Assembly (NCBI GenBank): GCA_905221615.1
Contig: CAJNDT010004635.1
Location: 457,769 to 521,768 of the forward strand
DNA from: Symbiodinium sp. CCMP2592
Lineage: Eukaryota; Sar; Dinophyceae; Suessiales; Symbiodiniaceae
Length of the DNA stretch: 64,000 bases
Reading direction: 5' to 3'
Part shown: positions 1 to 64,000 of the stretch, one piece after another
How positions within the stretch are numbered: position 1 is the first letter of the stretch
How the letters are laid out: each line of letters begins with the position of its first letter
Program-made: the position numbers and the translations under genes
The notes under the pieces: model-generated
What the model saw: only the letters and a program-made list of their open reading frames with translations
What the model was told of the DNA's origin: nothing
The model's database searches: none

Positions 1-3000
1 TCCACTGGAAGAACCTTGTATTGAGGAACCCTTATACAAACTCATAAAACCCATTGAAGATCCCTCGACGTGCCACCGGAAGTCCCGCTGCGTGCTGCGG
101 GGTGACAGGTGTCTAGGCAGCCCCCTCCGCCAAGAATGCCATGGCTCGCCGAGGCGTTTGGGGAACAGGCGAGTCTTGGGTTTCACAATTATATAGAGCT
201 TAGGGTGTAATTAGAGGTTTGGAGTATGGCTTCGGGCTGGGGGTTTAGAGGTTGGGGTTTAGAGACCCGGGTTCAGAGCCTAGGGCTCTTGAGGAAGGGC
301 TTGAGGCTCGGGCTGCATAGGTTCTATAGGTCTTTAGGCTTACTGGGTTCCTCGGATTGAGATTATGTGGCCATAATGAGGAGACCATATTGTTTACGAT
401 CCCTAGTATTGCAGCTCCTAAACCCCTAAACCCTAAACCCATAAACCCTAAACCCTAAACTAATTCCTTAGCAAGAACCCAGCCTATGCAAAAAAAGTCT
501 TACATCCGGTAACACCAAAAAATAAGACCTTGAAGCCGGAACCGATAAATCCGGGTCTCGCTTAACCTTTAGCGTTTCGGCATTGGGGTTAGGGTTGATA
601 GGGCTTAGGGTTTAGGGTTTAGGGTTTAGGATCTAAGTTCTACAACATGCGCCCATGAACCTTGTCATTGAACCACAAACTGCCACACCCTGAATCCTCA
701 ACCCTCACTTCCAAACCCTAGACTCCTGGATCCTCAAACCCTCCTTCAACCCCTGAGTCCTAAGTCCCACCTAGACCCCCCACGACCCTCCACTACACAC
801 GGGAATTGCCCTAAATCTTGACTATGGAGAGGTCCTGGCCAAAATCCTGAACCTAAAACCCTAAATATCTTTTCAGAACCCCTCGACGATCCAGACAGGG
901 CCAGGCCTGTTGCAGCCGAGGCCCTTGCAGCCAGCAGCGCTGCACAGCTTAAACAGGGTTTAAGGCTTAGGGTTTAGGGTTGGGATATACGGTTCAGGGT
1001 TTAGGGCGCTGGAGCTTGGGGTTAAAGGTGCGTAGAACACCGGGTTCAGGACTTTGGGAGTGTAAGGTGTGCAGCAAGTAACTTCAAGGCCTCCAGAAAC
1101 CCTACACCCTCGAGGCTCGCAATCCCTGAACCCTACAGAGGCCTTCGTGATCCGAAGAGGGTTGTAGGGTATATTGTACTGCAATGATAGGGTATATTGT
1201 ACTACAATTGTGGTGTATATTGCACTACAATTACAAGTAGGGTATGTTGTAATTACTATAGTTACAACACGGAAGCCCAGAATAGTATTGGTAGTTGTTT
1301 GGCTACCTCCCCCAAGGCCCTCCGTATGTAGACTTGGGGCGAAAGAAGTGTCCCGCTCTGCTTCACTGCTGGCCACGCTTGACAAATTCCGGCCGGGGAC
1401 GACATGGATCCTGGGACGTAGGCAGGCTTTGAGCATGAGGGCATTTGGGGGGTTTCGGGTAATCTGGGAGCTTGACACTTTGAAGAGGGTTCAGCGGAAA
1501 GTTCTGCCATAAGCATCGGAGGAGATGTGAGGGACTGGAGTTATTACTGAATATGCAGACCTCCGTATGGCGGGAGTAATGAAAACCTTTTGGCCAAGCC
1601 AAAGGTCCAAGCCAAGCATTCCTTGGAGTCGGAGGTCCTGGCAGCTTCTTCTGCCTTGTTACGGAGAGGTTGTAGCTCTTGCGATCTGTAACCATGCCTG
1701 CTACACGAAGCCCTAAACTCTAAACTACAGAACCTTGTCTAGGTGCAGTGCAAGGCACAGCGATGATGTCTCGCTGCATCAAGACACCTGCATGGCTGCA
1801 GTGGGCTTGAGGTTCCCAACCAAGCCTCCTGAACCGTCAAGGCCACAAACCCTCCAATGCCTGGAAAGAGCTACAAGCCCTCCAAGCCCCGGATTATACT
1901 ACTAATATTAATACTATATAATAGTAATAATCATAACAATAATACATAATCCCTAAACCCCTACTGTAATCCCTAAACCCCTAAACCCTAAACCCAGGCT
2001 TCGTCCTGCAGACTGAAAAGTGCCCGAACAGGTTGCGAGCCAAGGTAGGCGCTTGAATTGGCTCTAGAAACACTTGGGGGAACGATGCCCGCAATTAGGA
2101 CTGTATCCATAGATAAGGTTTAGGGACTGGGGTTGTATGGCGAAGCTTGCTGTGCGTCCAAGCCCCTCTATGATATAAAGGCTCATTACTCGACATCATA
2201 AAAGGACCCTGAATCAATGTAAACCCTACCCCTCATACATAAACCCTAAACCCTATATAAACCCTAAACCCTGGACCGTAGACAGAACCAGTAAGTTTGG
2301 GTTCTCGACTGCTTCTGAAAAGAAGTCCCTGGTGAATATTGTTTAAGGATTATGATTTAGGAGTTCAAGGGTTTATAAGCCAAAACCTAGGATTCTAGAG
2401 TTTAGGGGTTTAGGGGTTATGATTTAGGAGTCAAGGGCTGCTAAACCTCAACTAGGAGTTCAGGGCTTCGGGTTTTGGAGGCCCCAATCTGCGCCCGGAA
2501 CCTAAACCAAAATCGAAATCCCTGCACCCTGATCAAGCCTGATGTCTAAGTTCCCCACAAAACCCTTAAGCCCGAAACAGAACAACTTTGAAAGCAACTG
2601 ACAAAGCCCGCGAAACCCCTTGAAATGCCCAAGAGTCCGGTCCTCCTTAAATTCGCCCGAATTCGTACGCAGAGGCGGGGAAGAGGCGCCAATTTCCGCT
2701 TCCGGATAGCTCCAAGACCTCACGGTTTAGGGCTTCAGGGTTTCCTTAACCCTGAACAACCTACCCTTTTAGGGTTCCCTGTTATGATTTCCTTATACAA
2801 GCCCTTAAAAAGGTAGGTTCTTCAGGGTTAAGGTTAAGTTTAGGATTCAAGGTTAGTGTTGACGTATCGGGTGCTATAAGGGCTCGTAGACTTTAGACGG
2901 GTTTGACGGGGTTTTGTATGGTTGAATCCGAACTTTACGCAGGCGGTTTAGGGTTACGGATCAGTGGGTCTAGAATCAAGCGACTGGGTCATTTGAAATG

Positions 3001-3128
3001 TGGGATACCCTAAATTACCCTAAACCCTAAACCCTCAATTTTGGGGTCCTTACAGTAATGATCCGACTATTTAAGGTACTATATTAGGGTCCCCTATTTT
3101 CGGAAACTCCCATGTGCGTAACTCAACA

Positions 3129-3246
3129 TAACCAAGAGGGTCCATATGCACTACCACTATGGAATTAGGCCCCAAAAGACCATCCCAATAATGGTTTTGG
3201 GGGGACCTAATTCCAGAATAGTAGTATATATGGACCCTGCGGGTAA
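3129..3246. mobile_element. Foldback (MITE-like) hairpin A
   Basis: The two ends are imperfect inverted copies: a left end containing GAGGGTCCATATG and GGAATTAGGCCCC pairs with GGGGACCTAATTCC and TATGGACCCTGC on the right. It has no coding capacity. The word CATATGGACCCTCTGGG also occurs at about 15,327, next to another hairpin. Confidence 0.6.
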
Positions 3247-3287
3247 CTGCAGCTACTTCCAACCCCATGAATGGGGACCTGTGATTG

Positions 3288-3388
3288 CGGTTGATGATAA
3301 AAATCCTGCATTACCTTAAGGACCCTAAACTATGGGAGTTATGGTATATTCCCTATTATGGGTAATGCAGGATTTATATCATCAACCG
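3288..3388. mobile_element. Foldback (MITE-like) hairpin B, copy 1
   Basis: Ends CGGTTGATGATAAAAATCC and GGATTTATATCATCAACCG are near-perfect inverted repeats, each followed inward by TGCATTACC or its complement. The terminal word resembles the hairpin at 18,211-18,317 (GATGGACAAAATCCTGCATG), suggesting one family. Confidence 0.65.
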
Positions 3389-4978
3389 TTGTCAGAAGTC
3401 AGGATCGAGGCTTCAGTGCTGATTCAGATCCGAGGTTCGCAGCACAGGGTGTGGGTGTGTAGGATTCAGGGTTGAGGATTCCCAGCTTCGTGCTTTGGAG
3501 TGTTAGGCTCACTGCTTCTAGGGTAAATTTGGGGTTTGGGGGCTTCTTGTCCGGAGGATTCAGATTTTCAGGCTGCAGGGGCTCAATATTCAGTGTCTGG
3601 GGCTTCAGGGTTTCAAGGTTTTGGGCGCCGGACTTGAATGCGGCTTACGTCTGTAGGGCCTCCAAGACAAGGTAAAGGGTTCATGAGCTCAGCTTCTTGC
3701 AGGCTTTGCAGATTTCGATAGGGTCTTAAAATAGGGTTTGTGCAGGGTTCTGGGGACGGCTTTTCTGCAATCAACAGGACCGAAGGGGGGCATACAAACG
3801 GCACTATGAGGAACTACCACTCCTACACATTCCGAACACTATATACATCATAAGCACACCCTTCCGTCATGCGCAAGCTAGAGTTTGGGGGTGCGTCCAT
3901 GCACCCAACCCGAACAACAGCAGCTACCCACCTCGTCGTGATACTCCGCCAATGTCGGCCTGTGGCCCACGCCTTGGATTTCGAAGTTTGCATTCCCTTG
4001 GCTTAGGGTTCAGAGACTTGTTGTGTTAGGGCTTGGGGATGTGGAGTTCACGGAGTTCAGGGTTCGGGTAGTCGGGAAGGTCACGGCTTACGCTCAGACT
4101 GCGATTCGTACTGTTACGGTGATGTAACCAATGTGGCGAGACGCGGTGGTTGACATTGAGGACTGGCGCCAACAATGCTTTTGTTGTGCCTTTTGCTCTT
4201 AGTGGTAGAATTTCCACTACAAGTTGCAGAACAATCAGCAGCCGCAGGATCTATTGTAGGGCACCCAGTTTCAGGGTTTGGGGCGTTTCCTTGTCGGGGG
4301 GTTTGGGTGCTAGGGGGTCAGGCTTCAGGGTTTGAGGCTTGGCTTTTCCGGGTTGGCTACTAGACTCACTCGACTAGATCCTTCCAGTAGCCTAGCGGTG
4401 TACCCTAGCAATCGCTGCGGGTAATGGTTCAGGTCTTCGGGTTTCGAGTTAAGGATTTAGGGTTTCGGGTTCAAGGGACATGGTTTTGATCATCAGAGAC
4501 GAAAAGCTTCAATTGATGCTGACGGCATCAGCCTTAGAGATTAGCGTGGTATAAACCAACGCGCCGCACCCTCAACCCCCCCTAGATACCTAAACCCTAA
4601 ACCAGCAACCACGAAACCCTAAAACCTGACTGTATAGACCCGAAAGCTCTACACAATGAAGCGCGGTCGCTTTTGGAAGCACTTGCTATGTTCCTGTCGT
4701 CACTGCAAGGCTCAATCTCGCCGAAGGAGCGGCCGTCGACCACACATACGCACATCGGGAGATTTGGGATGTCATTTCCGGGTTTAGTGTTGATGGATTA
4801 GGGTTTAGGGTTTAGGGTTTAAGGATTCAAGAAACAGCGAAAATCAATAGTCAGGAGCGGCTTGGCCCCAACATCAAGTCAAAGGGATACCGCAGCAGCA
4901 GTCCTCTTTGTACAAACCAACGTCTACTCCCGGCGGCCTCTACTCTTCAGGGTGGCTCTCTTGTGGATCCACCTGGGC

Positions 4979-5072
4979 GTTTCCGAAAATAGGGAACCCT
5001 AATACAGTACCCTGAATAGTAGGATCCTTATTATCAAGGCCCCAAAATAAGGTACCCCTAATTTTCGGAAAC
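4979..5072. mobile_element. Foldback (MITE-like) hairpin C, copy 1
   Basis: Left end GTTTCCGAAAATAGGG pairs with TAATTTTCGGAAAC on the right, with further complementary words inside (GGAACCCTAATACAGTACC against GGTACCCC). It is the same family as 15,197-15,300. Half copies with the CCGAAAAT/ATTTTCGGAAACTCCC end occur near 3,095-3,113 and 5,139-5,173. Confidence 0.65.
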
Positions 5073-5396
5073 TCTAAACCCTAAACCCTTTATAGAACCA
5101 ACCCTTATAGATCCCTTTAACGAACCATTAAAGGATCCCTTGAAAGGTACCCCTAAGTTCCGGAAACTCCCACCTCGAAACCCAGCCATCTTCGGCGGTT
5201 GATGCGTGTGAGCGCTTACGGCCCAGGGCTGAACCGCTTTAGCGGTACCGAGGCGTTGGGATCCCAAAGGCTCCACGGTTTAGGGTTTAGGGTTTAGGGT
5301 TTAGGGGGGGCACCTTATTAGGAATTATTACCAATACTATTTTAAGGGTTCCTTACTATATTTACAGTATTATACACCCCAAAACACTGTACCCAA

Positions 5397-5495
5397 AGGC
5401 TCCATGTAGCTTTATCGTAGATACTTTAGCCTTAAAAGGGTCCCCATATAGGTACTTTAAGGTCTAAGTATATACTGTATGGGTACATGGAGCCT
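5397..5495. mobile_element. Foldback (MITE-like) hairpin D
   Basis: AGGCTCCATGTA on the left is the exact inverted complement of TACATGGAGCCT on the right, and inner words continue to pair imperfectly around TACTTTAG and CTTTAAGGTCTAAGTA. No coding content. Confidence 0.6.
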
Positions 5496-5510
5496 CAGGG
5501 GATGTCGCAT

Positions 5511-5660
5511 AATGTAGGAACCTGACTAAGAAACCTTGGGCCTGTTATTAGGGTTCCTTGTATGAGTCCTACTATTTCGGGGGTCTTTATTTGGGTTCCT
5601 TGTATGAATCCTACTATTTTGGGGGTTATAGGCCCAGGGTTTCTTAATCAGGTTCCTATA
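5511..5660. mobile_element. Foldback (MITE-like) hairpin E, copy 1
   Basis: AATGTAGGAACCTGACTAAG at the left pairs with TTCTTAATCAGGTTCCTATA at the right, and the arms continue through AAACCTTGGGCC / GGCCCAGGGTTT. The middle contains a direct repeat around GGGTTCCTTGTATGA. A second copy lies at 16,369-16,476. Confidence 0.7.
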
Positions 5661-5954
5661 GTATCCTCTACCAAATTTCACGATACGTTGGCTTCAGCTA
5701 GGTAGCTGGGTGGAATTTCCGACCTCGGTCCTACCTTCCGGCAGGAGAGTCAGTTCTGGTGAGTGCCAGATCCCAAAAAGCCTAGAACACTAACACTAAA
5801 CCCTAAACCATTAGACCCTAAACCTCTATAGGCCCTATAGAACCCTAAATGTACTAAACCAACCAAAATCTTAAACCCTCAACCCTGAGACCTAAAGGCT
5901 CTTCACTGGCATCATGACTCCGTCCACCTCGAAGGCCAAAGCCTCTGGATAGGC

Positions 5955-6063
5955 ATCTATTCATCATCATACATATGTATGTGTATATATATATACACAT
6001 ACATATGTATATGTGTGCATATGTATGTATGTATATATGAATATACGTATATAAGTATATGTG

Positions 6064-6097
<34 letters not shown>

Positions 6098-6126
6098 TGT
6101 ATGTATATATACATATATATATAAAG
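5955..6126. repeat. ATGT/ATAC microsatellite
   Basis: Runs of GTATGTATGT, ATATAT and ACATACAT alternate. The frames that cross it ([16 protein letters not shown]) are repeat translations, not proteins. Confidence 0.85.
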
Positions 6127-7029
6127 CCATTCTGCACTGATGTGTTGTGCTTTGTATACGGTAGTTATGAACTGTGTGACAAATATGCTGTGTATGGTCT
6201 ATTCTTGTACAGCGTATATTGTATATTGTATGCTTTGGTGTCTTGGAGAAAATTACGACGATACACACCGGAGGCTGTGGGATGTAGGCCCTAATGTAGG
6301 CGTCGATTGCAACCAACCTACTTTTGTTGGTAGCGTCCTTGTGTTTGCTCACCCCGAGTTCTAGGATCTAGTACTTCTGCAAGGGTCTTGTGTGAGACTC
6401 CCAGATACATATAGCGGAGGGAACCAAATGTTCAAACGTATCGCCATTGTCCCAACAACCTACTTTACTGAGACCCTAGAACGCAAGCCCCGAAACACCG
6501 TGCCAAACCGTAAACCGCAAGTCAGCCAGGAAACACCCGCCACGGTGATGACCACGATCACCGAAGGAAATGTGAGCATCCTTATGGCCCAATAGTTTGA
6601 GAGCTTTGTGGGACTGTGGGCTTGAAGCTCGGCGTTTAGGAGTATACATCGGGTTGTCTAGACCCCGAACTAAATCCCGAAGCCAAACCCCAAACTCCAA
6701 ACCGTTTCATTGTATGCTCGGCCCATAACTCACCAACTCGGACATGTACTAATTGTCTAGAGGTAGGGTCTCGTGCATACGCGCTGGGATCCAAATTCAA
6801 GGTTCGACGAGGACTGAAACTCATACAGGGCTTCAGGGTTTAGGGTTTTAAAGGCTAAGCACTCCCATACATAATCTCAGGTCTGCCTTAGCCCTGAATA
6901 ACCTGGGTTCTTCGGGGTTAAGGTAAGGCTCAGTCTAAGGGAGCTTCCAGCATCGTGGCCGAGCCGCACCGCGCTCGTCCAGTACATCCGCTGGCCATAG
7001 GCGAAGACCTTGCTGTCTGCAGCCTGGGC

Positions 7030-7143
7030 CGTTGGGGTTTAGGGTTTTGGGTTTAGGGTTTTGGGTTTTCTTTTTTTCGGGTTTAGGGTTTTGGGTTTAG
7101 GGTTTAGGGTTTTGGGTGTGGGTTTAGGGTTTAGGGTTTAGGG
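7030..7143 (+). repeat. Degenerate TTTAGGG array
   Basis: About a dozen heptamer-like units alternate between GTTTAGGG and GTTTTGGG, interrupted by one T-rich stretch. It is one of the cleaner interstitial telomere-like blocks of the window. Confidence 0.75.
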
Positions 7144-8257
7144 GAAGTCGAGGGGTTGGAAACTCGGAACCCTAAACCCAAAGTTGGGGTGTTGAGGATA
7201 CGGTTGACAGGGCTTAGGGTTCGGGTTTAGGGTTCAACGAAGCTTACTAATGAATCTTCAAGATATCGCATCTACACATGTATGAACTACATGCACTTGT
7301 GTATACTGTGTACATGAATACAGACAACATACATGTTTACATGCATACATACTTACTTACATACTTTACCACATACATATCTTATATCACGCGCAACAGA
7401 CAAATCTAGATCCCTCAGTAGTGCGATCACATGCCGCCGGAGCGCCTCAGCAATTGCAACGCGTCTGAGGGCACAGTACGTTCTACTCGAGTTGAGGGTC
7501 TTTCACGAACAGCCAACGTCCACCAAGGAGGCACACAGCCCCTCGGCAGTTGCTTTCTGCTCACGCCCCACTCGGCATGCTTGAATCAACTCGCAATCCA
7601 ACAACACAACTCATGAACATCAACTAAACCCCAAACTCTGAACCCTAAACTCTGCAAGCTAAACCCTACACCCCAAGCCCCAAACCCACGTCCGTCAAGA
7701 ACCTTTCTGAGCCGTAGATTCAGGTTTGCTTACTGTAAGGCACGCCAGCAGAACATCCCTTGAGGCCCTGGACCACTGCCGAATCACTGCCCTTCGCAGT
7801 CCTGTAAGGGCTACTGCAAGGGCTCCTTTAAAAGTTCCTTTGAGGGTTTGTTTAAGCATTCCTTTAAGAACCCCCAAAGACCGCGCAAACGTAAGCACCT
7901 CACATTATAAGGGTTTGACCCTCATAGATCTAAACTCTAAACCCGAATCCTTTCGAATCCATTTTAGGGTTTAGGTTTAGGGTTCAGGGCTTAGGGGTTA
8001 GGGTTTAGGATGCTTTGCAGGGCCCTTAAACCAAAAGACTTGAAGCAGCCCGCTATGCACTATGCGCACCTCGGGTCTTAACGGATTTTTGCCATGGGTT
8101 TCTTATTGGCGGTGTTATACGGTTTGGTCGGGACTTATGTGGCTTTTTTGAGGTTTTGCTTGGGCCGTCGGATTTTGAGGTTGAGAGTTCAGGGCTGGGG
8201 TGTAGGGCTTCAGTTTAGTGTTTCCGACTCTTGGGTAGGCTATAACTTACCAGGCGA

Positions 8258-8395
8258 TGAATATTCATTCCAAGGGTAAAAGGCGGGACCCTTAATAAGG
8301 ACCCCTAGGTATATACCCTTAATATAGCTATTATATACCCATTATATAGCCCAATATAGGGTAGAGGGTCCCTCCTTTTCCCCTGTGATTCATTA
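8258..8395. mobile_element. Possible degenerate foldback element
   Basis: A left part with TGAATATTCATTCCAAGGG and AAAAGGCGGGACCCTT pairs loosely with AGGGTCCCTCCTTTTCCCC and TGATTCATTA on the right. The match is less regular than in the other hairpins. Confidence 0.4.
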
Positions 8396-9769
8396 CAGCC
8401 CAATACTCAACACGACACCATGATCAACCATGAGACCATACCACAATGCGATGGCAGTGTACCATGGGCCAAGGAGCTAGCTCCGTGGATGGCGTGTAAA
8501 GCCGTATCAGAGGCGCGTGCTTGGGATATGGCAAACCCAACCTAAGTCGTGGATTGAAACTCAAGGTTTCTGAGCCTGTAAGGCACTTCTGTGTCGAACC
8601 TTAACTGCCGGACTCTGACTTTAAAAATGGAGCCACAAAGATCTGAAAACCCCAATTCTGCGTGACTGCAGGCCAAGGACTGGCTCGAGAGCTTGACGTA
8701 AGCCTACTCTGATGTAAACGGCCTCGTGGTGCTTTAAGGATTTAAACCTTTCAACACGATGGGGCTGAATAGTGTGATGTAAAGATACCTCAGATAGACG
8801 TTGATCAAAACCTCACATGCCGTAAGGGGCCTTAATTGATCATATGATAATCATATGACTTCCTTGATGCAGGGATGCTGGCCTCTCTGAGCGCGTTGGC
8901 TTCGACACAAACATGGAGGGAGCGAAATAACATATGTTTTAACAGATGCTTCCGCGACTAGGGCGGCTCAGGATTTGAGTGTTAAGGGGTTTCTGTCGCG
9001 GGAATTCGCCCAAACGCAACAGTATTGACAGGACAGTTCGTGAAGGGATCGGTCATCGTATCTCGCAACAGTCTGTAAGATCGCAGCACGCTGAACCTTA
9101 AAGCTTATAGCCCTGAGCCCAAAAGCTTAGATCCCCGACAGCACGACGCAAGAGAGAGTAGTGTCGCAACGTCCACGGCTTCGGAGCACTGCCCCTCAAA
9201 GAAGAAGGCACACCGAAGCTGATTTGTCGGCTCAAGGTTAGGTTCGGGGTATAGGGAAGTCTAAAGAGAACCATCGTGTTCAAATTTGACATCCGCAGCA
9301 CGTCTTGGCAGCCAGGACCATGTGCGGCTTCATGGCAGTTTCCTCAGCAGGCAAGCACAGCCCTTCGATGGATTGAGACGAGACGGTGCCGCAGCCTCCG
9401 GAAGTCCCTCCGGAATCCTTAGAAGAACCTTTAAAGGACCCTAGAGAAGAACCTTTAAAGGACCCTACAGTCCCTAGAGAAGAACTGTTAAAGGTCCCCG
9501 CCCTGTGGGATAGAAGCTTGGATTATGGTTTAGCGCTCAAGCATTAAATAGTAGGTGCCGTATTATATTAGGGACCCAAAAAGGGACCATGATTTTTGAT
9601 AGAACCTTGGATTATGGTTTATGGTTTAGCGCTCAAGTTTTGGGGCTCTGGGTTCAGTGTAATGGGCCCGGCGGAACAAAATATTCATGGAATCCTGGGT
9701 CTGCATAATGATTCGTGTGTGGGGTCTTGTAAGCAGGGCTTTGCTGCATGATTGGGCAACAAGGGGGTG

Positions 9770-9998
9770 TGAATGTGTGTGTGTGTGTGTTGCATATATA
9801 TATATATACACATGCATATATGAGTGCGTGTAAAAACATATGCGCATGCGTTTATATTTTATGGGTAGTTGTCGAAATTGGAATCTCTTTTCGGGCACAT
9901 TAAATAGCAGGTGCCGTTTTATATTAGGGACCCAAAAGAGGGACCATCGTTTTGACAATCACCCATATATATTAATATATATATATATATATATAACA
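9770..9998. repeat. GT and AT microsatellites with a repeated 60-bp word
   Basis: (GT)n near 9,772-9,792, (TA)n near 9,795-9,808 and 9,965-9,995. A word around TTATATTAGGGACCCAAAA occurs at about 9,570 and again at about 9,923, each preceded by CATTAAATAG and GGTGCCG, so about 60 bp is present twice as a direct repeat. Confidence 0.65.
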
Positions 9999-11099
9999 TA
10001 AATCTACGTCTGTAATGTAGGGACTTGTCCAGACCTCTAAAGCATTTCTGATCCACGCGTCCACTTTGGCACATTCCGCCCCGCAGCTCGTCACGTCATC
10101 GAGGGTGACCACACTCCTCCCAGTGACGACTCTGACACACTGGCACATGGTAAGCTAAACCCTGAACCCTAAACCGTAACCCAAAACTCCGAGAGATTGA
10201 GAGGAAACATGTGCTTTGCATCCGATTTGTGAGACCACGGCGTCCCGCAGGCCCCAGCGCAGTCGCTCGGCAGCGTCGGCGGCTGCATGTCCACTGCCCA
10301 GGCACAAATTTCCTGGGGCTTGGAATGCGATCCCGTCCTGGAATGTAAGGCTTGGGGTTCAAGATGACATGGCTGGCCTAAAGCCCAGCTGGTATGACTG
10401 TCAACACGAGCCCTCGCCGGTACACCCTATCGACATGACTAAGTGCTCCAAGGCTGTCTTGCGTCTCTTTAGAAAGTTGCCCCTAAGTGGCGAACCGGCG
10501 AGACACGCATAGAACCCCGTAGAGCCCGCAGAATCAGAACGGGCCGCTTTTTGAGGTTCCATATGAGTTCAAGGAGGGTAGGACCGCAATGCCATCCCCA
10601 ATCCTTTTAAGTATAAGCCCTGGACCCGAGAAGCTCAACCCCTAACCCCCAAAACCCGACGCCCTCAACCCTGAACCCGCATAAGGCTGTAGCCAGGTCT
10701 CGTCCTCGACACATCCTGACCCGTCACAGCGGAGAACAGGTCCTTGTTTAGGCTTGTGGCGCAGGATGTAGATTGGCGATTATGGGTTTTTAGAACCACT
10801 TAAGGGTTCGATAACGATAAGAATTCTACAGCAGATCTATACACGGATGTATGTGATTTAGGGCCTAGGGTTTCGGCTTAAGGGTTAAGTCTACGGTTCA
10901 GGGCTTGGGGTTCACGGTCTAGCCTTAGTGCGCAAGAGTTGGATAGAAGCTTATAAGTTTCCTAAACCCTATAACCCTAAACCCTTACATCTTAGACCCA
11001 GTTGTAGGATGCAAGCCGTGGGATTTGCGGTATATTTTGGCTTGTAGTTCAAACAAAGCAGGCTTGAAATTGCGCAGGCTTGAATCCTAAGCCCATGCA

Positions 11100-11510
11100 G
11101 ACATACCTACGTACTGACAAACCTAAATACGCATGAATACATGCAGACGCAGATAAATACAGACATACATACACAGACACATAAACAGATCGACATACAG
11201 AAGACGGACTGCCAGACAAACAGACCGACGGACGGACAGACAGGCAGGAAGACAGTCAGACCGACAGACAAAAAGGCAGGCAGGCAGACCGGCGGACTAA
11301 TGGACAGATGCACAGACATACCTACATACAGACTTACCTCAACGCACATACCTGCATGCAGACCTGCCTACATCTACATTCATACATGCATGGGCAAGCA
11401 GCCAGGCGGACAGGCAGGCAAACAGACAGACAGACCGACGGACCGACGGACAGTGGACAGACGGACAGACGGACAGACGGACAGACGGACAGACAGACAC
11501 ACCCCTCTAC
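11100..11510. repeat. GACA/GACGGACA minisatellite
   Basis: Purine-rich tetramers (GACA, GACG, GGCA, ATAC) repeat for about 400 bp, ending in a regular GGACAGAC run. The frames through it (RQTDRQTDGPTD and the minus-strand CLSVCPSVRLSV) are translated repeats. Confidence 0.85.
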
Positions 11511-11621
11511 CCCATGAAGTTGATTTTCCCAATGCCCAGAGTCGAAGAAAGAGATGGCAGCCTGCAGCATGCGCTCTGCCACCGCAGTTGTCCAGTTGAA
11601 GCCTGGTGCTGGGGGCTGCAT

Positions 11622-11670
<49 letters not shown>
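11622..11670. repeat. (TAG)n trinucleotide repeat
   Basis: About sixteen uninterrupted GTA/TAG triplets. The poly-V, poly-Y and poly-L frames over it are artefacts of the repeat. Confidence 0.95.
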
Positions 11671-11997
11671 CATCGGGTGTGGGACGAGGCCACCTATCAG
11701 AATGCATTAAAGACCAAAGCACCGCCCTCTGAAGAGAGACAAACAAACAAAACTTCAGCCTAAACTCCCAACCGCGAATCTGCACACCCTACCTTAACCC
11801 CGAAGAGCCTACATTTCTAAGGACTTATATAAAGAAACCACAATAAAGAACCCTAAAAAGAATAGGCTATTCAGGGTTAAGGTAACCGCTACTGTAACCC
11901 AAAACCCTCATCATAAAATCCAAGCCGCTTGATGGTCTCCAAGGGTTTCCCCCTGCGCGTGAGAGCCCCATCGCGCCAGTGAAGCGGCCCGGAGAGG

Positions 11998-12236
11998 TTC
12001 CAGGAAGCCTTTCAGCTGGGTTCAGGGTTAAGGGTTTATGGTTTAGGGGTTTAGGATTTAGGGGTTTAGGGGAACAGGGTTTAGGTTTTATGGTTTATGG
12101 TCTAGGGTTACAACAGGGTTTGGGGATTCTAGGGTTGAATCAGGGTTTAGGGCGTAGGGATTGGGGTTTAAGGTTTAGGGCTCAGGGTTTAGGGAGTTTG
12201 GTTCAGGGTTCGGGGACTCGGGTTCAGGGATTCTAG
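11998..12236 (+). repeat. Degenerate TTTAGGG-rich block
   Basis: Dense GGGTTTAGGG-like words with many substitutions and spacers. A frame crosses it, but its residues (GLGFRGLG and similar) are simply translated heptamers. Confidence 0.65.
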
Positions 12237-12925
12237 CAATTTACAATGGCTTTTTAGACGGTGCTTCCAGGGATGAATGGGATTTCTTATCCGGCTTTGA
12301 CAAACGGGCTTCCATAGGGGCTTGAAGGAGTGTTATAGACTGCTTGCGGTTGCTCTAGGGTTTCATGCCTTTGTTGAGCTTGTTATAGGGTTTTGCGGTG
12401 CTTACAGGGTTTATGGCGGGGTTTCGTGAACAAGAATGCTAACAAGCTTTAAAAGCCATGGTACAGGTTCCGGAAAGTCTTCAGGGCTGTAAGGCTTAAT
12501 CTAGAATTTTTTGGGGGGAAGGGCTTATAGGATTCGTTTTCAAGGGAAAAGGGTGCAGCGTGTAGGGCTCCAGGGGTCAGGGTTAAAGGGCTTAGGGTCT
12601 AGGGCTTGATTATGGATGTGAGGGGTTAAATACGGTGTTACAAGGGTAACGGTTTCTTGGAATGTGTATCGACAAGTCTAAGGTGCTGAACAAGCTGTTT
12701 CGTAAGCGTTAGTAAGAGTCTTTCCACTTGCTCAAATGATTCGGAGGATTGGACAGGCCTTGAGCTTTGTAGATTTGAAGTCCGGCGAGGGATACAAAGG
12801 GAGTATAGAGGGCTGCGAAATTGATGATAACATCCCCTGACGGTCCTGACATAAGTGGTGTAATATGATGTACTATTATGAGAATCTCGTGTGGAGAGGC
12901 TGGGAAGTTAAAAAGAATTAATTCT

Positions 12926-14440
12926 TCATTTTTTCATCATTTTGGTCATCATTGTTTCATCATTTCTGCCTTCGTTTGGTCCATGATTTCCTGGGAAGCC
13001 CATAGATTTCTAGGGGTTCTAGGGAATTCCTAGGAATCCTAAGCAAAATCCACCAAAACGAAGAACAAATTATGAAAAAATGAAGATTTCTGGTGGGGTT
13101 CTTGGCCCAGAGCCCCAGGGTGCAGTTTTTAGGAATGCTTCAAGGAATCTTCATTTTTCATCATTTTTTAAACATTTTTTCATAAGTTTTTTCTTCATTT
13201 TGGCCTTCGTTTGGTCCATCCCTTCCTAGGAAGCGCAGCGATTTCTAGGTATTCTAGGGAATTCCTAGGAATCCTAAGCAAAATCTACCAAACCGAAGAA
13301 AAAATTATAAACAAATGAAGATTTCTGGTGGGGTTCTTGGCCCAGAGCCCCAGGGTGCAGTTTTTAGGAATGCTTCAAGGAATCTTCATTTTTCCATCAT
13401 TTGTTCATCATTTTTTCTTCATTTTGGCCTTCGTTTGGTCCTACGCAAAATCCACCAAAACGAAGAAAAAATTATGAAAAAATGAAGATTTCTGGTGGGG
13501 TTCTTGGCCCAGAGCCCCAGGGTGCAGTTTTTAGGAATGCTTCAAGGAATCTTCATTTTTCCATCATTTGTTCATCATTTTTTCTTCATTTTGGCCTTCG
13601 TTTGGTCCTACGCAAAATCCACCAAAACGAAGAAAAAATTATGAAAAAATGAAGATTTCTGGTGGGGTTCTTGGCCCAGAGCCCCAGGGTGCAGTTTTTT
13701 AGGAATGCTTCAAGGAATCTTCATTTTTTCATCATTTTTTCTTCATTTTGGCCTTCGTTTGGTCCATCACTTCCTAGGAAGCGTAGAGATTTCTAGGGAT
13801 TCTAGGGAATTCCTAGGAATCCTAAGGAAAATCCACCAAAACGAAAAAAAATATGAAAAAATGAAGATTTCTGGTGAGGTTCTTGGCCCAGAGCCCCAGG
13901 GTGCAGTTTTTAGGAATGCTTCAAGGAATCTTCATTTTTCCATCATTTTTTCATCATCTTTTCATCATTTTTTCTTCATTTTGGCGTTCGTTTGGTCCAT
14001 CCCTTCCTAGGAAGCGCAGAGATTCCCAGGGATTCTAACGAATTCCTAGGAATCCTAAGCAAAATCCACAAAACGAAGAAAAAATGATGAACAAATTAAG
14101 ATTTCTGGTGGGGTTCTTGGCCCAGAGCCCCAGGGTGCAGTTTTTAGGAATGCTTCAAGGAATCTTCATTTTTTCATCATTTTGTCAACATTTTTTCATC
14201 ATTTTTTCTTCATTTTGGCCTTCGTTTCGTCCATCCCTTCCTAGGAAGCGTAGAGATTTCTAGGGATTCTAAGGAATTCCTAGGAATCCTAAGCAAAATC
14301 CACCAAAACGAAGAAAAAATGATGAACAAATTAAGATTTCTGGTGGGGTTCTCATTTTCCATCATTTTTTCATAATTTCTTCTTCATTTTGGCCTTCGTT
14401 TGGTCCATCCTTTCCTAGGAAGCGCAGAGATTTTTAGAGA
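12926..14440. repeat. Tandem repeat with 167-235 bp units
   Basis: The word GATTTCTGGTGGGGTTCTTG begins at about 13,085, 13,320, 13,487, 13,654, 13,866, 14,100 and 14,335, giving spacings of 235, 167, 167, 212, 234 and 235 bp. Long units contain a segment around TTCCTAGGAAGCG and TAGGGAATTCCTAGGAATCC that the two 167-bp units lack. Each unit also carries AT-rich words that complement each other (TTTTTTCTTCATTTTGG against CCAAAACGAAGAAAAAA), so a unit can fold back. Frames across it give low-complexity peptides. I infer a satellite-like array. Confidence 0.85.
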
Positions 14441-14934
14441 GAAAAAACGAAGGCTGCCGCCAAAAATTATGAAACCAACGAAGAAACAAACGAAGAATAA
14501 ATGATGACCGAAATGAAGAAAAAATGAAGAATTAATGAATCAAGGAAACCCAGTATGTAGCCGGGCAAGAATCTCATAAATGTACTACTTCTAACCATTG
14601 ACCTGATTGATTATCGAGCCCTCCTTTGTCATCCTAAACCCTGAAACCCTAAACCCGAAACTCGGGGCTGAAACACTGAGTGCTGAGGAAATCGGGGCTT
14701 GAAGCCACTACTGTAAGAGTGACAAAATCCCCGGCAGGTATGAGGAGTCAAAGAGCATTGAGCCAACACCAGTGGAGCCTCAATGATTCGAATGGGTGCT
14801 TTTTTGGAGGAGGAGTGTACTGCGCTAATTACGTATATGTAACTTTGATAAGGGGCCCTCATGATTGAGAGCTCTGCCATAGAGGGAAGTCTGGCACGCT
14901 GGCCAGACAAACTGCCCAAAGTCGGCGACCCCAC

Positions 14935-15115
14935 CAAACCCTCAACCCTTAGCCCTAAACCCTAAACCCTTAACCCTAAACTCTAAACCCTAAACCCTCA
15001 ACCCTAAGCCCTAAACCCTAAACCCTTGACCCTAAACTCTAAACCCTACACCCTCAACCCTAAGCCCTAAACACTAAGCCCTAACCCTGAACCCTCAACC
15101 CTAAGCCCTAAGCTG
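14935..15115 (-). repeat. CCCTAAA-rich block
   Basis: Roughly 25 units of CCCTAAA, CCCTCAA, CCCTTAA and CCCTAAG follow each other with little spacing, in the opposite orientation to the block near 7.1 kb. Likely interstitial telomere-like sequence. Confidence 0.75.
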
Positions 15116-15196
15116 CCCAGGCCCAGGCACATGATCACAAAGACTGAAGCTGATGGGCGTCAGCTGGTGACCTGCTGGGTGGCTTATGGCGTCACA

Positions 15197-15300
15197 TGGG
15201 GGTTTCCGAAAATTAGGGGTACCATATTTTGGGGTTCTTATAACAAGGATCCTACTATTTGGGGTACTATATTAGGGTCCCCTATTTTCGGAAACCCCCA
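15197..15300. mobile_element. Foldback (MITE-like) hairpin C, copy 2
   Basis: TGGGGGTTTCCGAAAAT at the left and ATTTTCGGAAACCCCCA at the right are exact inverted complements; inner parts pair imperfectly (TTAGGGGTACC, TATTAGGGTCCCC). It is the best-preserved copy of the family also seen at 4,979-5,072. Confidence 0.75.
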
Positions 15301-16368
15301 CATCTTGGATGTGGGAGTACATATGGACCCTCTGGGTTAGGATTCTGATGTTCGGAGCCGGGGCGGGTTTGCGCGGCCTCGGGTTTGGGGTTTAGGGTCC
15401 GCAAGGTGCCTTTACAGCTCAGACACGCAGCCTCGGGGGTTTGCAGGCAACGAGAAATTGAGTTAGGCTTCATGTCCTTGTCAAGGCGAGGCACAAGACA
15501 CAACAAATACTCCGAACCCTGCAATCCTGAGCGTAGACCCCCTTAAGTAATGCCCTAGAGTCCCGGAGGAAACCAGACAAGACTGTACTCCTAGCCCATA
15601 CACTGGCCAGAAACCCAAGATACCTTCAAAGGGCTGCTGCAACGGCTGCAGTGGCAGCAAGAAAGCCGATGCCCATGTCAGCGCTAGCACACCCAAGCCT
15701 CGACAAAGGATGCTTCCGGCTCTTCAGATAAGGGTCGAATGCTTCGTGTTCGCGGTTCAAGGTTTAGGAGTTCGGAGGCAGCTTGACTCAAAATAGGTTT
15801 AAAGTTTAGGGCTTAGGGCCAGTGTAGGCTTGAGGATTCAAGGTTAAGGGGCAGGGTTACGGCTGCTTCTCTACACCTCCACCAAAAAAATAAGGATACA
15901 TCGCCGCAACATCCATTACAATAGGAGTCGGTAACCTCATACTTTGAACCCAGAACCCTGCCCCTGAAACCTTACCCAAATAAACAAAGGGGCCTAAAAT
16001 AATTTACCTAACTAACTTGGGGGTTCCTCATTATATTCATAGTATAATGCGCACCAAAGCCCTATTCTAAGTTTTAAGGCCCCTATATTCCCAAGACCCT
16101 CAACTGCGAATCCGACGTTCCGGAGTCTTGCCGCATCCATCTCTTTATGACTGCTACTGCTAGGATGTTTATGACTAGACTATTGCAGGCGCCTTTCTTG
16201 GCAGTAGAAGTATTTCGATGGTTATGATTGTTTTTTAAATACTATTTCTCAAGTCGACCGATGATGTCAGCTGTTGCTTGAGGTTTGGGGTTTTGATCTT
16301 CGGAACTCTCTTCGCAATCCCGGAACCCTAACCCCCAGAAAATCTGAAGTCGGATGCCAAAAACCCTC

Positions 16369-16476
16369 AATGTAGGAACCTGATTAAGAAACCTTGGGCA
16401 TTTATTAGGGTTCCTTATATGAACCCTACTATTTTGGGGGTATAGGCCCAGGGTTTCTTAACCAGGTTCCTACATT
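16369..16476. mobile_element. Foldback (MITE-like) hairpin E, copy 2
   Basis: AATGTAGGAACCTGATTAAG and its inverted partner CTTAACCAGGTTCCTACATT frame the element, with AAACCTTGGGC / GCCCAGGGTTT inside. It shares both arms with 5,511-5,660 but is about 40 bp shorter because the central direct repeat is missing. Confidence 0.75.
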
Positions 16477-18115
16477 ACCCTCAACCCGAAGATGACCCTA
16501 GGACCAAATTGATCCAAACCTAGATCCTGAACCCTAAACCCTAACCCCCGAAGTGCACTTGCTGGTTTAAATGTGAAGTCCCAGGCACATGCCGGAAAAC
16601 CACAGCAGAATCCGACGGGTTGCTTTCGCGTCACCTGCTTTCGAGGGACTCCTCATGAGGGATCCTGGGTTTAGGGCTTGAGGATTTCCCCCTTGCAAGG
16701 CCAAACGTTTTCAAAGTATGTAGGGGCTTCGGGTTTGGGGTTTAGGGACGACGCTGTTCTAGGGTGTGCATTGGGCTTAGGGTGTAGACTCAGCTTGGAC
16801 TCTTTGGCTCGGCTCGGATATTGCAAGGCTTGGTAAATGCACACAGCTTCTGGCTATTACGGCTGGAAGTGGAGCAATCAGGGTATAACTTGGGGCTGAG
16901 TGTTTAGGGTGAAACCCCAATTCGAACCTGCTTCCTAAGTCGCCTGATCACCCAAGGATTTTGTGCGTGATGTAGTCGCTTATTGACTGCAAAGAGGCGG
17001 TAAGAGTACCAGACCCCAAACACCCTTATCCTATCCACGTCGGCTTGCCAAAACCTGGGACAGCTCGGAACAAGTGTGCTTGAGCTGACAAACATTCCCC
17101 GCCAATGGCTGCAAACATCATCAGGCACCTGAAGTGCCCAAGCCCGCTTACTTACTGGTTTGCTCACCGACCTCCGACCTGCTGATTCTCTGACTGATGA
17201 AATCTTGGCTTATCTACTTGCATGCTTACCGACCTATGCGCTTGTTGAGTGACCCTGTCTGGTTCTGGGCAAGTGACAAGGCCCGCCCAGCCGAAGGCAA
17301 TGCAATGCAGCAAAGGGGTTCCCAAGCAAAGGACCGCGAAGGACAGTTGCCCGAGCCTTGCTTCTTCCCGGCTTTCGGTGAGGGTTTCTGGGTTGTTTCA
17401 GGTGCGTCGGTTTTCGCGGTTTAGGGTTTAGGAAGTGTTTCAGGGCTTGGGTCCTCAGGATTTGCATCCGTCTTCTTCTGTTGCGGCACCAACAACAATG
17501 GCAGGGCGGTATCTCACACAGCCTTGTGTGACCAGCATGTGCTGGTGCAAACAACAGGAAATAAATGTTCATTGTCATCGTTGCAAAATCAATCAAAGCT
17601 GCCAATGCTAGGACATCAAAACACACGAGTTACCCTTGGCTCTGAACCTCGGAGCTAAACCCTAAACACTAAACCTTAAATCCTCATAAACCCCAAAACC
17701 GAAGCTCAGGGCTGCTGTTGCAGCATTCCTATCCGCTTCGAAGGGCACATGTCAGCTCCCGGAGCGAGATATTGAAACGCCGGGCTCAGGGATGTTATCT
17801 CAGGGTTTAGGGCTTAGGCCTTGTGGCTGAGGGTTTATGGTTTAGGCTTTAGGGCTGAGGGTTTAGGGGTTAGGGCCCCAGTAGAAGTATACTGTTATAT
17901 ACACCAAAACCCTATTCTGACTATTGAAATTTGTTGAGTTAAGTGTTTTTTCAGGCCCTTATGATACACCCACCTCTTCGACCCAAGCCTAAAGTTTCCA
18001 AATCTGCTACTGGAATGTTTAGACCTGCAGTTTCAGACAGCCTGAAACCTTAACCCTCAAAACTTAAACCCTGGACAATAAACTGAACCTGTTCCCCAAT
18101 GCCATGCCACTTACC

Positions 18116-18195
18116 TTTGGTTAGTAGGGAATGGAGGATTGGGGTACAATTTTGTCTTCTATTTCTGCCATTCTTCCATTCCCTACGAACCAAAT
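18116..18195. mobile_element. Short foldback element
   Basis: TTTGGTTAGTAGGGAATGGA pairs with TCCATTCCCTACGAACCAAA, one unpaired position, around a spacer of about 40 bp. Confidence 0.6.
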
Positions 18196-18210
18196 AGAAG
18201 CCCAAGGAGA

Positions 18211-18317
18211 TACTGCTGATGGACAAAATCCTGCATGACCCATTATAATGGATTCATACCATAGTTCCCATAGTTTAGAGCCCTTAGGGTCATGCAGGAT
18301 TTTGTCCATCAACAGTA
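18211..18317. mobile_element. Foldback (MITE-like) hairpin B, copy 2
   Basis: TACTGCTGATGGACAAAATC and GATTTTGTCCATCAACAGTA form long inverted ends, continued by CTGCATGACCC and GGGTCATGCAG. Compare the hairpin at 3,288-3,388. Confidence 0.75.
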
Positions 18318-18410
18318 TCAAACCCGGGCCTGCCCTTCTCAAGCTCCACCCCCCAACTTTCTGAACATGACATTTTCGAACCTTCCGGGCTGAATACTAA
18401 ACCTCAACCT

Positions 18411-18519
18411 TGGGTACTGCCCCCATACAGTAACAGTCTATAATAGGGCTACTATTAGGGGCCCTATATATCTATATTATGAACAATATCCAACTGTTAC
18501 TGAGATTGGGCAGTACCCA
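18411..18519. mobile_element. Foldback (MITE-like) hairpin F
   Basis: TGGGTACTGCCC at the left is the exact inverted partner of GGGCAGTACCCA at the right; ACAGTAACAG and CTGTTACTG pair further in. No coding content. Confidence 0.7.
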
Positions 18520-18602
18520 ACCTCAACCCACAACCCTCAAAAAACTAGAAGACAATTGGCCCGAAAGCATCATCAGCGAAGAGTGTGGGGCTATGTGATA
18601 GA

Positions 18603-18835
18603 TCCAGTGTATAGGATCGTAAAGTCACAGAATCAAGAGTCATAGAGTCCATGAGTCATGAGTCATAAAGTCATAGAGTTGCAGTGACATAGCGTCATAG
18701 AGTCGTAGTGAGATAGAGTCAGTGTATAGGATCGTAAAGTCACAGAATCAAGAGTCATAGAGTCCATGGGTCATGAGTCATAAAGTCATAGAGTTGTAGT
18801 GAGATAGAGTCACGGAGTCGTGGAGTCATCTTTGT
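18603..18835. repeat. GAGTCATA minisatellite
   Basis: Words of the type GAGTCATAGAGTC, GTCATAGAGTTG and GTGAGATAGAGTC repeat, and a segment of about 90 bp starting GTGTATAGGATCGTAAAGTC occurs twice (near 18,608 and 18,721). A similar vocabulary recurs at 53.15-53.6 kb. Confidence 0.8.
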
Positions 18836-18990
18836 ACCATACACTTGACTCGATGTAGTTCACTCTATGCCCTGTGTGTGGGAACGCTTAATCAAGATCC
18901 GCCTAGCGTGAGGGCTCAGAGCCTGACTCAACAGGTCAAGTGGCAACTTGTCAGAGGGATTGGCAAATGCATAATATATGGATACTATAC

Positions 18991-18991
<1 letters not shown>

Positions 18992-19036
<45 letters not shown>
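18992..19036. repeat. (TA)n microsatellite
   Basis: About 45 bp of uninterrupted TA. Confidence 0.95.
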
Positions 19037-19038
<2 letters not shown>

Positions 19039-19386
19039 AAATGTGCCTGGCCAAGAACTGGCCACTCGTCCTTGGCATTCCTGCCTCTCAAGTTATGAAG
19101 GGTGGAACGCCTCACATCGTCCTCACTGTACCAGCGGAAACACCAGCTGCGGAAAATGGCGTTATTGCAAGAAGCTTCACTGACTTCACAATAATTAATA
19201 GAGCTGCGAATGAGGACAGAGTCACAGGTGACTGACTGGTCTCTGATCAGCCATGGCACATCTTAAAATCTTCCTGAAGACTTGGCTTTTTTTACACACA
19301 CGCACATTCTTCTCGTGGCGGGTCGTTGCTTGCTTGCTCTTTCGCAAGACAGCGTCGAAGCAAGCAAGCAACGTCCCAAAGACCGG

Positions 19387-20158
19387 CATCGGAGAGGCGG
19401 CCTGAGGAGGTGCCGGGAGAGGTCATCCCAGGGATTACGGTGGTCCGGAGCCTCGTGAAAATGGCTGATTGTAGTTGCAAAGGTTCGTCGGGAGCCCCGA
19501 GCCTCCATAGCACGCATTATACCAAGCCAGGGTATAGGGGTATAGTATCATGGAAGAAGAAACATAGCGGCAGCTGACAAACATCCCCAAACGGAAGCCG
19601 CAACACTGGTCTCTGAAAGGAGTCGGGAATTAGGGTTTCGCTCTTCATCTCAAACCACAACAGGCCAGCGTATGTTACTTAGCCGATTCAACAGACTCCA
19701 GGGGAACGCCAGGGGCTTATGGGTCCTTAGGCCTAGTAGTAGGACTAATGCAGGGATCATGGTGGTCCAGAGCCTCCTCCAGAAAGATTGATTCTAGCTG
19801 CAGACATTCATCGAGAGCCCCAGGCTTCGGTGACACCCTGTGTATCAACCCAAGGTATACTATCTCAGAAGAAGAAACCCGGCGGCATCTGGCAAACATT
19901 CCCAAGCGGCAGTCACAACACGGGTCTCTCAAAGGATGATTGGGGATTTAAGATCTATCCTATACCACAAACGGGTCCACCTCGCTGAGCTGCTGCGCGA
20001 TCCGTGGCGCCGGGATTCCAGCAGCGAAAGGCAGTGCAGTCATTAGGGATTTGGAAAGACACCGTTCCGAAGTGAAACACCTTACTTCACCAGGAAACCC
20101 GCCAGATGCCGCAAAGTATTTAACGTGCCACGCAATCGAGGAGCTCCTGCGTCTCGAT
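19387..20158. repeat. Duplicated block, copy 1
   Basis: About 770 bp that recur at 20,663-21,428 with an offset of about 1,268 bp and high identity. Inside each copy two diverged halves of about 300 bp (one with GGTCCGGAGCCTCGTG, one with GGTCCAGAGCCTCCTCC) resemble each other, so an older duplication is nested in the younger one. No frame shows a recognisable protein. Confidence 0.75.
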
Positions 20159-20662
20159 GAGCCTTTGTCTGCTCACAGGACGTCGCGGCCAGGAGGAGAA
20201 CACCGAGGCATTGGGAATCACTACGCTTCCGCCGCACCAATGTACCAATGCGAGCACTTGAAGTTGCCGTTGACGGTTCGCCCATCATAGTTCTCGCTCG
20301 GCAGCCTTCGATTGTCAATCGGCCTGAGACGCCCACGGTACCTCACAACTTCATGGTGCACTCCTGCTCCGTTGACGGATCCATGTGCTTCATAAATGCA
20401 CGCTTCGTGCAATGCGTTGTCTCTTTAGCACACAACACACACACACACACATACACACATACAACTGGTTCGTGGGAGTTCGCAAGATCAAGTGAGACCA
20501 CAGAAGCCTTCGATTTGACTTCGATCTATGCAGAACAACAGACCTTACACTGCATCACGAAGCATTTCGGAGTCGGGTTGGGGGTGGAGAGCCAGCGCGG
20601 GAGGAACCTGGACCTAGACCGGATTACTCTTCCCAGGCGACCCTCCCCGGCCTTCGTCGTCA

Positions 20663-21428
20663 GCATCGGAGAGGTGGCCTGGTGAGGTGCTGGGAGAGGT
20701 CATACACGAGTTACGGCGGTCCGGAGCCTTGTGAAAATGGCTGGTTGTAGTTGCAAAGGTTCATCGGGAGCCCCGAGCCTCCATAGCACGCACTGTACCA
20801 ACCCAGGGTATAGTATCATGGAAGAAGAAACATAGCGGCAGCTGACAAACATCCCCAAACGGAAGTCGCAACACTGGTCTCTGAAAGGAGTCGGGAATTA
20901 GGGTTTCGCTCTTCATCTCAAACCACAACAGGCCAGCGTATGTTACTTAGCCGATTCAACAGACTCCAGGGGAACGCCAGGGGCTTATGGGTCCTTAGGC
21001 CTAGTAGTAGGACTAATGCAGGGATCATGGTGGTCCAGAGCCTCCTCCAGAAAGATTGATTCTAGCTGCAGACATTCATCGAGAGCCCCAGGCTTCGGTG
21101 ACACCCTGTGTATCAACCCAAGGTATACTATCTCAGAAGAAGAAACCCGGCGGCATCTGGCAAACATTCCCAAGCGGCAGTCACAACACGGGTCTCTCAA
21201 AGGATGATTGGGGATTTAAGATCTATCCTATACCACAAACGGGTCCACCTCGCTGAGCTGCTGCGCGATCCGTGGCGCCGGGATTCCAGCAGCGAAAGGC
21301 AGTGCAGTCATTAGGGATTTGGTAAAAACACCGTTCCGAAGTGAAACACCCTACTTCACTAGGAAACCCGCCAGATGCCGCAAAGTATTTAACGCGCCAA
21401 GCAATCGAGGAGCTCCCGCGTCTCGACG
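20663..21428. repeat. Duplicated block, copy 2
   Basis: Second copy of the block at 19,387-20,158. The 505 bp between the copies (20,159-20,662) include a short (CA)n run near 20,434-20,460 and nothing I can identify. Confidence 0.75.
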
Positions 21429-22260
21429 GTGGCCAATCCCTGTGGAGACTTGCAGACGGTGCCACCCCTTGTGCTAGCGGCGCTCCACAGGAACCATCAT
21501 CCGCGCCATCGCGGCTGTCATCATGCTGATACCACCAGAGCAGGTCCAAGCCTCCAAGCGGCCACATTCTGTGGCGAGGCAGCCAAGATGACTGCAGGGC
21601 AGAACGTCAAGAGCCAGCTTCTCGTTTGGCCAGCACGACGGACTCGCGGGTTGGACAAGCCGCGCATTTGGAGTAGTGCTGCCTAGGCGAACACAACGGA
21701 CTCGCAGGTTGCTTGCACAGGCCGCAGGCACCGTCCCGCCAAGACAAGCCGCGCATTTGGAGTGGTGCTGGCTAAGCTCGTCTGAAGGGTTGCAAAGTGT
21801 GCCATCTCAATGGCGACTTCTCAAGAGGAAGAACGGATCATTCAAGAATCCAAACAGTAGCAGTGGGCAACGAAGCTAAACCGGGACACCGGGTTGAGCA
21901 GAACCCCGAAGACCTTTCGGCCACACAACGGAAATTCTGAACTTGAACCAACCAAGCCCAGCAGTCCGCAGTGGGAAACTCAGGAAATGAAGAGGTTTCT
22001 GTTAGACCGACCTTCCCAGCCTCGACGAATCCAAAGCGACCGGGCAGTGCAGGCAACCTCAGGAGCAGGGTTGCCCCGCCCAAGCAGCCGCACTTTCGCA
22101 AGACAGCGTCATTCTGCCACGAGCAGAAGAAACAACAAACAAGCGATTTTCTTCTCGTGGCGGCGTCGTTGTTGCTTGCTTGCTCTTTCGCAAGACAGCG
22201 TCGAAGCAAGCAAGCAACGGTGGAAGCTAGCCAGAGCAAAGAATTCACAGCCCGCACGGC
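21429..22260. other. Intergenic sequence downstream of the RCC1-like gene
   Basis: No supportable gene. It contains two copies of the 20-bp core (22,095 and 22,187; the latter with 14-bp perfect arms of CTTGCTTGCT type) and a weak match to the AATCCCTGTG...GGGTTGC satellite word near 21,435 and 21,785. Confidence 0.5.
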
Positions 22261-23568
22261 TCACCGTGGAGTCAAGGGCCGCGCCACCCAGTCGCCCCAG
22301 CTCACGACTTGGTCGTTGTCAAGAACGGCAGCAAAACCAAGAGCGGAGGCTGCGATACCCCGCACATTCTTGAGCTGATCTCGCACGGCACTGCTGTCGC
22401 CACCGCGCTCTGGGAAGCCCCATGATACAACCGTGCCGTCGGCCTTAATGGCAGCGAAAGCATTGAAGTTGCTTGCGATCTGCTCCACATCTGTCAACTG
22501 ATGTTGCACTTTGCTGCTGTTGCCACCATGAAGGCCACAGCCCCAGGTTACGACGGAGCCATCGCGTAGAAGCGCTGCAAAGGCTCCGCGGTTACTTTGG
22601 ATTTCTCTAACGTCCTTCAGCCGTTTCTGCACTTCACTGCTGTCCGCACCAGAATATCGAGCCCCACCCCATGTAACCACGGAACCATCTGTGCGGATCG
22701 CTGCAAACGCATGCGTCGTCGATTGGATGGCCGATACATTGCACAACTGTTCCTGCACCGCGCTAGAGTCGCCTCCGCTGAAGTCTTCACCCCATGTAAA
22801 AACGGATCCGTCGGTCAGAATGGCTGCAAAAGCCCTCGATGAGGATTGGATGGCGGTGACGTTTTGCACAGGCACAGAACTGCATTTGCCCCAAGTAACG
22901 ACAGATCCATCGTCGAGCAGCGCCGCAAAGGCTTCTAGTGACGCTTGAATCTGCCGCACGCCTTTGAGTTGCTTCTGCACTCCACTGGAGTCGCCTCCGT
23001 GTACACATCTTCCCCACGTCACGACAGAGCCATCTGTGCATGTTGCCGCAAAAGCATCGCCGGTGGTCTGGATGGCCTGCACGTTCATTAAAAACTCCTG
23101 CACTCTCAGGCTGTCCCCACCGCCAGTTCGGGAGCCCCAGGTAACAACAGAACCATCGGCCTTGATAGCAGCAAAAGAAGATCGACCCGCTTGAATCTGC
23201 CGCACGTTCTTCAGCTGATTTTGCATAGCGGGCTCGATGCCGCCTCCGTAGTCTTGCGCGCCCCATGTAACAACGGATCCATCATCAAGAATCGCCGCAA
23301 AGGCGGCCCCTTCCTGAGACGATGCAACGGCCTGCACGTTTTTCAAACGGTCCTGAACAGATTTGCTGTCACCACCAGTCATAGCATTCCCATAGGACGC
23401 GACCGAACCATCGCGGCGGAGCAACGCACAAGAGAACGCGCTCGAGCTCAAAGCCGCTTCGAGGAAGAGGTAGAGATTGCCCGAATCAAGGCGACCCCTA
23501 CCTCTTGCTCGCGCCTCCTCCAATGAAACCTGTTCTCCACTCAGGAGATGTACAGTGACACGTTTCAT
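22261..23568 (-). CDS. RCC1-like beta-propeller protein
   Basis: A single uninterrupted frame of 435 residues. After about 30 residues that begin MKRVTVHLLSGEQVSLEE (possibly the start of a ubiquitin-like strand, uncertain) it consists of about ten repeats of 36-40 residues, each with a DGSVVTWG core followed by GGDSS-V---L-NV--I and FAAI. This is the pattern of RCC1/HERC-type repeats, which form a seven-bladed propeller; ten units is more than one propeller needs. The dinoflagellate versions I recall have this same DGSVVTWG consensus. No catalytic HECT or GEF signature is visible, so the partner is unknown; protein binding is the family's usual role. The upstream frame starts at the first ATG. 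It is intron-free, unlike the Helitron gene on the same strand. A palindromic 20-bp core lies about 55 bp beyond the stop. Confidence 0.88.
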   Translation of the reverse strand: MKRVTVHLLSGEQVSLEEARARGRGRLDSGNLYLFLEAALSSSAFSCALLRRDGSVASYGNAMTGGDSKSVQDRLKNVQAVASSQEGAAFAAILDDGSVVTWGAQDYGGGIEPAMQNQLKNVRQIQAGRSSFAAIKADGSVVTWGSRTGGGDSLRVQEFLMNVQAIQTTGDAFAATCTDGSVVTWGRCVHGGDSSGVQKQLKGVRQIQASLEAFAALLDDGSVVTWGKCSSVPVQNVTAIQSSSRAFAAILTDGSVFTWGEDFSGGDSSAVQEQLCNVSAIQSTTHAFAAIRTDGSVVTWGGARYSGADSSEVQKRLKDVREIQSNRGAFAALLRDGSVVTWGCGLHGGNSSKVQHQLTDVEQIASNFNAFAAIKADGTVVSWGFPERGGDSSAVRDQLKNVRGIAASALGFAAVLDNDQVVSWGDWVARPLTPR

Positions 23569-23867
23569 GCCGGTCGCGAGCTACAGCAAGCTATCAGATG
23601 GATGCTTAGAACAAGCATAACATTGAGTCAGTATGTAGACAAAAGCCATAGTTGGAAGCAAACCAAGTTCCATAATCCTGGCAAGATGGCATCCAACCAT
23701 TTAAGCAGGCATGACATCGTTCTCAGGAAACACTAACATCATAGAAACCATGCCATGTTCATTCTGTTGTGCTCAGCCGAACTTTCGCAAGACAGCGTCG
23801 ATTCGGCTTCAGCACAGGGTGAGCAACTTCGCCCACTCGCAAAGAGCAAGCTTGAGAAAAAGCCAAA

Positions 23868-24040
23868 TGCTGCAACAAGTCTTTCATCTGCCGATCGGAG
23901 TTTGTCACCCATTCAATCGCGGGCGTTCTTTCTTGGAGAGCGGCAGTGCACATCGAAGTTAGGAGGCCGGCGTAGCACTGCGTGCACCGCACACAGCCAG
24001 CGTTCGCCGCGCACAGAAACTTGTACTCCAGACGATTGCT
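23868..24040 (-). pseudogene. Fragment of a CxxC repeat-family gene
   Basis: The minus strand reads LEYKFLCAANAGCVRCTQCY followed by a stretch that matches the protein at 30,149-30,427 (LEYKFLYAASAGCVQCMQYY), and later WVTNSDRQMKDLLQHL against WAKDPDQQTEDFLRRL. Between the two matches the frame is shifted by one base: this copy has GAAGTTAGGAGG where the other has GAAGTTAGGGAGG. No upstream exon with a start is visible. I take it as a broken copy of a dinoflagellate family in which short GC-x-x-C units alternate with acidic helices. A core copy lies at 23,784, about 65 bp beyond the matching region. Confidence 0.55.
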
Positions 24041-24159
24041 TGCCACGACGGACCTGGGCAGCCAAACCAATGCCCAGACAAGTGAAGCATCCAAATCCGG
24101 CAGCCTAGGGAAACCGCATGCAATCTGCTTTCCAATGCAATTCCACTGCGGGTTAAGGT

Positions 24160-24330
24160 TCTTAGGGACCTATGCGGTGACGATCGTTTTGCTCGATCGT
24201 TCGCAAGACGGCGTCCGAGCAAGCAAAGAAACGAGACAGAAACGGTCGACATCTCATTCGTCCAAGCGCGCTCATTCGCAAGACGGCGTCCGAGCAAGCA
24301 AGGAAACGAGACAGCAACGGTCGACATCTT
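24160..24330. repeat. Short tandem pair with 20-bp cores
   Basis: A word around TTCGCAAGACGGCGTCCGAG followed by CAAGCAA, GAAACGAGACAG and AACGGTCGACATCT occurs twice (24,200 and 24,275), a 75-bp period. Both copies carry the GACGG variant of the core flanked by GCTCG/CGAGC or part of it. Confidence 0.7.
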
Positions 24331-24464
24331 CATTTGCTCAGCATCCGCGTGTACCACCATCGGCTGATTAAACGACGCAAGAACTTGCGCTCAGCTGCAT
24401 CCTTGAAGTCCGCGGCCCGAGCACGAAGCACGATGTCGCGAACAGGCGCGTTTGTAAGCAGTCT

Positions 24465-25020
24465 CGATCCGTGTGGGTAAGGTGGCACTCTGCCTCTGTC
24501 GCTCCAAGTCGCAAGGCTCACTAACGTGACAAGCATGGATGGCCTCCCCTTCAGGGCTGTAAGCAGATTGCGAACAACACCCACTGGACCACCCCACCCG
24601 GCACTTTAGCCCATGTGCCCGGGTGTCATATGCCACTGCCCTGGCACGTTGGCCCCAAGGCGGTCCAGGTACCATCGACTCAACACCTGACACCCGGCCA
24701 ACGGTGTCCACGAACCGAGATGGGCAGTCGATCCGTGTGGGTAAGGTGGCACTCTGCCTCTGTCGCTCCAAGTCGCAAGGCTCACTAACTAACGTGACAA
24801 GCATGGATGGCCTCCCCTCCTGGTTGGGAGCTGAAAGCAAGCCACAACCATTGGACCACCCCACCCGGCACTTTAGCCCATGTGCCCGGGTGTCATATGC
24901 CACTGCCCTGGCACGTTGGCCCCAAGGCGGTCCAGGTACCATCGACTCAACGCCTCACACCCGGCCAACGGTGCCCACGAACCGAGAAGGGCAGTCGATC
25001 CGCGTGGGTAAGGGCAAGGT
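24465..25020. repeat. Tandem repeat of about 250 bp, 2-3 copies
   Basis: Segments with CCCATGTGCCCGGGTGTCAT, GGCACGTTGGCCCCAAGGCG and CCGTGTGGGTAAGGTGGCAC recur at about 24,465-24,600, 24,600-24,850 and 24,850-25,020. Diverged pieces of the same sequence appear again at 33,180-33,310, 33,590-33,800 and 34,000-34,110, so it is a dispersed as well as tandem repeat. Frames across it repeat with the DNA and show no motif. Confidence 0.75.
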
Positions 25021-25031
25021 CTCAAGGCAAG

Positions 25032-25664
25032 TCAACATGTCACTACGGCCTCCCTTCTTTGTTCAATCACAACCAAAATTGTAAGCAGTCTGGTATAGCT
25101 GCTTCCCTGCCTCTCGCTGAGACACGCAGCCATCCTCGCCGAAAGACCTTTGCGCAACTGCACCTTGTCCAAGTGCGCTGCGTGCACACACATGAAAATC
25201 GAAGAGGTCCGATCGAAGACATCGAGGTAAAACTCCGGCATTCGCAACCGCCAAGTGCGCCGGAGGGTCGCGGCGACCGCAGAAGCCCAGCTCCGGGACA
25301 CGGCGGTCATCGCCTGTCGTTGTCGCACTCCCACCTGCTCCAGCCTGATCATGACCACGTCCCCTCTGACCCTGGTAGTCACACTCGGAATGAACAGCCG
25401 CCACTGTTCCGCGCGGTGGAGAACCGTTTGCTGGCAGACGCCATCTCGACGACAATGAAAGTAGCCCTCGACATCGTGATGGCAGGTCACGACGTCGTGT
25501 CCGTTCCTCCAATGAACCTGCACACTCACGTGAACCCACATTGCATCGCACAGCAGCCTTTCCAGCAACGGCGCCGGCAAGCAAGAAGCCTTCGCCATCG
25601 CTGGTTCTGCCGCCATATCAGCAGCTTTTCTTGCACCAGACGAGACGTCGTCACGTGTTTCCAT
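25032..25664 (-). CDS. Uncertain hypothetical protein, 210 residues
   Basis: From the ATG at 25,664 the frame reads METRDDVSSGARKAADMAAE and continues for 210 residues to a stop at 25,032; the larger frame upstream merely crosses two copies of the 20-bp core. The composition is protein-like in parts, for example a hydrophobic/charged stretch with RGDVVMIRLEQVGV and another with EFYLDVFDRTSSIFMC, and it is rich in Arg. I recognise no family. The other frames on both strands are also open over much of this GC-rich segment, so coding is not secure. Two cores lie 35-95 bp upstream of the ATG. Confidence 0.3.
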   Translation of the reverse strand: METRDDVSSGARKAADMAAEPAMAKASCLPAPLLERLLCDAMWVHVSVQVHWRNGHDVVTCHHDVEGYFHCRRDGVCQQTVLHRAEQWRLFIPSVTTRVRGDVVMIRLEQVGVRQRQAMTAVSRSWASAVAATLRRTWRLRMPEFYLDVFDRTSSIFMCVHAAHLDKVQLRKGLSARMAACLSERQGSSYTRLLTILVVIEQRREAVVTC

Positions 25665-27144
25665 GGCTAACGCCGGTGAACTTCTAGGGAGGCACCGAGC
25701 TTTCGCAAGACAGCGTCGACTCGGCAATGAATGAACTTCTAGGGAGGTACCGAGCTTTCGCAAGACAGCGTCGACTCGGCAATCAAAAGGGTATGAACAG
25801 CAATGGAGCCAAAGCTTCGTCGCAGAGCGTGACGGGTTTTCGCTCTTGATGTAACTAAATACGCAGAGACCTCTTTTCCCGGGCACCTGGCGCCATGGCA
25901 ATGACGCGACTCGGCAAACGCCTGGGCAGCCAGACCAATGCCCAAACCACCGAAGAATCCAAATCCGAACATGAAGGCCCGACTCACGAATCGAGGGTCG
26001 GGTTATTGTGTGGAAGCTTGACAGGCTTACCACCTACAAGAGAGCATGATGTTGGTTTATTTCATGGGGTGCAACCTACCCCGATACCGAGGGTCCGGGT
26101 GGGACTTATGTTCTGCTCGTCGACTATATGGTCTATGAACATACATACAGACCGAGCAGGCGAACACCGATCATCATGGTTCCGACACTTCGAGGGCAAG
26201 GGCAACTCGCATTCATCGGAGGGCTTTCGCATTAGCTCAAAGTACGAAAGGTATAGACCAGAGCATGATGCGGGGTTTATTCACTGGGGTGCAACTTACC
26301 GCGACACCGAGGGTTTGGCTAGGACCTACATTCTCCTCGTCGGACAACGATCATCATGGCTTCGTTGCTTGGAGGGCGAGGACAACTTACATTCATGGGA
26401 AGGCTTTGGAATCAGGTCAAAGTACGGAGCCAGCAGTAGCTGCAAATCCTGGCTTGGGGCCTCCAGAGGCGTCATGGTGACGAGAGTCGAGAAGGGACTC
26501 AGATGGAAGAACGAGCACGCAGGCAAACGGCAGCCTAGGGAAACCACGTGTGAATTGTTTTCACATGCGATTCCACTGCGGGTTAAGGTTCTTAGGGACC
26601 TAAACCCAACTGCGATGAGGGTGCGGCAGCATCTGTGCACCTCGGCCAGCGCTAGGGCGAACACTGGCCGCACGAGGACGAGCGCCCAAAACGCGTTTGC
26701 GAAACACCTCTATAATTAAGACGCAGCACTAGTAGGGAGCAGTGATTCCAGCAGCAATGTAATGAAGCAACAAGAGGAAGAACGAGTCTTGAGCTTCAGG
26801 TCGACGCGCTCATGGTCTTTCTCCGTGAGTAGGAGGAGAGGCGTGGAAGGATTGGCCCGTGGGTACGTGGGCAACGACTAGACTGGTTGGAGCGACACCT
26901 GGCACTCCGGTCGATGCGTCTTGCGCCTCGGCGGAGGTCGCTGCGTCTTCCCAGTCAAGATCGGCATCGTGGTAGAAGAAGTCGCGAAGATGCCACTTCA
27001 GATTCAACGTCCTTTCGTCATGGCCAGATCTCCGCGATATTCTCAACCATGATCGTCACTTGACGTCCACATCTTCCATATCTTGTCGGCCATAATGTTG
27101 CGCATGCCCCGCTTAATGGCCTTCTCTCTGTCTGAGTTGTCGGA

Positions 27145-27435
27145 TCACAAGACCAGCCAAACCTGTTCCGGCACTCCGTCTCCGAGCAAGCCGACTCCGC
27201 GCTCCATCGCTTTGTCTGGTAGGGTAAATGAGTCTGAACACCCGTCCGAATTAAAGGCCTCATTTAGGTAAGTTATAGTCCGATCAGTCTTACCAGCCAC
27301 TATAAGCTGCGTTGATTCTTGCAAAGCCTTGCTTGCTGCGTCTGCAGGGATTCTCTGCACGGGCCCAATAGATTCGCTTATAGACATAGAAGACCGCCAA
27401 AATGATCGAATCCAGAACAGAAGTATCCCAAACAC
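27145..27435 (-). CDS. Possible small coding fragment in the duplicated block
   Basis: A frame of 96 residues begins with a short hydrophobic segment (FGILLFWI) and continues with protein-like sequence including SIGPVQRIPADAASKALQES and KTDRTITYLNEAF. Most of it is repeated in copy 2 of the duplication at 29,330-29,569 with one amino-acid change in the shared part, but there the frame ends early. I recognise no family and see no clear start context; an overlapping frame is also open. It may be an exon or a remnant. Confidence 0.28.
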   Translation of the reverse strand: MFGILLFWIRSFWRSSMSISESIGPVQRIPADAASKALQESTQLIVAGKTDRTITYLNEAFNSDGCSDSFTLPDKAMERGVGLLGDGVPEQVWLVL

Positions 27436-27568
27436 ATCCCCAGAAGTCCCTGCTCCTTAGGGTCTGGCCGTGTCCTTGCAGGATGGCTGCTACAAGCAGG
27501 CGAAAGGCGATGTTGATGAGGCGCACACGTCCGAGCGAATAACATACCTTGTCACGTCCACTCGGCTG

Positions 27569-27572
<4 letters not shown>

Positions 27573-27625
<53 letters not shown>
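27573..27625. repeat. (GA)n microsatellite
   Basis: About 53 bp of pure GA, in copy 1 of the duplication. Confidence 0.95.
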
Positions 27626-27628
<3 letters not shown>

Positions 27629-29329
27629 CTAAATCGCGTCATTTTTCTTCCCGGTGCTTTCCATGTCGCACGAGGTGCGGAAATGTCACGGCACCCATGC
27701 AACCGAACTTTCGCAAGACAGCGTCGATTCGGCTGCACGCGGTGAGCAACTTCCCGTACTTCCCCGGGGCTTTGTGTGTAGCACGAGGCGCGTAATTAAA
27801 TGTCACGGCACCCATGCAACCGAACTTTCGCAAGACAGCGTCGATTCGGCTGCACGCGGTGAGCGTTGAACTTCTAGGGAGGCACCGAGCTTTCGCAAGA
27901 CAGCGTCGACTCGGTAATGAATGAAGTTCTAGGGAGGCACCGAGCTTTCGCAAGACAGCGTCGACTCGGCAATCAAAAGGGTATGAACAGCAATGCAGCC
28001 AAAGCTTCGTCGCAGAGCGGCACGGGTTTTCGCTATTGATGTAACCAAGTACACAGAGACCCCTTTTCCCGGGCACCTGGCGCCATGGCAATGACGCGAC
28101 TCGGCAAAGGCCTGGGCAGCCAGACCAATGCCCAAACCACCGAAGAATCCAAATCCGAACATGAAGGCCCGACTCACGAATCGAGGGTCGGGTTAGTGTG
28201 TGGAAGCTTGACAGGCTTACCATCTACAAAAGAGCATGATGTTGGGTGTATTTGATGGGGTGCAACCTACCCGGGACCTATGTTCTGCTCGTCGACTATA
28301 TGGTCTATGAACATACATACAGACCGAGCAGGCGAACACCGATCATCATGGTTCCGACACTTCGAGGGCAAGGGCAACTCGCATTCATCGGAGGGCTTTC
28401 GCATTAGCTCAAAGTACGGAAGGTATAGACCAGAGCATGATGCGGGGTTTATTCACTGGGGTGCACCTTACCGCGACACCGAGGGTTTGGCTAGGACCTA
28501 CATTCTCCTCGTCGGACAACGATCATCATGGCTTCGTTGCTTGGAGGGCGAGGACAACTTACATTCATGGGAAGGCTTTGGAATCAGGTCAAAGTACGGA
28601 GCCAGCAGTAGCTGCAAATCCTGGCTTGGAACCTCCAGAGGCGTCATGGTCACGAGAGTCGAGAAGGGACTCAGATGGAAGAACGAGCACGCAGGCAAAC
28701 GGCAGCCTAGGGAAACCACGTGTGAATTGTTTTCACATGCGATTCCACTGCGGGTTAAGGTTCTTAGGGACCTAAACCCAACTGCGATGAGGGTGCGGCA
28801 GCATCTGTGCACCTGGGCCGCACGAGGACCAGCGCCAAAAACGTGTTTGCGCAAACCCTCTACAATTAAGACGCAGCACTAGTAGGGAGCAGTGATTCCA
28901 GCAGCAATGCAATGAAGCAACAAAGGGAGGAAGAGGAAGAACAGGCCTTGAGCTTCAGGTCGAAAGGATTGGCCCGTGGGGCGCCGGTCGTTGCGTCTTG
29001 CGCCTCGATTGGCCCGCGTGGTGCGCCGGTCGTTGCGTCTCGTGCGCCTCGGCGGATGTCGCGTCGTACCAGTCAAGATCGGCATCGTCGTAGAAGAAGC
29101 GCCGTGGAAGAAATGCTGAAGACGGCCCTTCAAGGTCAAGTCAACGTCCCATGGCCAGATCTCCACATCTTCGCTGACATCAGGTCGCGCATGCTCCGCC
29201 GCATGGCCTTTGCAAGCTGACTCGAAGTCGTGGATAGGATAGGTCTTGTCTTGGGTCTTCGAAGTAGTCACGACTGCACTGGGTCGGGGGCCTTTTAACC
29301 AAGTCTAGTCACTCATAGTTGCGGGGGTT

Positions 29330-29569
29330 TTACTTCCCATTCGCTTTGTCTGGTAGGGTAAATGAGTCTGAACACCCGTCCGAATTAAAGGCCTCATTTA
29401 GGTAACTTATAGTCCGGTCAGTCTTACCAGCCACTATAAGCTGCGTTGATTCTTGCAAAGCCTTGCTTGCTGCGTCTGCAGGGATTCTCTGCACGGGCCC
29501 AATAGATTCGCTTATAGACATAGAAGACCGCCAAAATGATCGAATCCAGAACAGAAGTATCCCAAACAC
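29330..29569 (-). pseudogene. Second, shorter copy of the small coding fragment
   Basis: The same frame as at 27,145-27,435, truncated after TLPDKA. The close conservation mainly reflects the recent duplication and does not by itself argue for coding. Confidence 0.22.
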
Positions 29570-29702
29570 ATCCCCAGAAGTCCCTGCTCCTTAGGGTCTG
29601 GCCGTGTCCTTGCAGGATGGCTGCTACAAGCAGGCGAAAGGCGATGTTGATGAGGCGCACACGTCCGAGCGAATAACATACCTTGTCACGTCCACTCGGC
29701 TG

Positions 29703-29705
<3 letters not shown>

Positions 29706-29769
<64 letters not shown>
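29706..29769. repeat. (GA)n microsatellite
   Basis: About 64 bp of pure GA, the counterpart of 27,573-27,625 in copy 2 and about 11 bp longer. Confidence 0.95.
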
Positions 29770-29772
<3 letters not shown>

Positions 29773-30148
29773 CTAAATCGCGTCATTTTTCTTCCCGGTG
29801 CTTTCCATGTCGCACGAGGTGCGGAAATGTCACGGCACCCATGCAACCGAACTTTCGCAAGACAGCGTCGATTCGGCTGCACGCGGTGAGCAACTTCCCG
29901 TACTTCCCCGGGGCTTTGTGTGTAGCACGAGGCGCGTAATTAAATGTCACGGCACCCATGCAACCGAACTTTCGCAAGACAGCGTCGATTCGGCTGCACG
30001 CGGTGAGCAACTTCCCGTGCTTCCCCGGGGCTTTGTGTGTAGCACGACGCGCGTAAATGTCACGGCACCCATGCAACCGAACTTTCGCAAGACAGCGTCG
30101 ATTCGGCTGCACGCGGCGAGCAACGTCGCCTACTTCTAAGAGCAAGCT

Positions 30149-30981
30149 TCAGAGCCCCAGACGGCGTAAGAAGTCCTCCGTCTGCTGATCGGGGTCTTTC
30201 GCCCATCCGCGAGCGTTCTTCCCGGAAGAGGAGCAGTGCACATCGAAGTTAGGGAGGCTGGCGTAGTACTGCATGCACTGCACACAGCCAGCGCTGGCCG
30301 CATATAGAAATTTGTACTCCAGTTGACGATCTTCATCCAGATGTGCATGCCTTCGCCAGTTCCGGTAATGAGGCTGGTTTTCACAAGGTTTGTAATCCAC
30401 CGATGTATCACTACTCTCACTAGACATGCTGCTTGACGACGAGGTATCCCGCGGAACTTCGCCTGTCTCTGCGGCCGTAGGGCTTGGTGACCTCGGAGCG
30501 GAGGAAGGGCCAGCACCTCCGGCCGCAGCGCTGGGTGTCCGCGAAGGGAAACTTGCCCATGCAGTGTCTGTGAAGCAGAACTGGGACCACAGTCTTCGCT
30601 CGCAACGTCAGGCGGCGACGAGGGTGGCGGAGGGACATTTCTTGCCCAATGAACTCGAAATGTCTGAGAGGGAATGGCAGCGCCAGCAGCAGCACAGCCT
30701 CCGCCCGCGGTGTTGGGTTGCCGCGGAAGGGCGTTAGGCCAAACATGCCGCGGAGAGGCACTTGGCCATGCTGAAAACGGTTTTTGCCGAATCTCACACC
30801 ATCGCTCAAACCTTTCCATCTCAGTGGCCAGCCACGTCTGGAACCCTGCGTCTCCGGCTTTGTTTGGACGACCGTCTCTCCGTAGCATGCGATACTTGTT
30901 CCTCACAGTGTCCACGTCCATCCATTTAGCACGGTCAGGATCGAGCCGCAATTTGTTCAAAAAAACACCGAAATCCGCCAT
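30149..30981 (-). CDS. Two-part hypothetical protein with CxxC unit (frameshifted or intron-split)
   Basis: From an ATG at 30,981 one frame reads MADFGVFLNKLRLDPDRAKW and gives a helical, charged N-terminal part ending near ERWCEIRQKPF, followed by a Pro/Ala-rich linker. From about 30,470 a different frame reads MSSESSDTSVDYKPCENQPH and then LEYKFLYAASAGCVQCMQYY, a CxxC unit, an aspartate-containing stretch and a last helix QTEDFLRRLGL before a stop at 30,149. The two parts need a frame change of one base between about 30,430 and 30,800; it could be an intron, a frameshift mutation or an assembly error. The CxxC unit also occurs, broken, at 23,868-24,040. A core copy lies 15 bp upstream of the ATG and another about 47 bp beyond the stop. 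Function unknown. Confidence 0.5.
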
Positions 30982-31009
30982 CGAGCAACTGAGCTTTCGC
31001 AAGACAGCG

Positions 31010-34000
31010 TCGACTCAGCGATTCCCCGGGAAACTATGAACGTCGACGGAGCCAAAAGCTTCGTTGAACAACCACCATGTCGCATGAGGCAAGTTTCAAA
31101 CTGAGAACAGGGCTCGCGCACCAAAGCATACATGGACGTCTTTGTAGAGCGCGAGCAATCACCTGATGCAAGGCGGCTGCATAGAGTCTATAGAGGCAAA
31201 TGTCAGGATATGCAACAAGTCCAAGCTGAAACTCGACCGAGGAGCAATCCTGAATCCGTTTAAAGTGCCCTACAAAGCAAACCAGACAAGAGGTTTCCAC
31301 GTCATCAGCCCCAGTCGACCGTCCCGGCCTGTGAACGGATCACTTTGCACATTCCGGGCACCTTCGCAAGTGCCGGGAGCAGTTCGACCACAAGCGATGA
31401 TTTACTGGGCCTCGCGAACCTGGTGCATCCATTCTGTTTGTTAGCTGCATAGCACTCACAAGGAGGTCTCCAGGCCAAGGTTTAAGGTGTTTAAGATGTA
31501 CGCTTCATATGACCGCTCTGGTTGCGGTCACCCACAGCGAGTGATCCACGATCAGGGGCCTACGCGGAGCCTCGCAAAGCCAGCGCATGATGGTTCTCTG
31601 CTAGCTGGATACGGCTTCGTACAAGATCTCCAGGCAGCAGCTGAAGAACCTAACAATGACTGCGGCGCTTAGCAGAAGCAATCCATGAAGACTATGACCA
31701 AAGTTGAAATCGGACAGGATGCGATACCCGAAGAACAAAACCACCGTGGCAGGCGACCACTGGGTCCACCGTCATTCCGGGTGAAGTGTCAGCAGCTTCA
31801 TGGCAGTAGCTTGACGAATGCTTCCAAGCTGGGGTCAGCTCCACTGCGCTCGGACCCGAGCAGAAACTCAGAAGAGAACTCTTCTGCCGGCACGTCCCGC
31901 TCCGAGTGTCTTCGCGGCTCGACGTTTAGGAGCTCTCACGAGCTCATCCCAATCTGCTTCGGGAGTTGTCCAGCTGCAAGAACTTGCAGGACGCATCGGG
32001 AGACACGTGTTACAGCACATTGCCAATCCAACCTGGAACCAGGCTCCCCGTGCTTGGTCAAGGCTGCGTAGGTGCTCGGACGTGTTTCATCACCTTCTTC
32101 GTGGTCATCGACAGAGAGATGAGAGCGACGGCTAAGGTTCGCCCATTCCATGTGGTTTGGCCGCTCTCCAGTTCCAAAAGCCGACGAAGGAGCAGAATTC
32201 AGGAATTTTCTTAATTCTTAACTCGACCTTCCTCAAGGAGCATGATTCCCAAAAAGCCGACGAAGGAGCAGAATTCAGGAATTTTCTTAATTCTTAACTC
32301 GACCTTCCTCAAGGAGCATGATTCCCACGATCTGAAATCATTCCAACTGGCTCGTTTTTCTTTCCCCCGTCCTACTTCCAAAACCGACAGGTCTAACGTC
32401 TCGACAAGAGAAGCGTGTTTTACAACTCACAGAGCTTTGTGCTTCGGTCGACCGCCCCGGCCTACCAAGAAAAGCGATACTCGACTTGGACCGTCCCGAA
32501 GACGTCGGTACCTGCCACAACACACACGGGTGCGCTACGCTGACAGCCCAAAGCGGCCACACACATGCTTCCACATGCCGGCAAGCGAATCGACAAGGAT
32601 TTTCTGATCAATAGCAAGCACAGCAAACCACAAAACCCCACCCCCTGACTTAAGCATCCCTTTCTGTAATGGCCTCCCCGGCGTCTTTGCAAAGACGAAC
32701 GTGCTCTGACAGTCATGCGGACCGGAGACTTAGGCCACCCCCATTCGGCCGAGATATGGGGTCACCCCGCTCTGCCATGGGGATATCAGGCGAAGGCGCT
32801 CAACGACCACTAGCAGCTGCAAGCATTTGCCCGCGCTATGCTTATGTCGCCCTCTGCTCGCAAAGAAGCAGGACGTCGTGGTCGTCGTGGTGCCATCCCA
32901 GAGTTCGCAGCGGATACTTCTGCCCCCGACATTACCTTCTGCTGGACTTTGCCAACAGCTTGGCGCAAGAGCCGAACGTCGGGTCGGCCATGGCAAGAGC
33001 GGTAGTCGAATTTAGTTCGACTGTGGCGCGGGTACGTGGCATCAAATGGTAGCTGCCAAAACTCGCGAGCGAGCGAAGAGCTGCCGTTTGTTAGAACACG
33101 ATACATCAAACCCCATTCTGAACATGACTATGCGCAAGCAACACCATTCTTCGGCCTCCCATGGAAGAGCTTGGGTCACCGAGGCTACGTCATTTTTGGG
33201 GAGGGGCCACCTGGCACGTTAGCGCATGTGTCCAGATGTCATAGCCAGATGCCCGCTGGCCGTTGGCCCCAACCCCCCCCTAGACTACAGGACCCCAGTG
33301 CCCTTGCCCGCGCTCCACACCCGGCCAACAGTGTGTCGGTAGCTGCCAAAAATTGGCGGGCATGCAGCTGCCGCTTGGTAGAGCAACATACACCAAACTC
33401 CATTCTGAACATGTTGGCACTCGTGACAAACACAACCGAACAGCAAGCCAAGCAAGGTGCTCTGCTCAATAACACAACCGCGTCCCAAGAACGGACGGCC
33501 CCCCTTCTTTGTTCGGAACCTGGAAGTCTGGCCCGGACAACAGGATCCAAGGTCGCAGAAAATCCAGCCTTTGCCCCAGCACGGCGCATTAGCCCATAAG
33601 CCCGGCTGTCATCTACCCGCTGCCCTGGGGTAGGTTGGCCTCAAGGCAAAACCGAACGCCTCACACCTGGCCAATGGTGTGGGGAGCAACCGCGATGGGG
33701 CAGGGGTTTACTCCTTAGGTAAGGCAACCCCGAAGAGGTTCGACTGGCACTCTGCCTCGGCACTCTGCCTCTGTCGTCGATCCAAGAGAACAGAAAGCAT
33801 GTGCTCAGCAGAAAGAGATATAGCCTAATCATGGGTTAGCGGCCTCCCCCATTTGCTGAAACCCACCCCACTCGGCCAAGGTGGGTCGCCATGCTCACAG
33901 GGAAATATTATGATAACAGCTGAGCTGGCAAGTCAAAGATTCGTTCACTTCAATCGTTGAGATACAAGTACAACTTGGACTTCAACACCATGCGCAAAGC

Positions 34001-35180
34001 AAAACCGAACGCCTCACACCTGGCCAACGGTGTGGAAGCAACCCGGAAGGGGCAGGGGTCGGCTCCCGACGTAAGGCAAACATTCGAAGATCGACCGGCA
34101 CTCTGCCTCTGTTGATTCAAGTGCACAACAACACAGACATGTCACAAGATTCGATCAAGCTCGACTCAATATCAACCGTCTCCAACGCCCGCGTGCTTAA
34201 AGTGTTAGAGTAAGGCTCGTGCAGCAAAGCAGCGATGGAGGTTCTCGTAGAGCGCGAGAAATCACCTGATGCAAGGGGGCTGCGTAGAGCTACATCGTGC
34301 AGAACCTGCGCCTTTCGGAATCCTTCTTTTTGTGTCACAGCCTCTTCTCATCACACAGCCTATTCTACCGCGCCACCGAACTTTCGCAAGACAGCGTCGA
34401 TTCGTTAATGTTAGGCGCAAATCTACGCTCGGCACTAAGCGCTCTGCCACTGCGCTTCAATCGAGAACAGCAGTGTGCCGTCTGCGCCCAACGACTCACG
34501 ACGAAGCGGCATGTGAAGGCGAAACCATCCGGGGTTCTGGGGGGTCTTTTCCAACAGGCCCATTTCCTCAGTGGCAGCGACAAGAGAATTGTTAAGGCAA
34601 GGACACCCAGGCTTTCGAGGTTGTTATTCCACACGCAAATGTCAATGCAGCACTTTTATTGCAAGACACCATGAGCGTCGTGTACCCCATCGGCGTAAAG
34701 GTGATAGCGTGAGCTCTGACGGTGTGAGGATCACCCGAACGTCCAGTGGCAATTTCTCCATCCCACGTCGTCATGTCCGAGTCCAGGCACCGATGAATGG
34801 CCTCGACCGACCGTTATACTAGCAACAGCAGACTTTGCATGTGCTAGCACGGGCATGCCACAGCAAGCACAGCCGAGATGCCAAAACGGCGGTAGGACGA
34901 AGTCCCCAGCGGTTCTTGAAGGAACCCACGACTGCCTGTCCGGCCAACACCTGATCGGATTGAACGGGCGTCAAACCCACGTAGACTCGCACCTCCGTCA
35001 CGACGGGAATGGTCATGGCTCCGGAATGCATCTGGGGAGGCACCGAGCTTTCGCAAGACAGCGTCGACTGGCAAATATGAACAGGATGGAGCCAAAGCTT
35101 CGTCTACAAATCGTCAAGCTGTGGAGACCTCACGTCCCTCTTAGGCCTGACATGTACAGCATCAAGGACGAAAGACTTTA
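31010..35180. other. Intergenic sequence with dispersed repeats
   Basis: I see no gene that can be supported in these 4.2 kb. They contain diverged pieces of the 24.5-25.0 kb repeat (33,180-33,310; 33,590-33,800; 34,000-34,110), a word with GAGCGCGAG-AATCACCTGATG present at about 31,150 and 34,250, a 76-bp direct duplication, and core copies at 34,383 and 35,050. Frames on both strands are moderately long but lack motifs and agree with no neighbour. Confidence 0.5.
32175..32326. repeat. 76-bp direct duplication
   Basis: Two adjacent, essentially identical 76-bp copies containing AGCCGACGAAGGAGCAGAAT and ending CATGATTCCC. Confidence 0.9.
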
Positions 35181-35441
35181 AAGGATTCTATCGCTGCCAT
35201 GCTATACCTTGCATATCTACCCAGCCACGCCTGTCCTGCAAGGGTTGTAAGTAGACAATCAAACGTTGTCCTCCGCCGGCGTCGTCCACGCTGGCTCTTT
35301 CGCAAGACAGCGTCGAAGCCATGCAGCAACGAGTGAAACTAGGGAAACTACTGAAGGCGGTGCAAACCGCCGGCGTCGTCCACGCTGGCTCTTTCGCAAG
35401 ACAGCGTCGAAGCCATGCAGCAACGAGCGAAACTAGGGAAA
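35181..35441. repeat. Spacer after the phosphatase gene: 94-bp tandem pair with cores
   Basis: CCGGCGTCGTCCACGCTGGC, a core copy, and AGCCATGCAGCAACGAG occur twice with a 94-bp period (cores at 35,299 and 35,393). In each the core is flanked by TGGCT/AGCCA. The second is about 31 bp beyond the stop codon of the phosphatase gene in its own reading direction. Confidence 0.75.
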
Positions 35442-36170
35442 CTACTGAAGGCGGTGCAAAGCCAAGAGCACGTAGTCGCGGCGTCTCCACGCTCTTAGAG
35501 CTGGTCGAGCCGCTAAAATGCGCCCCACAGCTTCCGCCGCGCTGCACCTTGTGTCCTGCATCAACCATGCGCAAAGGGCCGCAGGGCTGCGATTGATGCC
35601 GCCGAAGCAGTGGAAGAGCACGTTGAAGTCCTTGCCCTCCTTTCTGCAGGCTGTGCGTGCACTCGACAGAGCATCAGCCATGCCTTTCCAAGTTTGGGTG
35701 CAGTTCTGCGTGCATTCCAAGAACCAGTCCGGATGCTGGCTGTACCTGACCTGGTGGTCGTCCAGCTCGACTTGCAAGTGACGCACACCGCAATCGAGGA
35801 AGTGCTTGTTCCAATCTCTCGGAGTTCCTTTCACTTGCATCTCTGTTTTCCAACAAATGCTGACAACAACTGTAACAGGAACTTTCGTGTGCAACTCCAC
35901 ATTGTGGAGGTCCGCAGCCGAGCGCAAGCTGCCGAGCAGACACTTCTCGCCGGGCTCGGAGCTCACCACCACAGCGTCGAGAGGCCACTCCGAGATGTCC
36001 CCGAAGTTGTAGGACTCGCCCCAAACAATGTAGTCCATGTCCGACCAAGGTCCATGCTCGTATTTGTTTGCAATTTCGAGCTGCCAAGTTCGAATAAATT
36101 TTTCTTCCGCATCTGACATCGCCGACGAAGCAGAAGAAGCAGAAGACGAAGAAGCGGCCAGGGCATCCAT
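35442..36170 (-). CDS. Dual-specificity / tyrosine phosphatase-like protein
   Basis: A single frame of 242 residues. Near residues 186-195 it reads FHCFGGINRS, the HCX5R(S) phosphate-binding loop of cysteine-dependent phosphatases, with Cys188 as nucleophile and Arg194 as phosphate ligand; helices follow as in dual-specificity phosphatases (ALCAWLM, AAEAVGRILAARPALR). An upstream HFLDCGVRHLQVELDDH segment lies where the fold has its DSP general-acid strand, and Asp138/139 or a neighbour could be the acid; I cannot fix which. The loop has FGGIN rather than the common XAGXG, so specificity is unclear. The N-terminus is Ser/Ala-rich and low in complexity; translation could also begin at Met18. 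It would remove phosphate from protein or other substrates in cytosol or nucleus; no signal peptide is seen. Intron-free in the visible frame. Confidence 0.8.
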   Translation of the reverse strand: MDALAASSSSASSASSAMSDAEEKFIRTWQLEIANKYEHGPWSDMDYIVWGESYNFGDISEWPLDAVVVSSEPGEKCLLGSLRSAADLHNVELHTKVPVTVVVSICWKTEMQVKGTPRDWNKHFLDCGVRHLQVELDDHQVRYSQHPDWFLECTQNCTQTWKGMADALSSARTACRKEGKDFNVLFHCFGGINRSPAALCAWLMQDTRCSAAEAVGRILAARPALRAWRRRDYVLLALHRLQ

Positions 36171-36535
36171 ATGTGCAAAGTAGCAAGCAGGCTCGAAGGA
36201 ACTAGGTCTCTCGGGCCAAAGCTGTCAATACAAGCAAGCAGAGAGAACACTCCGGTCACGACAATTCGATCCACGCGATCCCTCACTTCCTGCCATTCTC
36301 CAGGCTGATCATTTCCACGATCTCGTCCTCAGACGTTTCCGTGATTACCTTGATAATCTCGGTGATTTTACCACTGGATGATGCATGTGCTACAGTAATG
36401 GTCCAGGTGATTGGTTCTCGCGCGACAGCAGCTTTGGCCGCGAGCTAGACACACAGCCCGCTGGCGGAAGGCAGCTTTCGCAAGACAGCGTCGACTGCTC
36501 CGTGTGAGACGTTTGCAAAACCGTACCCTCGCTTG

Positions 36536-36556
36536 CTGCAGGTCCGTGACCTGCAG
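36536..36556. other. Perfect palindrome CTGCAGGTC-CGT-GACCTGCAG
   Basis: Two 9-bp arms around a 3-base loop, 40 bp from the core copy at 36,477. A shortened relative lies at the same relative position beside the next core copy (37,175-37,189). It belongs to a longer unit of about 110 bp shared by the copies at 36,477, 37,108 and 37,813. Confidence 0.8.
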
Positions 36557-36587
36557 CACAAGGATTGAGAGGGTCGGCATATCCTTC

Positions 36588-36887
36588 TCACAAGACAAAA
36601 ACTACACCTTGTCTCCAGTCACCTTGTCTCCTGTTTTCCAGGTCTCGCAAGACAGGCCAAAGGAGCCAGTACACTACATAAAGCACATCCGTGTTCACTT
36701 GAATCTGCGGGAAGTCGAAGTCCGGCTCGTTGGGTGGGAAAAGGTACTCGGGGTATCCTAAGGACATCCTCGCATCCAGATACTCACCAATGAGACGATT
36801 CACATTTCCAGGCAGGCCTTGCAACTCCAAACTATCAGCACCCGAGGTCCATAGCAGCGCCACAGTGATGGCCACGGGAGCCGACAT
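36588..36887 (-). CDS. Small hypothetical protein, 99 residues
   Basis: The frame begins MSAPVAITVALLWTSGADSL and ends with DWRQGVVFVL. The first 15 residues are hydrophobic and could be a signal or membrane-anchor segment; the rest alternates acidic and aromatic residues (GYPEYLFPPNEPDFDFPQIQ, then VLYVVYWLLWPVLRDL). Composition is protein-like and unlike the translated repeats nearby. I recognise no family. It could be an exon of the same gene as 37,206-37,550, since both are on the minus strand and 318 bp apart. A core copy lies about 93 bp beyond its stop. Confidence 0.45.
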   Translation of the reverse strand: MSAPVAITVALLWTSGADSLELQGLPGNVNRLIGEYLDARMSLGYPEYLFPPNEPDFDFPQIQVNTDVLYVVYWLLWPVLRDLENRRQGDWRQGVVFVL

Positions 36888-37042
36888 CTAAACTGCTATC
36901 ATCGCGCCGAGCTTGAGCCGGTTGTGCAGCTGAAGCAGGAATGTCAAGGTCGGTGTCGATTCGAATGTGCGTCGCAGGAAACGCCCAGCTTTACATTCCG
37001 TTGCAAGGCTGCCTAGGATGCCGGAAGAGCCCCGGAAGAGCC

Positions 37043-37075
37043 CCTCCGCTGTCGGTTGGAAACCGACAGCGGAGG
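37043..37075. other. Perfect 15-bp inverted repeat, 3-base loop
   Basis: Left arm CCTCCGCTGTCGGTT, loop GGA, right arm AACCGACAGCGGAGG: no mismatch. It lies between the small genes ending at 36,887 and 37,206 and 33 bp from a core copy. It has no core at its centre, so it may be an unoccupied palindrome or a transcript-end hairpin. Confidence 0.85.
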
Positions 37076-37174
37076 CCAGACACGCAATCCACTCGCGAAA
37101 TGCAGCTTTCGCAAGACAGCGTCGACTGCTCCGCGTGGGGACTTTTTGCAAAACAATACTATCGTTGCTTCGAA

Positions 37175-37189
37175 CAGGTCAGTGACCTG
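37175..37189. other. Palindrome CAGGTCA-G-TGACCTG
   Basis: Two 7-bp arms around one base, in the position corresponding to 36,536-36,556 relative to the neighbouring core copy. Confidence 0.75.
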
Positions 37190-37205
37190 CAGAAACAAAG
37201 GGACC

Positions 37206-37550
37206 TCAAGGCGCACGGAAGCCGTGCAACGGCATTCCCGGCGCGAACTCCGGGTCCATAATTTCTTGGATCCTGCGCAGCAGCTGCACGATCCTTTCGT
37301 GTTCCCGCGACCAATCTTGCATGGTACGCATCAGCTCAGCTAACTGCACGTTCATTCGCGCTTGATCCAGCAGCATGTTGTTCAGCTGACCTTGAAATGT
37401 ATGCACAAGGACCTCATAATTCACTGGAGTGGGGTACACGTTTGCATTCGCGCTGGTGTCCGATCCAACTCCATCCTCGCGAGAATCCTGTTGCGCTTGG
37501 TCCGGACCTTCCACCGTGGATGTAGTTGCATCTCCAGGATGGGGATCCAT
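37206..37550 (-). CDS. Small hypothetical protein with coiled coil, 114 residues
   Basis: Starts MDPHPGDATTSTVEGPDQAQ, an acidic, disordered-looking N-terminus, then from about residue 48 a long amphipathic helix (heptad-like Leu/Met/Val in VLVHTFQGQLNNMLLDQ and VQLAELMRTMQDW) that could form a coiled coil, and ends EFAPGMPLHGFRAP. No family recognised. The frame is closed by a stop at 37,206 and could be a complete small protein or a first exon continuing to 36,887-36,588. A core copy lies about 80 bp beyond its stop, and a perfect 15-bp hairpin (37,043-37,075) lies between the two small genes. Confidence 0.5.
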   Translation of the reverse strand: MDPHPGDATTSTVEGPDQAQQDSREDGVGSDTSANANVYPTPVNYEVLVHTFQGQLNNMLLDQARMNVQLAELMRTMQDWSREHERIVQLLRRIQEIMDPEFAPGMPLHGFRAP

Positions 37551-37968
37551 GGCGCCAAACAGACACGAAGAACGGAATCTAACTCAGCAGCTGCGTGGAA
37601 GAATGTAGCATGCGAGCAGGAGCAGCCAAGATTCGCCTTCGCTATCAATGAAGCTGCCTGAGCTCGCTCCTACCTGACAAGACGCCATGGAACAAACAGC
37701 ATTTTTGTCGTGTCAAGGCCGAGAGAATCGCGCATCTAAGACTCAATCAGCGGCTTTAGAACATCACTGCTACGTGCAGAGGCTAGATACAGACCACTGG
37801 CGGAATGCAGCTTTCGCAAGACAGCGTCGACTGCTCCGCGCGGGGTCCGTCGCAAAACTGCACCCTCGCTTCGAGGAGGTTCAGTCAATGCAGCCCACTG
37901 GCGAAATGCAGCTTTCGCAAGACAGCGTCAACTGCTCCGCACGCGGACCCTTGCAAAACTCCACCCTC
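37551..37968. other. Spacer with two core copies
   Basis: Cores at 37,813 and 37,914, each in a related context (GCGGAATGCAG or GCGAAATGCAG on the left, CTGCTCCGC on the right, then GCAAAAC-CACCCTC). The sequence stops at the assembly gap in the middle of the second unit. No gene seen. Confidence 0.6.
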
Positions 37969-38068
37969 NNNNNNNNNNNNNNNNNNNNNNNNNNNNNNNN
38001 NNNNNNNNNNNNNNNNNNNNNNNNNNNNNNNNNNNNNNNNNNNNNNNNNNNNNNNNNNNNNNNNNNNN
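37969..38068. other. Assembly gap (100 N)
   Basis: Exactly 100 N, the usual placeholder for a gap of unknown size. It cuts the Helitron helicase gene before its last conserved motifs. Confidence 0.99.
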
Positions 38069-38802
38069 AATTTCGGGTCCTTGCCAACCTGGACCGCAAA
38101 CCCATTGCTGTCGGCCACCGGCCGAACGAAGAAATGACCTTTCGGAACGCCCGACGCTGGAGGCAGCTGCAGTTCTTGGTATTCCTTGTCGTCTACTTCC
38201 ACAATCACACCCAACGGCTGGTAGCGCAGCACGACGCAAGCTGCCCCAGCGTCGACCTGGGGTTCCAGCGGATGCAGCTCGATGCGTCGAACGACGCAAG
38301 GCAACTCCCTGGTGAGAAGTGGCGCGGGCAAAATACATGAAATACGAACCTTCATGCCAACGAACAACGGGCACATGCCCATGAGATATCCAGTCTTCGT
38401 CATGTTCACGACTTTGAGCGCAGCGCTGGCTTCGTCGGGCGTGAGGTTGCGACCTCCGGTGGGCTTGTCGATCGCCTGCACGAAGTAGAGCTGCTGATGC
38501 GCAGCGCGAGCTTCCAAAGTAGACCGTACGTGCTGCAAACGACCAACTTGCTCCCAAGCCAATCCGCCCCAGTATGCAGACAGGAAGTCTTCCACTGCTA
38601 ACGTGTCGGGCTGTAACACTCGCGATTGCAGCGCCAGCCAGAGGTCGTCAGGCAAGCTGGTGCCCTGCCGCATGTGTCCGAGAATACGAACCAAGGCCTG
38701 CCCGGATGCGCAGTCCGACAACCGCCCGGTCCCCGTGAAGTGGACGACGATGCGTGCAGAGTTCTTGAAAAGCAAACGTCCGAGCTCCGAGTTATTGCTG
38801 TC
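38069..38802 (-). CDS. Helitron gene exon 21: helicase C-terminal half, cut by the gap
   Basis: Starts after GTCGCAG at 38,802 (DSNNSELGRLLFKNSARIVV), then a helical region and TGYLMGMCPLFVGMKVRISC, the conserved LxVGMRVML block of PIF1/Helitron helicases, then an SH3-like CVVLRYQPLGVIVEVDDKEY. The expected final motifs (A-T-HKxQG and YVALSR) would follow immediately but fall into the N gap at 37,969-38,068 and are not found beyond it. Confidence 0.75.
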
Positions 38803-38876
38803 CTGCGACTTCCAAGACATGCAAAACAAGGCACTAGCAACATAACCAAGGGTTCCAATTTTTGAAAAAAAAAAAC

Positions 38877-39149
38877 CTTTTCCTGTGATTTGGGATCAAC
38901 TTCTTCTTCGCTCTCGGACTGCGCCGTGTCCACGGCGGACACTGCTTCCTTCCATTCGCAAAGACTTCTCTTTCCTGCTGGCCGAATTTGCAGGAAGTCC
39001 CCCAGCTGTATGCCGACGGGCATGCGACCGAACCATTCCTCCAGGTAGCGGGTAGTGTCCAAAGCCAACGTATCTGCACGCTGTAAAGCAAAACGATAGC
39101 CGGCTGCATGATAAACATCGGGCGGTGTCATCGACTGCTCGTCATAGAC
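38877..39149 (-). CDS. Helitron gene exon 20: helicase Walker B and motif III
   Basis: Starts VYDEQSMTPPDVYHAAGYRF, where DE is the Walker B pair of PIF1 helicases (usual form DEISM). Then GRMPVGIQLGDFLQIRPAGK is motif III (GDxxQLxPV). It ends SESEEEVDPKSQEK at a GT donor followed by a T run (38,877). Confidence 0.8.
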
Positions 39150-39233
39150 CTTGCGTTCCAAACAAAAAAATCCTTACACCACCATGAACAATCCCAACGA
39201 CAACAAAAGACGAATGGTTCACAGGCCAAGCAC

Positions 39234-39629
39234 GGCGGCGACGGCCGTTACGATTCGCCTCTCCAAAGCATCTTCTTTGTTTTTTTGGGCGCGAAGAGAC
39301 CGACGGTCCAAACAGATATTGGGATTGACGTTAGCCAACTTGTGTAGCGTGCGCGCTTCTCTTCCGAGCAGCCGCACAGCAGCGTGCGTGGGCGCACCTG
39401 CCAGGAACCCATCTTCAACGAAAAAGCGTCGAAAGAGTGGTCGTATAACTTGGGTGTAAGCCCATGTTTTGCCGCTCCCTCCCGCACCCAGCCAGAGACA
39501 GTTCACGCAGGCATTACGCTTGCCATCAGCCTTGCAAATGCTGCTGTTCGTTCTCTTTGCCCACATGTCGTCCACGGCACACACTACAGGAGCCACAGCG
39601 CGGATCTGCTGATCATTCAGTGTGTGCTC
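39234..39629 (-). CDS. Helitron gene exon 19: PIF1-type helicase, Walker A
   Basis: Begins after GGTGGCAG at 39,629 with EHTLNDQQIRAVAPVVCAVD, the Q-motif region. NACVNCLWLGAGGSGKTWAY holds the Walker A loop GAGGSGKT (about 39,465-39,487), followed by FLAGAPTHAAVRLLGREART LHKLA, equivalent to helicase motif Ia (TGxAAxxIxGxTxH). The family unwinds DNA 5'-3' during rolling-circle transposition. Donor GCC|GTGCTTGG at 39,234 keeps phase 0 with the next exon. Confidence 0.8.
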
Positions 39630-39654
39630 CTGCCACCAGGTCAATATAATTATG

Positions 39655-39655
<1 letters not shown>

Positions 39656-39702
<47 letters not shown>
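39656..39702. repeat. (CT)n-(TA)n microsatellite in a Helitron intron
   Basis: About 37 bp of CT followed by TATATA, in the intron between exons 18 and 19 (39,630-39,846). Confidence 0.9.
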
Positions 39703-39704
<2 letters not shown>

Positions 39705-39846
39705 CACACACCATCACTGCCTACTCAGGGTCGAAGCTCTGCGTCGATTGCAAGGGCTTTCTCATTGCACATGTATGCACCACATGAAAGGATGGACATG
39801 TTGCAGATTGTTGCAGCATCTTACCATACCGAGCACCGCTCTTTAC

Positions 39847-40098
39847 CTGCCTCGATGACTGACTCTCTAACGCGAATTTTAAACTCTTCGCTACTAATGC
39901 TTGCGAGGCAATTGTCTTCGGCTCGTACCTCAATCAACTTCAAGGCATACTCGCTGGGACGCAAATCTTGTGCATTCAACTCCGCCAGAAAGGGATCCAC
40001 TGCCAGCTCCGGCTCCGATGCCTGATCATCTTCCTCCTCATCTCCCATCTCGCATTCCTCATCTCCCACGTGACCCGCCGCTTCGCCTGCCACTTCGC
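39847..40098 (-). CDS. Helitron gene exon 18 (acidic linker)
   Basis: Reads EVAGEAAGHVGDEECEMGDE and EEDDQASEPELAVDPFLAEL, then RPSEYALKLIEVRAEDNCLA. It ends near a GTAAAG or upstream GC donor around 39,847-39,851. Strongly acidic linker, no domain. Confidence 0.5.
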
Positions 40099-40178
40099 CT
40101 GCATCGACTGCTGGCCACGAAACTAGGACACGAGGAGCAAATCCACTAAACAGAAACGTCGGTTTTGTCTCACCGAAC

Positions 40179-40533
40179 CTCCCGCGACCTTATCCAAATA
40201 GCGATGCTGCTGCTCAAAGACCGCTTTGGCATCAGACTGAAACCAAATTTTGCGTGTGCCGGCCGCACCGAAAGCCTGGCCGGAAGTTGTCGCTTTTACG
40301 TCTGGCAAGCCGCCGAGGCCTTCAACGACATGCTTCAAGCATTGAAGCGCTTCCTTCGTTTTGTTCTGGCGTCCCGCCATTGCACTCTTCCACTCCTTCT
40401 CGCGGAACAGAACTTCGGCCAGATGATCCAAAGACACAGCGTGCTCGGCACATTCCGCGCGCTCGATGGCATCCTCGTGCTCCAGGTCATCATCTACAGA
40501 GGCCCCCTCGATGTCCATGGGCCCGGAACCGTC
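40179..40533 (-). CDS. Helitron gene exon 17
   Basis: After ACAACAG at 40,533: DGSGPMDIEGASVDDDLEHE and then LAEVLFREKEWKSAMAGRQN, KTKEALQCLKHVVEGLGGLP. This region normally precedes the helicase and is acidic and helical. Donor probably GGGAG|GTTCGG at 40,179, which keeps the frame into the next exon. Confidence 0.55.
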
Positions 40534-40557
40534 CTGTTGTCATCCACACACGCCAAA

Positions 40558-40560
40558 CAA

Positions 40561-40639
<79 letters not shown>

Positions 40640-40652
40640 CGCACACACGCAC
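40558..40652. repeat. (CA)n microsatellite in a Helitron intron
   Basis: Nearly uninterrupted CA for about 90 bp. Further CA/TG runs occupy the introns at 42,845-42,930 and 48,285-48,310; on the coding strand all are TG-rich near the donor. Confidence 0.9.
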
Positions 40653-40659
40653 ACCAAAA

Positions 40660-41588
40660 TGAGGGGGAACCCAATGCATGTCCTCGCCTGCTCCCCTTCC
40701 TCATCGGCTTTGGAAACGTAGGCAAAGCGCTCTGCCCTACGTTGGCTGCTGCTGATTTGTCTCGCAGAATGGTGCAAAGAAACTCGCTCCAGCCAGGTGT
40801 CCTGAACGTGACACATGTGTTCCAGGGGAGTGAGTTGAGTGTAGTGAAATCCGCAGGGGATGTCCAGAAAGCAACAGATCCGTTCATGAACTCGCGGGAG
40901 GTCGTGAAAAGCATTGCTTCGATTTGGAAACATCTTGCCCCAACACCACATGAGGAAGTACGGGAAGTACCCGCAGTTCGGAAGATCGAGAACCTCGCCA
41001 GATCCACAACCCGGCTCCGGCTCCGGCTCAGCAGCTGAATTTCGCAAGACGGCGTCCTCCAAGTTGCTGCCGCCGACAGCTGGACTTCGCAAGACAGCGT
41101 CCTCCGAACCGCCGGCACCGTTATGCGGATGCTGGCCGTCCTGCTCATCCTCCTCGACCTTCGGCATCGGAAACCACTCTCGCACACCGACGAGATCCCT
41201 GACATACGGCAGTGCAACACCACCCAAAAGCCTCTCCTGAGCAGAAGCTTTGCGCAGCTTCATGCAGGCTCGCCAGTGGCGCCATACCGGGGAAAAGCGA
41301 CATCGCACGAAACCTTCTTGTTCTCGCGGCTCCAGAACATGACACTGGAAACACTTCCAAGACTCATTGCAATGCTCCTCGCCTGCACAGCGAGGAAACG
41401 GAAAAGAGAGCCCGAGCATGCAGCAGGCGAGCTTCTCCTTCTCTCCAGCTGCAGGCCAATGTAAATCCATGGGCACGACGACGTTGTCGTCGGCACCTCG
41501 AAGCTCCTGCCGCAGACGTACATGTCTATACACATCACAAGCATGGAACGCGACATGGACTTGACGCTGATGCATGTCGGCTGACCTG
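40660..41588 (-). CDS. Helitron gene exon 16: linker between Rep and helicase
   Basis: Reads QVHVAFHACDVYRHVRLRQE onward, with HCNESWKCFQCHVLE and later FPRVHER-like Cys/His-containing sequence (RVHERICCFLDIPCGFHYTQ). It contains one 36-residue repeat of the EDAVLRSP type formed by two core copies (41,041 and 41,086), related to the three at 44.9-45.2 kb. The downstream part ends at a (TG)n-rich intron near 40,660. Domain boundaries are not clear. Confidence 0.6.
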
Positions 41589-41589
41589 C

Positions 41590-42296
41590 AAAGAAGACGC
41601 ATATTGCCCGTAGTGCGCATCGAACGGGAAATACCGCACGAAGTCCACTCTCCCAGCCTTGCTGCGAGGCACACGCCGCACGTAGCGAGAGTAGTTGACC
41701 AAGGACATGCATGCCAGTACAGCACTGGGCCCGCGATGCACGTAATCGTCCTTTTGGTTGTAGGCCACGGGCTGCGACTGTCGGCGGCCCTTGCCAAGGG
41801 GGTTCCCGACATCATCGTCTTCTACCTCCGCCACCTCCTGCAACGGAACCTCGCCTGTGGCTTCCGGGTTCGTCTCCGCCTCCAAAGCAACAACGCGCAA
41901 ATCAGGCCGCCCTTCGGAAAATGCATCCAGCGCCACCTGACGACCCTTCATCATGGCGTACGGGACGAAACGGAAGAACATGTTGTACCCGCTGTAGCTC
42001 ACAAGCTGCTCCTGTTGAAACAACAGTTGATACGCCATCTCGCCGTTGGACTTAGCAACGCAGCGCTGCATGCCGAAAGCCAGACGGCGCAAGATGCTCA
42101 ACGCACGAGCTTGTGTGACTTGAGACCGCGCAGCAGGCTCGGCTGGCTCGGCCTCCGCAGCATCACCTTGCTCTTGACGCCGACGTTCGGTTTCTTCCTG
42201 CTCCAAGCGTTGAATTCCAGCAAAGAGTTCGGGCAGCAGTGATCGGGAAACCTCGAACTTTTTCGCGGCATACTCGCCAGTGTAAAATTGGACATC
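41590..42296 (-). CDS. Helitron gene exon 15: Rep tyrosine pair
   Basis: Starts after GGAAG at 42,296 with DVQFYTGEYAAKKFEVSRSL. Two tyrosines three residues apart (codons at 42,282-42,284 and 42,270-42,272) followed by K match the Y-x3-Y-x-x-K catalytic motif of Helitron Rep, which attacks DNA. Then come an acidic/Gln-rich linker and FGMQRCVAKSNGEMAYQLLF, also typical of the domain, and VDFVRYFPFDAHYGQYASSL. The frame must shift by one near 41,590. Confidence 0.75.
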
Positions 42297-42350
42297 CTTC
42301 CATCGGCAAAGACTTCGACACGATGTGAGGAAACATTTCTATCGCATTAC

Positions 42351-42806
42351 CCGCTTAATCTTATACGAAGTAATGAGTAAAAAGCGACCGTCCTGCATAT
42401 CTCGAAACATGTCAACGAGCAGACGCTGTAAACAGGTATCCAGTAACTCGTGCTCCCCGTCGGCATGCAGTGTCTGCAGATCATACTCGCAAAGACATCG
42501 TCCGAGATACTTCACATCCACGTTGCATCTCATGCAAACCTGTGCCGTGGGATTCGACATGCCCTCGGCGGGGTGATCTCTCTGAGGCTGGAAAACGTGC
42601 GGGGACTCGTTTTTCGCTGCTTCTTGCTGTGGCAATGCATCGTGGTCACGAGGGAGAGCAGCGAACCCGGCTTGGGGAACTCGAGGCCAGCCCTTGTAAC
42701 ATTTGAGACGCACCTTCTCCTCGCCCTCGTCATTCCTCTCAGTCGTCAGTTCCAAGTGAAAGCAGCCGAAGCGACATCCACGCTTGCCCTTGGCAGACTT
42801 CCTGAG
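42351..42806 (-). CDS. Helitron gene exon 14: CRFG zinc segment
   Basis: Follows a (TG)n-rich intron with an AG near 42,807. It reads KSAKGKRGCRFGCFHLELTT, then CMRCNVDVKYLGRCLCEYDL in the place where Helitron Reps have a conserved nucleotide-binding stretch, and ends GRFLLITSYKIKR at a GT donor (42,351). A 54-nt intron separates it from the tyrosine exon. Confidence 0.65.
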
Positions 42807-42844
42807 CTGCTACCCACGCCGACACGTGCTACGTTGCAAACAAG

Positions 42845-42875
<31 letters not shown>

Positions 42876-42925
42876 CATAACACACAAAAGACATCGCTCA
42901 CACAAACACACCCACACACACGCAC

Positions 42926-44129
42926 ACGTGCGGACAGGAAACTTCTTGAAACAAGACTTCGTGCACTTGTGAAAGTGGTTTTGAATGACCAGACGCCGAT
43001 AGTCCTTGCACAGCTGCTGCGACCACTCGGAACCAGACAGTGCATCTTCCTTGCGGCAGCGGCGAAGATATGCCGGTCTCAGCGAATTATAGCAGCCCGT
43101 CAATCGCAAAGGTGCCTGGTCGGTACTCTCCGTGGCCGCAAGCTCATGCCCGTCCGGCTCCTTCTCTCCCAAAGGAGCCCCCGCATACTGATTGCCCGCA
43201 GACGCCTTTAGGCGCTCGCCAAGAGGCAGGGGCGCGGCATCGACGGACAGCTGGGCAGCCAAAGCAAGCTGGCTGTCATATCGAATGCGGCTTGCGGCCT
43301 CCAAGACTTTCTCGCGCCAACGTTGGAGCTCGGTCACGACCTCACCTCGCGCAGCCCTGGCCATCATGGAGCGCAGACGACTGCCCAGGTCGTGGCCCAA
43401 CAGAACGATCAAGATGTGGGGATGCATCGAACCTCGTCCTTGAGTCTCCAGAGGGCCGCAGAAAGCGGCAATGTCACCGAAGCAACCTGGGAAAGTCGAT
43501 GCCGCGAAACCATCTTCGTAGAGCTGAGCCTTTCCTGCACGAAAACTCGCTCGAGTAAAGGGTGGCAACGTTCCCAGCACCTCTTCGAAAAACAAAGTCA
43601 TCATGAGATCGAAAAACCTCGCCTGCGACACGGGATCGGCTGCCAACATACGCCTCATGGCGGCCAAGGACGGCAGCGAGGGCTCTTCCAAGTCCCATCG
43701 CAGATCGACGTCGAAGTTTTCGACCTTCCCTTCCGCGCCTTGAAGGTGCAGCTGCAGCAGCAAAGAAGCACGGGAATCCGCCAAATTCGGCGTCACGAAG
43801 ACGTGAGAAGTCCCGTAGTGCCAACCAGCCGCATGGCCTCGAAGTCGAATTTGACTGCGGTGTCCTTCCGTGCCCAAGACGTTCGCGCTCGCCTGCAGCA
43901 CGCTGCCAAGCGCGCGCTTCAACGACACGTCAACATCCGGCGACCGCAATAACTCGCGAATGTCGGCCTTCTCGCCGTGCAGGGCCATGGCCTGCAGCAG
44001 CTGTTCCGTGGTCACCGACGCAATCTTCGCACAGTGTCGACTGAAACCACTCCGCTTCACGTAGGCTTTCGATGTCCGCATAAGAGAAAGTCTGCGGTTC
44101 ACATCGTACATGACAGGCAAGAGCTGCTC
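42926..44129 (-). CDS. Helitron gene exon 13: Helitron-like N domain and Rep HUH motif
   Basis: About 400 residues. The exon reads EQLLPVMYDVNRRLSLMRTS at its start; further on comes AAGWHYGTSHVFVTPNLADS, the FxTxNP-type motif, then FFDLMMTLFFEEVLG, GCFGDIAAFCGPLETQGRGS and MHPHILIVLL. The HPH at 43,416-43,424 is the HUH metal-binding motif of rolling-circle Rep nucleases, preceded as usual by the QGRGS block. It ends HFHKCTKSCFKKFP, the beginning of a Cys/His segment whose other half (GCRFGCFH) is in the next exon, as in other Helitrons. All catalytic metal ligands look present. Confidence 0.85.
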
Positions 44130-44400
44130 CTGCTGCGAGCCCCTTCACTTTCACAAATCCGCCAGCTTTCGCAAGACAGCGTCCACTGGCGGAATTATTT
44201 AATGTCGATTCTTAACTCCAAACCCCGTCTTGAATGTAACACTGCCAGGACACGGACATACTACTTTCACATATCCGCTAGCCGGCGGAAATATTTAATA
44301 TCCATTCTTAACTCCGAACCCGGTCTTGAATGTAACACTGCCAGGACACGGACATACTCCACCGAGGAAGGGCCGGCGAAGCAATCGTGTCGCCATAAAC
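44130..44400 (-). other. Helitron intron holding a filled/empty core pair
   Basis: A GT-AG intron of 271 nt (CTG|GTTTAT ... GCAGCAG|GAGCAG) joining EEL to EQLLPVMYDVNRRL in phase 0. It is largely a tandem duplication of about 107/127 bp: both copies carry CTTTCACA-ATCCGC-AG and GGCGGAA-TATTTAAT through GACACGGACATACT. One copy has the 20-bp core inside its palindrome (44,167-44,186) and the other does not (44,274-44,287). Confidence 0.8.
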
Positions 44401-45530
44401 CAGCTCTTCTCGAAGCAACAAATACCGAAATACCTCGCCCGCCTCCATGCCCGTCTCGCGCCTGACGAACGGAACGCCGTCCCCCCAAGGAAAAAGCTCC
44501 GGGAACGCCATCGCCCAGGTGGCCGGCTGAAACATGTTCATCGGTTCGTCACGAGAAGGTACCACGAGCTTTTGCGGCCGCACTTCAAACATCTGCTTCT
44601 GGGCTCGTCGCTCCTGCTCCACACCCTTGGCCATCGACTGCACCTTTTGAACACGGCGCAGCACTGCCCGCTCCTGCTGGCCCTCGCGCCCCAACAAGCC
44701 CACAGCATGCGGCCGATCCGGATCCACCTCGTTCTGCACCCGGCTGCGAAGGACGGATTCCGCATCCGTGTAATATTGCGGAGGCCTGCGACGACATAGT
44801 TCTTCTACATCGCTACACACTCGCAACCAGCGATTGCCGTCATCCGACTGATCGTTCAATCCAACGATGCTGGATACCAGATGGCCAGAATCCGAATCAG
44901 CACCTGAACTTCGCAAGACGGCGTCCTCCAAGTTGCTGGCGCCGGCAGCTGGACTTCGCAAGACAGCGTCCTCCGAACCGCCGGCGCCGCGACCAGGATC
45001 CGGATCAGCAACTGAACTTCGCAAGACAGCGTCCTCCAAGTTGCTGGCGCCGGCAGCTGGACTTCGCAAGACAGCGTCCTCCGAACTGCCGGCGCCACGG
45101 CCAGGATCCGGATCAGCAACTGAACTTCGCAAGACAGCGTCCTCCAAGTTGCTGACGCCGGCAGTTGGACTTCGCAAGACAGCGTCCTCCGAGCTGCCGG
45201 GGCCGCGATCCAGATTCTGTTCGTCTGGCTCGCCCTCCTCATCTTGGCCTTGCGCATCGGCCGGGCCCTTTTGCAAAAGTTCGCGGGCCAAGTAACTGTC
45301 AGCGGCCGTTTCCAAAACGCAGCCTTCCAGTGCGTCGACGTCGTCACCAGGAGTTAGGCCGGCCTCCAGCGCGACCGACCTGTAGTAAGGCGACGTCTCG
45401 CGCAGCTTCTCAACAGCGGCAACATACTCCTCTCTGGGAGCTTGCAAAAGCTTGCTGGACCGCAGTTCCTGCTTCTTCTGCCCAACCAAAACGAACAAGA
45501 TGCTCTCGGCCATGTCTTGGTCTTTGGGAG
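44401..45530 (-). CDS. Helitron gene exon 11/12: end of DUF6570 region, 36-residue repeats, LFPWGDG motif
   Basis: Continues AESILFVLVGQKKQELRSSK and NP-Y-like PYYRSVALEAGL, then an acidic linker with three tandem 36-residue repeats (EDAVLRSP-AG-SNLEDAVLRSS-ADPDPGRGAG) made from six in-frame copies of the dispersed 20-bp core (108-bp period, 44,900-45,195). After the repeats come the sequence MNMFQPATWAMAFPELFPWG and DGVPF, the typical LFPxGxG motif at the beginning of Helitron-like N domains. The donor is CTG|GTTTATGG at 44,401. Confidence 0.75.
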
Positions 45531-45534
45531 CAGA

Positions 45535-46190
45535 GTAGCCTGGATGGCGCTAGGCCCAGCCTGCGGCAGGAAGATCGTGTTACCGATGTATCCCTTCTGC
45601 CTCTCGTCTCGCGGCAGTGACAAAGGTTGCAAGACGGTCACCTGCATGCAAACCCGCACGATGGGAAGCAGCCGTTTTGTTCCAGCCGAGAGGTTGCTGA
45701 GCTCGGGCAATACGCGTCCGATCCAAAGGTCGTTGGCCAGCGCATGCCTGGGAAGCGTGAGAATACTGCTCTTCAAACTCCTGCGACAGTCTCTGCAAAC
45801 CGTACAGGGGTCCGTGAAAGATGCCGGCATGCGGCGGCGATGCAGCAGCAGAAACTCGCCTTCAATGTACGGATGCTCCACAGCAGAGGCCTTCAGTTCG
45901 GAAAGAGCTATCTGCGGCCAGCGCTCCGCATACCGAGCGACGCCCAACAATCGGCAAAGACGGTGCTGCTGATTCGGGGCCAGCGTCTCGGCGCCGGCAG
46001 GTACCTCGATTGTCGACGCATCTTCATCCGGCCTCTGAAAGAGAACCATGGAAAACAACTCGTTCATCCAGAAACGGCGAGCGCACACCACGCAGCCTCC
46101 TTCCGCTCGGCCACCGTCCATTTCAAGAGGGCATCGCAGCTCCTCGTCGAAATTGGCAGCGATTGCACGCTGACGACTCATCCCAGGCAC
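45535..46190 (-). CDS. Helitron gene exon 11: Cys-pair zinc motif and DUF6570-like region
   Basis: Contains CPLEMDGG followed by GGCVVCARRFW, a Cys-x2-Cys pair, then CTVCRDCRRSL and the strong LPRHALANDLWIGRVLPELS block followed by RLLPIVRVCMQVTVLQPL. The last two are the hallmark I know from DUF6570, found next to the Helitron-like N domain in many eukaryotic Helitrons. The frame is lost near 45,530 within a conserved stretch where the next frame (PKDQDMAESILFVLVGQKKQ) takes over with no intron signal: a one-base frameshift or a sequencing error. Confidence 0.7.
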
Positions 46191-46239
46191 CTGACTGTGA
46201 TCGTTCCTAACACGTTATTACGCACGTCGACCCTTTACC

Positions 46240-47253
46240 GTAACCGAAAGCAAGAAGGCGCAGCATGCGACAAGAAGCCATCGGACCGGCATGCTCCACC
46301 ATCGCCAGGATTTTCTTGCGGTATTCAACGAAGGCGAGCTCCACATCCAGCGGCCGCACGAGATGAGTGTCCACGACGTGTTGCTTCAGCTCCGATTGCT
46401 TCCGGCAACTGAAGTCGCATAAGCGGCAGCAACACCGTTCGCACGTCACCGAGGCATCGTCCGAAAAAGTCTGGAGCAGGCGACGAGCTACCGCCTCGCT
46501 TACGGCAGGTACGCTCCGAGAGCAATTCAGCAGCACAGCGACGCGATCCAGCTTCAAAGGCAACGACACCTCGGAGTCTCGCAAGATCCCGAGCGCTTGC
46601 CGCCCCGCCTCGTCCGCGTTCCGAAGCAAGTCTTCCACGGGCAAGAAACGTTGCTTCATACGCCTGCCCTCACACCACCCGGGGACGGCGAACAGCACTG
46701 CCCGCTCCACGGCCGAACGCCAGAGAATGCCGTCTAGCGCCTCCGAGCCATCACCAAGGCAGTCAAGTGCCAGCCAGCACAACGGATCGAAATCCGGCGG
46801 ATAAGCCTTTCTCATGGCCCGGGCCCTCGCAGTGGCACCGTCAGGGTAGTACGCTTCAACACCCTTGGCCAGGACTGGATTCTCCTCTCGCGAAGGCAAA
46901 CGGTAACACCCTTCAGTCGTCTGCCAGTCCAGAAGCTGATTCCGCAAGGTGAGCGTGTCTTTATCTATGCCTTGCTCGCTAGCCCTGGCTGCCGACACTG
47001 TGTTAGGATTGTGCAAGTCACGAATGCCGATGCCAGCCAGCGGGTGCAACAGCTCCGTCACCAAAAACCAAGCAAATTGCGACCAGTCTTCAGACTTCCG
47101 CACGTCCCCGAAGGTCTGGTACCAGTACAAAGGTTCGTCCGGCTGTGCTTGTCGCTCCCACCCATACCGACGCATCAGCCCCCGAAGCAGTGTGGTATCG
47201 GCCCGATCGAACTTGCGAGTGCGAAACTTGTGCTGGATAATGCTCAGGACAGC
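46240..47253 (-). CDS. Helitron gene exon 10: region with C2H2 zinc finger
   Basis: Starts after GGCAG at 47,253 (AVLSIIQHKFRTRKFDRADT) and runs about 335 residues. Near its end it has a classical C2H2 finger: CCRLCDFSCRKQSELKQHVV followed by DTH, that is C-x2-C-x12-H-x4-H. The part before it is Arg/Leu-rich and helical. Donor position near 46,240-46,260 is uncertain (a GC or GT site). Confidence 0.6.
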
Positions 47254-47394
47254 CTGCCAGGACCCGATGAAACAAACATGAGCGAGGAACGCACAGCAAC
47301 GCGTGCGCACATGAAGCTACAGTCCAACTTAATCCTCATTATGTCCATGACCCCATGCACGATCACGTCCCAGACTCTCTATGTTTCGGGACGG

Positions 47395-47549
47395 CTTCGC
47401 GCGGGTTGCCTCCAACACCTCTTGGCGATCTTCGTACCCGTCCGTTGCACACGCTCGCGGCTCCGCCTCGAGGTTGGCCAGATACCAGAGCCGGCGAGCA
47501 ACGTCCACGGGGTCCACTCGCTCGAGGCAATCTGCAAGACGCCACCAAC
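47395..47549 (-). CDS. Helitron gene exon 9 (short)
   Basis: Begins after ACAG at 47,549 and reads in frame with exon 8 as GWWRLADCLERVDPVDVARR and LWYLANLEAEPRACATDGYE. The 3' end is placed only approximately. No domain recognised. Confidence 0.5.
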
Positions 47550-47637
47550 CTGTTTCCCGAACTCACACGCACAACGCACGACAGCAACACGGCATCCAAG
47601 ACATTACACGAAGATCGTGATTTGCGATAATGCTCGC

Positions 47638-48265
47638 CTGTCCGCTGATCCACGTGATCTTCCAACACGGCTGCAAGAAGACAATGCTGCATGGAAGAAG
47701 TCAGACACGGCACAGTCGCGTCTCTCAAGCCGGCAACAGCAACCTCCCACGTAGAACTCACTTCTCGAGACAGCGCCGTGTCGACCTGTGACCAATGCTG
47801 CAGACTGTCCAGAATCTTTTGCGCAAGTAGATCTCTCTCCGAATCGGAAGACAGATGTCTCGCGGAAAATGATTCTACCGTAATGTCCAACGAGTACGCA
47901 GCCGCGGATTGGCGCACGTTGGCATCCTCGAAGATGTCGCAAGCAGCTGCAACCACCGCTTCAGCATCCTGTGCTCCGGCTCTGCGAACCGCGTAGAGGG
48001 ATCTCCACATTAGGTACTTGATGTCACCGTCTGCACTCGGAACGCGCAGGGGGCACAACGCCATGACAATCCGCTGAATCAAGACCTGCTTGCTCACGTC
48101 CTCATACGCCACACCCAGATCTTCGGCCACTCGCTGCATACAGGGTCCATCGGCCCGCAAGGGCAAGACACGAAGCCGCGCCCGAATTCGAGGTGGTGCC
48201 TTTTCCCCGAGCTCTCCTGCCAAGCGCCGCAAGCCATCTGCCGTGAAGAGGTCCTCGATATTCAC
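47638..48265 (-). CDS. Helitron gene exon 8: unique N-terminal region
   Basis: After a short intron with a (TG)n run, the exon starts at TTACAG|GTGAATATCGAGG and reads VNIEDLFTADGLRRLAGELG, then about 200 residues of helical sequence to a likely GC donor at 47,638 (ACAG|GCGAGC). I recognise no domain. The junction is supported because the frame of exon 7 (SLGIIQEE) continues in phase 0. Confidence 0.6.
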
Positions 48266-48341
48266 CTGTAAGCACTGAAACAAACAGACACACACACACA
48301 CACACACATGCACGCACACGCCCCCCTTCCCCCCGTCATAC

Positions 48342-50242
48342 CTCCTCCTGGATGATGCCCAGCGACAAAGCTTCCAACAGATCCGCTTTGGAAAGCGTGT
48401 GCCCGGCGCGGTGTCGTCGCACACTCGCAACGACACAGAGCCCAACCAGCTCATCCTTGCCGTGCTTGTCCAGCTCGGTGCGGAGCCAGGCTTCGCCCTG
48501 CTCGGCATAACCCGTGCGCAGCTCGAGCAGCCTTTGCTGCGACGCCGCTTCATCGGCCTGACACCAAGAACTGCTTCACTGCAGAGCACTAAACATCCCA
48601 CCCGACGACGACGCTGACAGCTCACTGCAACCGAAGCTGACATGGACAATCCTAAAAAACGCCGCTTCCCCATGAAGCCTGCTCCCCGGCAATGCTCTGT
48701 GATAGAGCTTTCGACAACTCCGGCTTGGTAAGCGTGCACCCGGCACGGTGTCGTTGCAAACCCGCAGCGACACAGAGCCCAACCAGCTCCGCCCGACTCT
48801 GCTTCCCCAACTCGCCGCGGAGCCAGGCTTCGCCCTGCTCGGCATAACCCGTGCGCAGCTCGAGCAGCCTTTGCTGCGACGCCGCTTCATCGGCCTGACA
48901 CCAAGAACTGCTTCACTGCAGAGCACTAAACATCCCACCCGACGACGACGCTGACAGCTCACTGCAACCGAAGCTGACATGGACAATCCTAAAAAACGCC
49001 GCTTCCCCATGAAGCCTGCTCCCCGGCAATGCTCTGTGATAGAGCTTTCGACAACTCCGGCTTGGTAAGCGTGCACCCGGCACGGTGTCGTTGCAAACCC
49101 GCAGCGACACAGAGCCCAACCAGCTCCGCCCGACTCTGCTTCCCCAACTCGCCGCGGAGCCAGGCTTCGCCCTGCTCGGCATAACCCGTGCGCAGCTCGA
49201 GCAGCCTTTGCTGCGACGCCGCTTCATCGGCCTGACACCAAGAACTGCTTCACTGCAGAGCACTAAACATCCCACCCGACGACGACGCTGACAGCTCACT
49301 GCAACCGAAGCTGACATGGACAATCCTAAAAAACGCCGCTTCCCCATGAAGCCTGCTCCCCGGCAATGCTCTGTGATAGAGCTTTCGACAACTCCGGCTT
49401 GGTAAGCGTGCACCCGGCACGGTGTCGTTGCAAACCCGCAGCGACACAGAGCCCAACCAGCTCATCCCGACTCTGCTTCCCCAACTCGCCGCGGAGCCAG
49501 GCTTCGCCCTGCTCGGCATAACCCGTGCGCAGCTCGAGCAGCCTTTGCTGCGACGCCGCTTCATCGGCCTGACACCAAGAACTGCTTCATTGCAGAGCAC
49601 TAAACATCCCACCCGACGACGACGCTGACAGCTCACTGCAACCGAAGCTGACATGGACAATCCTCAAGAACGCCGCTTCCCCATGAAGCCTGCTCCCCGG
49701 CAATGCTCTGTGATAGAGCTTCCAACAGCTCCGCTCTGGAGAGCTTGCGCCCGGCGGACTTCTGTCGCACCTCCGAAGCGACGCAGAGCTTAGCCAGCTC
49801 ATCCCGACTCTGCTTCTCCAGCTCGGTGCGGAGCCAGGCTTCGCCCTGCTCGGCATAACCCGTGCGCAGCTCGAGCAGCCTTTGCTGCGACGCCGCTTCA
49901 TCGGCCTAACACCAAGAACTGCTTCATTGCAGAGCACTAAGCATCCCACCCGACGACGACGCTGACAGCTCACTGCAACCGAAGCTGACATGGACAATCC
50001 TCAAGAACGCCGCTTCCCCATGAAGCCTGCTCCCCGGCAATGCTCTGTGATAGAGCTTCCAACAGCTCCGCTCTGGAGAGCTTGCGCCCGGCGGACTTCT
50101 GTCGCACCTCCGAAGCGACGCAGAGCTTAGCCAGCTCATCCCGACTCTGCTTCTCCAGCTCGGTGCGGAGCCAGGCTTCGCCCTGCTCGGCATAACCCGT
50201 GCGCAGTTCCTGCAGCTTTCGCTGCGAGGCCGCTTCATCGGC
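48342..50242 (-). repeat. Six tandem exon-intron units of 337 bp encoding SAP-like repeats
   Basis: Exons at 50,027-50,242, 49,690-49,905, 49,353-49,568, 49,016-49,231, 48,679-48,894 and 48,342-48,557, each 216 nt (72 codons, phase 0 at both ends), separated by 121-nt introns. Each exon begins AG|GCCGATGAAGC and reads ADEAASQQRLLELRTGYAEQ in most copies, then a SAP-like pair of helices (AELVGLCVAAGL, KPELSKALSQSI). Five introns start with GC (CAG|GCTTCATGG) and end TGTCAG; the last exon ends GAG|GTATGA. Three central units are nearly identical, so the array has expanded recently. All members keep the frame. SAP motifs bind DNA in other proteins, so the array may give multivalent DNA binding; that is inference. 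Confidence 0.8.
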
Positions 50243-50363
50243 CTGACACCAAGAACTGCTTCACTGCAGAGCACTAAGCATCCCACCCGACGACGACGCT
50301 GACGGTTCACTGCAACCGAAGCTGACATGGACAATCCTCAAGAACGCCGCTTCCCCATGAAGC

Positions 50364-50564
50364 CTGCTCCCCGGCAATGCTCTTTGATAGAGCTTCCAAC
50401 AGCTCCGCTCTGGTAAGCTTGTGCCCGGCAGACTTCTGTTGCACACCCGCAGCGACACAGAGCTTAGCCAGCTCATCCCGACTCTGCTTCCCCAGCTCGG
50501 TGCGGAGCCAGTCTTCGCCCTGCTGGGCATAATCGGCGCGGAACTTCTGCAACCGCGAATCCAT
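50364..50564 (-). CDS. Helitron gene exon 1: start and first SAP-like repeat
   Basis: An ATG at 50,564 opens MDSRLQKFRADYAQQGEDWL, aligned with the six following repeat exons, which lack a Met at this place. After KQSRDELAKLCVAAG and LTRAELLEALSKSI the exon closes at CAG followed by GC, the same non-canonical donor as in the next units. The two short helices resemble the SAP DNA-binding motif, with a longer loop than usual. The start is chosen because it is the only Met in the first unit. Core copies lie about 30, 105 and 200 bp upstream. Confidence 0.65.
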
Positions 50565-50579
50565 GGGATGGAAGAAGGC

Positions 50580-50815
50580 GTCCACGCCGGCCCTTTCGCA
50601 AGACAGCGTCGAGGCAAGCAAAACACTGTCCCAAGTATGTTCAAATGCAAAAGTGTCTGCACCGACCCTTTCGCAAGACAGCGTCGAGGCGGGCAAACAA
50701 CTGTCCTAAGTATGGTCAGCTGAGAAGATGAGAATAAGCTGAGAATAATCTCCACACCGGCCCTTTCGCAAGACAGCGTCAAGGCAGGCAAGGAAGCGTA
50801 CTAGGTGTAGTAAGA
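50580..50815. other. Region upstream of the Helitron gene with three cores
   Basis: Core copies at 50,595, 50,670 and 50,765, flanked by GGCC/GGC or CC/GG only; CAAACAACTGTCCTAAGTAT-like spacers repeat between them. No promoter motif can be identified. Confidence 0.55.
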
Positions 50816-50889
50816 TGCTGCAATGTGTGCAAAATACTGCAACGCGTTTTCCCTTTCTTCCCCTTCTTCTGCCTTTCGAGCCAAACGAG

Positions 50890-51215
50890 GCAGGCAAACG
50901 TGCAAGGAGAAAGCCTTTACAGAGCAGCAAGAAACTCCGAGCCTGCAGAAGTCATCGGCCAGGCAGCCTGCGAGTCGAACGTGTGCAAGGAGAAAGCCTC
51001 TACAAAGCAGGAGGAAGCTCCGAGCCTGCAGGTCATCGACCAGGCAGCCTGCGAGTCAAACGTGTGCAAGGAGAAAGCCTCTACAAAGCAGGAAGAAGCT
51101 CCGAGCCTGCAGGTCATCGACCAGGCAGCCTGCGAGTCAAACGTGTGCAAGGAGAAAGCCTCTACAAAGCAGGAAGAAGCTCCGAGCCTGCAGGTCATCG
51201 GCCAGGCAGCGGCGC
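50890..51215. repeat. 81-bp tandem repeat, about 4 copies
   Basis: Units beginning GTGTGCAAGGAGAAAGCCTC and containing CCGAGCCTGCAGGTCATCGA repeat with a period of 81 bp; the first copy is diverged. Because 81 is divisible by three, frames stay open on both strands (27-residue repeats), which is not evidence for a protein. It ends at 51,225 in a core variant set between GGCGCGT and ACGCGCC. Confidence 0.85.
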
Positions 51216-51249
51216 GTTGCGCCGTCGCAAGACAGCGTACGCGCCGTAC

Positions 51250-51365
51250 AGGCGCATGAATATATGTCTATCTATCTATCTATCTATATATCTATTATCT
51301 ATCTATCTATCTATCTATATATGGATAGATAGAAAGATAGATATATATATATATATATATATATA
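51250..51365. repeat. TATC and TA microsatellites
   Basis: (TATC)n, (GATA)n and (TA)n in succession. Confidence 0.9.
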
Positions 51366-51454
51366 TGTGCGTATATTATCGATATATGCATCTGCCAATC
51401 CCTCTGAAGGGTTGCCAATTGCACCTCGCAGAGATGCAAGTTCCTGCAATCGAC

Positions 51455-51492
<38 letters not shown>

Positions 51493-51810
51493 CGTATATT
51501 ATCGATATATGCATCTGCCAATCCCTCTGAAGGGTTGCCAATTGCACCTCGCAGAGATGCAAGTTCCTGCAATCGACCACATATATATATATATATATAT
51601 GTGCGTATAATATCGATATATGCATCTGCCAATCCCTCTGAAGGGTTGCCAATTGCACCTCGCAGAGATGCAAGTTCCTGCAATCGACCACATATATATA
51701 TATATATATATATATGTGCGTATATTATCGATATATGCATCTGCCAATCCCTCTGAAGGGTTGCCAATTGCACCTCGCAGAGATGCAAGTTCCTGCAATC
51801 GACCACGCCA
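51366..51810. repeat. Satellite of about 112-123 bp, four copies joined by (TA)n
   Basis: Each copy reads GTGCGTATATTATCGATATA, ATGCATCTGCCAATCCCTCT, GAAGGGTTGCCAATTGCACC and ends CAATCGACCACA before a (TA)n run of variable length. Copies start near 51,366, 51,489, 51,601 and 51,714. The centre AATCCCTCTGAAGGGTT is a small inverted repeat. Confidence 0.85.
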
Positions 51811-53100
51811 CTCCCTGTGGAGAGTTGCACGGCGGAAAGATACAAGTAGTAGTTTGCACACACGTTTCAACCCTGGACCACGCCAATCCATGCAGAGGGT
51901 TACACGCAGCGCCCAAAGACCATGCAACAGTACCTGCACACCTTCCGATTAGAACATTCGAGGAAGCTAATCCCTCTCAATGAAGGATTGCGCGGGGCAC
52001 CGCAAAATGTGTAACTTTACCTTGCGTTCGACCACTCGACCACGCCAATCCCTGTGAGGGGTTGCAAAATTCATTTCAATGCTCATCAAAAATTGCAACT
52101 TTACCTCGCGTTCGAACACTCCACCACGCCAATCCCTGTGAAGGGTTGCAAAATTCATCTCAATGCTCATCAAAAATTGCAACTTTACCTCGCGTTCAAC
52201 CACTCGACCACGCCAATCCCTGTGAGGGGTTGCAAAATTGCAAAATTTTCAATGCTCATCAAAAATTGCAACTTTACCTCGCGTTCGAACACTCCACCAC
52301 GCCAATCCTTGTGAAGGGTTGCAAAATTCATTTCAATGCAAATCAAAAAATGCAACTTTACCTCGCGTTCGAACACCCGACCACGCCAATCCCTGTGAAG
52401 GGTTGCAAAATGCAAATCCCTGTGAAGGGTTGCAAAAAAAAATTGAACTGCACCCAAACCCTGTGAAGGGTTGCGCGGCGCCCGCAAGAAGTGTAACTTT
52501 ACCTCGCGTTTGAACGCCCGAGGAGGCGAATCCCTGTGAAGGGTTGCGCGGGAACCGCAAAATGTGTAACTTTACCTCGCGTTTGAACGCCCGAGGAGGC
52601 GAATCCCTGTGAAGGGTTGCGCGGGAACCCTAAAATGTGTAACTTTACCTAGCGTTTGGGCGCTCGAGAGTTCCAATCCCTGTGAAGGGTTGCGCGGGAA
52701 CCGCAAAATGTGTAACTTTACCTCGCGTTTGAACGCCCGAGCGAATCCATGGGAAGGGTTGCGCGGTGCGCCTAAAAATCCCTGTTCCAATCCCTGTGAA
52801 GGGTTGCGCGGTGCGCCTAAAATGTGTAACTTTACCTCGCGTTTGAACGCCCGAGGCAGCGAATCCCTGGGAAGGGTTGCGCGGTGCGCCTAAAATGTGT
52901 CACTTTACCTCGCGTTTGAACGCCCGAGAGCAATCCCTGTGAAGGGTTGCGCGGTGCGCCTAAAATGTGTCACTTTACCTAGCGTTTGAACGCCCGAGGC
53001 AGCGAATCCCTGGGAAGGGTTGCGCGGTGCGCCTGTGTCACTTTACCTAGCGTTTGAACGCCCGAGGCAGCGAATCCCTGGGAAGGGTTGCATTCCCGAT
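51811..53100. repeat. Diverged satellite built on the AATCCCTGTGAAGGGTTGC word
   Basis: About 16 units of 60-90 bp. All keep AATCCCTGTGAAGGGTTGC (or GGGAAGGGTTGC) followed by a variable spacer and then AACTTTACCTCGCGTT with GAACGCCCGAG or GAACACTC. It continues the preceding satellite, whose unit has the same hairpin word. Frames on either strand are repetitive and not taken as genes. Confidence 0.85.
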
Positions 53101-53139
53101 GGACCCCGACGGTGCCACCCCCGCCAATATTAAGAAATA

Positions 53140-53600
53140 TTAAGATACCGAGATGTAGAGAGTAAGTCATAAGTCATAGTAAGTCATAGATGCATAGAGA
53201 GTCAGTCATAAGTAAGTAAGTATAGTAAGTATAAGTAAGCAAGTCAAGTAAGTAAGTAAGTATAGAGATAGCATAGAGAGTCAGTCATAAGTAAGTAAGT
53301 ATAGTAAGTATAAGTAAGCAAGTCAAGTAAGTAAGTAAGTATAGAGATAGCATAACATAGAGTCCAGTGTCAAGTGTCAAGTGTCAAGTAAGTTAGTAAG
53401 TAGATTGAAGTAAGTAAGTAAGTAAGTAAGTCGTAAGCATAACATAGAGTCAAGTATCAAGTGTAGAGTCAAGTATCATAGAGTCAAGTGTCAAGTGTAG
53501 AGAGTCAGTCATAAGGGTCAAGTAAGTAAGTAAGTATCAAGTGTAGAGTCAAGTATCAAGTGTAGAGTGTAGAGTAAAGTATGGAATCAAGTGAGTTGAT
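53140..53600. repeat. AAGTAAGT / GAGTCAAGTGT minisatellite
   Basis: Short words AAGTAAGT, AGTCATAAG, AGAGTCAAGTATC and TCAAGTGTAGAG repeat irregularly; one segment of about 90 bp (GAGAGTCAGTCATAAGTAAG) occurs twice (53,198 and 53,275). The vocabulary resembles 18,603-18,835. Confidence 0.85.
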
Positions 53601-53944
53601 TCTATGTCTGTCATCTATGTACTCAGCTGCGGCGTTCCACACGGAAGAACCCTTCGCGATGCTTTCGGGAAAACAGTAGACATGAACAATGACACGTACA
53701 CAAAGCAACATAAAGACGGTAATAGTAGCACGAGCTAATACAACGAATAAGCAGAAAAGATTGAAGAAGAACAAGACTACTAACACCACTAACAGAATGA
53801 GTGATCGTTTGTGTCGATATTTCTACACTACTAATATTACAAGAAGACATCAAAGAGACCAAACATACTATGAATACCAGTAGTAACAAGACTAACCACA
53901 TAATCATACTGGTACTTCCTGGCAGTCGCATAGGTTTTGGCACT
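53601..53944. other. Unassigned spacer
   Basis: AT-rich sequence with no repeat or gene that I can support; the minus-strand frame (LVLLLLVFIVCLVSLM) looks hydrophobic by composition only. Confidence 0.4.
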
Positions 53945-54455
53945 AATTAATGGACAGCACTTACAACTCTAAACCCTTAAACTTCAAACCCTAACCTTTA
54001 AACCCTAAACCTTACTAAACCTCAAACCCTAAACCCTTAAGCCTAAACCCTAAACCCTTAAGCCCAAACCCTCCTGTTTCAGCAGAGGAGCATGCTAAAT
54101 CCGACCGCCTTGCCGTTCTCATCCCGCAAGGGGAGGAGACCGTCCTGTGCCGGGTTTAGGGGTTTGGGGTTTAGGGTTTAGGGGTTTAGGGTTTACGGTT
54201 TAGGGTTTATGGTTCAGGGTTTCGGGTTTGGGTGTTTAGGGCTTAGGGTTTGGAACGGCCTTGGAGATCTGGGTATACGCCACTCTACACTTTAAGACTC
54301 TATGTGCGTTTAGGTACAGATGCAGGTATGTACGTGTGTGTGTGTACACATATATGTGGGGCCATGTTTTTCTGCTCTCTGTCGCTTGCCTACTTGTGCA
54401 CTAGCGTGTAGATGTCTGTGAGTAGTATACCCCCAAACCCCCAACCCTAAACCCT
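53945..54455. repeat. Telomere-like block flanking the retroelement (left)
   Basis: CCCTAAA-type words up to about 54,070, then TTTAGGG-type words at 54,150-54,255, then CCCAACCCTAAACCCT up to the LTR. The orientation therefore switches twice within 500 bp. Confidence 0.75.
54451..54455. other. Target site duplication ACCCT (left)
   Basis: ACCCT directly before the 5' LTR, repeated at 63,805-63,809 directly after the 3' LTR. Five bp is the usual size for Ty1/copia integration. Confidence 0.85.
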
Positions 54456-54761
54456 TGTGAAAATCTTGAGCTGCAGCTGCGACAGGAGCGAGTGGCCATG
54501 TTCGTGCACCGCCTATCCTTTCAGGCCCAAGGGTCGAAGGTGGGCGGGTAGGGTTCAGCACTGGGTGCTGCATGGACCTTTGAAGCCTGAGCCGGACTGC
54601 TGGAGAAAACAGCGTGGGACGCTGGGGAACGTTTAGCTGCAGGGCAGCCTCTTTCTTCTTTTGATCTTGGATTCGCGGTTGAGGAACCTTTCATTCTTCA
54701 GATCTTTGATCATTGGTGACAGGGTCACGAGCTACCAGGTGTGAACTCAAGGGAGTTCACA
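54456..54761 (+). repeat. 5' LTR
   Basis: Begins TGTGAAAATCTTGAGC and ends AAGGGAGTTCACA, so the termini TGTGAA/TTCACA are inverted repeats with TG...CA. It has the same length as the 3' LTR. No TATA box stands out; dinoflagellate promoters usually lack one. Confidence 0.95.
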
Positions 54762-54762
54762 C

Positions 54763-54774
54763 TGGTAGCGGAGC
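54763..54774 (+). promoter_or_regulatory. Primer binding site, probable initiator tRNA-Met
   Basis: TGGTAGCGGAGC one base after the 5' LTR. It resembles the TGGTAGCAGAGC complement of an initiator Met tRNA 3' end that copia elements use, with one difference. The tRNA of this organism is not known to me. Confidence 0.65.
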
Positions 54775-54846
54775 CTACAGCTTCGCTATCTGCGCAAAAG
54801 CGGCCGATCCAATCTTGACCTCTGGGTTTTCCATTTCGGGATATCA

Positions 54847-57800
54847 ATGCCTCCTACACAGCAGCCAGCGACGGCCTCAACCGGGCCGACGACGGCCGAG
54901 GGATCAGCGGGATTTCAGTTACCATGGGCGGCTATTCCGAAGTTCATTCCTGGAACGACAGATGTGACGGAGTACAGCAGGAAGCTGGAGTTCCTGGCGG
55001 CCATGTGGCCCAAGGAACACTTGAGTTTGCTCGCCCCGCGGGCAGCTCTTCAGGTGGAAGGCACGGCCTTCAAGAAGATCGCCAGTTTACCGCCAGACAA
55101 GCTTAAGAGCAGCGATGAGTCTGGGATCAAGCTTCTGGTTTCTACTCTGGGTGGATCCTGGGGAAAGACAGACCTCGAGGCGAAGTATGACGTGTTCGAG
55201 AAGGCCTTGTACGGCACCGTCCAGAAGCAGGATGAGACGAACGATAGTTACTTGGCCAGACATGACGTTCACTTCGAGGAGCTGTTGTCGCAGAGCGTGA
55301 CATTTGAACAGGTACGTGCCTACATATTGTTGCGCCAGTCCCAGCTTACTTCAGAGGATCGGAAGAAGATCATTTTGGAGCTTGGCGGAAGCCTAGACTA
55401 CAAGAAGGTCTGCTCATCGATTCGGCTTTTGGGGTCCCGATTCTTTGCCGATCTGCAGGGTCAGAGGGTGATGAAGTCACGGACCTACGATGCCAATGTG
55501 GTGGAGGAACCTCCGGAGGAAGGCGAGAAGATGGTTCCGGCGATGACGGCAAGCGCTGCCGTCGAAGAGGCCGAAGTGGACCTCGATGAGGGCTTCATGG
55601 AAGCCATGTTGGCTTCGGAGGACCAAGACGCCTTGCAGGTTCAGGCATTCGAGGAGGAGTTGGAAAGCTTCTTCCAGGATACTCCTGAGCTTCAAGAGGC
55701 TTTGGTGAGCTACATGGAAGCGCGCAATCGCTTGCTCGCTAAGAAGAAGTCCCGCGGCTTCTGGCCGATTGGAGGAAGCAAGGGTGCTCCCAAGGGCGGT
55801 CGCAGTTTCAAGGGTGGCGGCAAGGGCAAGGGCAAGCATCGAGAGCAGCTTCTGGCTCGTATTGCTCGCTCGACCTGTCGGATCTGCGGGGAAAAAGGAC
55901 ATTGGAAAGCGGAATGTCCCCGCCGCAAGGGAAACCCGAGTAGCGAAGCCACCACGACGGTGGCCGAGGCATTCATGGATGTCTCCCAGGTCGCAGATCA
56001 AGCCGTCACTCAGGAGATTTTGACCAGCTTGCCAGCTGATGCCTTGACCTTGGAGGAGGCGCTTTGCACGTACAATCCTGTGCCCCCTAAGACGGTCCTC
56101 CCTAATCTCCAGAACCTAGTCCGAAAGCTGCAAAATCGCCACAACTTGCTGAAGCAACAATCCCTCAGGCCGCGCAGCAGTGGGGAACCAGCCTCGACTG
56201 ATGCCTTTTGCCCTGACATGAAACATGTTAGGTGTGCTGCAACTGAGGTGGCGACTCTTGCCCAGCAAGCTAGTCATGTTGAAGCTATCCTTGATACGGG
56301 TGCCAGCCGTTGTGTGATGGGCAAGAGTTTGCTTCAGAAGTTCATTGGCCAGCTGAGTGATTCCGTTCGTTCCAAGATTCGGGTGCAGAAGAGTGCCATT
56401 CGGTTTCGGTTTGGTAACAATCAGACCTTAATGAGTGATTGCCGCATTTTGCTGCCTTTCGGAACAACGGATCACCAGGTTTTGTGGCTAGGGATAGAGG
56501 TGGTACCGGGTCACACACCTTTACTGTTCAGCAAGAAGGCTATCAAGCAGCTAGGAGGGGTCATCAATACCGTGACTGATGTGTGCGAACTTCGCCGCCT
56601 TCAGCGTTCGCTTCAGATGCAGACCGGCCCAACGGGGCTATACATGATCGACCTGTCAAAGCTGTGTGAAGAAAGTTACCATGAGGCTGCAAATTCCCTT
56701 GCTGCCGAAGATCCGCCTCATGTTCCCGCTGCCGAAGACCCGTGCATGCTTAGTGAGCCCTTGGGTATAGGAAAGAGAACTTTGGGATGTATAGCGGTTC
56801 CTCGCTCCTTTAGAAGCCCTCGGGTAGAGAATTCAAAACCAGCGTTGAAGCATAGTGTTGCCAGCGCCGTTAACGAATGCCTGCCGGTGCCCACGAGAAC
56901 ACCTGGTAGCATAGATACAGCTCCAGCTCAGGCAAGTGTGAGCCGAACTGCGGTCCCGCAAGCCGCTCCGAAGCTCAATTGTGCAATCCGCAATCCCGAC
57001 CCTCGCTCAGCCCCCCAGCATGGCGCAGAGCAGTCAAGATGTCGAGGCGCCGACTTCCCGTGCCCCGACAGCCAGTCTCGGCACTCGTTTGGTCAAGCTG
57101 CGAGACCCCACCATGAGTCTCAGCATGGCCGAGATCGAGGCACTCAGCCTCGAAAAGCACGGTGCCTTTCTGGTGAACTTTGGTACAAAAATGAAGGGCC
57201 GCACCTTCATGGACTGCGTGGAGGAAGGTTCCGACTGGACCAAATGGTTCGTGGATCACTACCACGACAGTGGCAAACGGGAACACAAGGTGTTCATCAA
57301 CTTCGTGGAAAAATATGTGAGCCAGGCGGAGCAACTCGAGGTCGAGCTACGTGGCGAACCCGCCGTGATCAAGTCGGACAAGCCTCGCAAGACGAGCATG
57401 TTGAGTCAAGCTACGCCAAAGGCCCGTGCTCGCGAGGACGGTCCCGAGATCCCTTGGGAAATGCTGGAGGAGCCTGCGCTCCAGGACCAAGTGGCGACTC
57501 TGAACAGTCGCATGTCCCAAATGGAGCAAGTGATGCAGGAAATGATTTCAGCCATCCGCCAGCTGAATGCTCCCCCGAGCTCCTCGTGAGTGAAGTTGCT
57601 CAATGTCAGCGTGAGTTGAATGATCTTGTTAAGCAAGCTAGCGTAAGTCCTCGCGATGTTGAAAACCACGCCAAGGCGCTGATGCAAAGTCAGCCCACGC
57701 TGTCTGAGCTTCGCATGTTCCTGCGAAAGGTGCCGTGGCACCTGTTTGCCGAAAGTACTGCCCGGGCCGCCGTGATTGCCCCAAATCCCGATGCTAAGAG

Positions 57801-60800
57801 ACCCCTAGCCTACGTGACGTTTGGGATGTATGTTCACGGAGGAATAGTGGGAGTCACTTCCGTAGCAAGACAATACCCTTGGATCACTCGAGCCCTTACG
57901 TCCCTAATACACCTAAGTGATCCCCAGCATCGATTCTCCTCTGTAGGTGTGTCGTGCAATGCCAATGCTGAGCCTCATCGAGATGTGTACAACTCTGAAC
58001 AATTCCAGAACCTCGTAGTACCTCTAGAATACCCCGACACCGGTGGTCAGCTCTGGGTAGCCAAATCCCCGCACGCTCGGCAACCAGCTCAGGATCGCCT
58101 GTGCGGTCATTCTGCCGTGTCGGGAACGTTAGTGGCTCTTAAGCCCTGCATGTATCTTGATCCGCACTGCTGGCATGCTACTGCGCCCTGGACCGGTGAT
58201 CGAGTGTTGGCAATAGGTTATTGTCTTAAGGCTACACCTAAGTTGCCCGATGAGGACCGAGCCCTGATGAAATCCCTTGGTTTTCAATTGCCTATTAAGC
58301 CCCGAGTTCGGTTTGCCATGACCAATCTGGTTGAGAGCCCGCAGACTAGAGTAGTCCCGAGCTCGATACACCAAGCGTCTGCCTCTGAGTCTGTTCCCGA
58401 ATCGTCTGACCTTCGTCGGGAACTGACTTCTGCAAGTGATCTGCTGGAGTCGCCGTTGCCCGAGGCGGCACAAATGGCTGCCGATGCTTGTGCTCAGGCC
58501 TACCAACAGGCTGAGGAGGCTGCGTGGAATGTGTACCAAGACTCCATGTTGACGTATTCCCAACCCAGTGAGCCTCAATTGGATGTACTTGAAATATATG
58601 CAAACCCCGATAGTCGTTTAACAGAGCAGGTTCGAGCGCTAGGTGGCCTGGCCCAGCGCTTTACTATAGGTGAAGGAGATCTAGAAACGGCTGAAGGTCA
58701 GCGAAAGCTGTGGAACCTTTTGCAACGCACGCAGCCTCGGCATATCTGGATGTCTCCCGACAGCCGCTACTGGTGCTCCTGGGCACGCCTGAACAGCGCC
58801 AAAAATCCCGCTGGGCCCCAAACCCTAAAAGAGCACCGACAGCGAGAGCTTGTTCATGTTCGTTTGTGTGCCAAAATTTGCGAATGGCAAACCAAGAATC
58901 ACAGACATTTTCACCTTGAGCAGCCGATTTCTTCCTGTATGACAAATGAAGACGAGTGTAAACCAATCATCAAACTGACCCAGCGAGCAACTGTCGACAT
59001 GTGTGCTTTTGGACTTTCAACTCCCATACAGCAGATCCCAATTCGAAAGAAGGTTGTGGTCTTTAGTACCTTTGCAGAGCTGGTCCGTAGTCTTGTGCAA
59101 AAACAGTGCCCGGGACATCCTGCGCATCAGCCCCTGACTCACCGCTTCCGACAGCTTTTGGGCAGGACGCATCAGGCTGGTTCATACTGCTTGGGATTTT
59201 CTCGACATGTAGCCGAGATTCTGATGCGTGCTAGAGATGAGTCCGCCTTAGCCCTTGATCAAGGACAGCCCTTAACCCGTAAAAGGTTTAAGACGTCGCT
59301 AGGTATGTCCCGATCCCGCAACACCCTGGATGCCCAAAAGAGAGCGAGTGAGCCCGAATCAGGGGAAGGCATAGCTAGGAAGGCTAGGAGGAAGGAGTCC
59401 AGCGCAGCACAACCTTCGGCGTCTGTGCAAGCGCCGGAAGTCCTGCCTGATGCACAGTGGCAGTCCATCTTTGAGTCAGCCGTGGAGCATGCTGTCAAGG
59501 CGAGTTCAACTCTAGTTCCCCCTCAGAGTCGCCTCCTAGAGCTCCTTCAAGAGCGGTTTCCTGATCTCGGAATCCTTCAGGTTTTTGTGGGAAAGGGATG
59601 TAGACAGCTCCAATATCCGCTTGGTGCCCTGCCTCCGACAGTAGCTCCTTGGCGAATTTCTGTGTGCAAGCGTCAGCCCCCGGGGCAAGCAGCAGTGTTT
59701 CAGTCTCTCGGACAAGAGGACCGCACCACGATGCCCGGCACCAGCAAACGAGCTCGGATTCCTGCCGCCGAAATACTGATAACAATATTTGCTCAGAATC
59801 GTAACGCTGAGTCCCCTGGGACTTCCCAACCTGACGAGGTCCCAAAACCCGACATGGAAGGATGGGCGCCTCCACCAGTTCCTCTTCATGGGCCTGCTTT
59901 CCGTAGATTGCCTAAGGACCTCAAGACCCAGCTTATCCGAGCCCATAACAATCTAGGTCACCCAGATCCCAAGGAGCTTTCCGAGCACCTGCGTGCCGCT
60001 GGTGAAGACAAGCAGCTCGTCGAAGCAGCGCTGGATTATCAGTGTGACGTGTGTTTAGAGTCTACGTTGCCTCGCCATCAGAGACCCAGTAAGTTGCCCG
60101 AACCAAAAGAGTTTAATGATGTTCTTGGAGTTGACGGGTTTTTCTTTAAGGGCCAGGCTGGTTATCGAGCCTATGTTGTTCACGTGCTTGACGAATCCAG
60201 CTGCTTCCGCCTGGGACGCCGATCAAATTCACGACTCGGAGCTGAAGCCTTGAGCACCCTACGGGATAGTTGGTTCTCCTGGGCAGGAACCCCTAAGCTT
60301 GTGTATGTTGACCCAGCCGGGGAATTTCGATCGGAAGCCACCTTGGAAGCCTTTCAGCGCCAAAACATCAAAACATTTGTCACCGCAGCTGCTTGGCAAA
60401 GGGGTCGAGTCGAGCGCCACGGTGATATCGTAAAGAGCATGTTGAGCCGACTAGATAAAGAATCCCCAATCACCAACGATAGTTCGCTTGATCAGGCACT
60501 TCATCAGGTCTTCAATGCTAAGAATGCTTTGGTCCGTCATAAAGGCTATGCTCCAGAACAGATTGTCTTGGGGAAGTCTGTTCGCATCCCCGGAAGTATC
60601 ACTTCCGACGAGGAGTGGAGTTCTCACGCACTGACCGAAGGTGATGATCTTGAAGCCGAGGCCCACCGAAGACGATTGGACCTACGGTGTAGGGCTCGAC
60701 AAGCCTTCTTCGAAGCCGACAACTGCCAAACAATCCGGCGGGCCATGTTGAGGCGTAGTCATCCGGTGCGAGGTCCGTTTGCTGCAGGGTCATGGGTCCT

Positions 60801-63339
60801 GTACTGGACTAAGAAGACATCGCCAAACCGGCTTGCAGCAGGTAGGTGGCACGGTCCGGCCAAGGTCATCTGCCAAGAAGGGCAGTCCGTAGTTTGGGTT
60901 GCTCACGGAGCAACAATCCTCCGGTGTGCTCCGGAGAATCTGCGACCAGCTTCCCTGAGGGAGTGGCAGAGCCTCTCGACGTCCGTGTCAAATTCCGAGA
61001 CTGTTTCTCGAGTTGGAGGCGCCAGTACCTTTGTTGACCTCACGATTCCCAATCCAGAAATCACCGCGATACCCAATTCCTCGATGAATGCCTCACCCTC
61101 AGGATCTCCTGAGCTGGCTGTTTTGTCACCAGTTCCTGTGTCTGGCGCGTCCGCCGCTCAGGGAAATGGAGAAGGCGATAATGACATTGCTCAACCCGAG
61201 CAAGAGCTTACGCCTCAAGTCAGCATTCAGACGGAAGCTCCAGTTTCCCTTGATGCGCCAGAAGTTGAGCGCGATGCCGCAGCTCCTTCTGATTCCGTGC
61301 AGCCGACCGTAGAGTATAGTGATCCTGGACAGATTGATGTCGCAAGCATCCCTGTGCCCGACAGCGAGGAGGGTCTTTACACTGAGACAGCCCTGTTAGC
61401 TAGTCACCAGTTGGGTGTTCGGGACTCTCAGGGAGAGGAAATCATGGATTTCACAACGCTTCAGACTAGCGACAACTTTCAGGGTCCCCCGCTTGCCGAA
61501 GATGATCTTCCATATGTCGAAAATCCCTTAGAGTGTGCTGAGCATCAAGCCTTTTGCTTAGAAGTTCCCATAAGACATAAGGACCTAAAGCGTTGGGCAT
61601 CCGAAGCAGCGCCCGAGCAGCTTGCAACTTTGGCAGCCGTGAGCAAACGTGCTAGGACTGAGGTTAACGTAAAAGACCTGACCCCTCAGGAGGTAAAGCT
61701 GTTTGAGCAGGCAAAGGCTAAAGAGTTGCAATGCTGGGTACAGACCTCAGCCATCCGTGCAGTGCTTCGTCGACGGCTAAATCCCAAGCAGATCTTAAGG
61801 AGTCGATGGATCCTCACTTGGAAGAGTCCCGAGCCCGGTGAATCCCAACCCCGTGCCAAGGCACGGTTAGTGGTTTTAGGTTTCCAGGACCCTAAGTTGG
61901 TTGAGGTTATGAGGGATGCCCCCACACTTTCGAAGGAAGGTCGAGCGCTAGTCTTACAGACCATAGCCTCGTGTAAGTTTCCGCTGGGATCCTTTGATAT
62001 TAAGACTGCATTCTTAAGGGGTAAAGCCGATGAGAGTAATCCTCTTGCCATGGAACCCCCGAAGGAACTCCGTCAGCTTCTCCAAATGAAAGATGACGAA
62101 GTCTGCCAGTTGCTGGGGAATGCGTATGGGAGAGTTGATGCTCCATTGCTGTTCTACAAAGAGCTATCTAAGCAGCTTGAAGCCCTCGGGTTCATTAGGC
62201 ATCCTCTTGAGCCGTGTGTTTTTCTTCTGTACACCCAAGGGAAGCTAAATGGCATTTTAGGGGTTCATGTTGACGACGGGGTTTGCGGAGGGGATGCCGT
62301 CTTCCTAGATAAAATTCAGACTCTGCAGAAAACCTTGCCCTTCGGTAGCCGAAAGTTTCGAGATTTCGTGTTCACCGGTATTCGACTTGAGCAAATGCCT
62401 GACTTCACGATCCGTGCCTCACAGGGCGAATATATCCGTCAAGTGTTGCCCATTGATGTAGGTCGTAGTCGAAGGCAGAACCCAGAATCCCCGGCCACCG
62501 AAGAGGAGCGCTCCAAGCTGCGTGGTTTGGTTGGAAGCGTTCAATACGCGGTCACCCATACGAGGCCTGACATAGCCGCTAAACTAGGGGAAATCCAAAG
62601 CCAAATCACAACAGCAACTGTGCAGACGCTGCTGACTGCAAACCGCGTTTTGCGGGAGGCCCAAGAGTTCGATCAGGTCTGCGTACACTTTCTTTCGATA
62701 CCGGCAGATCAGCTAACTTTCGTCTCTTTTGGAGACGCATCCTTCGCCTCCTCGAAGAATCTTAATTCCCATCAGGGTGTTCTTGTATGCGCCACAAATG
62801 GTCAGCTCAGTAAAAACCAGGAAGCCCCCGTGTCTCCTCTTGCTTGGGTTTCTAAGAAAATACCCCGAGTGGTCCGATCAACTCTGTCAGCCGAAGCTTA
62901 CGCGATGTCAAAGGCCGTTGATCTTTTGGGATGGCTCCGTGCACTGTGGGGAGTAGTACATGTGCCTCATTTCGATTGGCGACAACCTGAAAAGAGCTAT
63001 AAGCTGCTGAATACTGCTCTCGTAGTGACAGACTGCAAATCCCTCTTTGATCTCGTGACCAGATTAGCCATGCCAACTTGTGAGGAACATCGCACGACGT
63101 TGGAAGTGCTCTTGATTAAGCAGCGTTGCGCAGAGAACGCTCAGTTCCGGTGGATCCCCACCACATTGCAGGTAGCTGACAGTTTGACTAAGAATATGGA
63201 TCCATCCTTGCTTCGGACAGTCCTTGCGCAAGGCCGTTTTCGCTTGTTCGATACCTCAGAATCCCTAGCAAGAGATGCCCAACGCCGGAAAGCCATTGAG
63301 TGGCTCCAACAGCCTTCAGCCGCTTCCCCCCGACCCTAA
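54847..63339 (+). CDS. Copia gag-pol polyprotein, 2,830 residues
   Basis: Gag-like helical region 1-340; CCHC knuckle C344-x2-C347-x4-H352-x4-C357; aspartic protease LDTGAS with Asp483; a low-plausibility stretch about 700-910 over an overlapping ORF; a candidate 2-oxoglutarate/Fe(II) oxygenase-like domain about 985-1150 (His1044-x-Asp1046, His1110, Arg1119); a methyltransferase-like Rossmann segment about 1244-1460; integrase zinc HHCC (His1700, His1705, Cys1733, Cys1736) and core Asp1763, Asp1822, Glu1856; reverse transcriptase with SFDIKTAFL (Asp2384) and HVDD (Asp2476, Asp2477) in place of the common YVDD; RNase H with Asp2630, Glu2683, Asp2729. The start is the first ATG after the primer site; the stop is 159 bp before the 3' LTR. 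All core catalytic residues seem present. Usual copia polyproteins are 1,300-1,500 residues, so this one is about twice as long. Functions of the two extra domains are inference. Confidence 0.95.
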   Translation: MPPTQQPATASTGPTTAEGSAGFQLPWAAIPKFIPGTTDVTEYSRKLEFLAAMWPKEHLSLLAPRAALQVEGTAFKKIASLPPDKLKSSDESGIKLLVSTLGGSWGKTDLEAKYDVFEKALYGTVQKQDETNDSYLARHDVHFEELLSQSVTFEQVRAYILLRQSQLTSEDRKKIILELGGSLDYKKVCSSIRLLGSRFFADLQGQRVMKSRTYDANVVEEPPEEGEKMVPAMTASAAVEEAEVDLDEGFMEAMLASEDQDALQVQAFEEELESFFQDTPELQEALVSYMEARNRLLAKKKSRGFWPIGGSKGAPKGGRSFKGGGKGKGKHREQLLARIARSTCRICGEKGHWKAECPRRKGNPSSEATTTVAEAFMDVSQVADQAVTQEILTSLPADALTLEEALCTYNPVPPKTVLPNLQNLVRKLQNRHNLLKQQSLRPRSSGEPASTDAFCPDMKHVRCAATEVATLAQQASHVEAILDTGASRCVMGKSLLQKFIGQLSDSVRSKIRVQKSAIRFRFGNNQTLMSDCRILLPFGTTDHQVLWLGIEVVPGHTPLLFSKKAIKQLGGVINTVTDVCELRRLQRSLQMQTGPTGLYMIDLSKLCEESYHEAANSLAAEDPPHVPAAEDPCMLSEPLGIGKRTLGCIAVPRSFRSPRVENSKPALKHSVASAVNECLPVPTRTPGSIDTAPAQASVSRTAVPQAAPKLNCAIRNPDPRSAPQHGAEQSRCRGADFPCPDSQSRHSFGQAARPHHESQHGRDRGTQPRKARCLSGELWYKNEGPHLHGLRGGRFRLDQMVRGSLPRQWQTGTQGVHQLRGKICEPGGATRGRATWRTRRDQVGQASQDEHVESSYAKGPCSRGRSRDPLGNAGGACAPGPSGDSEQSHVPNGASDAGNDFSHPPAECSPELLVSEVAQCQRELNDLVKQASVSPRDVENHAKALMQSQPTLSELRMFLRKVPWHLFAESTARAAVIAPNPDAKRPLAYVTFGMYVHGGIVGVTSVARQYPWITRALTSLIHLSDPQHRFSSVGVSCNANAEPHRDVYNSEQFQNLVVPLEYPDTGGQLWVAKSPHARQPAQDRLCGHSAVSGTLVALKPCMYLDPHCWHATAPWTGDRVLAIGYCLKATPKLPDEDRALMKSLGFQLPIKPRVRFAMTNLVESPQTRVVPSSIHQASASESVPESSDLRRELTSASDLLESPLPEAAQMAADACAQAYQQAEEAAWNVYQDSMLTYSQPSEPQLDVLEIYANPDSRLTEQVRALGGLAQRFTIGEGDLETAEGQRKLWNLLQRTQPRHIWMSPDSRYWCSWARLNSAKNPAGPQTLKEHRQRELVHVRLCAKICEWQTKNHRHFHLEQPISSCMTNEDECKPIIKLTQRATVDMCAFGLSTPIQQIPIRKKVVVFSTFAELVRSLVQKQCPGHPAHQPLTHRFRQLLGRTHQAGSYCLGFSRHVAEILMRARDESALALDQGQPLTRKRFKTSLGMSRSRNTLDAQKRASEPESGEGIARKARRKESSAAQPSASVQAPEVLPDAQWQSIFESAVEHAVKASSTLVPPQSRLLELLQERFPDLGILQVFVGKGCRQLQYPLGALPPTVAPWRISVCKRQPPGQAAVFQSLGQEDRTTMPGTSKRARIPAAEILITIFAQNRNAESPGTSQPDEVPKPDMEGWAPPPVPLHGPAFRRLPKDLKTQLIRAHNNLGHPDPKELSEHLRAAGEDKQLVEAALDYQCDVCLESTLPRHQRPSKLPEPKEFNDVLGVDGFFFKGQAGYRAYVVHVLDESSCFRLGRRSNSRLGAEALSTLRDSWFSWAGTPKLVYVDPAGEFRSEATLEAFQRQNIKTFVTAAAWQRGRVERHGDIVKSMLSRLDKESPITNDSSLDQALHQVFNAKNALVRHKGYAPEQIVLGKSVRIPGSITSDEEWSSHALTEGDDLEAEAHRRRLDLRCRARQAFFEADNCQTIRRAMLRRSHPVRGPFAAGSWVLYWTKKTSPNRLAAGRWHGPAKVICQEGQSVVWVAHGATILRCAPENLRPASLREWQSLSTSVSNSETVSRVGGASTFVDLTIPNPEITAIPNSSMNASPSGSPELAVLSPVPVSGASAAQGNGEGDNDIAQPEQELTPQVSIQTEAPVSLDAPEVERDAAAPSDSVQPTVEYSDPGQIDVASIPVPDSEEGLYTETALLASHQLGVRDSQGEEIMDFTTLQTSDNFQGPPLAEDDLPYVENPLECAEHQAFCLEVPIRHKDLKRWASEAAPEQLATLAAVSKRARTEVNVKDLTPQEVKLFEQAKAKELQCWVQTSAIRAVLRRRLNPKQILRSRWILTWKSPEPGESQPRAKARLVVLGFQDPKLVEVMRDAPTLSKEGRALVLQTIASCKFPLGSFDIKTAFLRGKADESNPLAMEPPKELRQLLQMKDDEVCQLLGNAYGRVDAPLLFYKELSKQLEALGFIRHPLEPCVFLLYTQGKLNGILGVHVDDGVCGGDAVFLDKIQTLQKTLPFGSRKFRDFVFTGIRLEQMPDFTIRASQGEYIRQVLPIDVGRSRRQNPESPATEEERSKLRGLVGSVQYAVTHTRPDIAAKLGEIQSQITTATVQTLLTANRVLREAQEFDQVCVHFLSIPADQLTFVSFGDASFASSKNLNSHQGVLVCATNGQLSKNQEAPVSPLAWVSKKIPRVVRSTLSAEAYAMSKAVDLLGWLRALWGVVHVPHFDWRQPEKSYKLLNTALVVTDCKSLFDLVTRLAMPTCEEHRTTLEVLLIKQRCAENAQFRWIPTTLQVADSLTKNMDPSLLRTVLAQGRFRLFDTSESLARDAQRRKAIEWLQQPSAASPRP
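57020..57589 (+). CDS. Overlapping ORF in the +1 frame of the polyprotein, 189 residues
   Basis: An ATG at 57,020 opens MAQSSQDVEAPTSRAPTASL and the frame stays open to a TGA at 57,587. It looks like a real protein: LEKHGAFLVNFGTKMKGRTF, then EEGSDWTKWFVDHYHDSG and HKVFINFVEKYVSQAEQLEV, and a final coiled-coil-like helix (VATLNSRMSQMEQVMQEMIS). I recall a GKxFxEVxxxxxxWVxWxxxH domain of this kind in other dinoflagellate retroelement proteins. In contrast the polyprotein frame over the same bases is Arg/Gly/Pro/Gln-rich and looks like a shifted reading. It could be made by frameshift, by an alternative spliced RNA (a CAG|GCAAGT donor-like site lies at 56,932), or independently. Role unknown. 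Confidence 0.65.
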   Translation: MAQSSQDVEAPTSRAPTASLGTRLVKLRDPTMSLSMAEIEALSLEKHGAFLVNFGTKMKGRTFMDCVEEGSDWTKWFVDHYHDSGKREHKVFINFVEKYVSQAEQLEVELRGEPAVIKSDKPRKTSMLSQATPKARAREDGPEIPWEMLEEPALQDQVATLNSRMSQMEQVMQEMISAIRQLNAPPSSS

Positions 63340-63498
63340 GTCTTAAGGCCTCTACCCTAAGACTCCCCTAAAGTATCGCGCATGGGATGATGAAGGATCG
63401 AGTCCACTTTTGAGACTCCTCTCAGCAGAACATCTTTGGGCGCAGTACCGAGTCGCTTACCGTCAGATGGACGAACTTGGCCAATAAAATAGGGTTAG
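63340..63498 (+). other. Retroelement 3' untranslated region
   Basis: 159 bp between the stop codon and the 3' LTR. A clear polypurine tract is missing: the bases before the LTR read AATAAAATAGGGTTAG, so the plus-strand primer is not obvious. Confidence 0.7.
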
Positions 63499-63804
63499 TG
63501 TGAAAATCTTGAGCTGCAGCTGCGACAGGAGCGAGTGGCCATGTTCGTGCACCGCCTATCCTTTCAGGCCCAAGGGTCGAAGGTGGGCGGGTAGGGTTCA
63601 GCACTGGGTGCTGCATGGACCTTTGAAGCCTGAGCCGGACTGCTGGAGAAAACAGCGTGGGACGCTGGGGAACGTTTAGCTGCAGGGCAGCCTCTTTCTT
63701 CTTTTGATCTTGGATTCGCGGTTGAGGAACCTTTCATTCTTCAGATCTTTGATCATTGGTGACAGGGTCACGAGCTACCAGGTGTGAACTCAAGGGAGTT
63801 CACA
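63499..63804 (+). repeat. 3' LTR
   Basis: 306 bp, TGTGAAAATC...GTTCACA, matching the 5' LTR base for base as far as I can compare by eye. Confidence 0.95.
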
Positions 63805-64000
63805 ACCCTAAACCCTGAACCCTAAACCCTAAACCCTGGACCCTAAACGACAAACCCTAAACCCTGAACCCCAAACCGACTCGAAACCCGAACAGCCTCA
63901 GCCTGAACCCTAAAGTCAAGACTGCGACCCCGAACCGTGTGCCCTCAATCCCTTCATCGACTCTGAGGTCAGGTTTGAAATCTGCAAAAGCTCTACCCTT
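63805..64000. repeat. Target site duplication and telomere-like block (right)
   Basis: ACCCT at 63,805-63,809 is the right target duplication; it continues into about ten CCCTAAA-type words (to about 63,875) and then diverged CCCGAACC-like sequence to the window end. Removing the element would restore a continuous CCCTAAA run. Confidence 0.8.

Follow-up and report, generated by a model that had tools for sequence, protein, structure and literature searches.

The window, that is the whole stretch of 64,000 nucleotides from Symbiodinium sp. CCMP2592 analyzed here, holds 37 copies of CTTTCGCAAGACAGCGTCGA between positions 19339 and 51222, as counted in a search allowing up to five mismatches (22 exact copies, 3 with one mismatch, 1 with two, 9 with four and 2 with five). 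All 37 lie on the plus strand, and the hairpin reads on the gene strand, which is the minus strand for every feature described below. The count agrees with the approximately 37 copies proposed in a sequence-only reading of this DNA, and the phenomenon proved larger across the genome than first reported. Both single copies and tandem groups occur, before start codons and after stop codons, and two ORFs of the window carry copies within their coding sequence.

Genes and hairpins of the window

Several ORFs carry hairpins at their ends. An RCC1-repeat ORF of 435 aa (22261-23568) has 3' hairpins 58 nt past its stop (22163-22226, 14-bp arms, z -5.13 against shuffles) and 150 nt past it (22071-22134, weak arms, found by core search and fold). 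A 210 aa ORF with no Pfam match (25032-25664) has 5' hairpins 37 nt (25678-25741) and 92 nt (25733-25796) before its ATG, in tandem 55 bp apart. The ORF at 30136-30981 (281 aa) has no Pfam match, and the protein search gave no relative at E ≤ 0.001. It has hairpins at both ends, with one 14 nt before its ATG (30972-31035, z +0.20, no better than shuffles) and an array of three lying 36 nt (30060-30123, z -3.34), 149 nt (29947-30010) and 266 nt (29830-29893) past its stop. A 242 aa ORF (35442-36170), whose DSPc phosphatase match falls just below the Pfam cut-off (33.0 vs 33.5 bits), is followed by hairpins 33 nt (35369-35432, z -0.94) and 127 nt (35275-35338) past the stop. The ORF at 42810-44111 has a Helitron_like_N domain and a hairpin 56 nt before its ATG; this hairpin (44144-44207, 8-bp perfect arms, z -5.52) also lies 124 nt past the stop of the ORF at 44308-45549.

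Further hairpins, identified by core search and fold unless stated otherwise, are found at 23760-23823 (AGCCGAA/TTCGGCT), in a tandem pair 75 bp apart (24251-24314, and 24176-24239, whose spacing is repeated on other contigs), and in a group of CCGAA type (27686-27749, 27803-27866) and CCGAG type (27868-27931, 27923-27986). Four are of GCAG type (36453-36516, 37084-37147, 37789-37852, and 37890-37953 with z -2.78), and three tandem copies lie at 50571-50634 (z -0.80), 50646-50709 and 50741-50804. Arm runs were added to core search and fold for the hairpin with 15-bp perfect inner arms (19317-19380), for a CCGAA-type hairpin with 4 bp at the core (34359-34422) and for one with a decayed arm (35026-35089). 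A divergent copy (TACGC...GCGAC) with other flanking pairs scored 33.4 bits (51200-51263).

Within coding sequence the hairpins are of two types, paired through different bases and both encoding EDAVLR. The ORF at 44308-45549, whose 100%-identical database protein (CCMP2592) contains PF20209, has six of them, with the second type at 44886-44949, 44994-45057 and 45102-45165 and the first type at 44931-44994 (z -4.41), 45039-45102 and 45147-45210. One of each lies in the ORF at 40490-41821 (second type 41017-41080, first type 41062-41125). The earlier statement that coding copies give mixed results was not upheld, as long stems form once one bulge is allowed. In a protein search, the EDAVLR stretch of P0001 matched only itself among 7994 scored candidates. 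P0002 (81% identity over 54% of the query) retains EDAVLR and DDAVLR with differing neighbors, whilst neither motif is present in P0003-P0018 (P0008 has AVLR elsewhere), several of which are partial and are without that linker.

Stem structure and covariation

On the gene strand the tip reads CGC-YGUCUU-GCG. It consists of a nearly constant 3-bp inner stem (CGC/GCG) and a constant hexaloop whose six columns are invariant except for the first, loop positions 2-4 being GUC in 46/46 copies. Below it the stem opens into a small internal loop of purines (5' GA / 3' AA), bordered in most cases by a U.G pair, and continues as a variable lower stem of about 7-20 bp in which G-U pairs and bulges are allowed. 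Unbroken inverted arms measured 15 bp at 19339, 14 bp at 22185, 8 bp at 44166, 7 bp at 23782 and 5-6 bp in the CCGAA, CCGAG, CTGAG and TGGCT groups, falling to 4 at 34381 and 2 at 35048. The inverted-partner arms quoted for individual loci were thus present, with runs of 2-15 bp, but the stems often exceed the lengths given for them and reach 15-20 nt per side, because bulges and gene-strand G-U pairs extend them. The proposal that flanks are inverted partners yet not shared between loci stood in its first part and was too strong in its second. Many arms share C-C-G-N-N-U.G beside the core (column pair 20-45 of this pattern is G-C in 31/46 copies), which makes the copies look like one diverging family. 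Arms are poor or lost at 22093 and 35048 in the window, and elsewhere at L021:6001 and L045:5025 and in L055, L061 and L065.

The hairpins are about 60 nt long, with predicted folding energies of about -10 to -41 kcal/mol. When 12 hand-picked copies were compared with shuffles, nine had z of -2.78 to -5.52, and the other three were no better than shuffles (z -0.94, -0.80 and +0.20). This length and shape, together with arms that vary around a tip that does not, would suit small-RNA precursors, diced so that the variable arms serve as guides and the constant tip is read by the processing machinery. However, the S. microadriaticum precursors reported in the main text of PMC3853145 are longer and more stable (84-90 nt, -40.6 to -83.1 kcal/mol), the core is absent from that main text, and the stems drift where guides with targets should not. 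We therefore regard a small-RNA origin as very unlikely.

Covariation was assessed in an ungapped alignment of 64 columns and 46 non-redundant copies with <80% flank identity. The stem covariation score was 0.464, compared with 0.213 ± 0.016 for shuffled partners (reached in 0/500 shuffles) and 0.144-0.184 for slid controls. Paired arm cells amounted to 73.2%, against 58.3 ± 1.3% with shuffled partners (0/500), which is the outcome of the flank-shuffle comparison that the sequence-only reading had put forward. That reading had also named descent from a few loci as a way in which it could fail. Among the 24 copies sharing <50% of flank letters, however, pairing was still 0.586, against 0.463 ± 0.024 when shuffled, so the arms have more than a few loci as their origin. 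Both sides had changed in 17/19 pairs. Pair 22-43 occurred as GC 14, AU 13, UA 10, CG 4 and GU 4, and pair 23-42 as UG 34, CG 7 and AU 4, each being paired in 45/46 copies. RNAalifold, unaided, predicted seven arm pairs and two core pairs. The shuffled and slid controls on these 46 copies therefore support the suggested two-step stem-loop in the gene-sense RNA, with a constant core and compensating arms.

The own 3' arm was the single best partner in just 3/61 copies and in 5/24 of the most divergent, because related arms pair equally well. When 3' arms were swapped among representatives of ten clusters, 4/10 paired best with their own arm, while in 2/10 all nine other arms did better. These representatives came from single-linkage clustering of 76 copies into 10 clusters, most of the copies being merged and the representatives poor, and the clusters were replaced by the non-redundant sets. 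In the inner stem, the compensated double change GACACTGTCTTGTGAA occurred in 39 copies, whereas the two single changes were found in 9 and 13. As 28 of the 39 form 14 pairs spaced 1038-1044 bases, this represents few independent events, and the two single changes at the middle core pair showed no preference for G-U (9 vs 13 copies).

Among related copies, context-distinct changes from Watson-Crick pairs gave G-U 87 times and A-C 34 times, and the difference was sharper close to the core (39 vs 5 across the first eight arm pairs). In those eight pairs the control showed no substitution bias (C/T 34, G/A 28). In the outer arms C/T exceeded G/A (86 vs 33), and mutation may therefore account for that portion of the G-U excess which falls there. 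The pairing favors the sense strand in particular. An asymmetry seen in unrelated copies (G-U 97 vs A-C 37) was withdrawn, as it is mostly composition (109 vs 51 when permuted).

Pairing on the sense strand is equally compatible with a single-stranded DNA hairpin.

Genome copies, gene ends and the core-less duplicate

In the same genome the 16-base core GACGCTGTCTTGCGAA has 3336 exact copies against 0 for the reversed control, a copy number beyond chance, and 4209 copies against 24 when up to one mismatch was allowed. Of the 873 one-mismatch copies, 361 have the same single change, T to C in the loop. The tip of the hairpin is constrained, being nearly constant across genome copies. The copies lie in islands of co-oriented genes, with 0 copies in 130 kb beside or between islands, and equal-spaced copies recur on many contigs, including the 75-bp tandem spacing seen in the window.

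Relatives of the core in viral or other genome contigs were rejected, as the copies were lone ones without convincing arms and their number was near chance. An exact 16-mer search of viral contigs gave 4 stretches, three of them with identical flanks, and an exact 18-mer search of other genome contigs (257 billion bases, from which records near the window were possibly omitted) gave 6, about the 7-8 that we estimate for chance.

Position relative to genes was analyzed for 100 copies from 11 sources, counting as gene ends the first 100 nt after a stop or the last 60 nt before an ATG of an ORF of at least 120 aa. At such ends we found 30/100 copies on the same strand and 7 on the opposite strand, compared with 9.2% at random positions. 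For ORFs of at least 200 aa these values were 21, 4 and 4.8% (100 copies). The other 70/100 copies lay outside these distances, and 30/100 were inside some same-strand ORF of at least 120 aa, compared with 42.5% of random positions.

The same-strand enrichment just past stops and just before ATGs, in co-oriented islands, is what would be expected if the hairpins marked mRNA ends for cutting, polyadenylation or spliced-leader trans-splicing. Against this, some copies sit within coding sequence, one cut needs no tandem copies at one end, and the 130 kb with 0 copies beside or between islands argues that this is not a general end-processing signal of this genome. We consider such a signal unlikely.

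Transposable elements are marked by constant ends between unrelated flanks, whereas here the sequence beyond the core is variable and inverted-complementary. The window does contain the Helitron_like_N ORF, several copies of that segment have identical hairpins, and same-spaced copies occur on many contigs. The hairpins could then be single-stranded DNA structures of a mobile element, for example one with a Helitron-type HUH protein, with the genes between them as cargo, and the strand-specific pairing also fits G-T in DNA. Such a role is nevertheless quite unlikely, as copies also occur within coding frames and next to a wide range of unrelated genes. Neither those frames nor the tandem arrangement resembles element ends, and in an unsystematic look at the C43 stretches hairpins were seen but no Helitron ORF was noticed.

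A tandem duplicate of one hairpin neighborhood (44263-44341; 79 nt at 89.9% identity, ungapped) lacks precisely the 20-bp core, which is the pattern an insertion would leave, and the site lies inside a 16-bp near-palindrome. This raises a DNA-level process with no selection on RNA, in which the core inserts into existing palindromes or template switching perfects them, quasipalindrome correction being a known process. Core-less sites were sought in the window and L019-L066 with 115 joined-flank queries, and a row was retained if it spanned the junction, lacked the core and had at most 12 gaps. Six of the seven rows came from a single site (44263-44341, with counterparts in L027 and L028) and the seventh was a partial misalignment; when the window was searched by itself, the remaining 13 of 14 rows were at chance level (E ≥ 0.24). 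At this single site no target duplication was seen, and because its ends share AG, a short deletion and an insertion explain it equally well. Nor would such a process predict the 39 vs 5 sense-strand preference for G-U near the core, the gene-end enrichment or the shared arm consensus, and we give it even less weight than small-RNA precursors.

A candidate regulatory role and known systems

With a covarying stem and a sense-strand enrichment at gene ends, the hairpins have the marks of cis-acting structured RNAs in general. The structure is well supported; its function we infer. The reading that we favor, with confidence somewhat above even, is that the hairpins form a new family of cis-acting RNA stem-loops, encoded on the sense strand of Symbiodinium nuclear genes that lie in clusters, with each stem presenting its constant tip to one trans-acting RNA-binding factor. 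By analogy with IRP acting via iron-responsive elements (IRE), this factor would set the translation and/or stability of hairpin mRNAs jointly. The stem would be free to drift while pairing holds, which would account for a fixed core inside what had been described as locus-specific palindromes. The hairpins may have spread when genes were duplicated together with their ends, in tandem or as segments, and along with a Helitron, instead of jumping by themselves.

A more tentative extension, which we hold possible but doubtful, is that a single regulator binding the hairpin governs a regulon of perhaps at least 1000 genes (our own estimate, taking 4209 copies and two to four copies for each gene) in islands with long uninterrupted frames. 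The same tip would serve in the 5' UTR, the 3' UTR or coding sequence, and the Helitron, carrying the signal in its own coding sequence, would ride on that control. If true, this would be a large cis-RNA regulon, to our knowledge the first in dinoflagellates. Passages of PMC12787238 describe gene control in these organisms as acting mostly at the post-transcriptional and translational levels. Little is known, however, of the mRNA signals responsible, and a binding protein reported for the lbp 3' UTR was, according to part of PMC6027434, not confirmed in another strain. A stem-loop defined by sequence, with thousands of copies enriched at both gene ends, could serve as bait in the search for a binding protein and supplies a target list. 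It also shows clearly, in a single genome and in coding sequence too, how a fixed tip can sit on a covarying stem.

Rfam gave no match at gathering score anywhere in the window. In L024 and L025, searched with E values up to 5, none lay near a hairpin, the one weak match (EBv-sisRNA-1, E 3.3) lying away from any hairpin. Among the matches listed, the open PMC literature showed no such element, and the core sequence occurred in none of the papers searched. Rickettsia palindromic elements also place palindromic hairpins in frame in coding sequence and between genes. Compared by description only, these are 100-150 bp long with conserved arms, whereas here only the tip is conserved and the genome is that of a eukaryotic nucleus. 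The double-hairpin and palindromic elements of algal and fungal organelles scatter many short palindromes across a genome, but in organelle rather than nuclear DNA, and we know of none with a constant tip and covarying arms. Introner elements, short repeats with many copies in dinoflagellate genes, make introns in the account given in part of PMC7789003, whereas the hairpins here are placed near the ends of genes and within uninterrupted coding frames.

A further close likeness is to the IRE, outlined in passages of PMC8466369 as an mRNA stem-loop of 5' and 3' UTRs that acts on translation and stability. In both, a hexaloop of fixed sequence caps a stem that is interrupted a short way below it, and the positions of the Symbiodinium hairpins beside start and stop codons would correspond to UTRs. 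Set against that outline, the loop is YGUCUU rather than CAGUGN, its first and fifth bases are Y and U rather than the C-G pair across the loop (positions 14-18), and loop positions 2-4 are GUC (46/46) rather than the AGU at positions 15-17. A symmetrical GA/AA internal loop replaces the single bulged C five bp below the loop, the upper stem has 3 bp rather than 5, and there are thousands of copies, coding sequence included. Membership of the IRE family was rejected on the loop pair, the AGU, the bulged C and the Rfam match. By analogy, the Symbiodinium hairpins are probably stem-loops bound by a trans-acting factor, IRE-like in working but of a family of their own.

Core hairpins in the window and across the genome

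The sequence-only reading had described a 20-base core that recurs about 37 times inside palindromes whose arms differ by locus. We found 37 copies in the window, 22 of them exact and the rest carrying at most 5 mismatches; every copy lies on the + strand between 19339 and 51222, and the arms at the core copies were inverted partners of each other. Read on the - strand, the core is GACGCYGUCUUGCGAA. Across the 1.098 Gb assembly the exact 16-mer core occurred 3336 times and its reversed control 0 times; allowing up to one mismatch gave 4209 occurrences (control 24). One change, loop T to C, accounted for 361 of the 873 single-mismatch copies. The middle core pair was changed to G-U in 9 copies, to A-C in 13, and by both changes together in 39; the double-change copies derive from few events, since 14 pairs spaced 1038–1044 bases apart make up 28 of the 39. 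The 151 copies whose sequence was read comprise 105 distinct 64-mers, the window contributing 37; they are not a random sample, having been taken from contigs at the head of the list and from listings of rarer variants.

The copies lie in islands. On the 4.0 Mb contig C1, all 12 exact copies among the matches listed fall within 2.629–2.668 Mb. A covariance model trained on the window and on L020–L027 (stretches from elsewhere in the genome) gave, at E up to 0.1, 16 matches in another 150 kb, 15 in stretch L045 and one in L046. It gave no match in the 130 kb of L031–L044, made up of sequence that flanks or separates islands, among it the 20 kb to either side of the window. Island copies are mostly co-oriented (37/37 in the window): among the first 100 matches listed, this held for 12/12 on C1, 10/10 on contig C43, 11/11 on C79 and 11/12 on C23, where the one odd copy sits in a CT microsatellite, while C39 has orientation blocks of either direction. 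A separate list of 100 matches includes 19 copy pairs with 75-base spacing on 18 contigs, therefore islands or island parts have been duplicated too. Two core-family matches in stretch L023 (5609–5672 and 5544–5607) lie on the strand opposite to their neighbors, one with a CT microsatellite in place of its 5' arm. Core copies in C39:204785–230088, partly read as stretches L030 and L045, are spaced as in the window; this is either a near-duplicate segment or another haplotype.

Other repeats were also seen in the window. An inverted repeat outside the core family (CCTCCGCTGTCGGTT..., 37043–37075) has perfect 15-bp arms around a 3-base loop; on the gene strand it follows the hairpin at 37084–37147 by about 10 bases. 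That hairpin is preceded by CAGGTCACTGACCTG, which is similar to an inverted repeat with perfect 11-bp arms (TGCTGCAGGTC, loop CGT, 36534–36558) found shortly ahead of hairpin 36453–36516 on the gene strand. A 337-bp tandem repeat (48369–50532, 6.4 copies) lies just downstream of three hairpins on the gene strand, and tandem arrays of 73–173 bp units at 51260–53100, with short palindromes such as CCCTGTGAAGGG, adjoin AT and TCTA microsatellites. An identical short hairpin (TGTGAACTC AAGG GAGTTCACA) at 54739–54762 and 63783–63804 flanks ORF 54769–63339 (2856 aa, RVT_2 and zinc-knuckle domains), and the two copies are perhaps its terminal repeats. Scattered TTTAGGG-like 7-mer arrays (1–19000 and 53965–64000) are distant from any contig end in the assembly, the window being bases 457769–521768 of contig C4634.

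Arm pairing and the strand that pairs

Most copies read were predicted to fold into a stem-loop whose apex is the constant tip; arms were poor or lost at 22093 and 35048 in the window and at L021:6001, L045:5025, L055, L061 and L065 elsewhere. For 46 copies with less than 80% flank identity, aligned without gaps, 73.2% of arm cells pair, versus 58.3 ± 1.3% with shuffled 3' letters, so that the flank-shuffling part of the check proposed with the original observation favored pairing; slid partners gave 33.9–45.4%. In this alignment the covariation score was 0.464 (shuffled 0.213 ± 0.016, slid 0.144–0.184), all 16 arm pairs had changes on both sides, and RNAalifold predicted seven arm pairs and two core pairs. 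Own arms paired better than permuted ones in 61 copies (0.669 versus 0.498 ± 0.015), and the excess persisted in 24 copies sharing less than 50% of flank letters (0.586 versus 0.463 ± 0.024). This effect peaks over pairs one to seven and weakens past about eight in the ungapped register, and the own arm was the single best partner in only 3/61 copies and 5/24 of the most divergent. Against dinucleotide shuffles, 9 of 12 hand-picked copies folded better (z -2.78 to -5.52) and three no better (z -0.94, -0.80 and +0.20).

In 31/37 window copies, folding the sense strand with a forced core stem gave a lower energy than unconstrained folding of the antisense strand. Over unrelated copies G-U exceeded A-C (97 versus 37), which is mostly composition, since permuted arms gave 109 versus 51. 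We therefore counted context-distinct changes between related copies (at least 75% flank identity), events whose independence is incomplete: Watson-Crick pairs changed to G-U in 87 cases and to A-C in 34, and in the eight arm pairs next to the core in 39 and 5. Substitution bias does not account for the near-core excess, as C/T and G/A differences there number 34 versus 28, but may contribute in the outer arms (86 versus 33); flanks outside the hairpin gave 64 versus 45. The pairing strand is the sense strand, and both RNA and single-stranded DNA are compatible with this.

Hairpins at gene ends and within ORFs

Position was assessed for 100 copies from 11 sources, excluding L028–L030 and L046, which are near-copies of window parts. 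Taking same-strand ORFs of at least 120 aa, 19/100 copies lie within 100 nt past a stop (18–100 nt) and 11/100 within 60 nt ahead of an ATG (14–56 nt); on the opposite strand 7/100 fall in either class, and random positions give 9.2%. ORF 30136–30981 carries hairpins on both sides, one 14 nt ahead of its ATG and three at 36, 149 and 266 nt past its stop. A 319-aa ORF in L045 is preceded by three hairpins at 45-base spacing, the array ending 30 nt ahead of the ATG; a related ORF has two at the equivalent place. The marked ORFs are mutually unrelated (RCC1, phosphatase, ankyrin, Helitron_like_N and several without a Pfam match).

All Pfam-matched ORFs in the hairpin-bearing part of the window are on the - strand. 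They include an RCC1-repeat ORF (22261–23568, -), with hairpins 58 and 150 nt past its stop, and a Helitron_like_N ORF (-); ORF 35442–36170 (-) has a phosphatase match just below the curated cut-off. Across 98% of its length, ORF 44308–45549 matches, at 100% identity, a Symbiodinium sp. CCMP2592 protein with domain PF20209, which we take to be DUF6570, connected to Helitrons. It contains six core copies, all in the frame giving EDAVLR, in alternating contexts SSEDAVLRSP and NLEDAVLRSS; both contexts form predicted stems, bulged, via different bases. ORF 40490–41821 holds two further coding copies. Among related database proteins, P0002 (81% identity, 54% of query) retains EDAVLR and DDAVLR next to different neighboring residues, and P0003 and P0004 have different sequence in the EDAVLR linker.

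Proposed recognition and comparison with known elements

The constant tip, a stem that needs only to pair, the gene ends and the sense strand suggest an RNA element recognized by protein. In the mechanism that we propose from the structure, strand and position of the hairpins, a trans-acting factor would recognize the tip and internal loop; on hairpins near the AUG it may set translation, and on tandem hairpins past the stop it may set stability or localization.

Rfam 15 gave no match in the window at gathering score and none near the hairpins of L024 and L025 (E up to 5). No earlier description of the core, or of a comparable dinoflagellate or Symbiodinium stem-loop, appeared among the open-access PMC literature matches listed; no such element was seen in the accessible portions of PMC12787238 and PMC6027434, and the core is absent from the main text of PMC3853145. 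While the core-family hairpins fail every sequence feature tested of the iron-responsive element, as listed in the accessible portion of PMC8466369, that element is the closest to them in their proposed way of working.
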